Below, in pieces: positions 1 through 57,123 of a DNA stretch of 57,123 bases. The first letter of the stretch is position 1, and every line of letters begins with the position of its first letter. This DNA comes from Gaeumannomyces sp. JS-464 (lineage: Eukaryota > Ascomycota > Sordariomycetes > Magnaporthales > Magnaporthaceae): contig NGZR01000014.1 in assembly GCA_002197995.1 (NCBI GenBank), positions 1 to 57,123 of the forward strand, in the 5' to 3' direction. A program made the translations under genes and the position numbers. The notes beneath the pieces are model-generated. The model was not told the DNA's origin and searched no databases. It saw nothing but the letters and a program-made list of their open reading frames with translations.

Positions 1-115
1 CGTGTGTAGCGTGTAACGTGTGTACGTAGGTGTCGTCGTGCAGCAGCAAGTAAGCAGGGTAAAGGGGTCAAGTGTAGTGCGTAGGGAGAGTGTGTAAGAG
101 TAGTAGGTCGTAAGT
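1..115 (+). ncRNA. 3' part of first group I core in intron 5
   Basis: Collapsed text ends with GCTAGGGAGATTTAAGATATAGTC, quoted here as GCTAGGGAGA and AAGATATAGTC, the S/P7 element. The matching P, Q and R parts lie only in pass 2 at about 12640-12930 (GTTCAACGA near 12790 on the minus strand). Confidence 0.7.
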
Positions 116-292
116 GTACAGTCGTGTGTAAGGGGTGGTAAAAGTAGTAAGTGTGTAAAGTACGTGGTAGTAAAGTGTAAAGTAGTGGTCAGTAAAAAAG
201 TCGTGTGGTAGTCCGTGTAAAGGAAGTAGTGTGTAAGTGTAACGTGTGTGTGTGTCGGAGCCGGTGTGTACGACAAAGTGTGTGTGTGGTGT

Positions 293-1416
293 AGTGCCGC
301 GTGGTGTGTACCGTGGTAAGTAGGAAGTGTAAGGAGTGTCGTAAAGTCGTCGGTGCGTAAAAAGGTGTAAACCGAGTGTAGTCCACGGCGTGAAGTAGTG
401 TGTAGCCAGTCCCGTAAGTGTCGTGTGTGTGTAGCGTGTGTGTGTAAGTGGGGTGTGTGTAGAGTGGGGAGTGGGTGTACAGTGTGGGAGTGTAGTAAAA
501 AGGTGTAGTAAAGAGTCGGAGTAGAAGGTGTGTAGTCGTAGTCGTAGTGTCGTAGTACAGTGTGTAGAGGAGTAGTCGCGGGTAGTGTAAACGTAGTGGT
601 GTCAAGTCGTAGTAGTGTAAAGAGTAGGGTAAAAGTAGTAGTACGTGTACCCGTAAGTAGAAAAAGCCCGTACAGCGTAGACGTGTGGTGTAGTCAGGTA
701 GAGTCAGAGGTGTGCAAGAGGGTAGTGTAGTGTCCCGTGTGTAGTGTGTGTACAGTCACGGACGTGTGTGTGTGTCGTGTAACGAACACGTCGGTAGGGA
801 GTCAAGTAGTCACAGTGGCGTAGTAGTAGTGTGTGTGTAAGTAAGTAAGTAAAAAAAGTGTGTGTCAGGAGGTGTACCGTGTCAGGTAGCCCCGAGTGTG
901 TACAAGAACGTGTCCAGGTGTAGGTGCGTGTGTAGGGGTAGTGCAAAGTGTGTACCGTGTGTGTGTGTAAGTGAGTGTGAAGTAGGTAGGAGTGTGTGGT
1001 CGTGCGTCGTGAGGGGTGTCAGTGTGTGTGTAGTGTAAAGCGTAACGTGTGGAGTGGGTGTGGTGTGTCCAAAGTGTAAACAAAGAGTGTACAGTAGTGG
1101 TGTAGTGGTGTGTGAAGCAGTGTCAAGGTGTAGGTGTGTGTGTAAGTACGTAAGTCGAAAAAGTCACAGGTGGAGTAAAGAACGTAGTAGTGCACAGGTG
1201 TGTGGGGTGTAGGTGTCGTAAAGTCCGAGTGGTACAGAGGTGGTGTAGTAAAGTGTGTGTGTGTGTCGTGTGTGTGTCAGGAGTAGTCACCCGGTGTAGG
1301 TGGGACGTGTAAACGTGTAGTGTCAGGTAGTACAGCGTGTGAGTGTGGGTAAGTGTGTGCGGTAACGTCGTGAGCGGTGTAGTAAAAAGTCGTGTAAAGT
1401 GTGTCCCGTCGTGTAG
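293..1416 (+). CDS. LAGLIDADG homing endonuclase 2 of intron 5
   Basis: A possible start ATG is at 293-296 (MPL then LPVIGIKDSKSRAKK); one G seems lost just after it. Next come EYLAIPNSFLAFLMG and the first motif FLDGDGYIGIIKS, then LEDIAVLNYVQSILK, TARLVISRSELQEV and LFPLF. After ELPVSALGYANL follows the second motif WIVGFVCSEGSF. The end is HPLVGLKL and LRNSERYKNLKFPS, TAG at 1413-1416. Four T-run losses break the frame and are repaired by pass 2 (11338-12430). Its plan matches endonuclease 1 of the same zone. At 116-292 I see no gene or exon. Confidence 0.87.
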
Positions 1417-1689
1417 GTGTGTGTGTAGTACGTACGGTAGGTCCGTGGCGTGCGAAGCAGGTACGAAGGTACAAAGGTAGTGGTAACGTGGGTGTCGTAC
1501 GTAAGGTAGCAGGCGTAAAGCGTGTAGTCAGTCGGGTAGTAGTGTAAGTAAAGTGTCGGTAAAGTGGTGGTAGCGTGTCGTAGTCCCCGTGTAGTGTGTG
1601 TGTGTGTGTGGGTGTAGGGGAGTACAGGAAGTGTGAAGGTGTAAGTGTAAAGTGTAACGTAGAGCGTCCCGTGTAAACCAGGTAAGTGG

Positions 1690-2003
1690 GTGTGTAACGG
1701 TAAACGGGGGAAAGTGTGCAGGAAAAGTAGTGTAAGTGTAAGTACCGTCCGTAAAGTGTAAGTACAAGTCGTGCAGCGAAGAGTGTGTGAGTGAGGGTAG
1801 TGTGTGAAGTAAACAGTCAACGTAACGGTGTCAACGACGTAGTCCAGGTGCGGTGAGTGTAGTAGTCCACAAGTAAGTCGTGGACAGTAGAGTGAAAGTC
1901 CCCGCAGCCGTGTAGTGTGTAACGTGTGTAGGTGTGGTGTGTAGTAGTAGTAGTAGTAGTAGTAAAAAGTAGTAGTAAAAAGGGTGTGAAGAGTAGTAGG
2001 TCG
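1690..2003 (+). ncRNA. Second group I core of intron 5
   Basis: Core elements in order: P AATTGCAGGAAA near 1710, Q AATCTGCAGCGAAG near 1766, R GTTCAACGACTATCC near 1827 and S GAAGATATAGTC near 1988. A (TA)n run and a long T run sit in the loops. Exon 6 starts about 65 raw bases downstream. At 1417-1690 there is AT-rich intron sequence with a GCGAAGCAGTACGAAG repeat piece near 1450. Confidence 0.85.
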
Positions 2004-2068
2004 TGTGTCGTAGAGCGTGGTGAGGCGTCGTCGTGTGAAGGTGTGTGTGTGTGTAGTAAAACGTAGAA

Positions 2069-2170
2069 AGTCAGTGTGTGAGGAGGGTGTGTCAGCGGTA
2101 AAGTAACGCAACGTGTGTAAAGTAGAGTGTCGTGTGTGCAGTGTACAGTGTGTGGTAGTGTACCGTGTGT
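2069..2170 (+). CDS. cob: cob exon 6
   Basis: Codes IWGGFSVNNATLNRFF followed by ALHFVLPF, the conserved region ahead of the PEWY part of cytochrome b. Trp in IWGG is TGA. Pass 2 confirms it at 10600-10697. The exon ends in CCTTT, where intron 6 begins. Confidence 0.93.
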
Positions 2171-3966
2171 AGCGTGAAAAGAGTAAGAGGGTAGTGTAAA
2201 AGTGTGTGCCGTAAGTGTGCGTGTGGAAGACAAAAAACGTAAGACGTAGTAGTGTGTGTGGTAAAGTAAGCAGCAAAGGTAGTAAGTGTAAAAAAAACGT
2301 GTGTGTGTGTGTAGTGTGTAAGTGTAGTAGTGGTGGTGTCAACGACGTAGTACGGCAAAAGTAAAAGTACAGTGTAGTGTGGTGGTGTGTAGTAGTGAGT
2401 AGTAGGTCGTAAACAGTGTGGTCAGTGAGAGTAAGTGAAAGTAGTAGTCCAGTGTGTGTAAGTGTACGTCGTGTGTCAGCGTGGTGTGTGAGTGCGTGTC
2501 GCAGGTAAGTAGGTGTAAGACGTGTCAAGCGTGTCGCGTGGGTGCGTGTACGTGTCGGTAGCACAGGAGTAGAGTAAGTGGAGTAGTAAGTAAGTACGGT
2601 AAAGTGGTGTGGTAGTGTAGTCACGTGTCCGTGTGTTGTGTGCGTACACGTAGCAACAAAGGTCGTGTGTAAGTGTGTAAAGTCAGTAAAACGTGTAGTG
2701 ACGTAGTGTGAGGTGTGAAAAAAGTAGAAGTGTAACGTAAGACACAGTGGTGTACGTAGGAAAGAGAAAGTGTAGTAGGTACCGTGTCGGGTCCAAGACC
2801 GGAGAGTGTGTGTGTAAGGTGTGTGTGTAGGTGTGGGTCGTGTAGTAGAGTGGGTGAGGTGTAGTAGTACAAGCGTAAAAAAGTCGTAAGTGGGTGTAGT
2901 AGTAGAAGTGTGTAAGTGTGTAGGTGTAGTAACGTGTGTGTCAGTAAGTAGAGAGTGTGTAGCGTACGTGTGTCGAAGTACCGTGGTGTAAGGTAAACGT
3001 ACAGTGTGTGGGTAGTGTAGTGTGCGTAAAAGTAAACGTCAAGGTACAAGGTAAAGTGTGTGGTGTGGTGTGTAGTAAGTGTGTGTGAGGTGTAAAGGTA
3101 GTAGTGTGTAGGTGTCCGTGTGTAGTGTAAAACACAGGCGTAGTGTCGTGTGTGTGTAACCAAAAAGTAGGAGTGTAAGTCAGGTACAAGTGTGTAGTGT
3201 AGTGTAGTAGTACGTGTGTAGAAGTAGTAAGTAGTAAAAAAGGTGAGAAGTGTGTCGTACCGTGAGGGTGTAGTGTCCGTAAGTGTAGTAGTGCCGTGTG
3301 AGGTGTGTGGAAACACCAGGGGAGTAGTAAGTGAAAAAGTGGTAGTGTAGTACGTGTGTAGAGTGTGGGTGTGTAGTGTGTGTGTGGTAGGTGTGCGTGA
3401 GGGGTGTCGTGTGTGTGTACGGTGCAAGCGTAAGTAAGGAAAGTGTGTGCGTGTCAAGTGGTAGGGTCAGAGTAGGGTAAGTAGGTGGTGTGTGTAAGTG
3501 AAGTACGTAGTGTAGTGTGTAGTGTAGTGTGTGAACCGTAGGTAGAGCCCGTGTGACGTGTCACGTAAAAGCAAAGAGTGTGTAGTCAAGTGTGTGTCGG
3601 TAGTGGTCGTGTCAGGTAAAAGAGTAGTACAAAAGGGTGTAGTGTAAGTGTCGTGTGTCGTGTGTGTGAAGAGTCAGTGTAGTCCGTCGTGTACAGGGTG
3701 TAGTAAAAAAGAAAGGTGTAGTAGTCAGTCGTGAGTGTAAAAGTCGTGTGTAAAGAAGTCGTAACAAAGTAGTAAAGGGTCGTAAAGTGTGTCCCGTGTG
3801 TAACAGAGTAAGGAAGGTAGGAGGTGTCGTAGAGTGTAGAGCAAACGTAAAAAGTGTAGTAAAGTGTAAAGTGGTGTAGTAAGTAGAGAGTGGTGTGTAC
3901 GTCACCGTAGGGTGTAGTGTCGTACAAGTAAGTGTCGTGTAGTGTAGTAAAAGTAGGTAAAAAGAA
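2171..3966 (+). ncRNA. cob intron 6, group I
   Basis: Lies between VLPF and LAAL. A compact core follows the exon: AAATAAGCAGCAAAG near 2262, R GTTCAACGACTATACGG near 2336 and S GATATAGTCTAAAC near 2396. At 2420-2745 I see no gene, only repeat pieces (CTTCGCTGGTGCTTACTTCG near 2530). A LAGLIDADG ORF fills the rest. Confidence 0.8.
2746..3839 (+). CDS. LAGLIDADG homing endonuclease of cob intron 6
   Basis: An in-frame ATG at 2746-2749 opens MLLGKRNYSTFGPRP; translation could also begin upstream. The first motif is KFLVGLIDGDGYIQAKK; pass 1 has lost a base in the second DG, pass 2 (near 9901) has it. Then come LATFEYLLSKLTFG, LLKHRLFFLTKNRIN and EVIPNYMP. The second motif is NWLVGFVVAEGSFY. 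The end passes SSVKDIQKVINFF and DHYPLTGYKKES, closing at VGVLD, TAG at 3836-3839. The hairpin ACCTTCGGTCCAAGACCGGAG (first 10 bases ACCTTCGGTC) overlaps the N-terminal codons. Antisense copy at 8931-10000. Confidence 0.85.
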
Positions 3967-4781
3967 GTGTGTGTGTAGTGTGTGTAGCAGCAGTGTAGTG
4001 TGTGTAAGTGCAGTGTGTAAGTGTGCGGTGTACAGTGAGTACCGCAGGGTGTCGTAGGTAACCCGTGTAGGGTGGTGTGTCAGGGTAAGTGTAGTGAGTA
4101 GTAACAGTGTGTGCGTCCAGTAGTGTACGTGTAGTGTGTAAAGAGTGTGTAAGTGTACGTAGTAGTGTGTAGTCGTGTGTAGTAGTGTGTGGTGTGTAAG
4201 GTGCGTGTGTGTGTAGTGTCGTGTGTAGTGCCGTAAGTGTAGTCGTGGGGTGACGTCAGAAAAGTGTAGTAAGTGGCGTAACCCAAGTGCAGACACCGTG
4301 CAGCCAGTGTGGTGTCCGTGAAGTGAGTACCGTGTCGTGTCCCGTGTGTGTAGTGCCAGTGTGTGTAAGAGTCGTAGTACCGTAAGTAAAGTGTAGTGTA
4401 GGAGGTGTAGTGTGCGTAGTGTGTGTAGGTGCGTAGTGTGTGTAAGTCAGTAAGTGGCAGTGTAGCCGTGTAACGTGACGTGTAGGGTAGAGTCGTAAAG
4501 GTGTCACAAGTGTGTAGACCGTGTGTGGTCAAAAGTGTAGCGTGTGTCGTGAGTGGTGTGTGTGGTAGCCAAGTGTGTCGTGTAAGTAGTGTAAGTGCAA
4601 GTGTGGGGTGCGTAAACAGTGGTGTGAGGAGTCCAGTGTGTAGTGTGTGTGTCGGGCAAAGTGTAGCACAGCGTCGTGGTACGTGTGCACAGTGTGTGTG
4701 TGTGTAAGTAAGTGTCCGTGGTCAGTAAGGTGTGTAAGTCGAAAGTACGTGTAAGTGGAGTGTGTACGGTAGAAGGTGTAA
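3967..4781 (+). CDS. cob: cob exon 7 (3' exon)
   Basis: The clearest proof that collapsing is right: about 200 codons read almost without a break. They include ALHDTAGSSNPLGVSGNYD, TFAPYYLFKDLITIF, MPNYLGDSDNYIMAN, PMQTPAAIVPEWYLLPFY, AILRSIPNKLLGVI, GRSKGTQFRPLSKLAFW and FLILMQLGAKHVEDPF, ending IENTLMDLRRS with TAA at 4778-4781. TGA serves as Trp in PEWY. Pass 2 carries the same exon at 8040-8805. The remaining short stretch 3840-3966 is intron tail. Confidence 0.97.
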
Positions 4782-5225
4782 AAGTGAGTAGGTGTGGTGC
4801 GTAGGGTAAAACGTACAGCGTGTGTAGCAACCCCAAAGGGGGTAGCGTACCGTGGTGTGTACAGGTGTAGTAGGCGGTAGTAGTGTGTACGTGCCGTACG
4901 TAAGTAGTAAAAAGTACGTAAGTCACGTACAGTACGAAGGTAGTAAAGGGGTACAACGGTAGGGAAGTACGGACACAGGTGGTAGGCGTGCGTAAGTAGT
5001 GCGTAAGTGCGTACGTGTCGGTAGCAGTACGTGTCGGTAGCAGTACGTGTCGGTAGCAGTACGTGTCGGTAGCAGTACGTGTCGGTACGTGTCGGTACGT
5101 GTCGGTACGAAGGTACGAAGGTACGAAGGTAGCAAAAGGTGGTAAGTAGTGTGTGTGTAGTGTGTAGTGTAGGTGTGTGTGTCAAGCACAAGGTAGGTAA
5201 CGGTGTAAGTAAAAAGTGTAAAAGT
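4782..5225 (+). repeat. Hairpin-repeat spacer after cob
   Basis: No gene. From about 5010 to 5135 collapsed units TACTTCGTAGCA and then TACTTCG repeat in tandem and flip into TACGAAG, so the array can fold on itself. A CCCCAAAGGGG inverted repeat lies near 4830. The mirror copy is at 7660-8035, where the unit reads TGCTACGAAGTA. Confidence 0.85.
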
Positions 5226-5784
5226 AGTGAAAGTAGTGTAGTAGTAGAGTGTAGTGTGGGCGTGTGTAACAAAGTCGTAGTCGTGAAAGTGACGTGTGTA
5301 GCGTAAGTAGTGTACGTCACGTGTAGCAGCGTGGTGTAAGTAGTGGAGGCACGTGTGAGGTACAAGGGGTAGTAGAAGTACGTGTAGGTGGTGTGACGGT
5401 AACCCGTGTCCGTGGGCCAGTGTAAGTAGTAGAGGTCGTGTAGTGCGTAAAGGCGTGTAAGTAAAGTGAGGTGTGTGTGTACAGTGAGTAAAGCGTGGTG
5501 TGGTGTCGGTGAAAGTGGCAACCGAAGCGTGTGTGTAAGTAAGGGTAAGAGAAAGTAGAACGTAGAGGTGTAGTCGTCAGGACGTCGTAGAGTGTAAAGT
5601 AGTGAGGGAAGAGGGTGTCGGTCGTAGCGTAAAAGTGAGTAGTGAGTGGAGTAAGTGGGTCGTGTAAAAAGTAGTGGGGTGAGTAGTGGTGTGTGAGTGG
5701 GTGGGTCAGTCGTGTCGGCAGTAGTAGTGGAGGTAGACGTGGCGCCGTAGTGAGGAGTGTGTAAAGGTGGAAGTAAGTGTGTAG
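5226..5784 (+). CDS. Unknown ORF between cob and atp6
   Basis: ATG at 5226-5229 opens MKYYMDYWALTNLSEM, then LANITHLAAVNMEALEY, NPSWAINMESYAKGL, HDKAVVREMATEAFNK and SRLNMREEVRLAK. The C-terminal third turns hydrophobic (MVLKMWVMCLMVVMFG) and would form one membrane helix before GVDWRLWGFKV, TAG at 5781-5784. One frame change near 5400 is probably an indel. I recognise no family. The charged N-terminal domain plus a C-terminal anchor and the place next to atp6 make a small membrane protein possible. Pass 2 copy at 7008-7581. Confidence 0.6.
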
Positions 5785-6114
5785 GTGAGTGTAAAAAGTA
5801 GTGGTAAGTAGTACGCGGTAGGTGTGTGCGTAGTAAAGTAGTAGTAGTAGTGTAGTAGTAGTGTGTACAGCGTAGTAGGCGGTAGTAGTGTGTACGTGGT
5901 CGTACAGTAGTAAAGAGTAGTCACGTACCACCCGTGGCAGTACAGAAGGTAAACCGTGACGTGCGTGTACGTGTCGGTAGAAGGGGGGGGTGGGTAGTGG
6001 TCAAAGGTAGAGCAGTGCGGGTACAGCCGGTGTAGTAGTGTGTGTGTAGTGTGTAGTGTAGTGTGTGTGTGTCAAGCACAAGGTAGGTCGTGTGTAGTAG
6101 TAAAAAAAAAAGTA
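5785..6114 (+). repeat. Spacer with hairpin repeats before atp6
   Basis: No gene. Contains a (TA)n stretch, a CAGCTATAGGCGTATATTTACTG element also present near 4861, a TGCTTACTTCGTAGAAGG piece with a G run near 5976-5990, and a TTTTTCAAGCACAAGTAGT element repeated from 5185. The shared elements at 4861-4950/5861-5930 and at 5185/6065 suggest the ORF was inserted between duplicated spacer copies. Mirror copy at 6690-7008. Confidence 0.75.
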
Positions 6115-6383
6115 AGGTCGTGGTGTGTGAAGTGTGTGTGTGTACAGAAGGTCGTGTGAGGTCCGTCGTAGAGTCAAGTGTGAAAGTGTAGAGAGTGTGT
6201 AGTGTGAGGTGTGTAGAGTAGTACCGTAGGTAGTGTAGTAGTGTGTCACGTGTGTGTCGTAGTGTACGTAAGTAGTGTGGTGTGTCGTAGTGTGTAACAA
6301 GTAGGACGTAGGTAGTGTGTAAGTGTGTAGTGTACCGTGTGTGTACGTAACGTAGTGAGTAAAGTGTAGGTAGGTAAGTAAGT
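6115..6383 (+). CDS. atp6: atp6, 5' part (cut by end of insert)
   Basis: Subunit a of the F0 proton channel of ATP synthase. With pass 2 as correction the start reads MSGLNFFTEVLSPLDQ, then FEIRDLLSLD, FHFSITNI and TNYDKLVSNNW. The SPLDQFEIRDLLSLD block is the typical fungal N-terminus. The start ATG has lost its T in pass 1 and is clear in pass 2 at 6679-6682. The gene is cut because the insert ends here, so it says nothing about truncation in the organism. Confidence 0.88.
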
Positions 6384-6433
6384 AGTGTGTGTCGTGTGTG
6401 TCGTGTGTGTGGTCGTAGTGTGGTGTGAGAGTC
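6384..6433. other. Turn 1: probable degraded SMRTbell adapter
   Basis: Arms on both sides are reverse complements after collapsing (AATTAGTAAGTAATAAT against ATTATTACTTACTAATT). Between them lie about 31 collapsed bases absent from both arms. They contain TCTTTTC and TTGTTGAGA in the order found in the PacBio hairpin adapter, but about 14 bases are missing. The match is clearly poorer than at 29626-29686, so the identity is probable only. Confidence 0.6.
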
Positions 6434-6682
6434 AGTGTAGTGTACGTGTACGTAAGTGTCAGTAGGTGTAGGTACGTCAAAAGGGTAGTAGTAACGTAGT
6501 GTAGTAGTACGTAGTGTCCGTGTAGTGTGTACCGTAGTGTGGTAGTAGAAGGTGAAAAGTAGTCCGTAAGTACGTGGGTAGTAGTCGTAAACGTCAAGTA
6601 AAGTCGTCGTAAGTGTGTCAAAGTGTGAGTCGTAGAGGACGTCAAGACGTGTCGTGGTAAAAAAAGTGTCAAACCAGACAGT
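6434..6682 (-). CDS. atp6: atp6, 5' part, antisense copy
   Basis: Second reading of the atp6 start. ATG is at 6679-6682 on the minus strand, and it restores the start codon lost in pass 1. The part nearest the adapter is noisier. Confidence 0.85.
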
Positions 6683-7007
6683 GTAGTGTGTGTGTGTGTG
6701 TGTAGTAGTGTAAAGACGTACGTGTGGTGCGTGTGAAAAAACGTAAGTAAAGTAAAAAGTAGTAACGGCGTGTACCGCAGTGCGTCGTGTGACAGTACCA
6801 CCCCCCCCGTGTCGTACGAAGGTAAGCAGGTCAGGGTGTGTACGTGTCGTGGTAGTGCCAGGGTGGGTAGGTGAGTAGTCGTGTGTAGTAGTGTAGGTAG
6901 ACAGGTAAAGTAGTACGCCGTAGTAGCGTGGTAAGTAGTAGTAGTAGTAGTAGTGTGTGTAGTAGCAAACGTACGCGGTAGTAGTGTACAGTAGTGTGTG
7001 TAAGTCA

Positions 7008-7581
7008 CGTAAAGTGTGTAGTGTCCACGTGTGTAAAGTCCGTCAAGTAGGCGCCAGGTCGTACGTCCAGTAGTAGTGCCGAAGAGTGACCACCAGTCAA
7101 ACAGTAGTCACCCAGTAGTGTGTGTGTAAGACCAGTGTAGTCCAGTCAAGTGTCAGTGTGTGTAGCGTAGTAGTGTGTGTGACGAACCGTCGTGTCCCGT
7201 CAGTAGTGTGTAAGTCGTAGAGGTCCGTGAGAGTAACGTCGTAGGTGTCGTAGTGTCGTCGTGTACCGTGTAGTGTAAAGCGTGTCGGGTGTGCCAGTGT
7301 GTCACGAACAACAGCGTGTGTAGTCAGTGGTAAAAACGTCAGTGTGTAGTGTAAGCCGTGTGTAGCAGTAAGACGTCGTAGTAGTGTAAGTGGCCCAGGA
7401 AGGGGTGTACGGTCAACACGTAAGGTGTGTGTCGTAGTACCCGTGTGGTACGTCAAGGTGCCGTCCAGTAGTGTAACAGCGTGCGTAAGGTGAGGTAAGT
7501 AGTGTAGCGTAAAGGTCAGTGTGTCAGAGTAGAGTGTGTGTGTAAAGCCCAAGTAAGTCGTAGTAGTAGTAGTGTGTCAGT
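7008..7581 (-). CDS. Unknown ORF, antisense copy
   Basis: Second reading of the ORF at 5226-5784 with start at 7578-7581 and stop at 7008-7011. It keeps the same frame through the C-terminal hydrophobic segment. Two independent readings with the same frame argue that the ORF is real coding sequence. Confidence 0.58.
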
Positions 7582-7659
7582 AGTGTGTGTGTAAGTGTGT
7601 GTGTAGTGTAACGGTGTACGTACGTGTGGTGCGTGTGAAAAACGTAAGTAAAGTAAAAA

Positions 7660-8035
7660 GTAGTGTACACGTGTGTGTGCGTACGTGTCGGTACGTGTCG
7701 GTACGTGTCGGTACGAAGGTACGAAGGTACGAAGGTAGTGCGTACGAAGGTAGTGCGTACGAAGGTAGTGCGTACGAAGGTAGTGCGTACGAAGGTAGCA
7801 GTGTAGCAGTAGTGTAGCAGCCGTACACGTGGTGGTCCGGTAGTGTCCCGTACGGTGTGGTACCCGTGTGTAGTACGTGTCGGTAGTGGTAGGTGAGTGT
7901 AGGTAGTGTGTGTGTAGTAGTGTAGGTAGGCAGGTAAAGTAGTACGCCGTAGTAACGTGGTAAACAGGGTAGCGTACCCCGTGTGTGGGGTGTGCGTAAA
8001 GCGTGGTGTGTGTGTACCGTAGCACAACGTAGTCA
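7660..8035 (-). repeat. Hairpin-repeat spacer, antisense copy
   Basis: TGCTACGAAGTA units in tandem at about 7735-7800, preceded by TACTTCG/TACGAAG units. After collapsing it is the reverse complement of 5010-5135, but in raw letters the two look unrelated. Confidence 0.85.
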
Positions 8036-8039
8036 GTGT

Positions 8040-11000
8040 GTGTAACGTGTCGTACGGTAAAGTCCAGTGTAAAGGTAGTGTGTGTCGAGTGTAAACGTGT
8101 AGTGACAGGAAGTGTAGTGTAAAACAAAAGTGGTGCAAAGGTACAGAGCGTGGTGCGTAAGTGTGTGCCCGAAGTAAAAGTAAGTGGAGTCCGTCAACAG
8201 TGTGTAGCACCCAAGTGTGCAGTGTAAGTAGTGTAAGAAAGTGTGGCGTACAAAACAGTCAGAAAGCGTAAGTGTGTGTGACAAAGGGTCGTAAAGTGTG
8301 GTGAACCGTGTGTAGAGTCGTACCGTAAGGTCAGGTGTAAGGCGTAAGTGCCAGTGTAGTGAGTGTAAAAGTAGCACGTAAACAGTAGCAAGTAACGTCC
8401 GTAAGTAAGTGTGTAGTGTAGGGTAGTAGAGTCGTGTAAAAGTGGCAGTAAAAGGGAAGAAGGTAGTCAGTGTCAGGAACAAGTGGCGTGCAGGGTGGTC
8501 GTGCAGTGTGGGTGTAGCCAGTGTAGTAGTGTGTGTGTGTGAGGTCACCCAGAGTAAGTGTAGGCAGTAAAGAAGTACAAAAGCACGTGTAAACAAAGTA
8601 GTAAAGAGTAAAGTAGTAGGTAAGTGTAAAGTCGTGTGTAAAGTAAGGTAAGTAGTGGAGCAAAGTGGTGTGTGTCGTAGTCAGTAAGTGTACCGTGAAA
8701 CACCGTAAAGGGGTGTACGTAGAACCGTGCGGGTAGTCAGTGGTAACGCAAGTGTAAAGTGCAGTGTAAACGTAAGTGCGTGCGTAAAAGTAACAAGTGT
8801 CGTGTGTGTGTACGTAGTGTGTGTGTAGTAAGTAAGAAGTGTAGTGTGGTAGAAGTAACCGTAGGGTGAGGTAAACAGTCGTCGTGTAGTAACAGTGTGT
8901 AAGTGTAGTAAGTGTGTGTGGTGTGTGCGTCGTAAGTCGTAGAACGTCCGTACGTGTCCGTGTAGTCGTGGTGTAAAGGGAAAGTGTGTAGACCGTGTGT
9001 GTAGTGTGTGGTGTAGAGTGTCGTGTGTAAAGAGTGTGTGTAAGTCAGAGTGAGTAGTAACGTGTGTCGTGTGTGTGTGTAGTAACCGTGGTAAGAGGAG
9101 TAAGTGAGTCGTGTCAAAAGAAAGAAAGTGTAAGTAACCGTGTGTGTGGTAGTAGTCGTGTGTACGTGAAGACAGTACGAACAAGTGTGAGTAAAGTCGT
9201 GTGTGCGTGTGTAGGTGAAGGTCAAGGGCGTCGTACGTAGGGTGTCAAAGTAAGTAAAGTAAAGTAGGTAGTGTCAGTGTAAACACGTAGTGTACCGTAG
9301 TCGTGACCGTACAGTGTGAAGCAAAGTGTGTCCGTGTAGTGTAGCGTGTGCACGGTAAAAAGAACCCGTCAGCAACGTACAAAACCAAGTAAACCAAGTC
9401 GTGTGTAAAGGTAGTAAGTACAGTGTGTGTGTCAGTGTAGTAGTCCCCGTGGGTGGTGTGTCCAAAACGTCAAGGCAGTAGTAAGTGTAGGAAGTAACCG
9501 TCAGGGTAGAAAGTGTCGTCACGTGTGTGTGTGTAGTAGTAGTAGTGTCGTAAAGGTAGTAGTAAGTAGTAAGTGTGGTACGTGAGTGTAAGTCCGTAGT
9601 GTGTGTGTGGGTGTAAAAGAAGTAGCCGTGGTGGTGTGTGTAAGTAACAGAGGAACGTAAAAGTAGTACGTGTGTAACGTCAAAAGTGTAGTAAAAACAA
9701 AGTGTGTACGTGTGGTACGTGTGAGGTGTGTAGTGTGTGTAGCAAGTAAGTACCAAAAGTGGTAGGTGTGTACGTGTAACAGGGTAGTGTCGAAAGGTAG
9801 CGTAAAGTCGTCGTAGTGTAGTGAAAAGGTGTAGTAACGTAAAGTGTAAAGTGTCGTAAGTAACCAGTGTAGAGTGTGTGTGTAGCGTGTGGTAGTAGTA
9901 ACCAGTCACCAGTCGTAGTAAGACCAACGTAAAAACGTGTAAAAGTCGTCCGGGTCGTGTGGACCGAAGGGTACGTAGTAAGTGTGTCGTCGTGTGTCCG
10001 TAGGTAACAGTGGTGGTCGTGTAGGTGTAAGTGTCGTAGTGTGTGTGTCAACGTCAAGTAGGTCAGTAAGGTGTGTGTAGTGAGTGTGTAAAGTGTAAAA
10101 GACGTGTGTGGTGTGCGTAGGTGGTAGCAAAAAGGAAAGGTGAGTAAGTACAACAGTGTGTACGGTAGTGTAGTGTAGTAGTCCAGTGTAGTCGTAGTCC
10201 GTGGTGCGTACGAAGGTAAGCACCCAGCGAAGCGTGTGAAGGTCGTGTAACGTAGTGTACGTGCGAAGCAGTCAAACAGCGTGAAGAGGTAAGTGTAAAA
10301 GTGGAGTAGTAGTGTGTCAGTGTAGTCGTCAGTGACAAGTGTGTGTAGACGTAGTAGTCAGTAGTAAAACACAAGTAGTAGTGTGTGTGTGTAGTGTGTG
10401 TGCCGGTAGTAGGTCGGTGTGAACACAGTAGTAAGTGTAAAAGTAAAAAAAAGGTGTGTGTGTGTGTGTAAGTAGTACGTGTGTGCGTGCGTGTAGTGTG
10501 TACAAAAGTAAGTAGGTCGTGTAGGTGTAGTGTGTGTGTCGTGTCCAAGCAAGTGTAGGCAAAGTGTGTAAGTACCGTCGTGTAGTCGTGTGTCAGCGTA
10601 AAGGGTAAGTACAAAAGTGGTAAGTGCAAAGAAGTCGTAGTGTGTAAAGGTGTGCGGTGTAGTGTGTACGCGTGAAACCGTCCGTCAAAGTGAGTGTGTC
10701 GTGTGTGTAGTAAAAAACGTGTCAAGAGAGCCGTCACAGCGTCGTAGAAAGACGTAGTAGTCGTGTCAACCGTGTGTGTGTAGTAGTAGTGTGTGTAGTA
10801 GTAGTAGTAGTAGTAGTAAACAACGTAAAGGTGTAAAGTAAGGCGTGCGGGAGTGTGTCAGTCGTAGTGGTCCAGAGTGTAGTGTGGTGGAGTAGTAAGT
10901 CACGCACGTGGAGTAGGTCGGTGTGAACGGTGTAGGTGTGAGTGTGTAGTGTCAAAGTACCGTCAGTCAAAGTCGTGTCGCGTGCAGAGTGTGGTAGTGT

Positions 11001-14000
11001 AAGTGTGTAGGAGGGTAGTGTAAGTGTAAGTGTGTGTGTCCGTGCAAGTGTGTCCCCCGGTGTGTACGGTGTAAACCAGTGTACGTGGGTGTGTAAGGGA
11101 GCGTCGTAGGTGTAAGTGTGTAAGTGTAACGTGTCAAGTGTCCGTGGTAGTCCCGTAACCAAAAAAAGTAAGGGGAGTAGAAGCGTACACAGTGTGTACG
11201 AAGTGTGTGTAAGTAGTACCGAGTGAGTAAGCGTGTGTAGCCGTGCGTACGTGTAGGTAGAACCAGGTGTACAGTACGTGTGTGGTACGTGTCGGTACGT
11301 GCGTGTCGCAGCCAGGACGTACGGTAGGTAGTAAAAACGTAAGAGGGAAAGTGTGTAAGAGTGTGTGTAGTAACGCGTCAGAGGTGTACGCAAAGTGTAC
11401 CCAAGTCAAGCGTGGTAGTACGTGAAGTAAGGTGTGTAAGGTCCCACGTAACGGGGTGAGTAGTCCGTGAAAAAGAAAAAAAGTGTGTAGTAACACGTCG
11501 TGGTACAGTCGGAGTGTGTAGAACGTAACCCCAAACGTGGTGCAGTAGTAGGTGTCGTGTGTAGTCCACGTGGTGAGTGTGTGTGTCGAGGTAGTAAAAA
11601 CGTAACGTGTGAAGTGCGTGTCAAACAAGTAACAGTAGTGGTAAGTCGTGTGTGGTGTGTAAGTGTGTGGAAACAACCAGTCCAAGGTGTAGCGTGTGTA
11701 AGTAAAAAAGTGAACCCGTCAGAGCAGACAAAGTCCGTACGTAGTGTCAAGTCAGTGTAAAAAAAGGGTAAAGTGTGTGCAGTACCCGTAAAGCACGTAA
11801 CGTGGAAGGTGTCGTGTGGTAAAAGTCGGGGCGTACGTGAAGGGTAACGTCCGTGAAAAGTGTGTGTGTGTAGTAGTGTAGTAGTGTAAAAAGTAGTACA
11901 GTAGCCAGTGGTGAGTAGTGTGAGTCCCGTACGAGTGGTGTCGGTGTAAGAAAAAAGGTCCGGTGAGTGGTAAAAAGTAAAGGGAAGTAAGTACCGTCGT
12001 GTGCAACGTCGTGAGTCGTACGTGAGTAACAAGGTCGTAGCGTGGTAGGGCGTGTGTGTGTCGTAGTGTAGGGGTAAGGTAGTAGTAGTGTGTGTACCGT
12101 AGTCGTGTGTAAGTAGTAGAGTGTGAACAGTAGGTGTGTAAGTACCGCGAGTAGTCCGTCGTAAAGTGGTAGTAGAAAGTAGAAGAGTAAACGTGTCGTA
12201 GTCCGAGTCGTGTAGTAACGTGTGTGTAGTAAGTCCCAAGTGGTAACCAGTCCCCAGTCGTAGTAAAACCCAGTGTAAAAAAGCGTAAAAAGAAGTGTAG
12301 GGAGTGGCGTAAAGTAGTGTCAGCCGGTGGAGTAAGTCGGGTGTGTAACGTGTGTGTGTAGCACGAGAGTGTGTAGAAGTCCGTGTAAGTGTCCGTAGTG
12401 TACAGGGTAAACCAGCGGCAGTAACAAAAAAGTGTGTGGTCGGTAAACGGCGTCCGAAAAAAGGTGTAAGTGTAAAGTAGTGTCCGTGTGTAAGGAGTAC
12501 AAGAGTGTGTGTGTAGTGACAGTAGTGTAATGTGTGTGTAGTACAGGTAGTGTGTAAAGTGTAGTAGTGTGTGTACACCCGTGTAAAGAGTGGTAAGTGT
12601 AGACGTAGTAGTCGTGTAAAGTCGTCCCGTAGCAGTAAGTGTGACCCGTGTGTACCGTGCGTGTAGTGTGCGTGCGTGCAGAGAACGTAGGTAAAGGTGT
12701 AAGCGTAAAGAACAGTGTCGTGGGGGTAGTCGGTGGTGTGAGCGTGTAGTGGTGTGGGTAGTAACGTCACGTCAGTGTAGGTCGGTGTGAACGGTGTGTG
12801 TGTAAGTCCAGTGTGTAAAGTAGTACCGAAGTGTAAAGTGTGTCGCGTACAGAGTAAGTGTGTAGTAAGTAAAGTCGGAGGGTGTAGTGTGTAGTAAAAG
12901 TGGTCGTCGTGGTAAGTGTGTCCCCAGTGTGTGCCGTCGTAAAAGTGTAAGTCGTGTAAGTAAGAGTGTAGTGTGTGTAAGGAGCCCACAAGTAGTGTGT
13001 GTGTGTGTGTAGTCGTAAGTAGTGTGTAAAGTAGTAGTAGTCGTAGTGTGTAGTAAACGTACCGTACAAGTAGTGTAGTGTAGTACGTGTGTAGGAGTAA
13101 GTGTGTAAAGTCGTGTGTAGTAACGGTGAACGTGTGTCACGCAAAGTGTAGTGTGTAAGTCAGTGTGTAGCAGTGTGGTAGTAGTAGTGTGTAGGTCCGT
13201 AGTGTAACGGGGTGGTAAACCGTGAAAACGAAAAGAAAGTGTGACAACGTCGTGTGTGGTAGTAGTCAGAGTGTGTAGAACGTAACACCAAAGTGTGTGT
13301 AGTAACGTACCACCGTGGTGTACACCGTAGTGTGTGTCGTAGTGTGTGGTAGTCAAAGTAGTGTAAGTGTGTAAAAGCGTGTCAAAGTAGAGTGTAGAAG
13401 TGGTAGTCCGTGTGTGCGTGTGTAAGTGTGAAAACAACCGGTCAGTGTAGTGTGTGTGTGTGTGTAAGTAAAGAAGAACCCGTCGTGAGCAGTGGTAAAG
13501 TCCGTACAAGTGTCAAGTGTGTGTAAAAAAGTGGGTAAGTAAGTGGTAGTAAGTCCAAGTGGAGTGTGTGTGTAGGCAGTGTGTCAAAGACGTGTCAAGG
13601 TAGTGGTGTAGCGTGTGTCGTACAAGTGTCAGTCAGTACAAGTGTGTAAGTAGTCAGTGTCGTGTAAGTAGTAGTACAGTAGCGTAAGGTGTAAAGTGTG
13701 AGTGTGTACGTCGTGGGTGGTCAGGTGTAAAAAAAGAGTGTGTGTAGTAGTACAGAAGGTAAGTGGAAAGTAAGTACGTGTCGTGTGGTAGGGTCAGGTG
13801 TGTGTAGTGTAAGTGTACGTAAGTGTGTACAAGGTGTGGACGTGTCGTGTAGAGTCGTGTGTAGTAGTAGTAGTGTGTAGTGTAGTACCGTAAGTCGTGT
13901 AAAACAGTAGTGTGTAAGTAGTAGTGTCGTAAGGGTAGAAAGAGTCGTGTCGTAGAGTGGTAAAGAGTAGTAACCAAGTGTGTCAGTAGGTGTAGTAGTA

Positions 14001-17000
14001 CCCGTGTGTAGAGTGTGTCGTAGGTGTAGTGTGTGAAGTAGTACCCGGTCGTCCAGTCGTAGTGTAAGTCCAACGTAAAAAAGCGTAAAAAGAGTGAAGG
14101 AAGTCGTGTAAGTAGTAGTCGTGTGTGTGTGTAGTCGTAAGTCGTGTAAAGGTGTGTGTAGTGTCCGTGTGTGTGTGTGTAAAGCGGTGTGTGTCGTGAA
14201 GTAACACCGTAGTGTGGTAGGGTAAAGAAGCGTGTCACGTGGTCGTGAGTACACGTGTCGGTGGTAAAAAGGTAAGTAAAGTGTGTAAGAGTCGCGTACA
14301 AAGCAGCAGGTAAAGTAGGTAAGTGTAAAAGTACAGTAAGTAGAAGTAAAAAGTACGTCAAAGTAAAGTAGTGTAGCAAAAGTGGGTGTGTGTGTGTGTG
14401 TGACGTCAACAAGTAGTCGTGTGGTCCGTAGTGTCAGTGGAAGTAGCACGTGTAGTAAGGGTGTAGGTAAGTAACGTGGTAGCCAAAGTCGTGTGTAAGT
14501 GTGTACCGTAAGTCCAGGCGTAGCCACCCCAGGTGGGTAAGTAAGTGTACGGCGTGTCGCGTGCGTGTAGTAGTGAAAGTAAGGAGAGGTGGCAGGCAAG
14601 GGTGTGTCCCAGGAGGGGTGGTGCGCGTACGAAGGTAGTACGAAGGTGCGTACGTAGCCGTCGTGTAGGTGGTGTGTAAAGTCAAGGTAAAGTGTAGTGG
14701 TACACGTAGTACGTGTAGTCGTGTAAGTAAAGAGTAAGTCGGTAAGTGTGTAGTAGTAGTAGGTGCCGTGTGGTAGTGTGTCAAGTCAAGGTACAGAGGT
14801 ACGTGTGAGTGTAAAAAAGAGTGTCCGACGTGGTACAGTGTAAGCAGTCAGTGTGTCAGACACCCACCGAGTGAACCAGGTCGTGGTCGCGAGTGGTGTG
14901 TACGTCCACCAAGGGGTCGTAAAAGCGTAAACAAACGTGTGTGGTGTGACCGTCGTGTGTACAGTCAGGTAGTGTGCGTAGTAGTAGCAGCGTGTCGTGT
15001 GTGTGTAGTGTAGTAGTGAAGTGTCACAGGTAAAAGTGTGTACGTGTCAGTAGTGTGTGTACGTAGTAGTAACGTAGTAGTAGTAAGTGTAGTAGTAGTG
15101 TAAAGTGTAGTGTGTGTAGTGTGTGTAAGTGTGTCGGGTAGTGTAGTGGTAAGGAGTGTGTACGTAGTGTGTGTGTCGTGTAGTCGTGTCCAGTGGAGTG
15201 TCGTGTGGTCAGAGTAGTAAAGTGGTCAGTAGTGAGTCCGTGTAGCACCGTGCGTAAGTCGAAGTAGAAGCCGTGTAAGAGTGTGAAAGTGTAGTCCGTG
15301 TGTAAAGCGTGTGTAACGTAAAAGTGTAAACAAGTCAGTGTAGTAGTAGTAAAAGAAGTGTGGGTGTGAAAGTAGTGTGTAAACCGTGTGTACCGTACGT
15401 GTGTACGTGTCCGTGTGTGTGTCACGTGTAGTGTCAAAGGGCGTAAAGCGTAAAGGAGGTCAAAGTAGTGTGTACCGTAGTACAGTGTCGTGGGTACACG
15501 GTGTGTAAGTGTGTGGGTGTGTCAGTAGTCAGTAAAGTCGGTGGTAGTGTCAAGTGTAAAGCGTGGGTGGTAGGGTGTCAAGGTAGAGAAGTCGTGTACC
15601 AGTGTGTGTGTAGTAAGTGTGTGTCCCGTGTGTACGACCCAAGTCGTAGGTAGGTGTAGTAACAGGGTAGTGTGTGTGGAGTGTACAAGTAACCGTAAAG
15701 TCGTGAAAACAGTGTGTGTAGTGGTAAAAGTAAAAGTAGTAGTGTGTACAGTGCAACCGTGTCGTGTGAGTAAAAAGGTAAGTGTCGTAGTAGGTACCGT
15801 GGTAGTGGTAGTGTGTGTGTGTGTGTCGTGTGAGCCGTCGTCCAAGGTAAAGAACCAAAGTAGTGTAGAGAGTAAGTAGTAGTCGTAGTAGTAGTGCGGG
15901 GTAGGCGGAGCCGTACGTACGTGTGTAGTAGTGGTACAGTGTGTAAGGTCGTGCGTGTACGTGTAGGTAGGGTACGTGAGTACGTCCCGTGTACGTAAGT
16001 AAACCCGTAGTGTAAGTAAGTCGTAAAAAAGTGTGTAAAGTAGTAAACGTAGTACAGTGTGTGGGACACGTAAGTGTCAGTACAGTGTGTCAGTGTGTGT
16101 GTGTAGTGGTCGTAGTAGTAGTGTGTGTAGTGTGTAGTGTAAAGTGTGTAGCGTGGTGAGTAGAACGTAGTACCGGTGTGTACGTCGTGTGTGTAAGAGG
16201 TAGAAAGTAAAAGTGTAAGAGTAGTGTGAGTCCAAGTGTGTAGTAGCGTAGTAGTAAGGGAGTGAGTGAGTCGTGGAGAGTGAAAAAAGTAAAAGTAACG
16301 TGTGGTGTCAAGTGACAAGGGGGGTCAGTAGAGTGAGTAAGCGTGTAAGTGTGAGTAACCCCCGTGTGTAGAGGTCGTGGAGTGTAAAGTAAGTCGTAGT
16401 GTAGACGTCGTGAGTCCGTGGTAAGTCAGGTAAGTGAGTGCAGCGTGTGTGTAAAGAGTGTAACAGTGTAGTCAGTGTGTCCGTGACGTGGTGTGTGTAG
16501 GTGTGAGTAAAAAGCAGAACCAGGTGTGCGTGTGTAAAACCAAAAGAACCCGTCCGCCAGTGTGGTAAAACCCACGTAAGTCAAGTGTGGCAAGTAAGTC
16601 GTAAGTGTGTACGTAAAGTCGTGTGCACAGGTGTGTGTGCAACAAACACAGGGTGTCGTGTGTAAAAGTGTAAAGTGTCAGTCCCAAGTGAAGTAAGTAG
16701 AAGTGTGTGTCCAGGTAGTAGTAAGTGTAACGTGTGAGAAAAGTGTGGTGTGTGTGCACGGTGTGGCGTAGGTGTAAGAAGTAGTAAGGTGTCAGTAGTG
16801 TGTGTGTAAGTGTGAGGGTAGTGTAGTAACGTGGTAAAGTAAAGTCGTGTGTGTGTGTGAAAAGTAGTAACGTCGTGACGTGTGGTGTCGTCGTGTGTGG
16901 CCAGTCAGTAGAAGTAAGTCGTAGTGTGTGTCCGTACGTCCGTAAAGGTGTCGTGTACAAAAGTACGTCGTAAGTAAAGGTGTAAAGTCGTCGTAACAGT

Positions 17001-20000
17001 AGAGTAGTGTACAAGCGTAAACGAAGTGTCGTAAGTAGGTACGTGTCGTAGCCAGAGGTGTGTGTAGTGTGTGTGGTGTAGTAGTGTGGTGTGTGTGTGT
17101 CACCGTAGTAGTCGAAAGTAGTCCAGTCGTCCAGTCCAGTAAAGCCCAGTAAACAGTAGCCAGTAAAGTGTGTGTGTAGTCGTGGGTAGTAGTGTACGTG
17201 TAAGTCCAGCAAAAGGTGGTGAAAGTGGTAGAAGTAGGCGTAGTAAGTAGTGTGTGGTACCCCAGTAGGTGACAGTGTGTGACCAGTAAGGGTAAAACAG
17301 TACAAACGTGTACGTGTAGTGTGTAGAGCGTGTGCGTACGAAGGTACGTAAAAGTAAGCGTAGAAGTAACGTGTGTGTAAGTGTCGGTAGTAGTGTCGTA
17401 GTGTAGGTGTAAGTGTGTAGAGTAGTGTGTAAGTGTAGCGTAACAGTAGTGTGTGTGTCGTGCGTACGAGTGTACGGCGTACCGTAGTACAGCGTACGGC
17501 GTAGTAGCGTACAGCGTACGGCGTACGCAGTAAAGGGTACAACGTACCGTGTGTGTGTAGTGCGGTAGCCGTCAAGTGTAGTAGCCGTACCAGCCCGTGG
17601 TCACGCGTGTGTAGTAGTGGTAGTGTGTGTAGTAGTAAGTAGTAGTGTAGTAACAAAGTGTACCGTGCAAAGAAGAAAGTGTAGTAGTAGTCGTAAGTAG
17701 TAAAGCAAGTAGCAGCGCAGTAAGTAAGAGAGTGTAACCGTGTAAGTAGTGTAACCAGTAGCGTACCGTAAGTAGTAGTCAGTGGTAAGTGTGGTAGTGT
17801 GTGTGTGTGTCGGTGTGTACGTACGTAGGTACGCGTGTGGTAGGTGTGGTGGGTACGAGTAGACGTGTGTACCACCAAAGTGTAAGTAGTAAGTAAGTAG
17901 TGTCGTGTAGTAAGTGTAAAAGTAAGTGCGTAAAGTAGTGTGTAGTGTACAGGTAAAGTAGTGTAGTCGTCGTGTGAGAGTAGTAGTAGTAGTGTAGTGT
18001 AGTGTGTAGTAGTAGTGTAAGTGTAAGTAAGTGTAAGTGTAAGTGTGTAGAGCGTGTGCGCCGTGTCGTAGTCGTAGTGTGAGTAAAGTCGTAGTGTAAA
18101 CCGTCAGGGTCGTGGCGTAAGCCAAACGTGGTAGTAGTAGTAGTGTCGTCCCGTAAGTAAACCGTAGTGTGTGTGTAGTGTAGTAAGTCAGTGTGTAAGT
18201 GTAGTGTAGTAGTGTAGTGTAGTGTAGTCGTGTGTAAAAGTAAAGTGTGTAAGAGTGTAACCGTGTCAAACCGTGTCAGTGTCGTGTGAGTAGTGTAGTG
18301 TACCCAAGAGTCGGGGTAAGTGTCGTGTAAAAGTGTAGAAGTGTAGGGAGTAGTCGTACAGTAGTGTCCCCAGTGTGTAGTAGTGTGTGTGTAAGTGTGC
18401 GTAGACGTGTCAGTGGTGTGAAGTAACAACGTAGTAAGGTAAGTGTGAGGGAGTCAGAAAGTAAGTAGTAACGTAACGTGTGTAGTGTGTCAGCGTACAC
18501 CCGTGTAGCAGTAAAGTAAGTCGTGTAGTGTGTGTCAGTGTCAAAAAAAAGTCAAAGTGTCAGTGTAGTAGTGTGTAGTAGTAAAGAGTGTGTCAGTAGA
18601 GTGGTGGTGGTAGTAGTAGTACGTCCGTCGTAGTGTAGCGTGAAGTGTAGTGTGTGAGAGTAAGTAGTGGTAGTGTGAGTGTGTACCGTGAGTCGTAAGT
18701 GTGAAGTAGTGTGTAACCCGTAGTCCGTGTGTCGTAAGTAGTACGTCACGTGTGTGGTGTGTGGTCCGTGTCGTGTGTAAAGGGGTAGTACAGTGTGTGT
18801 AAGGTGTCACGTGTAAGTCCGGTAGGGTGTAGTAGTAAGTGTCGTGTCGTGTCCCGTGTCACAGTAAAAGTAGTAGTGTGTAGTGTAGCAGTGTAGTGTA
18901 CGTAGGTAGGTAGGTAAGTGTAAAGTCCCAGTCCAAAGTAAGTCAGTACAAGTGGTGTGTGTCAGTAGTGTAGAAGGCGAGTAAAGTCAAAAGTGTGTAA
19001 GTCGTGTACAGTCAGTGTGTAGTGGTCAGTAGTGTGTAAAGTGTACGTAGCGTAAGTGTGTGTGTGGAGTCAGTGTAAAGTGTAGGAGTCCACAGTCGTA
19101 GTAAGTAGTGTAGTAAGCAAGTAAAGTAGGTGTGTAAGTAGTAAGTGTCAAGTCCGTCCGTGTCGTACGTGAGTGTCAACAAAAGTGTGTAAAGTCCAAA
19201 GTCAACGTGTGGTGTGTGTAGTAGTCGTGAAAGTCAAAAAACGTAGTCAAAGTAGTAGTCAGTCACAAAAAGTGTAGTAGACGTACAAGTCCGTGTAAAG
19301 TAAAAGTAAAAAAAGAGTAAAGTGTAGTGTAGTAGTAAGTAGTAGGTAAAGTAAAACAAGTAGTGAGTAAGTGTGTAGTGTGTGTGTAGTGGTCAAAAGT
19401 AGTGGTGTAACAGAGTGTAAGTAAAAAAAGAGTGTAAAAACAAAAACAGTAGTGTGTGTAGTGTCGGTAGTCACGTAAAAGTAAAGTCAGTGTCAGCGTA
19501 AGTAAAAGGTGTGTGTGTGTAGTAGTGTGTGTGTGTAAAAAAAAGTAGTGTGTGTCGTAAAGTAGTGTGTGTGTAGTGTGTGTAGAGTGTAAGTGTGTGT
19601 CGTGTGTAGTAAACGTAGTAAAGTAAAAAAGTGTAGTACGTAAAAAAAGGTAAGTAAGTACGTGTAAACACAAACACCAAGAAAACCAGTAAGTACCAAA
19701 GGGTAGTGTAAAAGTAAAACGAAAAAAAGTAGTAAAAGTAGTAAAAAGTAAAAAAAGAAGTAAAAAAAACCACGTGTAGTAACGTGTCCGTGTGTGTGTG
19801 TACAAGTAGTGTGTGTCGTGTCAACGTGTAGTGTCACCCGTAGTAAGTGTCGGAGTAGTCGTCGTCGTAGTGTGTACAGTAAGAAAAAAAAGGTCAACGT
19901 AAGTGTGTGTGTGTGTGGTGCGAAGCGCGAAGCGCGAAGCGCGAAGCGCGAAGCGCGAAGCGCGAAGCGCGAAGCGCGAAGCGCGAAGCGCGAAGCGCGT

Positions 20001-23000
20001 GTCGCAGTAAAAAAGGAGTAAGTAAGTAGTAAAAGAAGTGTACAAGGTAGTAAGTGTAGTGTAAAGTAAAGTAAAGTAAAAGTAAAGAAGTAAAAGAGTA
20101 CAAGAGGTAGTAGTAAGTAGTGTAGTAGTGTAAGTGTAAAGACAGTAAAAACCGTGTAGTGTGTGTGTAAAAAGTGTCCGTGTGAACAAGTACAAGGGTA
20201 AGTAAGTAGTAACAGAACGTGTGTGGTAAAGTGTAGTCAGGTGTAGTAAAGGGAGTGGTGCGGAAGGAGGGTGGTGAGTACAGTAGAGTAGTGTGTCGTA
20301 GTACAGTAGTGTAGTAGTAGTAGTGTAGTGTAGTGTAAAAAGTGTAGGGTGTAGGTAAAGACAACCAGTACCACCAGTGTAAAGCGTGTCGGTGTGTAAG
20401 TCGTGTAGAAGTACACCGTGTAAACGTGTAGTGTAGTGTGTCGAAAACAGGAGCAGGAGGTACCCGTAGTGTAAGTAAGCCGTAGTGACCGGTCGTACGT
20501 CGGTGTGCGTCGTGTGTGTACAAGTAAGTAGTGTAGTGTAGTAGTGTACGTGACGTGTAGAGTCCGCGAGTGTACCCAGTGTCCGTAGTGTGCGTAGAAG
20601 TCGTGTAGTGACGTGTGGTGTACCGTGTACAGTGAGGTAAGTGTACGTGTCAGTCCACGTGTAGTAGGTGTGTGTGTCAACGTAGTAGCGTGGGTACCAG
20701 TAAGCGTGTGTAGGGCGTGTACCCGGAGTGTGTGAGTCAGTAGTAAGAGGCAGAGAGTAAGAGTGTGTGTAAGTAGTAGTCGTGTAAGTCCACCGTAGAC
20801 AAAAACAAGTGTAGACAGTAGTACGTAGTGTGTAGTAGTAAAAGGGCAAAGTGTGTAGTGTGTGTGTAGGTGTAGTAACCGTAAGTCGTGTAGGGTAAAA
20901 AAAAGTAGTAGTAAAACGTAGCGTAAGTGCCGGTGTAGTGTAAAAAGTAGTGTGACGTAAGTAGAGACAAGTGTGCGGCGTAGTAGTAACCACGTAAAGT
21001 GTCAGTCGTCGTAGTCGTGTAACGTAGTCGTGTGTAAGTGTAACGTAAAAGGTGTACGACGTGGTGCAGTGTAAGCAGCGTGTCAGCCACCCAGTCAGGT
21101 GAACCAGGTCGTGGTCGCGTGTGTGTAGTGGAAAACCGACGAGTCGTCGTGTAGTACGTAGAAAGTGTGTAGGTAGTACGTGTGTGAGTGGTGTGTCACG
21201 TAACAGTGTGCCAAAGAAACGGTAGTGTGTCGTGTCAAGTGAGTCGTGTGGTAAGACCAGTGTCGTGTGTGTGTAAGGTGTGTAGTGTGTGTGTGTGTCC
21301 AGTAAAGTGTGCAGTAAAACGTGTGGTGTAGTGTAACAGGACGTACGACCACAAGTAGTGTAGTGTTAGTAGTAGTGTAACAACGTCAGTGTCGTGTGCC
21401 CGTACGAAGGTAGGCAGTGTCAAGTAAGTGTGTACGTAGGACGTGTGTGTGTAGGTAGGCGGAGCCGTACGTCGTGTGTGGTAGTAGGTGTGTGTAGGTA
21501 GAACAAGTGTGTAAAGCGTGTGTGTGACGGTGTGTCAAGTGTAGTACGTAGTGTAAAGTGTCACCAGTAAACAAGTAGTGTAGTGTGTAAGTGTGTGTGT
21601 ACGTACGAGTAGCGTGTGTAGAAGTGTCGTGTGTGTCAGTGGTGTGTGTAAGTCCCGTGTCGTGTCGTAGTAGTAAGTGTACGTGTGGTGTGTGTCGTAG
21701 TGTGTAAAGCGTGGTAGCGTGTGCGCACGTCAGTACGTCGTCGTAGGTGTGTGTAACAGAAAAGGTGTGTGTACCAAGTAGTGTAAGGTGCACCGTAGTG
21801 TCGCGTGGTCGTACGGGCGTGTCACGTGGTAAGTGTAGGTGTGTGTCAGTGTGTGTGTAGTCCGTAGGTGTACGTGTCGTGGTAGTGGTGTGTAGTAACC
21901 AAAACGTAGAGTCCGTGCGTGTCAGGTGTAAAAGTGGTGTAGTAAGTCAGGGTAAAAGAGAGTGTGTAGTAGTAAAAAGTCGTGTCGTAGTAGTGTGTAA
22001 GTAAGTGTGTCGTGTAGTGTGTGTCGTGTGAGTGTAACGTAGTGTGTCAGGAAAGTAAGTGTCGTAAGACAAGTAAAAGAAAAAGTGTAGTGCAAACCAG
22101 TACGTGTAGTGTAACGTGAAGTGTGTGTGTACGTAGTGTGTACGTACCAGGTCAAAGTAGTAGTGTAAAGTGACGTGTGGTAAAGTCGTGTGAAGTGTAA
22201 AGTCGTGTCCAGCCGTCGTCGCGAGTCCGAAGGAGTACAGGACGTAGGGCCGTGTGTGGCCCGTGTGGCCGAAGGGGTAGAAGCAGAGTCCGTAGTGGTA
22301 AGTAACGTGTAAAGTGTGTCGTGTGTAGTGTCAAGTAGTCAGTAGTAAAGTACCGCGTAAGGTCCGTGTGTGGTCGTCGTGTGTAGCGTAGTAAGTGTGT
22401 GTACGGTACGTGAAGTCGTGTCAGTGGTAAAGTGTAGTCGGTAAAGTGAAAACGTGGTGTGTAAGAGTGTGTAGAGTGTGTAAGTAAAAGTCAGTGTGTA
22501 GTGTAGTAGTCAGGTGGTGTACCAGTGTAGTGAGTAAGAAGAAGTAGGTAGTCGTGTGTAGTAGTGTGAAAGGTGTGGTAGGTGTCGTAGGTGTAGTAAG
22601 TGTGGTAGGGTAGTAGGTAGCGAAGCGTAGGTAAGTGTGTAGGTGTGTGTAGCCCCGTAGGCCCAAGGTACGTGTAGGTCCGTGGGGTGCGTGCACAAGC
22701 GTAAAGCGTAGGGAGGTGTGGTAAGTGTCGTGTGTGTAAGTAGTGGTGAGTCGGTGTGTGGGCTAGTGGTCGTAAGGTAACCCAAGAAACCGTAGTAGCC
22801 AGTCAGTAAGAAGTAAGGTAGTAAGTGTGGTACCGTAGTAACGTCAAACGTAAAGGTGTCGTAGGGTGCGTGTAGTAGTGAGTCCGGTAAGTACAGTACC
22901 GTCGTGTCCAAGTAGTGGTAAAGTACACGTAAGAAAAAAGGCAGAAGCGGGTAGTGTACGTAGTGGTAAAGTAACGGAGTAAGGTCAACCAGTGTAGAGT

Positions 23001-26000
23001 ACGGTCGTCGTCAGTAAGTCAGTAGTGTGTAGTGTAGTCGTAGTCGTGTGTAACGTAAGCCCGTAGACGCACGTAGTCGTACGGGCGTGTAGAGTGAAAA
23101 AAGAGTAGTGTGTACCCGTGTAGTAGTAAACGAGTGTGGGTAGTCCAAGGTAACGAGTGTACAAGGTAGTGTACGTGCGTGAGTGTGTGTAAACCGTAAG
23201 TGGTCAGCGTACGTAGTTGGTGGTGTAAGAAGACGTAAGTGTAAAGTGTAAAGGGAGTACAAACAGACGTAACGGTAAAGTGTAGGGTACGGTGTAGGTA
23301 AAGTGTGTAGGGTACGTAGTGTGTAGTGTAGAAAGTAAAGGTGTGTCAGTGTAGTGTAGTGTGTGTCGTACGTAGTAGTGTAAGTCAGTGTGTGTAGTGT
23401 AACGTGTGTAGAAGAAAGTAAGTAGTAACGCGTCGTCGTAAAAGAGTGTAGTGTACGTAGTCGTAGTAGTAAGTGTGTGTGTAAGTAGGTAACAGTCGGC
23501 ACAGTGTGTGTAAGTGTGTCGACAAGTGTAAACGGTAGTGGAAGCAGTACGTCAACACGTAGGTGCCAGTGTGTACAGGTAGTCAGAGACGTACCACGGC
23601 GTACGTGAAGTGTGACGTAGTGTGTAGGTGTGTAGTGTAAGTGGTGGTGTCGTGTGTAAGTGTGTGTAAGGTAAGGTGGTGTCAGGACGTGAAAGTGTGT
23701 GTGTAGGGTCCGTCGTCAAGTGTGTAGTCGTGTGTGGGTCGTCCGTCGTGAAGTGCGTGTAAAACCGTAAAGGAGAACCCGCCGTGTGTGTCAAAAGTAG
23801 TGTGGTACGTCAGGGTGTGTAAGTAAAGTCGTAAAGTAAGTAGTGTGGTGTCGTCGAAGTAAGAGGTGTGTCGTGTGTCGTGTAGTCACAAGTACGTCCA
23901 AGAGTGTGTCAAACGTGAAAACCGTGCGGTAACCAGTAGTGTGTAACGTAAGTGCGTCGTACAGTAGTAGCACGTAGTAGTGTGTGAGTGTCGGCAAGTG
24001 TAGTAGTGAGCGTAAACGTAAAGTAGTCGTAGTAAAGACGGTGTGTAGAGTAAAGTCGACACGTACGTGTCCGTACAGTAACGTGTGTGTACCGGTGTAG
24101 TGTAAGTAGTGTAGTCCAACGAGTAAAGTGTCCAGCCGTGTACCGTGTGTGTAGTGTGTCGTGTGTACAAGTGTGTCCCACGTGTGTGGTAGTAGTCAGC
24201 AGTGTCGTGTAAAGTGACACGTAGTAGGGTAGTCAAGTGAAAGAGAAAAGGTGTACGTAGTAAAGTCGTGTAACCAAGTAGTACGGGGTAGCAGTACCGT
24301 GTGTAGTCCGTACCACGTCAGTCGTGTACGTGCGCGTGGTAAAAGGCAGAGTGGTAGTGTGTAGTCAAGTGGTAGTGTGTAGTGTACAAGGGTCGTGTGC
24401 GTGTAAGTGTGTAGTAAAGTGTAGAAGTGTGTGTAAGTGAGTAGTAAACCGTAAAGTAAAGTGTGGGTGCGAAGCAGCGCGTACGAAGGTCCGAAGGTGC
24501 GTCGTGTCGTGTAGTGCGGTAGGCGAACGTGTCGGTACGCCGTACAAACGTGAAAGAAGCAAACGGAGAACCCGTCCAGTGTAAACCCGTCAGTGTGTGT
24601 GTGTGTAGTAGTAGTACACGTAGTGTCGTAGGGTGTGTAGTCGTGAGTGTGTAGTGTGTGCGTAGTGTCGTAAACGTGTAAGCGCAGTGTAGTCGTACAG
24701 TGGAGTGTAAAAGTGGTGTCAACAGTGTAAACGGCGAGTGTCTAGTGTGTGTGTGAAAGTAGTCAGTGTAAACCGGTGTCAAAGTAAGGTCGTCCAAGTA
24801 ACGTGTGTAGTCAAGTAGTGTAGGTGTGAGTGTGTAGTCACGTGTGGTACGTAGTAGTCGTGTGTGTAGTGTAAGTAAGTAGTCGTGCAAGTAGTCGTAA
24901 AAAGTAACGTGTGTGTACCGTGTCGGGTGTAAAGTAAGTAAGTAACCCGTGTAAGTGTGTGTAAAAGAAGAGCGTAAGTCGTGTCAGTAAGTGTGTAAAG
25001 GTCCACGGTAGTGTGTACGGTGAAGTAAAACGTGTAGAAGAAGTCGTAAGTCAAGGGTAAAAGAGTGAGTAGGTAGTAAAGCAGTCGTACACGTACGTAA
25101 GTAACGTAAAGAGTACCACACGTGTGGTCCGTAAGTAGTGTAGGTAGCACAGTGGTAACAGTGTAACAGCGTAAGTAGTACCACGTACCGTGTGTAGGAA
25201 GTAGTGTGGGTAGTGTAGTAGTAGGTCCAGGTGTAAAAAAGTGTAGTGTAGTCGCAGTGTGTCAACACGTCGTGTGACGTGTGGTAAGTGTGTGTGTGAG
25301 CGTACGTGTGAAAAGTAGTAGGTGAAGAGTCCAGGTGTGTGTAAGTGTCCAAAAGGTACCGTGTCGTGCGTGTCGTAGTAAAGTCCAACCAAGTCAAGTG
25401 TGGGGTGTGTAGTGTGGTAAGTGTGTGAGGGTCCAAGTAGCAGTCGGTAGTGTGTAAAGTACCGGTGTCGTACCGTAAAGTGTCAGTGTCCAGTCCGTGT
25501 AAGAGAGTAAAAGTGTGTGTAAGTGTTGTAGTCGTGAAGGGTGAGTAAAGTGTGTCCAGTGTAGTGTACGTGTGTGTAGCGTGTGTAAGTAAGAAGTAGC
25601 AGTGTGGTAAAAGTCGTGTGAAAAGTAGTAAGTGTGTGTGTGTACGTAGGTAAGGTAAAGGAAAGGTGTAAGTGAGTAGTAGGACAGTAAAACAGTGTGT
25701 GTGTCAGAGTCGTGAAAAAGTGTGTGTGTGTACGTACAAAGTGCACAGCGTAGTGTGTGTGTGTCGTCGTGTCGTAGTGTAGTGTAGTAGTGTACCGTAG
25801 TGTGTGTAAGTGTGTGTAGTGTGTGTAGTGTGTGGTGTGTGTAAGTGTGTGTGTAGTGGTAAGTGTAGTGTGTGTAAAGTCGTAAAGTCGTAAGTAGTAA
25901 GAACCGGTCGTAAGTAGTAAGTAGAAAAGGTGTACCGTGTCGTCCAGTCGTGGTAAAACCCGCAAAGTCAAAAGTAAAAACGTCGTGTCAGTCCCGTCGA

Positions 26001-28796
26001 CCCAGGGTCCAGAGACAAGACGTCGTGGTCCCGTGGGTGTCGTGGACCGAAGGGCGTAACACGTGTAGCGTGTAGTGTGTGTGGTACAAGCGTAGTGTAG
26101 TGGTGTAGGGTGTGTAGGTAGAAAAGGTGTGTCGTGTAGTGTCCAAACGGTGTAACCGTGTAGTGGGTGCGTACGCACGTGAACGTACCAAAGGTAGGAA
26201 ACGTAAAGGGTAAACGGTCGTGTGGTAGTGTGTACGTGTGTACAGTGAGAAGAGCGTGTAAGTAGCGTGTCGCGTCGAGTAAGTTGTAGTGTGGACGTCC
26301 AGTGTGTGTAGTGTGTAAAAGGGTAAGTGGTAGTACACCGACCCCCGTGTAAAGTAGTAAAGTACAGTGTGAGTAAAGTACACGGTGTAGTCAAGTGAAG
26401 GAGTAAAAAGAGTAAGTCAAGTGTGTGTGTGTAAGTCAGTAGTGTAGTCGTCGTAAGTAGTGGGTGTGGACGTCGTAGTCGTGTCGTACCAAGTCGTAGT
26501 AGGTGTAGTAAAGTGTAGGTAGGTCAAGCGGTAGTGTAGGTCGTCGTGAGGAGTCCCGTGTAAGTAGTAAAAGGGTGTGTCCGTGCGTGAGTGTAGTCGT
26601 GTGTAAAAAAAGTAAAAGTGTGTGTCCAGCAGTACAGCGTGTGAGTGTGTAAAGAACACAGTGTAGTGAGTGTGTAGTAGTAGTGGTGTCGTAGTAGAAG
26701 TGTAAAGGCGTGTCAGCAACGCGTAGGGGTGTAGTAAGTGCCGTGTGTGTAGTGTAGTAGTGTGTGTGTGTAGTGTAGTGTGTAGTGTGTAAACGTAGAG
26801 TAACGTCGTGTGTGTAGTGTAGAGGTCGTCGTACGTAGTAGTGTGTCGTCGTAGTGAGGTAGAGTCGTAGGTGTGTGTAGTGAAGAGCAGTCGTACAAGT
26901 GTGTAAGTGTCAAACCGAAGTACGTGGTAAAGCGTGTAGTGTACCCGTCGTAAAGGGGTAGTGTAGTCAAAAAAAGGCACGTAAAGTCAGTGTGTAAAAG
27001 TGTGTGAGTCGTCGTAGGAACGTAAGTCGTAAAGTGTGTACGTGCGAAGCGCGTCCGTCGTGTGTGTGTCAGGTAGTAAACCGTGTACCGAACCCAAAGC
27101 GTAGTGTAACGTAGTGTAAAGTGTGTAAAAGAGTAGTAAAGTGTAGTCACGTCGTGTGTGTGGTCCGTAGTGTGTCAAAGTAGTAAGGTGGTAGTAAGTC
27201 GTGTGTGTAGTGTACCGTGCAGCAGTGTAACCCGCGTGTGTGTGGTAAAGAAGTGGTAAAAGAACGTGTGTCACCAGGTAGCAAAGTCCAGAGTAGTGTC
27301 AGTCAAGGTGTCCAAGTGTGTAGTCCGTGTGAGTGGTGTGTAAGTGACGTCGTGCAGAAGTAGTAAGTGTCGTAAGTGTCGTACAGTGTAGGAAGTGTGT
27401 GTCCGTAAAGGGTGCGTAAAGTGTGTGCAAGGTAAAGAGTGTCAGAGTAAAGGAGTGTAGTGTGTAAGTGTGTGTGTAGTGTAAAGAGTAAGTAGGTGTG
27501 TGTAAGAACCCGTGGAACGTAGGTAGCAGTGGTGCCGTAGTGTAGTGTCAGTAGTGGTGTCGTAAGTAGTGTGTGTACAAAAAGACAGTAAAAGTGTGTA
27601 GTAAACGTGTAGGTGGTGTGTGTGTAACGGGGGTACGTGTGTCAAAAGTGGTGCGTAGTAAGTGTAGTGTGTGTGTAGAGTCGTGTGTGTCGTAGAGTCG
27701 TAACGTCGTAGTAACGGTGCAACCGTGTAGTGTACCAAGTAGGTGTGAGTACGTGAACCGTACACCAAAAAACAAGTGTGAAGTGTGTAGTGTGTAAGTA
27801 AGTGTCGTAGTAGTCGTGTGTGTAGTAGTGGTAAAGGTAAGTGAGTAAACAAGGGTTCAAGTAGGTGTCAACCGTAGTGCGTGCCGGTCGTGTGTAGAGT
27901 GTGTACAAGTACAGACAGGTGAGTGTCAAAGAGTGAGTGTCCGCAGTCAGCAAACCCCGTGTACGAAGTCAGGGAGTGTGTAAGTGTGTAAGTACCAGGG
28001 GTGTGTCGTGCGAAGCCGGAGGAAGTCGTCGTGACGTACAGTGTGTAGTACCAGGGTAAAGTGTCGAGTGTGTAGTGTAGTGTGTAGAGTGTAGAGAGTA
28101 CCACGACCGTGTGTGTGCGGTAGGTGTGGTCGTAGTGTACAACCAGTGTAAAAAGGTCAAGTAGCAAGTCAAGTAAAGGTGTAAGTAAAGTAGGAAACAA
28201 GTAGTGCCGTAAAGTAGTCGTGTGTAGTGTCGTCGTCGAAAAGGTGTGGACGTAGTAGTCAGTCAGTGGTGGTCGTGTGTAGTGTAGGTAGTGTGTAAGG
28301 AGTGTACGTAGTAGTAAACGTCGTCAAGTAAGTGTGTCACGTGTGTGCCGTGTGCAGTAGCGTAGGCGTAGGTAGTGTAGTGTAGTACGTCAACAGCCGT
28401 AAGTCAAGGCCCAAAAGTAAAAAAAAACACAGTGGTCGTGTACCGTGTAGGTCGTCGTGAAGAGTGTCAACGTAGTGTGTGTAGTGTGTGCGTGCGTGTG
28501 TCCGTGCGTGAGTGTGGTCCGTAACGTGTAGGGGTGGTCCCAGCAAGTGTGTGGTAAGAGTGTGTGTAGTAGCGTACACAAGTGTGTGTGTGTCCCAGTA
28601 GCGTAAAGGTAAGTACCAGGTAAGTAAGTCGTGGTACAACGTAAACAAAGGTAAAAGCAAAGAACCAAAGTGTGTCAGTAAAGTAGCGTGTAGTGGTGTA
28701 GGTGGGTGTGGTGAGTGCAGTCGTAGTAACGGTAGTGAAGTGTAACGTAAGTGTGTCAAGTAAAGGAGTGACGTGTGTGTAAGTAGTGTCGTCAGT
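8040..28796 (-). CDS. cob: cob: complete cytochrome b gene, intron-rich (antisense pass)
   Basis: Apocytochrome b is the haem-bearing membrane core of respiratory complex III in the inner mitochondrial membrane. The whole gene lies here on the minus strand. Exon 1 is 28589-28796, exon 2 26683-26737, exon 3 22772-23012, exon 4 17258-17300, exon 5 14404-14475, exon 6 10600-10697 and exon 7 8040-8805. Read together they give an N-terminal block starting MRYLKSHPLLKLVNS, the conserved SNTASAFFF, GRGMYYGSYKAP, LPYGQMSLWG, PWIGQDIVE and WGGFSVNNATLNRFF blocks, then PNKLLGVIAIL and the end at MDLRRS. TGA stands at conserved Trp sites. Six intron zones fill most of the span. Edges are good to about ten bases. 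Confidence 0.93.
8931..10000 (-). CDS. LAGLIDADG endonuclease of intron 6, antisense copy
   Basis: Stop at 8931-8934. The first motif near 9890-9935 reads intact as LIDGDG, repairing the loss in pass 1. It shows the ORF is likely intact in the genome. Confidence 0.83.
11338..12430 (-). CDS. LAGLIDADG endonuclease 2 of intron 5, antisense copy
   Basis: Stop at 11338-11341, first motif near 12241-12300 with the T runs that pass 1 lost. The lone AT without G (12530-12531) lies just upstream of the ORF. Confidence 0.83.
13078..14240 (-). CDS. LAGLIDADG homing endonuclease 1 of intron 5 (complete copy)
   Basis: Complete in pass 2; pass 3 (45181-46135) has all but its C-terminus, which turn 3 cuts off, and pass 4 (46190-47190) also reads it. 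After a leader LPTIGVIQKNALKKG comes EYIKIPSSFLAFLVG and the first motif LIDGDGYIQITR. Then follow HLEDLSTLEYIQSVLR, NKTDLQEVLFPLL and the second motif NWIVGFTCSEGFFIK. The end is HFGVSSKSDIQE, SFSGLHPLIGL and ESSRYKDLNYPKV, stop at 13078-13082. It is the classic fungal two-motif type. Its layout parallels the second intron 5 ORF almost segment by segment, which indicates duplication. Confidence 0.87.
15110..15960 (-). CDS. Intron 4 second LAGLIDADG ORF, antisense copy
   Basis: Same gene as 43480-44312; the GSLLGEAQAEKK motif is near 15817-15860. Ends approximate. Confidence 0.75.
16060..17257 (-). CDS. Intron 4 first LAGLIDADG ORF, antisense copy
   Basis: Same gene as 42161-43303; the first motif GFMDGDGYF is near 17100-17155 and abuts exon 4 at 17258. 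It confirms the in-phase fusion with cob. Confidence 0.82.
18250..19150 (-). CDS. Unknown intron 3 ORF, antisense copy
   Basis: Second reading of 40200-41100, limits estimated from the mirror relation. No added recognition. Confidence 0.42.
19919..20001 (-). repeat. GCGAAGC tandem array in cob intron 3
   Basis: A 7-base T-free unit (GCGAAGC) repeated about eleven times. Having no T, it is untouched by the G insertion. Its reverse complement has T and appears at 39357-39459 as 9-base raw units (gcgtgtcgc). This pair alone demonstrates the GT-for-T rule and its dependence on reading direction. Confidence 0.95.
21480..22440 (-). CDS. Intron 3 GIY-YIG ORF, antisense copy
   Basis: Same gene as 36850-37870; the YYIGSA segment is near 22275-22310. 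The GC-rich hairpin beside the motif is present here too, so it is genuine sequence and not a reading error. Confidence 0.75.
23420..24240 (-). CDS. Intron 2 GIY-YIG ORF, antisense copy
   Basis: Same gene as 35115-35941; GIYRWINILNGKSYVG is read near 24065-24160 on the minus strand. Confidence 0.8.
24649..26310 (-). CDS. Intron 2 LAGLIDADG ORF, antisense copy
   Basis: Same gene as 33007-34669; the first motif is near 25930-25975 and the stop near 24649. The lone TT at 25526-25527 and 26284-26285 fall inside. Confidence 0.78.
26790..27990 (-). CDS. Intron 1 LAGLIDADG ORF, antisense copy
   Basis: Same gene as 31300-32541; TGFADAEG is read near 27934-27972. Limits approximate. Confidence 0.75.
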
Positions 28797-28949
28797 GTGT
28801 GTGTGTGTGTGTAAAGGTAGAAAAAAGTGTAGTGTGTGTGTAAGTGTGAAAGTGGTGTAGTAAAGTAAAGGTACGTAGTGTCAAGTAGGTGGTAGTCGGT
28901 AGTACAAAGTAAGTGTAAAAAGTAAAAGTAGTAAAGTGTGTAGTAGTGT

Positions 28950-29316
28950 GTCCGTACGGTAGTGTAGGTAGGTACGGTAGTGTAGGTAGGTACGGTAGTG
29001 TAGGTAGGTACGGTAGTGTAGGTAGGTACGCGTACGTGTCGGTAGTCCAGTAGTCCGTACGTACGTACCCAAAAGGGTACGGAGTAGCGAAGCAGGTGCG
29101 TGTGCGTGTACGTGTCGGTAGCAGGTAAGCAAGCGCGTACGTGTCGTAGTGAAAGTAAGTAAGGTAAGCAGTGCGTGTACGTGTAGTAGTCCGTGTGTAG
29201 AGTGTAGTAAGGTAAGCAGTGCGTGTACGTGTAGTAGTCCGTGTGTAGAGTGTAGAAGGTAAGCAGGTGCGTAGTCCGTAACAGTAAAGTGAGTAGTGGT
29301 AAGTACGGAGTAGCGA
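28950..29316 (-). repeat. Hairpin-repeat spacer upstream of cob, antisense copy
   Basis: Four units of CGTATTAGTAGTA (28962-29030), then TACGAAG pieces and palindromic TAAGCATGCTTA units near 29165-29230. It mirrors 30020-30345. No gene. Confidence 0.85.
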
Positions 29317-29404
29317 GACGTGTGAGCAAGAGTGTCGAACGTCACACAGCAAGTGGTCCGGTAGCACGTCCAGTGTCGTACCAGTGTAAAGTGTAGTCAA
29401 GGTC
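29317..29404 (-). tRNA. trnR: trnR(ACG), antisense copy
   Basis: Second reading of the tRNA at 29887-29979; it gives GTAGAATGG where pass 3 has an extra base, so the D arm closes properly here. Confidence 0.8.
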
Positions 29405-29625
29405 GTGTAGTCAGTGTGTGTGGTGGTAAGAGTCAGTCACGTGCGGTAGCAGGAAGCAGTCGTAGAGTCGTGTGTGGTAGTGTAAGTGGTCAGACCCAGA
29501 GTGTCAGTGTCCGTGTGTCGTGTGAGTCCGTAACCGAGTAAGTCACGTACGTGGTGTGTGGTAGGTGGGGTACGTGTAGTGTGTGTAGTCGTGTAGCGTG
29601 TACGTGTAGAGTAGTGAGTGGTGTA

Positions 29626-29686
29626 AGTCCGTGTCGTGTGTGTCCGTCGTGTACGGTGTGAGTAGTGGTGTGGTGTGAGAGAGAGT
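29626..29686. other. Turn 2: PacBio SMRTbell hairpin adapter
   Basis: Collapsed, this stretch begins ATCCTTCTTTTCCTC and ends GTTGTTGAGAGAGAT. Both ends and the order match the PacBio SMRTbell adapter known from memory, with a few indels in the middle. The flanks are perfect mirror images (AGATATGATGTTA before, TAACATCATATCT after). The polymerase therefore went round the hairpin here, and the window is an unsplit polymerase read or was assembled from one. Confidence 0.93.
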
Positions 29687-29886
29687 GTAACAGTCAGTAG
29701 TCGTAAGGTAGCGTAGAAGAGTAAAAGTAAGGTACGCCACGTACAAACAGGTAGGTGAGTGTAGTCGGGTGTAGGAGTCAAGAAAGGAAGTGAGTCGTGG
29801 GTCGTGACAGTGTAAGTACAAAGAGTCGTAGAGTGCGTGTCCGTGCGTACGCAGGTGAGTGAGTCGTGTACACAAAACGTGAGTAA

Positions 29887-29979
29887 GACGTGTGAGTAAG
29901 TGTGTAAGTGGGTAGAAGTGGAGGTGCGTACGGACAGTGTGCGTGGTGGTGAGGTGTCGAAGTCGTGTGCGTCAAGGTC
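29887..29979 (+). tRNA. trnR: tRNA-Arg, anticodon ACG
   Basis: Collapsed, the acceptor GACTTGA pairs perfectly with TCAAGTC. The T arm is GTGAG-TTCGAAT-CTTGC, the D arm ATTT-AATGGTA-GAAT, and the anticodon loop CTACGGA gives ACG. Four of five anticodon-stem pairs form; the outermost is a mismatch in both passes. It lies about 0.6 kb raw upstream of cob on the same strand. Confidence 0.82.
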
Positions 29980-30503
29980 GTCGCGTAGTCCGGTAGTGTA
30001 CAGTAGTCAGTGTAGTGGTGTAGGAGTAGCACGTGCGTGTACGTGTCGTAAGTCGTAAAGGAGTAGTAAGGTAAGCAGTGCGTGTACGTGTAGTAAGTCG
30101 TAAAGGAGTAGTAAGGTAAGCAGTGCGTGTACGTGTAGTGTAGTGTGTCAGTAGAAGGTAGCGCGTGTGCGTGTACGTGCGTACGAAGGTAAGCAAGCAC
30201 GTGCGTGTCGCGTAGTCCGGTACCGTGTGTGTGGGGTAGGTAGGAGGAGTAGTGGAGTACGAAGGTAAGCGGTACGTACGTAAGTACGGTACGTACGTAA
30301 GTACGGTACGTACGTAAGTACGGTACGTACGTAAGTACGGTAGGAAAAGTAGTAAAAGTGTGTAGTGTGTGTGTAGTGTGTGTGTAAGTGTAGTGTGGTA
30401 CGAGTACACGTAGTGTGAAGTAGGTACGTGTGTAGTGTGTAGTAACAGTGTGTCAAGTGTAAAAAGTAAGTGTGTGTGTGTCGTACGTGTGTAAGTAAAA
30501 AAA
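29980..30503 (+). repeat. Hairpin-repeat spacer between trnR and cob
   Basis: No gene. Three palindromic blocks around TAAGCATGCTTA (30045-30150), a TACGAAGTAAGCAAGC piece near 30181, then about four tandem copies of CGTACTACTAATA (30270-30342). The last 150 raw bases before cob are plain AT-rich leader. Confidence 0.85.
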
Positions 30504-30721
30504 AGTGAGAGTAGTGTAAAAAGGTCAGTCCGTGTGTAGTGTGAAAGTGTAGGTGTAAGTGTCAGTACGGTGTAGTAGAGTGCAGTCACAACCAACGTAA
30601 CAGTAAGCGTAGTGTGTAGTGAAAGTGTGTGTGGGTGTCGTGTGTGCGTGTGTGTACGTGTGTGGTGTAGGTGTGGTACAGAGTGTAGTGTACGTGGGTA
30701 GTGTACGTGTGTAGCGTAGTG
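30504..30721 (+). CDS. cob: cob exon 1
   Basis: Start ATG at 30504-30507 opens MRYLKSHPLLKLVNS and continues ASQPTNMSYLWNFGSLL, the usual fungal cytochrome b N-terminus, ending ITGITLAM. The Trp in YLWNFG is TGA. A few T-run losses break the frame locally near 30640, and pass 2 (28589-28796) shows the same codons. The exon ends after ATG, where the next cob residues would be HYNPS, found in exon 2. trnR lies about 0.5 kb upstream across a hairpin-repeat spacer. The start fits family length and has no better upstream ATG. Confidence 0.93.
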
Positions 30722-32578
30722 GGAAAAAAGTGTGGTGGTAGCGTAGTAAAAGTCGTGTACAAAGTGTGCGTGGGACACCCGTAAGGTGTAGGACAAGTCA
30801 GCAGGAAAGCAGCAAAGTAAAGTAGGTGTGAAGTCGTGTCAGAGACGTAAAGGGTAAGACAGTGGTGGTGTGTGTGTGTGTGTGTGTAGTGTGTGGGCCG
30901 TGTGAGTGTAGGCGTGGTGTGAGGTAGTAAGTAAGTACCGTAGCCGTAGCGTAGTGCAAGGCAAAAGGTGAAAGTGTAGTGTGAGGGTGTGTAGTAGTAG
31001 GTAAGTCCGTGTAAAGTACGTAAAGTAAAGACACAGTGAGTGAGTAGTAGGTCCAACGTGTGTGTCGAGAGAAGTAAAGAGTAGTGTGTAGGCAGTAGTG
31101 TGGTGTGTCCGTAGTGTGTAGTGTAACGTGTGTAGTGTGAGTGTGCGTAGTGTGACGTGTGTGTGTAAGTGGGTGTGGTAAGTAGACAACGTACGCAAAA
31201 GGGTCGGTGGGTAGTCGTCGTAAGTCAAGTAAGTAAGTCGAAGTGTGTACCGTGGGTAGTAAAGTGGTAGGTCAGAGAGTGTCCGTCCGGCGTGTCGCAA
31301 GAAACCCGTGGGTAGTGTAAAGTGTAAAGTCCCGTGAGTGTCGGTAACGGGGGTGTGTGCGTGAGTGCGGAAGTCAGTCGTGTGTCGTCGTAGTGGTCGT
31401 GGTAGTGTGTAAAGTCGTAAGACGGCAGCAAGTAGGGTGTGAACGTAGTGTGAACCGTGTGGTGTGTGTAGTCAGTGTACGTGTGTACAGTAGTAAAAGA
31501 GTAGTAGAAGTGTAGTGTAAAGTAAAAGTGTCAAGTGTGGTGTGTGTGTGTGGGTGGTAGGGTGTCAGGTAGTCAACGTAGTGTGGGTAAGTAAGGGTGT
31601 GCACGGTAGTAGAGGTGTAGAGTCGTAGACAAGAGTCGTAAAAAGTAAGTGTAGTAGCACAGTGTGTGTGAAAAGGTACCCGGTGTACAAACCACGTAAG
31701 GTGTGTAGTAAAGTGTGTGTAGTGGTCGTGTGTGTGTGGTAAAGTAGTGTAGAACAGTAGTGAAGTAAGTAGGCGTACAGTGCGTACCGGTGTCCAGGGG
31801 TGTCGTGAAAACGTAGTGTAGTCGTGTGTAAGTAAGTAAAGTGTAAAGTAAGTCCGTGTGTAGTCGTGAAGTCGTGTGTACGTGTGCAAAGTGTGTAGCA
31901 CCGTGTGTAGGAAAAAGTGTCCGTAAGTGGTAGAAGTGTAGAAGTGTAGTAGTGTCGTGCAGAGGTCAGTGTAACAGTCAAGGAGTAAAGTGTGGAACCG
32001 TGTGAGTGAAGTAGTCGTGGAGTGTGTGCGTACGTGGGTGAAAGGTGTCGTGTGTGTACAGTGTCGTGTGTACAAGAAAGCGGGGTGTAAGTGCGTGCAG
32101 GGTAAGTAGTAGGTGTAAAGAGTGTAGTACACGTGTAGTAGTGTGTGAAAGTAGGACAAAAGAGGTGAGTAAGTGTGTAGTAGTCGTGTGTGTAAAGTGT
32201 GTAAGTAGGTGTAAGTAGCGTGTGTGGGGTGTCGGGTAAGGGTGTGTAGTACGTGAAAAAAGAGGAGCGCGTGTCGCAGGTAAAGTGTGTAGAGTGTAGG
32301 TGTCCGTAGAGAGTCAAAGTGTGTGTAAAGTGAGTGTGTAGGTGCCGTGTGTGTGTGTGAGTAAAGTACCCGTGTGTAGAGGGGTAAGTAAAGCGTGTGT
32401 ACAGGTAGTGTCGGGTGTGTGAAGTGTAAAAGTGTGGTAGAGTGCGTCGTGTCAGTAAAAAGTCCGTAGAGTCGTACGTCAGTAGAGAAAAGTAGTAGGT
32501 AGAGACGTCGTAAGTAAAGAGGTGTAGTCGTAGGTGTGTAAAGTAAAGTAAGTAGTAAACAAGTAGTAAGTAAAACGG
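30722..32578 (+). ncRNA. cob intron 1, group I
   Basis: Interrupts cob between LAM and HYNPS. Collapsed core elements are visible: P-like AAATTGCTGGGACACCC near 30756, Q-like AATCAGCAGGAAAGC near 30795, R-like CTTCAGAGACTAAAGG near 30836 and the S element GATGATATAGTCC near 31043. The core comes first, and a LAGLIDADG ORF fills the 3' part. About 250 raw bases between core and ORF show no clear gene. Confidence 0.8.
31300..32541 (+). CDS. LAGLIDADG homing endonuclease in cob intron 1
   Basis: Two-domain LAGLIDADG endonuclease/maturase of the fungal mitochondrial type, expected to cleave intronless cob alleles. The first motif reads NPWFVTGFADAEG; it is followed by TIEPCFIITLHMKD and IGNKVARIEL. 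The second motif reads EPWWISGFATGEGSF, then DYTLIFEIGQ. Trp is TGA in both motifs. The frame is interrupted by homopolymer indels, notably near 31750 and 31960, so I judge it an intact gene with reading errors rather than a pseudogene. The start is not defined; an in-frame fusion or a start near 31240 is possible. The last in-frame stop I see is at 32538-32541. Confidence 0.8.
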
Positions 32579-32639
32579 CAGTGTAGTAACCCGTAGCGGT
32601 GTGCGTGAAGCCGTGTGTAAGTGTCGTAGTAGAACAGTA
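32579..32639 (+). CDS. cob: cob exon 2
   Basis: Short exon coding HYNPSVAEAFNSIEHI. It joins LAM of exon 1 to MRDVSNG of exon 3 without a gap, exactly as in fungal cytochrome b. Pass 2 confirms it at 26683-26737. Confidence 0.9.
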
Positions 32640-33006
32640 AAAGTCAGTAAGTGGTGGTGTCGTGTGTAAGTCAAGCGTGGTAGTGCGTGGAAAAGTGTGT
32701 GTAGTGTGTGTGTGTGTAAAGAGTAAGTCAGCAGGAAACCGTGTGTGTAGTGTAAAGGGAGTCCGTCAGAGACGTAAGTACGCGTGTGACGTACGTAAGT
32801 GTGTAGTAACGTAGTAGAGTGTGGGTAGAAGAGTAGAGGTCCAACCAGTAGTGTAGAGAGTAAGTAGTGAGTGTAAAAAGTGTGAGTGTAGTCGTGTGTG
32901 TAGTCCGTGTCAGTGAGTAACGGTGGTAGTGTGTAGTCAAGTGGTAGTGTGTAGTGTGTAAGGGGGGTCGGGTGGTAGTACAGTGTACCGTGTGTGTAAA
33001 AGTAAA

Positions 33007-34669
33007 AGTGGAGGTCCAAGTAAAGTGTAGTCGAGCGAAGCGTAGTGTAAGTAGCGTCGTGTCGTCAGTGGTAAAAGGTAAAGTACAAGACGGTGTGTAC
33101 CGTGTGTGTGTGTCCGTACGTGTGGGTAGGTGTCAGGTGCGGTAGCACCAGTAAGGGTGTAACGGTGTGTGGAAGTAAGAAACGTGTGTGTCGTACGTAA
33201 ACCGTAACAGTAAGTAGCGTGTGGTACAGAAAAGTAAGCGTAAGGTGGTGTAGCCCGTGTCGGGTCCAGAACCAGGGACAGAGTCGTGTGGTCGTCGTGG
33301 ACCGTGGGGTCGAGGGAGTGAAGAGGTGTGTGTAGTGTGTGTAGTGTGTGCGGGGTGTGTGTACAGAGTGGAGAAGGGTAACGTGTGTGTCGTAGTGTAG
33401 TAGTGTAGACGGGTGTCGTGTAGTAGTAGAGTGTGTAGAGTGTGTAAAAGTAAAGTGTGTACAGTAGTAGAGTGAGTGTGTACAAGGTGTCGTGTAAAAG
33501 TCAGTAAAAGTCGTAAAGTGTAAAAAGTAGGGTAAGTAGTAAGTAAGTAGAGAGAAGTAGAAAGTAGCGTGGTGCAGTGTGTGGTAGGTACACAAAGTGT
33601 GTGTCAGAGTCGTGAAAAAGTGGTGTGTAGTGGTCCGTAGTAGTCAGTGTAACGTGTGTCCGTGTGTACGTGTACGTAGGTAAAAAGTGTAGTAGTGTGT
33701 GTCAAGAGTGTGTGTACAAGTGCGTAGTGTCGTGTAGTGTAAAGCGTAAAAGGTAAGTAAGTGGAAAGTGTGTAGTCACCGTGTCAGAGTAAAGTGTAAA
33801 AGTGTGTGTAGTCGTCGTGTAAGGAGTGGAAGTGAAGTGTGTAGGGTAGAACGGGTAGTGTGTAAAGTACGAGTGCGTAGTGTGGACCGTCAAAGTGTAC
33901 AAGTAAACCCCAAGTGTGAGTGGGTGTGGAGTGTGTAGTAGAAGCAGAAGGGTACGTGTGTGGAAGTGTAAAACGTGGAGTCGTGTCACGTAGTAGTGTG
34001 TCAAGGTAGCGTCAAAAAGTGTACAAGGTCAAGAGGTGGTGTGAAAGTGCGAGTAGTAACGTGTGTGTGTGTAACGTGGACGTAGTAGTAAGTACCAAGT
34101 AGTGTCCGTAAAGGGTAGGTGGGTAGTAGTGTAGCGTGGTGTAAGTGGTGTACAGTGGTGCGTACGTAAGTAGTGTAGGACAAGGTGGTGGGTAGTCGTG
34201 TGTAGGTGTAGTGTAGGTAGGTGGTAGAGTGCGTGTGTAGTACGTAGTCAGTCGTGTGTGTACCGTGTGAGTGTAGAGTGTCGTGTCGTAAGTGTGTGTA
34301 GTGTCACGGTAAAGTACGGTGGACGTGTGTAAAGTGTAGTGAAGAGTGTAGCGTCGTGTCGTGTGTGTAAAAAGTGTAAGGGGTAGTGTAGTGTAGTGTG
34401 TAACCGAAGGGTAAAAGGTGTGTAGTGTGTGTGTAGAGTAGTGTGCAGAGTAGTGTAGTAGTAAAAGAGTAGTAGGTACAAGGTGAGTAAGTCAACGTAA
34501 GTAGTGTGAGTAAAGGTGTAGTGTGGAGACGTGTAGTGTGTGAACGGGTGTGTAAGTGAGTAGTGTCAAAAAGTAGAAGTCGCCGTGTGTAAGTGGTGTG
34601 AACAGTGTGTGTAAGTCCGTCAGTGGTAGAGTAAGTGCGCGTGTAAGGTGTGTAGAAGTAGCAAAGTAA
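33007..34669 (+). CDS. LAGLIDADG homing endonuclease in cob intron 2
   Basis: An ATG at 33007-33010 opens MESNKLSSEAINSSS, a plausible start with no motif before it. The first LAGLIDADG motif is AGFTDGEGNFSI near 33340-33400, followed by RFRFKINLHMDD and LQVLKIIKSKLKIG. The second is MVGFIEAEGTF near 33915. The C-terminal half continues through VISSVDALYYHLL and ends LKFRSSK with TAA at 34666-34669. A GC-rich hairpin with CTTCGGTCC near 33257 and CTGGACC near 33298 lies between the N-terminal part and the first motif and may be an insertion. The antisense copy is at 24649-26310. Family assignment is firm; the N-terminal extent is inferred. Confidence 0.82.
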
Positions 34670-35114
34670 AGTCAGAGTAAACCGTAGAAGTAGTGGTAGT
34701 AGTAGTACACAAAGTGAGGGTGTGTAAGTGGAGGGGTGTCGTCCGGTGTGTGCGTGTCGTGTGTCAGGTGTGTGGTAGGCGGTACGAAGGTGTCGCCGTA
34801 CGCAGTAAGAAGAGCACGTGTCGGACGTGTCGGTAGCGCGTGCGTGTCGCACCAAGTGTGTAGTGTGTAGGGTGTGTAGTCAGTGTAAAAGTGTCGTAAG
34901 TGTGTAGTAAAGTGTAAGCAAGACCGTGTGGTAAGTAGTAAAGTACAGTGTGAGTAAAGTACAGTCGTGCCGTGTGTGTACAGCGCAGGTAAGAGTGAGG
35001 TGGGTAGGAGTAAAAGGGTAGTGCGTACCCGGTAGTAGTGTGGGTGTAAGAGTGTGTAGTAGGTAACGTGTGTGTCGTCGTGTGTCAGTGTGAGTACCGT
35101 AGTAGGTGGTCAGT

Positions 35115-35941
35115 GTGTAAGAAGTGCGTGAGTAGTACAAAAGGTGGGAAAGTGTGGTAAAAGAAGTAAAAGGGTAAGGCGTGGAAGTGTGTAGTCGGTG
35201 TGGAGTAAAGTAGTGTAAAACGGGTAAAAGGTGTAGTGGTAGGAAGGTAGGTGGTCGAGTGTGTAGTCGTAAACGGTCGTGTGTAGTAGAGTAGTGTGTG
35301 TAGGTGTGTAGCGTCAGTAGTAAGTGTGCCGAAGTCAAAAGTAGTAGGTGCGTAGTAGTGGTAGAGCAGTGTAGGTGTAAAGTAGTGGGTGTACGCAGGG
35401 TGTGTGTCAGGTGTGTGAAAGTCGTGTGGAGGTAGTGTGGTGAGTAAGAAAGAAACGTCGTGTAGTGTCGAGAACAAGTAGTGTAGTGTGTAGAGTGTGT
35501 AGTGTAAACCCGTGAGGTACAAGTAGTGTGTGAAAAAGGCGGGGTGTCGTCCGTGTGTAGGGTGTGTGTAAGCAGTGTCAGAGGAGACCAAAGAGTAAAG
35601 TGTGAGAGGACCGTAAAAAGTGTGTCAGGTCCGTGAACACGTGTACGTGTAAAAGTGTAAAGAACACAGTGTAGTAAACGTAAAGTAGGTCAACAGTGTC
35701 AGGTAGCCGGTGGGTAGGTCGTCGTGAGTACGTGGTAAAGTGGCACGTAGGTGGTGTGAGGTAGTGCGTGTCCAGTACGGTGTGTAACGTGTGGTCGAAA
35801 AGTGTAAAAGTGGTGCCGAGTGGTGTACGTAGTGTAAAAGTGTAGTAGTAGAGTAGGTAAGTAAGTCGTGTGTGTAGAGAGCGGTGTAGTAGTGTAGTGT
35901 GTCGTGTCGTAAAGGTGTAAGTAAAAGTGAGTGTAAAGTAG
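35115..35941 (+). CDS. GIY-YIG homing endonuclease in cob intron 2
   Basis: The N-terminal catalytic module reads KAGIYRWINILNGKSYVG followed by SSVDLSKRL, matching the GIY and YVG halves of the GIY-YIG nuclease domain. Further conserved segments are EILEYCDKKETLI, REQYYLDLLNPEYN and ILKKAGSSLGFKHS, then the ETKDKLRG linker and a C-terminal DNA-binding region rich in basic residues ending VNKMIK. The frame is nearly clean. It sits behind a LAGLIDADG ORF in the same intron zone, an unusual pairing. The antisense copies are at about 23420-24240 and, cut by the window end, 56330-57123. The start codon was not identified. Confidence 0.87.
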
Positions 35942-36312
35942 GTAGAAAGTAAGTAAGTAAGTGAAAGTACGTGTGTAGTGTGTCAAGTACAAGTAGGTAC
36001 CGTAAAGTGTGTACGTAACGGTACCGTAAAGTGTGTACGGTGTAGGTCGTGGTGTGTGGTAGTCCCGTGTGTAAGTGTAAGTGTAGGTCGTGTCGTGTAA
36101 CACAAGTAGGTGTGTAGCGTAGACAGTGTAGGGTGTGTAAAAGTCAAGCAGGTAAGTACGTGTGGTAAGTCGGTGTACGTGTGGAGTACCAAGTCGGTGT
36201 GTAGTAGTAAGGGGTAAAGTAGTCGTGTGTGTGTCAGTCGTAAGCCCGGTAGAGTAGGTGCGGTCGTAGGGCGTGTAGGTGTAAAGAGTAGAGTAAGTAA
36301 AGTAGTGAGTGT

Positions 36313-36577
36313 AGTGAGAGACGGTAGTCGTAAGTGGGTGTGACGTGTAGTCCGGTGTAGTGTGTACAGTAGGTAAGTACCGCGTGTCGTGCCGTGTGTG
36401 TGTCGTGTCGTGTAGGTGGTAGTGTGTACAGTAGTGTGGAAGAGGGTAGTGGTAGTGTACGGAGTCAGTAGTAAAGCACCGTAGAACGTGTGTAGGTGTG
36501 TGAGGTGTAGTAGGGTACAAGTGTAGTACGTGTAGTGTCGTGTAGTGAGTGGCGTAGTAGGGTGTGTCGTGGGTGTA
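36313..36577 (+). CDS. cob: cob exon 3
   Basis: Codes MRDVSNGWLIRYLHS, NTASAFFFLVYLHIGRG, MYYGSYKAPRTL and ILMMAIGFLGY. This covers transmembrane helix B with its haem-ligand histidine region and the following loop. Trp in NGWLI is TGA. Near the 3' end pass 3 has dropped bases in GGTTTCTTGGGTTAC; pass 2 (from 22772) has them. It joins directly to VLPYGQ of exon 4. Confidence 0.93.
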
Positions 36578-36849
36578 CGTGTAGACAGTAGCCCAAAACG
36601 AGTCACAAGTAGTGTAAAAGAAGTGTACAACCGTCCCGTAGCGTGTGTAGCGTGTGGTGCAGCACCCAGGACGTAAGGTACGTGTGGGCCGTAGGGGCGT
36701 AAAACGTAAAAGTGTACGTAGCGTGTCGCGTACGTAGTACCGTACAAGTGTAGTAACGTAGAACGTACAACGTGTGTCAAGTAAGTAAAAGAGTACGTAG
36801 TCGTGTCGTGTAGTCAGTAAGTGGGTAACACGTGAGTAGTAAGTAAAGT

Positions 36850-37870
36850 GAGTGTGTGTAGTGTAAAGTCGTAAAAGTCGTGTAAACCAGGTGTGTGTCA
36901 GTGTACGAGTAAGTGTGTACAGTGAAGAGTGTCAGGTACGGTAAAAGTGTAGTAGCGTAAAGAGACAAAAGGACGTGTAGCGGGTAGTGTAGTAGTGAGT
37001 AGTGTGAAGTAAAGAAACGTGTGTAAGGTGTAGTGTACAGTAGGAGTCGTGCGTGTCGTACCCGTGTCGGCCAAGGGCCAAAGGCCCGTAGGTCCGTGGT
37101 AGTCCGTGTCGGAGTCGCGAGAGGCGTGGAAGAGTGTGTAAGTGTCAAGAGTGTGTACAAGGTCAGTGTGTAAGTAGTAGTGTGTGACGTGGGTAGGTAA
37201 AAGTAGGTAAAAAGTGTCAGGTGTAAGTAAGGTAGTGGGTGTGTGCAGTAAGTGTGTGTCGTGTGTGTAGTGTGGTCGTAGAAGTGTAGTGTGTCCGTGA
37301 AAGTAGGTGTAAGTCAAGAAAAGTAAGTAAGAAAGTGTAGTGTAAAGTAGTAGAAGAGTGTGTGTAGTAGTAAAAGTCGTCGTGTGTACCGTGAGTGTAG
37401 TAACAGTGTGTGTAACGTGAAGCAGGAGTCGTAGGTGTGTGTGGTGTAGTAAACAGTACAGAAGGTAACGTAGGAGTAAAAGTGAAAACGTAAGTGTACA
37501 GGTGAAGCCCGGTAGACAGCGAAGTAGGGTGCACGTGTAAGTAGTGGGTAAAACGTGTGTGTGTCGTGGTGTAAAACGTAGTAGAGAGGTAGTGAGGTGC
37601 GCAAGCGTACAGCGTGTGTAAAGTAGAAAACAAGGTAAAGTGTAGTAGTAGAAGAAGGGAGTGTAAAAACAGTGAAAAAGAAGTGTCGTAAAGCGTAGTC
37701 GGTAGGTAAAAGAAGTGTAAAGTAAGTAGTGTGGTGTGTAGTGGGTGAAGTGTGTAAGTAGGTAGTAAGTGTGAAACGGTCAAAAGCGTGTGTAAAGTGT
37801 GGTGTCGTACGTAAAACGTAGTACAAAGAGGTAGGCGTCCGCCGTACGTAAAAAGGTCCGTAGGTAAAGT
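36850..37870 (+). CDS. GIY-YIG homing endonuclease in cob intron 3
   Basis: The catalytic module is recognisable as LSGIYMILNKETGKYYIGSAST near 36970-37050, written here as two parts: LSGIY/ILNKETG and YYIGSAST. It is followed by KYGLHNFLFIVLE, DFYMKSLLPDYN and NILTEAGSSFCYKH, then a basic region with RRQRIGALNMVK. Immediately after GSAST stands a GC-rich hairpin-like piece (CCTTCGGCCAAGGGCC, about 37060-37110) before the protein resumes with FTSHLIYLTGSK. This may be an inserted hairpin element. Start and end are approximate. Antisense copies are at about 21480-22440 and 54380-55330. Confidence 0.8.
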
Positions 37871-38699
37871 GTAGTGTGAAGTGCCGTACGTGTCGGTAGG
37901 GCAAGAAAGTGAGGTGTGGTGTAAGTGTAGTAAGTAAAGTAAGTAGTGTGGTGGGTCGGTAGGTCCGTGGTGTAAGTAACAAGGTGTGTGTAGTGCAAGT
38001 GTGTAGTGGAAAAAAAGTAAAACGTGTAAAACAGAAGTGGGTCGTGTACAAGAGTCAGTGTGAAGAAAGTACGGTGTCGTGTGTGGCAAGTGGTGTAGGT
38101 GAAAACGAGTCAAAGGTAGTACGTAAAGTGTGTCGTAGGTAGTAAGAGAGTCGGTCGGGTGTGTGTCCAGTAAAAGTCGCGACAGACGTGGGTGTCACGT
38201 GAGTGGGGTGGCGTGAAAGTGCGTGCGTGTAAGTGCACAGGTCGGTAACGTGTGTGTAGGTGTAAGTGTAAAGAGTAGGTGTAAGAGTAGAGAGTGAAGT
38301 GTGTAGGTGGGTGTAGTAGTAGCCGCAAGTGTGGTCGTCGTAGTGTAGGTCAAGTGTGTGTGTAAGTAACGGCAGTGTAGCGTAGGTGTGTGTAGTAGTA
38401 GTGTGTGTGTGTGTGTGTACCGTAAGAGTGTAGGGTGTAGTAACGTAAAAAGTAGTAACAGTGTGTGCCCGTGTGTAGTAGTAGTAAAGTAGGTAGTAGT
38501 GGTCGTAAGTGTGGTGTGTGTGGTCGTAGGGTGGAGTGTAAGAGTAGTAGTGTAAAAGTCGTGTAGTCGTCGTGCCGTCGTGTAGTAGTGAGTCAAACGT
38601 CCGGGGTAAGCCCGTAAAGCGTGTAGTGGGTACCAAGCGTAGTAGGTGTGAAAAACGTAGTAAGGTGGAGTGAAGGTAAGTGTACGTCAGTGGTAAGGG

Positions 38700-38960
38700 T
38701 AACAAGGTCAGTAAGAGTGTCGTAGCAAGTAGGAAGTGGGGTAAGTCGCGGAGTCGTAAGGTCAGGTAAGTAGTAGTAAGTAGTGTAGTGTGGTAAAAGA
38801 GCAACGAGGTAGACGGGTCAGTAGGCGTGTAGTGTAAGTAGGGGTACGTCCGTGCGTCCGTGGTGTGTCGAAACGTAAGTAAGGTGTGTAAGGGTGGTAG
38901 TGTCGTAAGAGTGTAAACGAAAGCGTGTGTAAGTGGGTGGGTAGTGGGTGTGGTCGTGTG
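38700..38960 (+). pseudogene. GNRGSKS-type intron ORF piece
   Basis: Reads AIGMGNRGSKS, then VKEQRVDG, GHRLINRVPP and a SLRCIL segment. Such a GNRGSKS...KEQRVDGS block is familiar from fungal mitochondrial group I intron ORFs. No LAGLIDADG or GIY-YIG motif follows. After about 38960 the frame dissolves into AT-rich sequence. I cannot tell a fragment from a full gene blurred by indels. The same text is at about 20400-20620 in pass 2. Confidence 0.45.
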
Positions 38961-39356
38961 TACGTAACCGTAAGTGTGTGTGTAAGTAAGTAAGTAGTAG
39001 TAGTAAGTAGTGGTAGTAGAAAAGTAGTCGTAGTGGTAGTCACACCGTCCGTGTCCGCACAGTCCCGTGTGTAGTAACGTGAGTAAGTGTGTACAAAGGT
39101 GTCGTGGTGTAGTAGTGTAGTGTACCGTGTGGTAGTGTGGTGTCAAGGAAGTGTGTGTGTAAAAAGTAAGGGTGTGTGTAGTGGTCGTGTGTAAGTGTAA
39201 GTAGTAAGTAGTGTAGTAGTACGTCGTGTGGTAGTCGTGTGTGTAGTCGTGTGTAGTGTGTGTAGTGTGTAGTGTGTGTGTGTACGTAAGTAAGTGTAGT
39301 ACGTGTGGTAAGTGTCGTGTGTAGTAGTGTAGTGTAGTCCGTGTGTGTGTAGTGCG

Positions 39357-39459
39357 AAGCGCGTGTCGCGCGTGTCGCGCGTGTCGCGCGTGTCGCGCGT
39401 GTCGCGCGTGTCGCGCGTGTCGCGCGTGTCGCGCGTGTCGCGCGTGTCGCGCGTGTCGC
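39357..39459 (+). repeat. CTTCGCG tandem array in cob intron 3, sense copy
   Basis: Raw unit gcgtgtcgc, collapsed GCTTCGC, about eleven copies. Reverse complement of 19919-20001 and 52840-52919 after collapsing. Confidence 0.95.
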
Positions 39460-40199
39460 ACAAAAAAAGTGTAGGTGTGACGTGTGTGTGTGTGTGTGTC
39501 GTGTAGTGGTAAAGTCGTAGAGAGAGTAGTCCGAAGTGTAGTAGGGGTGAAGTAAGGTGTGAAAGAAAAGTAGTGTGTAAAAAAAGGAAGGTGTAGTAAG
39601 GTGGGTGTGTGTGTGTGTAGTGTCGTGTGTGTGTGTGTAGTGTGTGTGTAGTAGTGTGTGTAGTAGTGTGTGTGTGTGTCGGTGTGTGTGTGTGTAAGTA
39701 CCGTGTGGGTAGTGTAGTGGTGTGTGTCGTGTGGTGGTGTGTGGTGGTGTGTAAGGTAGTGTAGTACGTGTGTGTGTGTAGGTAGTAAGTGTGTGTGTGT
39801 AGTGTGTAGTAGGTGTGTAGTAAGAAAAAGTGTAAGTCGTAAAAAGTAAAAAGTAGTGTGTAGAAAAGTAGTAGTGTGTGTGTGTGTAAAAAAGTAGTAA
39901 AAAACGTGTGTGTAGTGTAGCGTGAAGTGAGTGTAGTGTAGTGTGTGAGTACGAAGTAAAAGTAGTGGTGTGTGTGTGTGTGTGTGTAAGTCGTGTGTGT
40001 GTGTAGTGTAAGTCGTGGTGTAACAGTAGTGTGTGTGACAAGTAAAACAAGTAAAGTGTAGTCAGTAGTGTGGTGTGTGTAGTGTGTACGTAGTGTAGTA
40101 GTAAGTAAGTGTGTAGTCGTGTGTGTGTGTGTAGTGTGTGTAGTGTGTAAGGAGTGTGGTAGGTCGTAGTAGTAAGTGTGTGTGTGTGAGTGAGTAGTA

Positions 40200-41100
40200 G
40201 TGTGAGTAGGTGTGTGTGTGAGTGTGTCAGAGTAGTAAAACAAGGTGTGAGTGTGTGGAGTGTAAAGTGTGTGTGGTGTGAAGTCAGGTAGAAGGAGGAG
40301 TGTGAAGTGTAGTAGTGTAAACGTAGTGTAGTGTGCGTGTAGTAAGTAGTGTAGTAGAGTGGTGGAGTCCGTAAGTGTGTAAGTGAGTCCAAAAAGTGTA
40401 GCGTAGGTAAGTGTGTAAAGTAGTGACAAGTAAAGTGAGTGGTAAGAGTGTAAAGTGTGTGTGAGTGTGTAGTCGCCGTGTCGTAAGTAGTGAAAACACG
40501 TGTGGTAGTGAGTGTAGTGTGTGGAGTGGGAGTGTGTAAGTGTACGTACGTACGTAGGTAAGTAAGTGCGTAAGTAAAGTAGTAGTGTGTAGTGGTGAAG
40601 GGAAGAAGAAGTGTAGTAGTAACCGTACGGAGTGTAAGGTGAACGTGTAAACAAGTGGTAGTACCCGTGTGTAAAGAAGGACAAACAAAAGGTGAGGTAG
40701 TAGTGTAGAAAGGAGTAGGGGTGTAAAGTAGTGTCAAGTGTAGAGTCAGGGTAAAGTCAAGTACAGTAGTGTAGTCGTCAAAAGTAAGTGTCAGCGTAAG
40801 TAGAGGAGGTAGTAGTACACACAGTCGTAGTGAAAGTCGTGTGTAGTAGTAAAGTAGTAAGTGAAGTGTGTGAGTGTGTGTGTGTGTGTGTGAAGTGAAA
40901 AGTAAGAGTGTAGTGTGTAGTGCGTAAGGGGTGGTAGCGTGAAAAGTAAAGTGTAGGTGTAGTAGTGTAGTGTGTCGTGAGTCCCGTCAAGTGTACGTGT
41001 AGTAGGTGTGGTGTAGTGTCAACAGTGAAGGTCGTAGCAAGTGTAAAAAGTAGTAAAGTGGGGAAGTAGTGGTAGAGTAGTCCCGTAAGTGTCGTAAGTG
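40200..41100 (+). CDS. Unknown ORF in cob intron 3
   Basis: A coding-looking stretch with few breaks: DMKQVDLELNFVESVEGG, then IIDVDPNLMIQKLASN, LNMTINDVRLNFDLSPSN and MKTLVWLFGWDLITTT. A further part runs through LSELKQCIPFKEGQ and LSRGVYTSMKSLYKYNEF. At least two frame changes occur at homopolymers. I recognise no homing endonuclease motif, no polymerase motif and no signal or clear membrane segment. Trp occurs as both TGA and TGG. It lies inside the intron 3 zone and could be a degenerate or unusual intron protein or a plasmid-derived gene. Antisense copies are at about 18250-19150 and 51200-52100. Confidence 0.5.
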
Positions 41101-42114
41101 TGTAAGAAGTGTACCCGAGTCGTGTGGGTAAGTAAGTAGTCAAGAAGTGAAGGGTGTGTGAAGGGTGTAAGTCGTGTAAAAGTGTGTAGTGTGTGTAAAG
41201 AGTAAGTAAGTAAGTAGTAAGTAGTGTAGTGTAAAGTGAGTGTAGTAAGTAAAAAGTAGGGTGTGTAGTGTAGGGAGAAGTAGTAGTAGTACAGGTGTGT
41301 GGCGTGTAGCCAGACCGTGAGGGTGTGTAAGTAGAGTGTGTAGTCAAGTAGAGTAGAAGGCGCAAGCGTCGTAAAGTGTAAGTGTAAGTGTAGTGTAAGT
41401 GTAAGTAGTAGTAAAGTAGTACAGTAGTAGTAGTAAGTCGTCAAGAGAGTAGTGTGTACGTGGTAAGTAAAGTAGTGTGTAGCAGTGTAGTGTGTGTGTA
41501 AGTGTAGTAAGAAGTAGTGTAGTGTAGTAGTGTAAGTGTGTGGGTGGGTAAAGGTCGTAGTCGGTACCACAACGTACAAGTAGCGGTACGTAGGTAGGTA
41601 AACGAAAAAAAGTACAAGTGTACAGTAGAGTAGTAGTGTAGGGTAGCGTAGTGGGTGTAAGTAGTGTAAGGGTGTAAGTCGTGTAGTGTAGTGCGCGTGC
41701 GTAGTGTGCGTGTGTAGTAGTGTAGAGTAGTAGTAAGTGTGTCGTGTCGTGTGTGCAGGGTAAGTGTGTGGTGTAGTAAGTAGTAGTGTAGTAGTGTAAA
41801 GTACAGTAGTAAAGCGGTGACAGGGCGTGGGTAGGCGTAGTAAGTGTGAGGCGTACGCAGTAAAAAAGGGTAGGTGTGGTACCGTGTGTAGTGCGGTAGC
41901 CGGTAGCGTGGTAGCGTAGTAGCCGGTAGCGTGGTAGTAGGGTAGCCGGTAAGTCGGTAGCAGAAAAAAGTAGTGGTGTAGCGTAAGTGTAAAGTAGTCG
42001 TAAAGTGTAACGTAAGTAGAAGTAGTACGAAGTGTAAAAGGTGTAGTGTCGTAGCGTGTAGTGTGTGTAGGTACGTGTCGGTAGCAAGCGTCGTAAAGTA
42101 AGGTAAGGTGTGGT

Positions 42115-42160
42115 AGTGTGTGTGTACCGTGTAGTGGGTCAAAGTGGTCACGTAGTGGGG
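42115..42160 (+). CDS. cob: cob exon 4
   Basis: Only about 11 codons, VLPYGQMSLWG, ending within the Gly codon at CTATGGGG. Pass 2 (17258-17300) reads the start better as YVLPYG. The downstream endonuclease frame continues in phase from this exon. Confidence 0.88.
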
Positions 42161-43303
42161 TACAAAGTAGTGTAGTAGCCGTAGTGTCGTACAGTGTGTC
42201 ACACGTGTGTGTGCGTGGAGTAAGGTAAGTAGTACCAGAGTAAAAAAGTGTGTAGTGGCGTAGTGGTGTGTAGTGGGCGTGTGTAGTGGAGTGGAGAGTG
42301 GAGTAGTGTGTCGAGTAGTAGGGTGAACAAAACAAGTAGTAACAAAAAGTAAAACGTCGTGGCGTAGAAGGTACGTAGTGTAGAAGTGTCGTGTGGTGTG
42401 TGGTGTGGTAAGTAGTCGTAGTGGTGTAGAGAGTGTGTAACGTGTGTAGTGTAGAGGTAGTGTGTGTGGTAAGAACGTGTGTAGGAGGTAGGAAAAAGTA
42501 GAGTGTAGTGTCGTAGTGAGTGGCCAAAAGAGAACAAGGTCAGAGGTGTAGTAGTGTCAAAAAAAGAGTGTAGTGTGTACAGGTGTAGTAAGTACCGTCG
42601 TAAGTGTAAAAAAGTAGTGAACGTGTAGTAGTGTCGTGTAACGTAGCCAACGGTGCAAAACAAGTGTGTGTCGTCAAGGTGTAAGTGTAGTAGTACGTGG
42701 AAAAGTGTCGTAGTGTAGTGTCAGTGTGGGAGTGAAGTGTGTAAGTGTGTGTAAAGAACCGTGGTGGTGTGTGGTGTGCAAAAGTCGTGGTGCAAGAGTG
42801 TGTAGGTAAAAGTGTAGAGTAGTGTAGTGCCAAGTGTGAGTGTAGGTGGGTGTGTGTACAAGTGGCGGAGGGGTGTCGTGTGTGTGGGTGTGTGTAAAGC
42901 AACGTGGGTCGTCGTGTGTGTGTAGTCAACGTAAAACAGGTCAGGAAAGTGAGTAAGTGTGTAAGTCGTGTGTAAAAGCGTGCAGTCAGTGTACGTGAGT
43001 GTACAGGAGTCAGAGGTCGTAAGTAGAGTGTAGTGTAAGTCCAGACGTCGTAAAGGGGGTGTAGTCAAGTGTAAGCGTGTAGTCAGTCGTAGTGACCCCC
43101 GTGTGGTCAGTGTGAACAAGGTGTAGTGTGTTAGTGTGTGTGTGTCAGTCGTCCAGAGTCAGTCAGTCCCGTGTAGTAGTAGCGTAGTAAAGTGTGGAGT
43201 CAAGTAGTCGTGTAAGTGTGTGTAGTGTGTCGTACGTCGTGTAAAAAGAGGTAAACGGGTAGTAGGTGTCGTAGTCACAGCGTAAAGTGTGTAAGTAAAG
43301 TAA
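42161..43303 (+). CDS. LAGLIDADG homing endonuclease fused to cob exon 4
   Basis: The frame continues in phase from exon 4 through AYSTFHTFAGVSNTR, without its own start, so it is probably made as a cob-fusion precursor and then trimmed. The first motif is MFMGFMDGDGYFDIGE at 42255-42325; the half ends with LIFLTSQRAKQFF. The second motif is LVGFTMAEGSFGFK at 42835-42900. The C-terminus reads ITAKFNK, with TAA at 43300-43303. One lone TT without G (43131-43132) lies inside. Both halves carry the acidic residue of the motif, so it may be active. The antisense copies are at about 16060-17257 and 49000-50195. Confidence 0.87.
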
Positions 43304-43479
43304 AAGTACGTAGTGTAGACAGTAAAAAAGTGAAAGTGGTAGTGAAGTGTAGGTGGTCCCAAAGTGGTAGTAGGTGTGTAGTAGTGTGTAAAGTGTGTGT
43401 GTGTAGAGTGTAGTGTAAGTAGGGTGTGTAGTGTAGGTAAGGGAGGTAGTCAGGTACCGTACGTAAAGGTAAGCAGACG

Positions 43480-44312
43480 TGTAAAGTGGTACAGTAGTAA
43501 AGGTAGGTAGGCGTCCGCCGTACCCGCAGTAAGTAGTAGAGTAGTAGTGTAGTCGTCGTAAGTAGTGTGTGGGTGTCGTGTGTACGTGTGGAGAGGCGTC
43601 AAGCGTGAAAAAAAAAGTACCGTGGGTACAGGGTACGTAGAAGTGTACGTGTGTGTAGTCAAGAAGGGTGTGTGCAGTGGTAAAAGTAGTAGTGTGTGTA
43701 GTGTGTGTGTACAGTAAAAGTGGTGTGTCAGAGTGTGTAGGGTGTAGTGTGGTAAGTCCAAAAAGTACCGTGGTGTAGTAACGTACGTAGAGTGTGGGGT
43801 CGGTAAAGGGAAAAGTGTAGTAAAAAGTGGGTAAGAGTCGTCGTACGTGTGAACCGTACACCAGCGTGTGTAAGTGTGAAGTACACGAGTGTGTAGTGAG
43901 TAGTGAAAACCAAAGTGTAAACGGTGGTACCAGAAGTGGTAGTAGGGTAAAGTAGTGTGACGTCCGTGTGTAGCGTGTGTAGCCCGTGTGTGAAGTAAGG
44001 TGAAAAAGGAAGGTAAAGGTAGGGTAAAGGGTGTGTAAAGTAGTGTGTCAACCAAGTGTCGTGTGTGTAGTAGTAGTAAGTGAGTGTGGTGTGTAAGTGT
44101 GTGTAGGTGTAAAGCGTGTGTAAAGGAGTAAGTGTGTCAAGTCGTGTAAGGCGTGTCGTAGTGTCGAGTGTAGCAGGGTGCGTAAGGAGTCAAGTAGTGA
44201 CAGTGTGTAGTAGTCGTGACAAGAAGTCCAGTGGAAGAGTCGTAAGAAAAAGTAGGTAAAGTCCGTGTACAGTAAGTACCCGAAAGTGTAAACAGTAAAA
44301 GTAAGTGTGTAA
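43480..44312 (+). CDS. Single-chain LAGLIDADG endonuclease, second subfamily, in intron 4
   Basis: Resembles the I-SceI/LAGLIDADG_2 type rather than the type in the other introns. It has GSLLGEAQAEKK with GTGTRITFYQEGLH, then KMFSDLGYCNPKIP, TRLGRKGKI, KRVPEVYGKYLTPLAL and a second motif region LWIMEKGSKVGKGLKLST. It ends with KALKDNFNLKA, AKDQYDIY and EIKHKII, TAA at 44309-44312. The start is not fixed and may lie near 43440. Finding two endonucleases of different subfamilies in one intron suggests successive invasion. The antisense copies are at about 15110-15960 and 48040-48900. Confidence 0.8.
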
Positions 44313-44931
44313 AGTAGTAGTAAGTGTAGTAGTAGTAGGTGTAGTAGTAGGTAAAAGTAGTGAAGGTAAAGTGTGTGTACGTGGTGAAGTGTCAGTAGTA
44401 AGTAAAAAGAAGCGTGCGTAGTAGTAGCAAGTACGTGAGTGGTAAAGAGGGTCAACAAAGGTGTGGTGTGTAGCGTGTGTGTAGACCCGTGTGGGTGGAG
44501 GTAAACCAGTCGCGACAGACGTGGGTGTCAGTCGGGTGGGGTGGTCGTGAAAGTGAGTGCGTGTAAGTGGTACAGGTCGGAAGTCGTGTGTGTGTGTAAG
44601 TCAAGGTACGTCGTGGTACGTGTGAGTGTGAAAGTACAAGGCACGTAGTACGTAGTAGTGTAAAGTGTACGAGTGTAGTCGTGTGTAGTGTAAGAGTAAG
44701 GTAGTAGGTGGTACAGTAAGTGTGTACGTGTGAGTGTGTAAACACGTAAGAGGCGTAGGTAGCACGTGTCGTAGTACGTGTCGGTAGCGCACACCCGTCC
44801 GTGGGAAACCGTGTGCCGTGCCACGTCGTCCGTGTAGTGTGTCAGTAGTAAGCAGCGAAGCCGGTAAGTGTAGTGTACCACGTGGGGGTGGCGTAGCCGT
44901 GGAGTGTAGGGTAAAGTGTAAAGAGTGTGTG

Positions 44932-45010
44932 GCGTACAGGTGTAGTGTACGTAACCGTGTAGTAAGGTGCGTAGTGTCCAGTGAAGTAGGACAAGAGTAG
45001 TGTGGTGTGA
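44932..45010 (+). CDS. cob: cob exon 5
   Basis: Codes ATVITNLISAIPWIGQDIVE, the conserved PW(I)GQ stretch near the Qo site. Trp is TGA. Pass 2 at 14404-14475 and pass 4 at about 47341-47415 agree. The next residues of cob, (F)IWGGFSV, appear only after the double intron zone, at 2069 of pass 1. Confidence 0.92.
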
Positions 45011-45180
45011 GGTCAAAAACAAACCAGTGTGTGTGCGTAAGTAGTGTGTAGTGTGTGAGGTAGTGTGTGTGTAGTGTCGTAGTGTAGTGGTAGTGTGTGT
45101 AAGTGTACGTAGTGTGTACGTGCGTGCGTGTGTGGTAGCGAGTCGTGTAAAGTGTGTAGTGTACGTGTGTGTACACGAAG

Positions 45181-46135
45181 GTGGTAGTCAGACAGGTGAA
45201 GCGTGTCGTGTGTACCGTACAAGTAGGGTGGTGTAGTGTCAGAAAAACGCGTGTGTAAAAAAAGGAAAGTAAAACGTGTGTAAGAGTGTAGAGTAAAAAA
45301 GAAGTAGTAGTGTAAGAGTGTCCGTGTCAGTCGTGTGTGTGTGTAGCGTGTGTGTGTAGGTGTGGAGTGTAAGTAGAGTGGAGACGGGGTAGTAGTGTCA
45401 AAGTAACGTAGAACAGTCGTAAAGGGGTAGTAGTAACGTAGTGAAAGTGTGGTGTAGTAGTCGTGTGTACAGTCGTAGAAGAGTCGTGTGTCGTACCGTG
45501 TAGAAGTAGTAGTGTCAAGTCGTGGTGTGTGTAAGAGTGTAGGGTAGTAAGTAAAGTAGTAGTAGTAAAGAGTCGTAAGAAGGTCCAACGTGTGGTAAAG
45601 TGTAGGTAAGTGTAAGTAAAACGTGACCGTACAAGAAGGTAGTGTAGTGTGTCCAGTGTACGTGTCGTGGTAGTAAGTAAAAGTCGTGTGTGTGTGTGTG
45701 TAACGTGACACCAGAGGTAAAGTCAAGTGTGTAACGTGTAGCGTAGTGTAGTAGTAGTGTAAAGAAGTGAGTAGTGTAAAGTGTGGTAGTGAGTGAAAGT
45801 GTGGTAGAGTAAAGCGTAACAGTACGTGTGAAGGTCGTGTGTGAAAGTGCCGTAAAAAGTCCAGTGTGGAGTGTAGTACAGTGTAGTGTACCAGTGTGTG
45901 TGTGTAAAAAGTGTGAAGTGTGGTAGGAGTGTGTACAGTGCGTCAGAGGGGTGTGTGTCGTGTGTAGTGTAAAACAAGTAAGTGACGGGTGTGTGTGTCA
46001 AGTGTAAAGCAAAGGAGTACAGTGTCGTAAGTCGTAGTGTGTGAAGCGTGTGTGTAAAGTGTAAGTAGTGTGAGTACAAAGTAGAAAAAGTAGGGTGGTA
46101 ACAGGGTGGGTAGGTGTAGTAAGTGTAGTCAGTGG
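45181..46135 (+). CDS. LAGLIDADG endonuclease 1 of intron 5, sense copy cut by turn 3
   Basis: Sense reading of the ORF at 13078-14240. The first motif is at 45355-45400 and the second at 45908-45960. The text breaks in TGGSYNH near 46125 where the read reverses; the lost end is present in pass 2. The cut is a read artefact, not a gene truncation. The gap 45011-45180 before it is AT-rich intron sequence with no gene seen. Confidence 0.85.
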
Positions 46136-46149
46136 TAGTGTGTGTAGTA

Positions 46150-46190
46150 GTGTGTGTGTAGTGTAAGGGTGTGTCGTGACGAAAGAAAGT
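46150..46190. other. Turn 3: strand switch without adapter
   Basis: The sense frame of an endonuclease ORF runs to about 46135, passes through some 30 garbled collapsed bases, then continues as the reverse complement of the same ORF. No adapter-like sequence is visible, and the turn is in the middle of the insert. This looks like polymerase switching to the displaced strand or a fold-back chimera. The exact junction is blurred by errors. Confidence 0.8.
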
Positions 46191-47190
46191 CAACGTCGTG
46201 TGGTAGTAGTCAGAGTGTGTAGAACGTAACACCAAAGTGAGTGTAGTAACGTACCACCGTGGTGTACACCGTAGTGTGTGTGTCGTAGTGTGTGGTAGTC
46301 AAAGTAGTGTAAGTGTGTAAAAGCGTGTCAAAGTAGAGTGTAGAAGTGGTAGTCCGTGTGTGCGTGTGTAAGTGTGAAAACAACCGGTCAGTGTAGTGTG
46401 GTGTGTGTGTAAGTAAAGAAAGAACCCGTCGTGAGCAGTGGTAAAGTCCGTACAAGTGTCAAGTGTGTGTGTAAAAAAGTGGGTAAGTAAGTGGTAGTAA
46501 GTCCAAGTGGAGTGTGTGTGTAGGCAGTGTGTCAAAGACGTGTCAAGGTAGTGGTGTAGCGTGTGTAGTCGTACAAGTGTGTCAGTCAGTACAAGTGTGT
46601 GTAGTCAGTGTCGTGTGTAAGTAGTAGTACAGTAGCGTGTAAAGTGTGAGTGTGTACGTCGTGGGTGGTCAGGTGTAAAAAAAGAGTGTGTGTGTGTAGT
46701 ACAGAAGGTAAGTGGAAAGTAAGTACGTGTCGTGTGGTAGGGTCAGGTGTGTGTAGTGTAAGTGTACGTAAGTGTGTACAAGGTGTGGACGTGTCGTGTA
46801 GAGTCGTGTGTAGTAGTAGTAGTGTGTAGTGTAGTACCGTAAGTCGTGTAAAACAGAGTGTGAAGTAGTAGTGTCGTAAGGGTAGAAAGAGTCGTGTCGT
46901 AGAGTGGTAAAGAGTAGTAACCAAGTGTGTCAGTGTAGTACCCGTGTGTAGAGTGGTGTCGTAGGTGTAGTGTGTGAAGTAGTACCCGGTCGTCCAGTCG
47001 TAGTGTAAGTCCAACGTAAAAAAGCGTAAAAAGAGTGAAGGAAGTCGTGTAAGTAGTAGTGTCGTGTGTGTGTGTAGTCGTAAGTCGTGTAAAGGTGTGT
47101 GTAGTGTCCGTGTGTGTGTGTAAAGCGGTGTGTGTCGTGAAGTAACACCGTAGTGTGGTAGGGTAAAGAAGCGTGTCACGTGGTCGTGAG
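46190..47190 (-). CDS. Intron 5 endonuclease 1, partial antisense copy (pass 4)
   Basis: Third reading of the ORF at 13078-14240, lacking its C-terminus because the read turned inside the gene. Confidence 0.78.
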
Positions 47191-47340
47191 TACACGTGTC
47201 GGTGGTAAAAGGTAAGTAAAGTGTGTAAGAGTCGCGTACAAAGCAGCAGGTAAAGTAGGTAAGTGTAAAAGTACAGTAAGTAGAAGTAAAAAGTACGTCA
47301 AAGTAAAGTAGTGTAGCAAAAGTGGGTGTGTGGTGTGTGT

Positions 47341-47415
47341 GACGTCAACAAGTAGTCGTGTGGTCCGTAGTGTCAGTGGAAGTAGCACGTGTAGTAAGGG
47401 TGTAGGTAAGTAACG
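47341..47415 (-). CDS. cob: cob exon 5, pass 4 copy
   Basis: Third reading of ATVITNLISAIPWIGQDIVE; agrees with 44932-45010. Confidence 0.88.
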
Positions 47416-48039
47416 TGGTAGCCAAAGTCGTGTGTAAGTGTGTACCGTAAGTCCAGGCGTAGCCACCCCAGGTGGGTAAGTAAGTGTACGGCGTGTCGCG
47501 TGCGTGTAGTAGTGAAAGTAAGGAGAGGTGGCAGGCAAGGGTGTGTCCCAGGAGGGGTGGTGCGCGTACGAAGGTAGTACGAAGGTGCGTACGTAGCCGT
47601 CGTGTAGGTGGTGTGTAAAGTCAAGGTAAAGTGTAGTGGTACACGTAGTACGTGTAGTCGTGTAAGTAAAGAGTAAGTCGGTAGTGTGTAAGTAGTAGGT
47701 AGTAGGTGCCGTGTGGTAGTGTGTCAAGTCAAGGTACAGAGGTACGTGTGAGTGTAAAAAAGAGTGTCCGACGTGGTACAGTGTAAGCAGTCAGTGTGTC
47801 AGACACCCACCGAGTGAACCAGGTCGTGGTCGCGAGTGGTGTGTACGTCCACCAAGGGGTCGTAAAAGCGTAAACAAACGTGTGTGGTGTGACCGTCGTG
47901 TGTACAGTCAGGTAGTGTGCGTAGTAGTAGCAGCGTGTCGTGTGTGTGTAGTGTAGTAGTGAAGTGTCACAGGTAAAAGTGTGTACGTGTCAGTAGTGTG
48001 TACGTAGTAGTAACGTAGTAGTAGTAAGTGTAGTAGTAG

Positions 48040-48900
48040 TGTGTAAAGTGTAGTGTGTGTAGTGGTGTGTAAGTGTCGGGGTAGTGTAGTGGTAAGGAGT
48101 GTACGTAGTGTGTGTGTCGTGTAGAGTCGTGTCCAGTGGAGTGTCGTGTGGTCAGAGTAGTAAAGTGGTCAGTAGTGTGAGTCCGTGTAGCACCGTGCGT
48201 AAGTCGAAGTAGAAGCCGTGTAAGAGTGTGAAAGTGTAGTCCGTGTGTAAAGCGTGTGTAACGTAAAAGTGTAAACAAGTCAGTGTAGTAGTAGTAAAAG
48301 AAGTGGGTGTGAAAGTAGTGTGTAAACCGTGTGTACCGTACGTGTGTACGTGTCCGTGTGTGTCACGTGTAGTGTCAAAGGGCGTAAGCGTAAAGGAGGT
48401 CAAAGTAGTGTGTACCGTAGTACAGTGTCGTGGGTACACGGTGTGTAAGTGTGGGTGTGTGTCAGTAGTCAGTAAAGTCGGTGGTAGTCAAGTGTAAAGC
48501 GTGGGTGGTAGGGTGTCAAGGTAGAGAAGTCGTGTACCAGTGTGTGTGTAGTAAGTGTGTGTCCCGTGTGTACGACCCAAGTCGTAGGTAGGTGTAGTAA
48601 CAGGGTAGTGTGTGTGTGGAGTGTACAAGTAACCGTAAAGTCGTGAAAACAGTGTGTAGTGGTAAAAAGTAAAAGTAGTAGTGTGTACAGTGCAAACCGT
48701 GTCGTGTGAGTAAAAAGGTAAGTGTCGTAGGTACCGTGGTACCAGGGTAGTGTGTGTGTGTGTGTCAGCGTGTGAGCCGTCGTCCAAGGTAAAGAACCAA
48801 AGTAGTGTAGAGAGTAAGTAGTAGTCGTAGTAGTGTAGTGCGGGGTAGGCGGAGCCGTACGTACGTGTGTAGTAGTGGTACAGTGTGTAAGGTCGTGCGT
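48040..48900 (-). CDS. Intron 4 second LAGLIDADG ORF, pass 4 copy
   Basis: Third reading of 43480-44312; GSLLGEAQAE is near 48762-48800. Confidence 0.72.
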
Positions 48901-48999
48901 GTACGTGTGTAGGTAGGGTACGTGAGTACGTCCCGTGTACGTAAGTAAACCCGTAGTGTAAGTAAGTCGTAAAAAAGTGTGTAAAGTAGTAAACGTAGT

Positions 49000-50195
49000 A
49001 CAGTGTGTGGGACACGTAAGTGTCAGTACAGTGTGTCAGTGTGTGTGTGTAGTGGTCGTAAGTAGGTAGTGTGTAGTGTGTAGTGTAAAGTGTGTAGCGT
49101 GGTGAGTAGAACGTAGTACCGGTGTGTACGTCGTGTGTGTGTAAGAGGTAGAAAGTAAAAGTGTAAGAGTAGTGTGAGTCCAAGTGTGTAGCGTAGTAGT
49201 AAGGGAGTGAGTGAGTCGTGGAGAGTGAAAAAAGTAAAAGTAACGTGTGGTGTCAAGTGACAAGGGGGGTCAGTAGAGTGAGTAAGCGTAAGTGTGAGTA
49301 ACCCCCGTGTGTAGAGGTCGTGGAGTGTAAGTAAGTCGTAGTGTAGACGTCGTGAGTCCGTGGTAAGTCAGGTAAGTGAGTGCAGCGTGTGTGTAAAAGA
49401 GTGTAACAGTGTAGTCAGTGTCCGTGACGTGTGTGTGTAGGTGTGAGTAAAAAGCAGAACCAGGTGTGTGTGTGTAAACCAAAAGAACCCGTCCGCCAGT
49501 GTGGTAAAACCCACGTAAGTCAAGTGGCAGTAAGTAAGTCGTAAGTGTGTGTACGTAAAGTCGTGTGCACAGAGTGTGTGTGCAACAAACACAGGGTGTC
49601 GTGTAAAAGTGTAAAGTGTCAGTCCCAAGTGAAGTAAGTAGAAGTGTGTGTCCAGGTAGTAGTAAGTGTAACGTGTGAAAAGTGTGGTGTGTGCACGGTG
49701 TGGCGTAGGTGTAAGAAGTAGTGGTGTCAGTGTGTGTGTGTAAGTGTAGAGGGTAGTGTAGTAACGTGGTAAAGTAAAGTCGTGTGTGTGTGTGAAAAGT
49801 AGTACGTCGTGACGTGTGGTGTCGTCGTGTGTGTGGCCAGTCAGTAGAAGTAAGTCGTAGTGTGTGTGTCCGTACGTCCGTAAAGGTGTCGTGTACAAAA
49901 GTACGTCGTAAGTAAAGGTGTAAAGTCGTCGTAACAGTAGAGTAGTGTACAAGCGTAAACGAAGTGTCGTAAGTAGGTACGTGTCGTAGCCAGAGGTGTG
50001 TAGTGTGTGTGGTGTAGTAGTGTGGTGTGTGTGTGGTGTCACCGTAGTAGTCGAAAGTAGTCCAGTCGTCCAGTCCAGTAAAGCCCAGTAAACAGTAGCC
50101 AGTAAAGTGTGTGTGTAGTCGTGGGTAGTAGTGTACGTGTAAGTCCAGCAAAAGGTGGTGAAAGTGGTAGAAGTAGGCGTAGTAAGTAGTGTGTG
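49000..50195 (-). CDS. Intron 4 first LAGLIDADG ORF, pass 4 copy
   Basis: Third reading of 42161-43303; GFMDGDGYF is near 50040-50090, next to exon 4. Confidence 0.78.
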
Positions 50196-50238
50196 GTACC
50201 CCAGTAGGTGACAGTGTGTGACCAGTAAGGGTAAAACA
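50196..50238 (-). CDS. cob: cob exon 4, pass 4 copy
   Basis: Third reading of VLPYGQMSLWG. Confidence 0.85.
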
Positions 50239-51199
50239 GTACAAACGTGTACGTAGTGTGTAGAGCGTGTGCGTACGAAGGTACGTAAAAGTAAGCGTAG
50301 AAGTAACGTGTGTGTAAGTGTCGGTAGTAGTGTCGTAGTGTAGGTGTAAGTGTGTAGAGTAGTGTGTAAGTGTAGCGTAACAGTGTGTGTGTGTCGTGCG
50401 TACGAGTGTACGGCGTACCGTAGTACAGCGTACGGCGTAGTAGCGTACAGCGTACGGCGTACGCAGTAAAGGGTACAACGTACCGTGTGTGTGTGTAGTG
50501 CGGTAGCCGTCAAGTGTAGTAGCCGTACCAGCCCGTGGTCACGCGTGTGTAGTAGTGGTAGTGTGTAGTAAGTAGTAAGTAGTAGTGTAGTAACAAAGTG
50601 TACCGTGCAAGAAGAAAGTGTAGTAGTAGTCGTAAGTAGTAAAGCAAGTAGCAGCGCAGTAAGTAAGAGAGTGTAACCGTGTAAGTAGTGTAACCAGTAG
50701 CGTACCGTAAGTAGTAGTCGTAGTGGTAAGTGTGGTAGTGTGTGTGTGTCGGTGTGTACGTACGTAGGTACGCGTAGTGTGGTAGGTGTGGTGGGTACGA
50801 GTAGACGTGTGTACCACCAAAGTGTAAGTAGTAGTAGTAGTGTCGTGTAGTAAGTGTAAAAAGTAAGTGCGTAAAGTAGTGTGTAGTGTACAGGTAAAGT
50901 AGTGTAGTCGTGTGAGAGTGTAGTAGTAGTAGTGTAGTAGTGTGTAGTAGTAGTGTAAGTGTAAGTGTAAGTGTAAGTAGAGCGTGTGCGCCGTGTCGTA
51001 GTCAGTGTGAGTAAAGTCGTAGTGTAAACCGTCAGGGTCGTGGCGTAAGCCAAACGTGGTAGTAGTAGTAGTGTCGTCCCGTAAGTAAACCGTAGTGTGT
51101 GTGTAGTGTAGTAAGTCAGTGTGTAAGTAGTGTAGTAGTGTAGTGTAGTGTAGTCGTGTGTAAAAGTAAAGTGTGTAAGAGTGTAACCGTGTCAAACCG

Positions 51200-52100
51200 T
51201 GTCAGTGTCGTGTGAGTAGTGTAGTGTACCCAAGAGTCGGGGTAAGTGTCGTGTAAAAGTGTAGAAGTGTAGGGAGTAGTCGTACAGTAGTGTCCCCAGT
51301 GTGTAGTAGTGTGTGTGTAAGTGTGCGTAGACGTGTCAGTGGTGTGAAGTAACAACGTAGTAAGGTAAGTGTGAGGGAGTCAGAAAGTAAGTAGTAACGT
51401 AACGTGTGTAGTGTGTGTCAGCGTACACCCGTGTAGCAGTAAAAAGTCGTAGTGTGTGTCAGTGTCAAAAAAAAAGTCAAAGTGTCAGTGTAGTAGTGTG
51501 TAGTAGTAAAGAGTGTGTCAGTAGAGTGGTGGTGGTAGTAGTAGTACGTCCGTCGTAGTGTAGCGTGAAGTGTAGTGTGTGTGAGAGTAAGTAGTGGTAG
51601 TGTGAGTGTGTACCGTGAGTCGTAAGTGTGAAGTAGTGTGTAACCCGTAGTCCGTGTGTCGTAAGTAGTACGTCACGTGTGTGTGGTGTGTGGTCCGTGT
51701 CGTGTAAAGGGGTAGTACAGTGTGGTGTGTAAGGTGTCACGTGTAAGTCCGGTAGGTGTAGTAGTAAGTGTCGTGTCGTGTCCCGTGTCACAGTAAAAGT
51801 AGTAGTGTGTAGTGTAGCAGTGTAGTGTACGTAGGTAGGTAGGTAAGTGTAAAGTCCCAGTCCAAAGTAAGTCAGTACAAGGTGGTGTGTCAGTAGTGTA
51901 GAAGGCGAGTAAAGTCAAAAGTGTGTAAGTCGTGTACAGTCAGTGTGTAGTGTGGTCAGTAGTGTGTAAAGTGTACGTAGCGTAAGTGTGTGTGGAGTCA
52001 GTGTAAAGTGTAGGAGTCCACAGTCGTAGTAAGTAGTGTAGTAAGCAAGTAAAGTAGGTGTGTAAGTAGTAAGTGTCAAGTCCGTCCGTGTCGTACGTGA
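51200..52100 (-). CDS. Unknown intron 3 ORF, pass 4 copy
   Basis: Third reading of 40200-41100, limits inferred from alignment with pass 2. Confidence 0.4.
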
Positions 52101-52839
52101 GTGTCAACAAAAGTGTGTAAAGTCCAAAGTCAACGTGTGGTGTGTAGTAGTCGTGAAAGTCAAAAAACGTAGTCAAAGTAGTAGTCAGTCACAAAAAGTG
52201 TAGTAGACGTACAAGTCCGTGTAAAAAAAGTAAAAAAAGAGTAAAGTGTAGTGTAGTAGTAAGTAGTAGGTAAAGTAAAACAAGTAGTGAGTAAGTGTAG
52301 TGTGGTGTGTGTAGTGTGGTCAAAAGTAGTGGTGTAACAGAGTGTAAGTAAAAAAAGAGTGTAAAAACAAAAACAGTAGTGTGTAGTGTCGGTAGTCACG
52401 TAAAAGTAAAGTCAGTGTCAGCGTAAGTAAAAGGTGTGTGTAGTAGTGTGTGTGTGTAAAAAAAAGTAGTAGTGTGTCGTAAAGTAGTGTGTGTAGTGTG
52501 TGTAGAGTGTAAGTGTGTGTGTCGTGTGTAGTAAACGTAAAAGTAAAAAAAGTGTAGTACGTAAAAAAAGGTAAGTAAGTACGTGTAAACACAAACACCA
52601 AGAAAACCAGTAAGTACCAAAGGGTAGTGTAAAAGTAAAAACGAAAAAAAGTAGTAAAGTAGTAAAAAGTAAAAAAAGAAGTAAAAAAAACCACGTGTAG
52701 TAACGTGTCCGTGTGTGTGTGTGTACAAGTAGTGTGTGTCGTGTCAACGTGTAGTGTCACCCGTAGTAAGTGTCGGAGTAGTCGTCGTAGAGTGTGTACA
52801 GTAAGAAAAAAAAGGTCAACGTAAGTGTGTGTGTGTGGT

Positions 52840-52919
52840 GCGAAGCGCGAAGCGCGAAGCGCGAAGCGCGAAGCGCGAAGCGCGAAGCGCGAAGCGCGAA
52901 GCGCGAAGCGCGAAGCGCG
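52840..52919 (-). repeat. GCGAAGC tandem array, pass 4 copy
   Basis: Same array as 19919-20001. Nearly the same copy number is read in each pass, so the array length is real. Confidence 0.93.
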
Positions 52920-54379
52920 TGTCGCAGTAAAAAAGGAGTAAGTAGTAAAAGAAGTGTACAAGGTAGTAAGTGTAGTGTAGGTAAAAAGTAAAGTAAAGTA
53001 AAAGTAAAGAAGTAAAAGAGTACAAGAGGTAGTAGTAGTAGTAGTAGTGTAAGTGTAAAGACAGTAAAAACCGTGTAGTGTGTGTAAAAGTGTCCGTGTG
53101 AACAAGTACAAGGGTAAGTAAGTAGTAACAGAACGTGTGTGGTAAAGTAGTCAGGTGTAGTAAAGGGAGTGGTGCGGAAGGAGGTGGTGAGTACAGTAGA
53201 GTAGTGTGTGTCGTACAGTAGTAGTAGTAGTAGTGTAGTGTAGTGTAAAAGTGTAGGGTGTAGGTAAAGACAACCAGTACCACCAGTGTAAAGCGTGTGT
53301 CGGTGTGTAAGTCGTGTAGAAGTACACCGTGTAAACGTGTAGTGTAGGTGTGTCGAAAACAGGAGCAGGAGGTACCCGTAGTGTAAGTAAGCCGTAGTGA
53401 CCGGTCGTACGTCGGTGTGCGTCGTGTGTACAAGTAAGTAGTGTAGTGTAGTAGTGTACGTGACGTGTAGAGTCCGCGAGTGTACCCAGTGTCCGTAGTG
53501 TGCGTAGAAGTCGTGTAGTGACGTGTGGTGTACCGTGTACAGTGAGGTAAGTGTACGTGTCAGTCCACGTGTAGTAGGTGTGTGTGTCAACGTAGTAGCG
53601 TGTGGTACCAGTAAGCGTGTGTAGGGCGTGTACCCGGAGGTGTGTGAGTCAGTAGTAAGAGGCAGAGAGTAAGAGTGTGTGTAAGTAGTAGTCGTGTAAG
53701 TCCACCGTAGACAAAACAAGTGTAGACAGTAGTACGTGTGTGTAGTAGTAAAAGGGCAAAGTGGTGTAGTAGTGTGTAGGTGTAGTAACCGTAAGTCGTG
53801 TAGGGTAAAAAAAAGTAGTAGTAAAACGTAGCGTAAGTGCCGGTGTAGTGTAAAAAGTAGTGTGACGTAAGTAGAGACAAGTGTGCGGCGTAGTAGTAAC
53901 CACGTAAAGTGTCAGTCGTCGTAGTCGTGTAACGTAGTCGTGTGTAAGTGTAACGTAAAAGGTGTACGACGTGGTGCAGTGTAAGCAGCAGTGTGTCAGC
54001 CACCCAGTCAGGTGAACCAGGTCGTGGTCGCGAGTGTGTGTAGTGGAAAACCGACGAGTCGTCGTGTAGTACAAAGTGTGTAGGTAGTACGTGTGAGTCG
54101 TGTGTCACGTAACAGTGTGCCAAAGAAACGGTAGTGTGTCGTGTCAAGTGAGTCGTGTGGTAAGACCAGTGTCGTGGTGTGTAAGGTGTGTGTAGTGTGT
54201 GTGTGTCCAGTAAAGTGTGCAGTAAAACGTGTGTAGTGTAACAGGACGTACGACCACAAGTAGTGTAGTGTGTAGTGTGTAAGTGTAACAACGTCAGTGT
54301 GTCGTGTGCCCGTACGAAGGTAGGCAGTGTCAAGTAAGTGTACGTAGGACGTGTGTGTGTAGGTAGGCGGAGCCGTACG

Positions 54380-55330
54380 TCGTGTGTGGTAGTAGGTGTG
54401 TGTAGGTAGAACAAGTGTGTAAAGCGTGTGTGTGACGGTGTGTCAAGTGTAGTACGTAGTGTAAAGTGTCACCAGTAAACAAGTAGTGTGTGTAAGTGTC
54501 GTGTGTGTACGTACGAGTAGCGTGTAGAAGTGTCGTGTGTGTCAGTGGTGTGTGTGTAAGTCCCGTGTCGTGTCGTAGTAGTAAGTGTACGTGTGTGTGT
54601 GTCGTAGTGTGTAAAGCGTGGTAGCGTGTGCGCACGTCAGTACGTCGTCGTAGTAGGTGTGTGTAACAGAAAAAGTGTGTGTACCAAGTAGTGTAAGGTG
54701 CACCGTAGTGTCGCGTGGTCGTACGGGCGTGTCACGTGGTAAGTGTAGGTGTGTCAGTGTGTGTAGTCCGTAGGTGTACGTGTCGTGGTAGTGGTGTGTA
54801 GTAACCAAAACGTAGAGTCCGTGCGTGTCAGGTGTAAAAGTGGTGTAGTAAGTCAGGGTAAAAGAGAGTGTGTAGTAGTAAAAAGTCGTGTCGTAGTAGT
54901 GTGTAAGTGTGTCGTGTAGTGTAGTGTGTGTCGTGTGAGTGTAACGTAGTGTGTCAGGAAAGTAAGTGTCGTAAGACAAGTAAAAGAAAAAGTGTAGTGC
55001 AAACCAGTACGTGTAGTGTAACGTGAAGTGTGTGTGTAGTGTGTGTACGTACCAGGTCAAAGTAGTAGTGTAAAGTGACGTGTGGTAAAGTCGTGTGAAG
55101 TGTAAAGTCGTGTCCAGCCGTCGTCGCGAGTCCGAAGGAGTACAGGACGTAGGGCCGTGTGGCCCGTGTGGCCGAAGGGGTAGAAGCAGAGTCCGTAGTG
55201 GTAAGTAACGTGTAAAGTGTCGTGTGTAGTGTCAAGTAGTCAGTAGTAAAGTACCGCGTAAGGTCCGTGTGTGTGGTCGTCGTGTGTAGCGTAGTAAGTG
55301 TGTGTACGGTACGTGAAGTCGTGTCAGTGG
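54380..55330 (-). CDS. Intron 3 GIY-YIG ORF, pass 4 copy
   Basis: Third reading of 36850-37870; YYIGSA is near 55175-55206. Confidence 0.72.
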
Positions 55331-55689
55331 TAAAGTGTAGTCGGTAAAGTGAAAACGTGGGTGTGTAAGAGTGTGTGTAGAGTGTGTAAGTAAAAGTCAG
55401 TGTGTAGTGTAGTAGTCAGGTGGTGTACCAGTGTAGTGAGTAAGAAGAAGTAGGTAGTCGTGTGTGTAGTGTAGTGTGAAAGGTGTGGTAGGTGTCGTAG
55501 TGTAGTAAGTGTGGTAGGGTAGTAGGTAGCGAAGCGTAGGTAAGTGTGTGTAGGTGTGTGTAGCCCCGTAGGCCCAAGGTACGTGTAGGTCCGTGGGGTG
55601 CGTGCACAAGCGTAAAGCGTAGGGTGTGGTAAGTGTCGTGTGTGTAAGTAGTGGTGAGTCGGTGTGTGTGGGCGTAGTGGTCGTAAGGT

Positions 55690-55925
55690 AACCCAAGAAC
55701 CGTAGTAGCCAGTCAGTAAGAAGTAAGGTAGTAAGTGTGGTACCGTAGTAACGTCAAACGTAAAGGTGTCGTAGGGTGCGTGTGTAGTAGTGAGTCCGGT
55801 AAGTACAGTACCGTCGTGTCCAAGTAGTGGTAAAGTACACGTAAGAAGAAAAGGCAGAAGCGGGTAGTGTACGTAGTGGTAAAGTAACGGAGTAAGGTCA
55901 ACCAGTGTAGAGTACGGTCGTCGTC
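55690..55925 (-). CDS. cob: cob exon 3, pass 4 copy
   Basis: Third reading of MRDVSNGW to GFLGY. Confidence 0.87.
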
Positions 55926-56329
55926 AGTAAGTCAGTAGTGTAGTGTAGTCGTAGTCGTGTGTAACGTAAGCCCGTAGACGCACGTAGTCGTACGGGCGTG
56001 TAGAGTGAAAAAAGAGTAGTGTGTACCCGTGTAGTAGTAAACGAGTGTGGGTAGTCCAAGGTAACGAGTGTACAAGGTAGTGTACGTGCGTGTGAGTGTG
56101 TAAACCGTAAGTGGTCGTAGCGTAAACGTAGTGTGGTGGTGTAAGAAGACGTAAGTGTAAAGTGTAAAGGGAGTACAAACAGACGTAACGGTAAAGTGTG
56201 TAGGGTACGGTGTAGGTAAAGTGTGTAGGGTACGTAGTGTGGTAGTGTAGAAAGTAAAGGTAGTGTGTAGTGTAGTGTAGTGTGTCGTACGTAGTAGTGT
56301 AAGTCAGTGTGTGTAGTGTAACGTGTGTA

Positions 56330-57123
56330 GAAGAAAGTAAGTAGTAACGCGTCGTCGTAAAAAGAGTGTAGTGTACGTAGTCGTAGTAGTAAGTGTGTGT
56401 GTAAGTAGGTAACAGTCGGCACAGTGTGTGTAAGTGTGTGTCGACAAGGTGTAAACGGTAGTGGAAGCAGTACGTCAACACGTAGGTGCCAGTGTGTACA
56501 GGTAGTCAGAGACGTACCACGGCGTACGTGAAGTGTGTGACGTAGTGTGTAGGTGTGTAGTGTAAGTGGTGGTGTCGTGTAAGTGTGTGTAAGGTAAGGT
56601 GGTGTCAGGACGTGAAAGTGTGTGTGTAGGGTCCGTCGTCAAGTGTGTAGTCGTGTGGGTCGTCCGTCGTGAAGTGCGTGTAAAACCGTAAAGGAGAACC
56701 CGCCGTGTGTGTCAAAAGTAGTGTGGTACGTCAGGGGTGTAAGTAAAGTCGTAAAGTAAGTAGTGTGTGTCGTCGAAGTAAGAGTGTGTCGTGTGTCGTG
56801 TAGTCACAAGTACGTCCAAGAGTGTGTCAAACGTGAAAACCGTGCGGTAACCAGTAGTGTGTAACGTAAGTGCGTCGTACAGTAGTAGCACGTAGTAGTG
56901 TGTGTGAGTCGGCAAGTGTAGTAGTGAGCGTAAACGTAAAAGTAGTCGTAGTAAAGACGGTGTGTAGAGTAAAGTCGACACGTACGTGTCCGTACAGTAA
57001 CGTGTGTGTACCGTGTAGTGTAAGTAGTGTGTAGTCCAACGAGTAAAGTGTCCAGCCGTGTACCGTGTGTGTAGTGTGTCGTGTGTGTACAAGTGTGTCC
57101 CACGTGTGTGGTAGTAGTCAGCA
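56330..57123 (-). CDS. Intron 2 GIY-YIG ORF, pass 4 copy, cut by window end
   Basis: Third reading of 35115-35941; the N-terminal GIY part near 57000-57060 is the last gene text before the window ends. Confidence 0.75.

Follow-up and report, generated by a model that had tools for sequence, protein, structure and literature searches.

A fungal contig with G ahead of nearly every T: a probable sequencing artefact of mitochondrial DNA

The window examined here is the entire contig C6 (57,123 bases) of the public assembly of Gaeumannomyces sp. JS-464, and along its forward strand (1–57123) an extra G stands ahead of each T, so that 42,117 bases are left once that G is dropped. The window is a warning about data quality and not a biological feature. 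The same fault also affects ordinary nuclear DNA in the assembly, chromosomal as well as ribosomal, and is therefore an artefact; the window is fungal mitochondrial DNA, probably miscalled on single molecules by a PacBio RS II instrument ahead of adapter removal.

Results

Over the whole 57,123-base window G precedes 15,006 of the 15,016 T, the dinucleotides being GT 15,006, TT 7, CT 2 and AT 1, and the statement in an earlier note on this DNA that AT, CT and TT are essentially absent is borne out. The ten T without a preceding G lie at 2637, 12531, 21367, 22764, 23218, 24743, 25527, 26285, 27857 and 43132. That no natural composition bias gives such a pattern, as had also been claimed, agrees with 200 same-letter shuffles of the window, each of which held at least 9,386 exceptions (mean 9,545) against the ten observed, and composition bias is thereby ruled out as the cause. 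After removal of the G (hereafter 'decoded') the letters number A 15,117, T 15,016, C 6,192 and G 5,792, so that the counts of A and T nearly agree, as do those of C and G, and strand composition is normal. Within one repeat pass the dinucleotide strand asymmetry falls from 0.57 in the raw letters to 0.06 in the decoded ones, the corresponding decoded value for the whole window (0.017) being flattered because the window is palindromic.

Self-BLAST of the decoded letters shows that the window contains three inverted repeats, and that a third pass in it repeats the first. The first inverted repeat (1–12710; decoded 1–9409, centre near 6405) consists of two opposite passes over one stretch of mitochondrial DNA with 95.8 per cent identity over 9,585 columns, and its centre (6384–6458, plus strand) holds a weak, unproven adapter remnant scoring 26, where the background in other windows reaches 31. 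The second and largest repeat (decoded 9832–34018) is inverted on itself at 96.5 per cent by self-BLAST and 95.4 per cent by global alignment; it comprises pass 1 (13297–29625, plus strand), over an insert some 12.1 kb long once decoded, and pass 2 (29687–46122, minus strand), which is the opposite strand of the same insert. Between them, at 29626–29686 (plus strand), lies a SMRTbell hairpin adapter that itself has G before T. Scored against the SMRTbell adapter sequence, these bases reach 56.5 when decoded (next best elsewhere 31; background mean 14.8, sd 3.8 in 1,200 overlapping windows), and their raw letters score 93 against the coded adapter (next 60.5) and 25 against the uncoded one (next 22). 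The centre of the third inverted repeat (46123–46178) has no recognisable adapter (score 13) and leads into pass 3 (46179–57123, plus strand), which runs in the direction of pass 1 until the contig ends and matches it at 96.8 per cent over 8,187 decoded columns. The turning point before pass 3 lies about 12.1 kb (decoded) beyond the one with the adapter, and an adapter is clear at one of the three centres, weak at another and absent from the last. Passes differ from one another by about 3 to 5 per cent. Both strands of one insert show G before T in the direction in which they were read, so that the rule is tied to the reading direction and not to the genomic strand. Only about 17 kb of the window is distinct mitochondrial DNA, the rest being repeated passes, and the earlier description of a mitochondrial genome therefore stands for its content but gives way, for its extent, to overlapping palindromic reads of a part. 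Eight loci from six other coded contigs showed no clear adapter and one further small inverted repeat, on contig C4.

What the decoded letters encode is mitochondrial. Among 29 decoded frames of at least 90 aa scanned against Pfam, four passed the cut-off, and under genetic code 4 these give cytochrome b and three LAGLIDADG frames. The cytochrome b C-terminal fragment (8045–8520, minus strand) has 123 open codons (PF00032, 1.2e-22) and matches residues 273–380 of yeast cytochrome b at 2.3e-29 (PDB 1ezv chain C). Its mirror copy at 3967–4781 (plus strand) had been proposed as some 200 unbroken codons; the gene is indeed there, but broken across three frames. The endonuclease fragments belong to LAGLIDADG_2 (15119–15553, minus strand; PF03161, 2.5e-17) and LAGLIDADG_1 (31237–31637, plus strand; PF00961, 1.4e-13; and 31927–32374, plus strand; PF00961, 9.9e-10), so that three endonuclease frames, and not the nine proposed, stand above the Pfam cut-off. 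Four more frames matched only below it, LAGLIDADG_1 twice, DIPSY and TMEM156, and the latter two are probably chance matches. ARAGORN places a tRNA-Arg (acg) at 29315–29404 (minus strand) and its mirror copy at 29887–29982 (plus strand), in keeping with the foldable tRNA that collapsing had been said to reveal. A motif at decoded 4871 (about 6525–6681, minus strand) is possibly the start of atp6, as the earlier note had it, but Pfam and PDB searches with this decoded candidate returned no match.

Read literally, the same window yields no tRNA by ARAGORN and 0 matches to Rfam; none of six long raw frames matched Pfam, and when one raw frame was compared with 5.8 billion proteins, none of the 7,995 candidates scored reached E 0.001. 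On these Pfam and protein searches the idea that the raw frames encode ordinary proteins is rejected, and the check that had been proposed, decoding followed by a protein search, succeeds where the raw letters fail. The raw letters contain stop-free stretches of at least 90 aa, 216 of them under code 1 and 10, with a longest of 11,452 codons, under code 4. The minus strand is nearly devoid of TAA and TAG and therefore invites false genes. On these counts it is plausible that pipelines would report false proteins from the raw record, as had been predicted; no deposited false protein was seen in the comparison of one frame.

The assembly combines RS II and HiSeq 2000 data assembled with FALCON and SOAPdenovo2, and has an N50 of 7.46 Mb; the set of 34 contigs used here lacks 46 small scaffolds of the published version (PMC5543644). 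In the stretches sampled, 20 of the 34 contigs (613 kb) obey the rule, ten in each orientation, and only small contigs are affected. In samples of C3, C4 and C5 every A but two precedes C, which is the same rule on the other strand; in that of C7 T follows G, and 400-base samples brought 15 further coded contigs to light. Outside C6, 4 of 12,914 T lack the G (24 loci, two of them overlapping, first bases excluded). The rule also holds in two contigs of nuclear rDNA (C16 and C19) and in a stretch of C28 that is chromosomal, and normal copies of coded nuclear stretches are present in C10 and C12. Once decoded, C19 finds plain rDNA at four places in C10 (98 per cent) and C28 a single place on C12 (96 per cent), in a search of the assembly with decoded queries from 3 of the 20 coded contigs. 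Five alignments of coded against plain DNA give 93–99 per cent identity when decoded and about 80 per cent when not (two tested); six other collapse rules reached at most 83 per cent on L053. The 'hidden code' of the earlier note is accordingly correct as a rule that writes T as GT, and fails as a natural code since nuclear ribosomal and chromosomal DNA carry it too.

A 400-base decoded query for a plain copy of the C6 mitochondrial DNA went unmatched in the assembly, an empty answer that is itself uninformative. The 34-contig set yielded no plain cytochrome b, and the coded contigs therefore carry the only cytochrome b found; for COX1 there were just two matches, both interrupted and both on large contigs. 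The AT-rich contig C9 is plain in the 400 bases that alone were sampled from it. Two 16S rRNA motifs, searched for in their exact coded form, occurred 0 times each in genome_contigs, a search with no positive control, and in viral_contigs the coded adapter core occurred 0 times and an uncoded adapter piece once.

Alignment of 1,711 plain T with their coded copies shows that G and T behave as one unit: 37 are lost whole, three leave the G alone and two stand without G, a third T lacking its G lying at a locus edge where it cannot be judged. Under independence about one joint loss of G and T would be expected against the 37 observed, and each GT is therefore one event. Nine of ten substitutions relative to plain copies are swaps between G and T, and all six from G to T adjoin a T. 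Even where passes disagree by more than 10 per cent the rule is exact (0 exceptions in 349 T), as it is in the decoded copy of L054 with 7 per cent error (0 in 613).

Discussion

Inverted passes and a coded adapter at one centre indicate that the fault arose before adapter trimming, and a mechanism can be proposed on that basis. In a minority of molecules, every incorporation of a T would have given a signal in two dye channels and been called as G followed by T. Since the adapter was garbled in the same way, it was likely missed, which would leave the back-and-forth passes in the read. Coded reads would be unable to overlap normal ones, and FALCON would correct and join them only among themselves, with phantom contigs as the result. 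High-copy loci such as mitochondrial DNA and rDNA would supply most such reads, and, as the contigs would resemble nothing, screens for organelle DNA and contamination would let them through. A search of titles and abstract beginnings gave no account of such a failure among the matches listed. On balance we lean towards a previously undescribed, deterministic failure of single-molecule sequencing, in which the T event is called as GT in a subset of molecules, blinding trimming, overlap and screening and leaving phantom contigs in public genomes.

There is some reason to think instead of digital corruption, in which some read files had T swapped for GT at a conversion or text step ahead of assembly, and we regard this as possible though doubtful. 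The rule is almost exact, unaffected by local noise and cleaner than expected for an optical effect, all of which suits digital substitution; G and T act as the single unit that a letter substitution would give, and the even split of orientations fits a fault at the level of reads. Read files, however, are normally written after adapter cutting, and the window keeps inverted passes at three centres and an adapter at one. A whole corrupted file should moreover yield many single-copy nuclear contigs, against the one (C28) placed in the search with 3 of the 20. A replacement made on finished contigs after assembly would give nearly the observed pattern by a simple letter swap, yet it is improbable: only small contigs are affected, half of them on the other strand, C6 has its ten exceptions, and the C12 stretch recurs as a separate contig for reasons that such a replacement leaves unexplained. 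The passes also seem to differ too much from one another for DNA of such high copy number, had normal reads served to correct it, which together with the G/T swaps against plain copies points to a fault before consensus.

The palindromes could in principle be real inverted repeats of linear or concatemeric mitochondrial DNA, with the extra G alone artefactual, as the lack of a recognisable adapter at two of the three centres might suggest. This seems very unlikely given the adapter at the centre of the largest repeat and a third pass that repeats the first beyond the second turning point, as a circularised SMRTbell template gives. Scarcely credible at all is that the feature is real at the molecular level, with T written as GT by some organism or organelle, or G inserted by an editing-like process. 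The failure to find plain cytochrome b in the 34-contig set and the two interrupted pieces of COX1 would fit it, but nuclear rDNA and chromosomal DNA with plain copies in the same assembly also carry the rule, which follows the read direction on both strands of one insert, and the sequencing adapter is itself coded. The plain nuclear copies and the coded adapter refute a natural GT-for-T code or editing.

Miscalling before adapter removal, the reading preferred here, teaches nothing new about biology and serves as a clean warning on data quality. A public fungal assembly appears to contain 20 contigs, 613 kb in all, that are almost invisible to a plain similarity search. A one-line test, whether more than 0.95 of the T follow G or of the A precede C, separates the coded contigs from the plain stretches sampled. 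If the raw reads agree, the fault lies in base calling and may also be present in other early PacBio assemblies.

Several known systems resemble the window in part. Ordinary insertion errors of SMRT sequencing likewise put extra bases into raw single-molecule calls, but they are scattered and mostly vanish in consensus, whereas those of the window are tied to one base at more than 99.9 per cent and survive it. Insertion editing in the mitochondria of kinetoplastids and Physarum also shifts frames by systematic insertion and leaves a record that cannot be read literally; it acts on RNA at chosen sites, whereas the present case is found in DNA records at nearly every T, nuclear DNA and adapter included. 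With filamentous ascomycete mitochondrial DNA the decoded window shares cytochrome b, LAGLIDADG genes, tRNA-Arg and low GC, but it is a noisy palindromic read assembly of a part and no genome. A further likeness is to PacBio reads with a missed adapter, in which forward and reverse passes alternate with an adapter between them as they do here, about 1 per cent of reads normally retaining one (PMC3504050). Such reads are of normal composition, whereas the adapter of the window is garbled by G before T.

A regular G before T

The earlier note held that AT, CT and TT are essentially absent over 57 kb, and a dinucleotide count across all 57,123 bases bears this out: G precedes T in 15,006 of 15,016 cases, and the ten exceptions comprise one AT, two CT and seven TT. 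Shuffled letters of the window (n = 200) gave a mean of 9,545 exceptions and a minimum of 9,386, so the rule is genuine and lies far beyond what chance would give.

With GT collapsed to T, 42,117 bases remain (A 15,117, T 15,016, C 6,192, G 5,792), and dinucleotide strand asymmetry, taken over a single repeat pass, falls from 0.57 in the raw letters to 0.06 in the decoded ones. All 29 decoded frames of at least 90 amino acids, on both strands and translated with code 4, were scanned against Pfam. Four passed the curated cut-off, namely a 123-codon frame of cytochrome b (1.2e-22; 2.3e-29 against the yeast protein) and three LAGLIDADG frames; four had matches below the cut-off only (two LAGLIDADG_1, one DIPSY, one TMEM156), and 21 had no Pfam match. 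ARAGORN placed tRNA-Arg twice in the decoded window, as mirror copies. In the raw window six long frames matched no Pfam family, ARAGORN reported no tRNA and Rfam gave zero matches. Within the searches made, mitochondrial genes are present in the decoded letters and none in the raw letters, and the check that the earlier note had proposed, decoding followed by a protein search, came out in part as it anticipated, with cytochrome b and LAGLIDADG matches after decoding and none from six long raw frames. The same note read about 200 unbroken codons of cytochrome b at 3967-4781; the gene is there, but it is split over three frames, as expected of a noisy read.

The rule is spread over the assembly (53,005,781 bases, 34 contigs), of which letters were taken from every contig, at least 200 bases each, with the window (C6) alone complete. 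It is found in 20 of the 25 contigs below 150 kb (C3-C8, C11, C13-C20, C22 and C25-C28), which sum to 612,897 bases; samples of C2, C9, C10, C21, C24 and the nine large contigs lack it. Ten of the 20 coded contigs carry T after G and ten A before C, the same rule on the opposite strand. Outside the window, T stands without a preceding G in 4 of 12,914 cases (24 loci, two of them overlapping, the first base of each excluded). C16, a contig that also has rDNA, shows a short tandem repeat with roughly five copies at the end of its decoded sample (1001-1400, L025). The plain sample C9:1001-1400 (L019) has a GC content of 0.23; one code-4 frame in it, open over 133 amino acids, looks to the eye like the DNA polymerase B of a mitochondrial plasmid and has no Pfam match.

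Plain copies of coded DNA were sought in the assembly with decoded letters from 3 of the 20 coded contigs. Judged by eye, decoded C19 contains the end of 18S rRNA together with ITS1; it aligns at 98% with four places of plain rDNA in C10, and decoded C28 matches a single place on the 9.6 Mb contig C12 (96%). Base by base, five decoded loci agree with their plain copies at 98, 93, 98, 99 and 96%, four of the five sampling a single rDNA stretch from two contigs; undecoded, two loci align at 81 and 80%. The best of six alternative collapse rules gave 83% on the one locus tested. Because the same DNA occurs in normal form elsewhere in the assembly, a biological code is ruled out.

Inverted repeats and a sequencing adapter

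Once decoded, the window turns out to be a series of inverted repeats (decoded 1-9409, 9832-34018 and 25935-42117), with an insert of about 12.1 kb of which a third pass is present. Centred in the largest is a SMRTbell adapter, itself with G before T, parts of whose sequence appear in 12 of the papers searched. The adapter scores 56.5 at that centre against a mean of 14.8 (sd 3.8; 1,200 overlapping windows) and 31 at the next-best place; in raw letters the coded adapter scores 93 there (60.5 elsewhere) and the uncoded one 25. The other two centres score 26 and 13, values that settle nothing; a clear adapter is present at one of the three. Self-comparison counts about 17 kb of distinct mtDNA in the window, which would derive from two or more inserts that the assembler had joined. 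In the sample of C4 (L012), decoded 1-850 is an inverted repeat of 94.9% with no clear adapter at its centre.

The step at which the fault arose

Strain JS-464, a reed endophyte, was sequenced on PacBio RS II and HiSeq 2000 and assembled with FALCON, SOAPdenovo2 and HaploMerger2, the published assembly having 53,151,282 bp in 80 scaffolds with an N50 of 7.46 Mb (PMC5543644). The 46 scaffolds (145,501 bases) by which it exceeds the 34 contigs analysed here would be shorter than about 10 kb. An RPB2 frame on contig C30 shares 98% identity, over 94% of its length, with a protein of Gaeumannomyces hyphopodioides. That the adapter is garbled and the passes are inverted points to a fault that preceded adapter trimming. 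Between passes of a single insert the difference is about 3 to 5% although mtDNA is high-copy, which implies that few other reads, presumably coded ones only, served in the correction. Against the plain copies, nine of ten substitutions are G/T swaps and all six G-to-T changes adjoin T, as though the consensus step had been given coded letters to begin with.

Among 1,711 plain Ts, 37 were lost together with their G, where about one joint loss is expected under independence; 3 left G alone and 2 stand without G, one further T, at a locus edge, not being counted among the 2. The G and T of a unit thus behave as one event. Where error is high the rule holds, with 0 of 349 Ts lacking G in blocks of more than 10% pass disagreement and 0 of 613 in L054, a copy whose error is 7%. 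The likely account is a base-calling fault that affected some of the molecules, in which a single T pulse would register in two channels and always be written out as G and then T. The near-perfect regularity of the rule is the main point against such a fault and speaks for a digital replacement of T by GT in a batch of reads, which we consider the less likely of the two.

Survival and consequences of the coded contigs

Plain cytochrome b was not found among the assembly contigs searched, and the search for COX1 gave no more than two interrupted pieces, both in large contigs. These pieces (C31:2170651-2170854 and C33:374184-374543) are short, have an internal stop and lie on chromosome-sized contigs, and are likely mtDNA copies in the nuclear genome. 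It is common for normal mitochondrial contigs to be removed prior to deposit; coded contigs resemble nothing, and would pass such removal. On the raw minus strand of the window A nearly always stands before C, so that TAA and TAG are few (2 each in any frame, with 579 TGA), and since TGA is a codon under code 4 the strand has stop-free stretches as long as 11,452 codons, a trap for gene finders.

Adapter sequence also occurs in a public viral contig, IMGVR_UViG_3300046167_000019, in which part of the PacBio adapter stands uncoded and without mismatch (L060:2348-2375) near the end of the examined stretch, probably left untrimmed. Back-and-forth reads of the kind seen in the window are what missed adapters produce, in about 1% of PacBio reads (PMC3504050).
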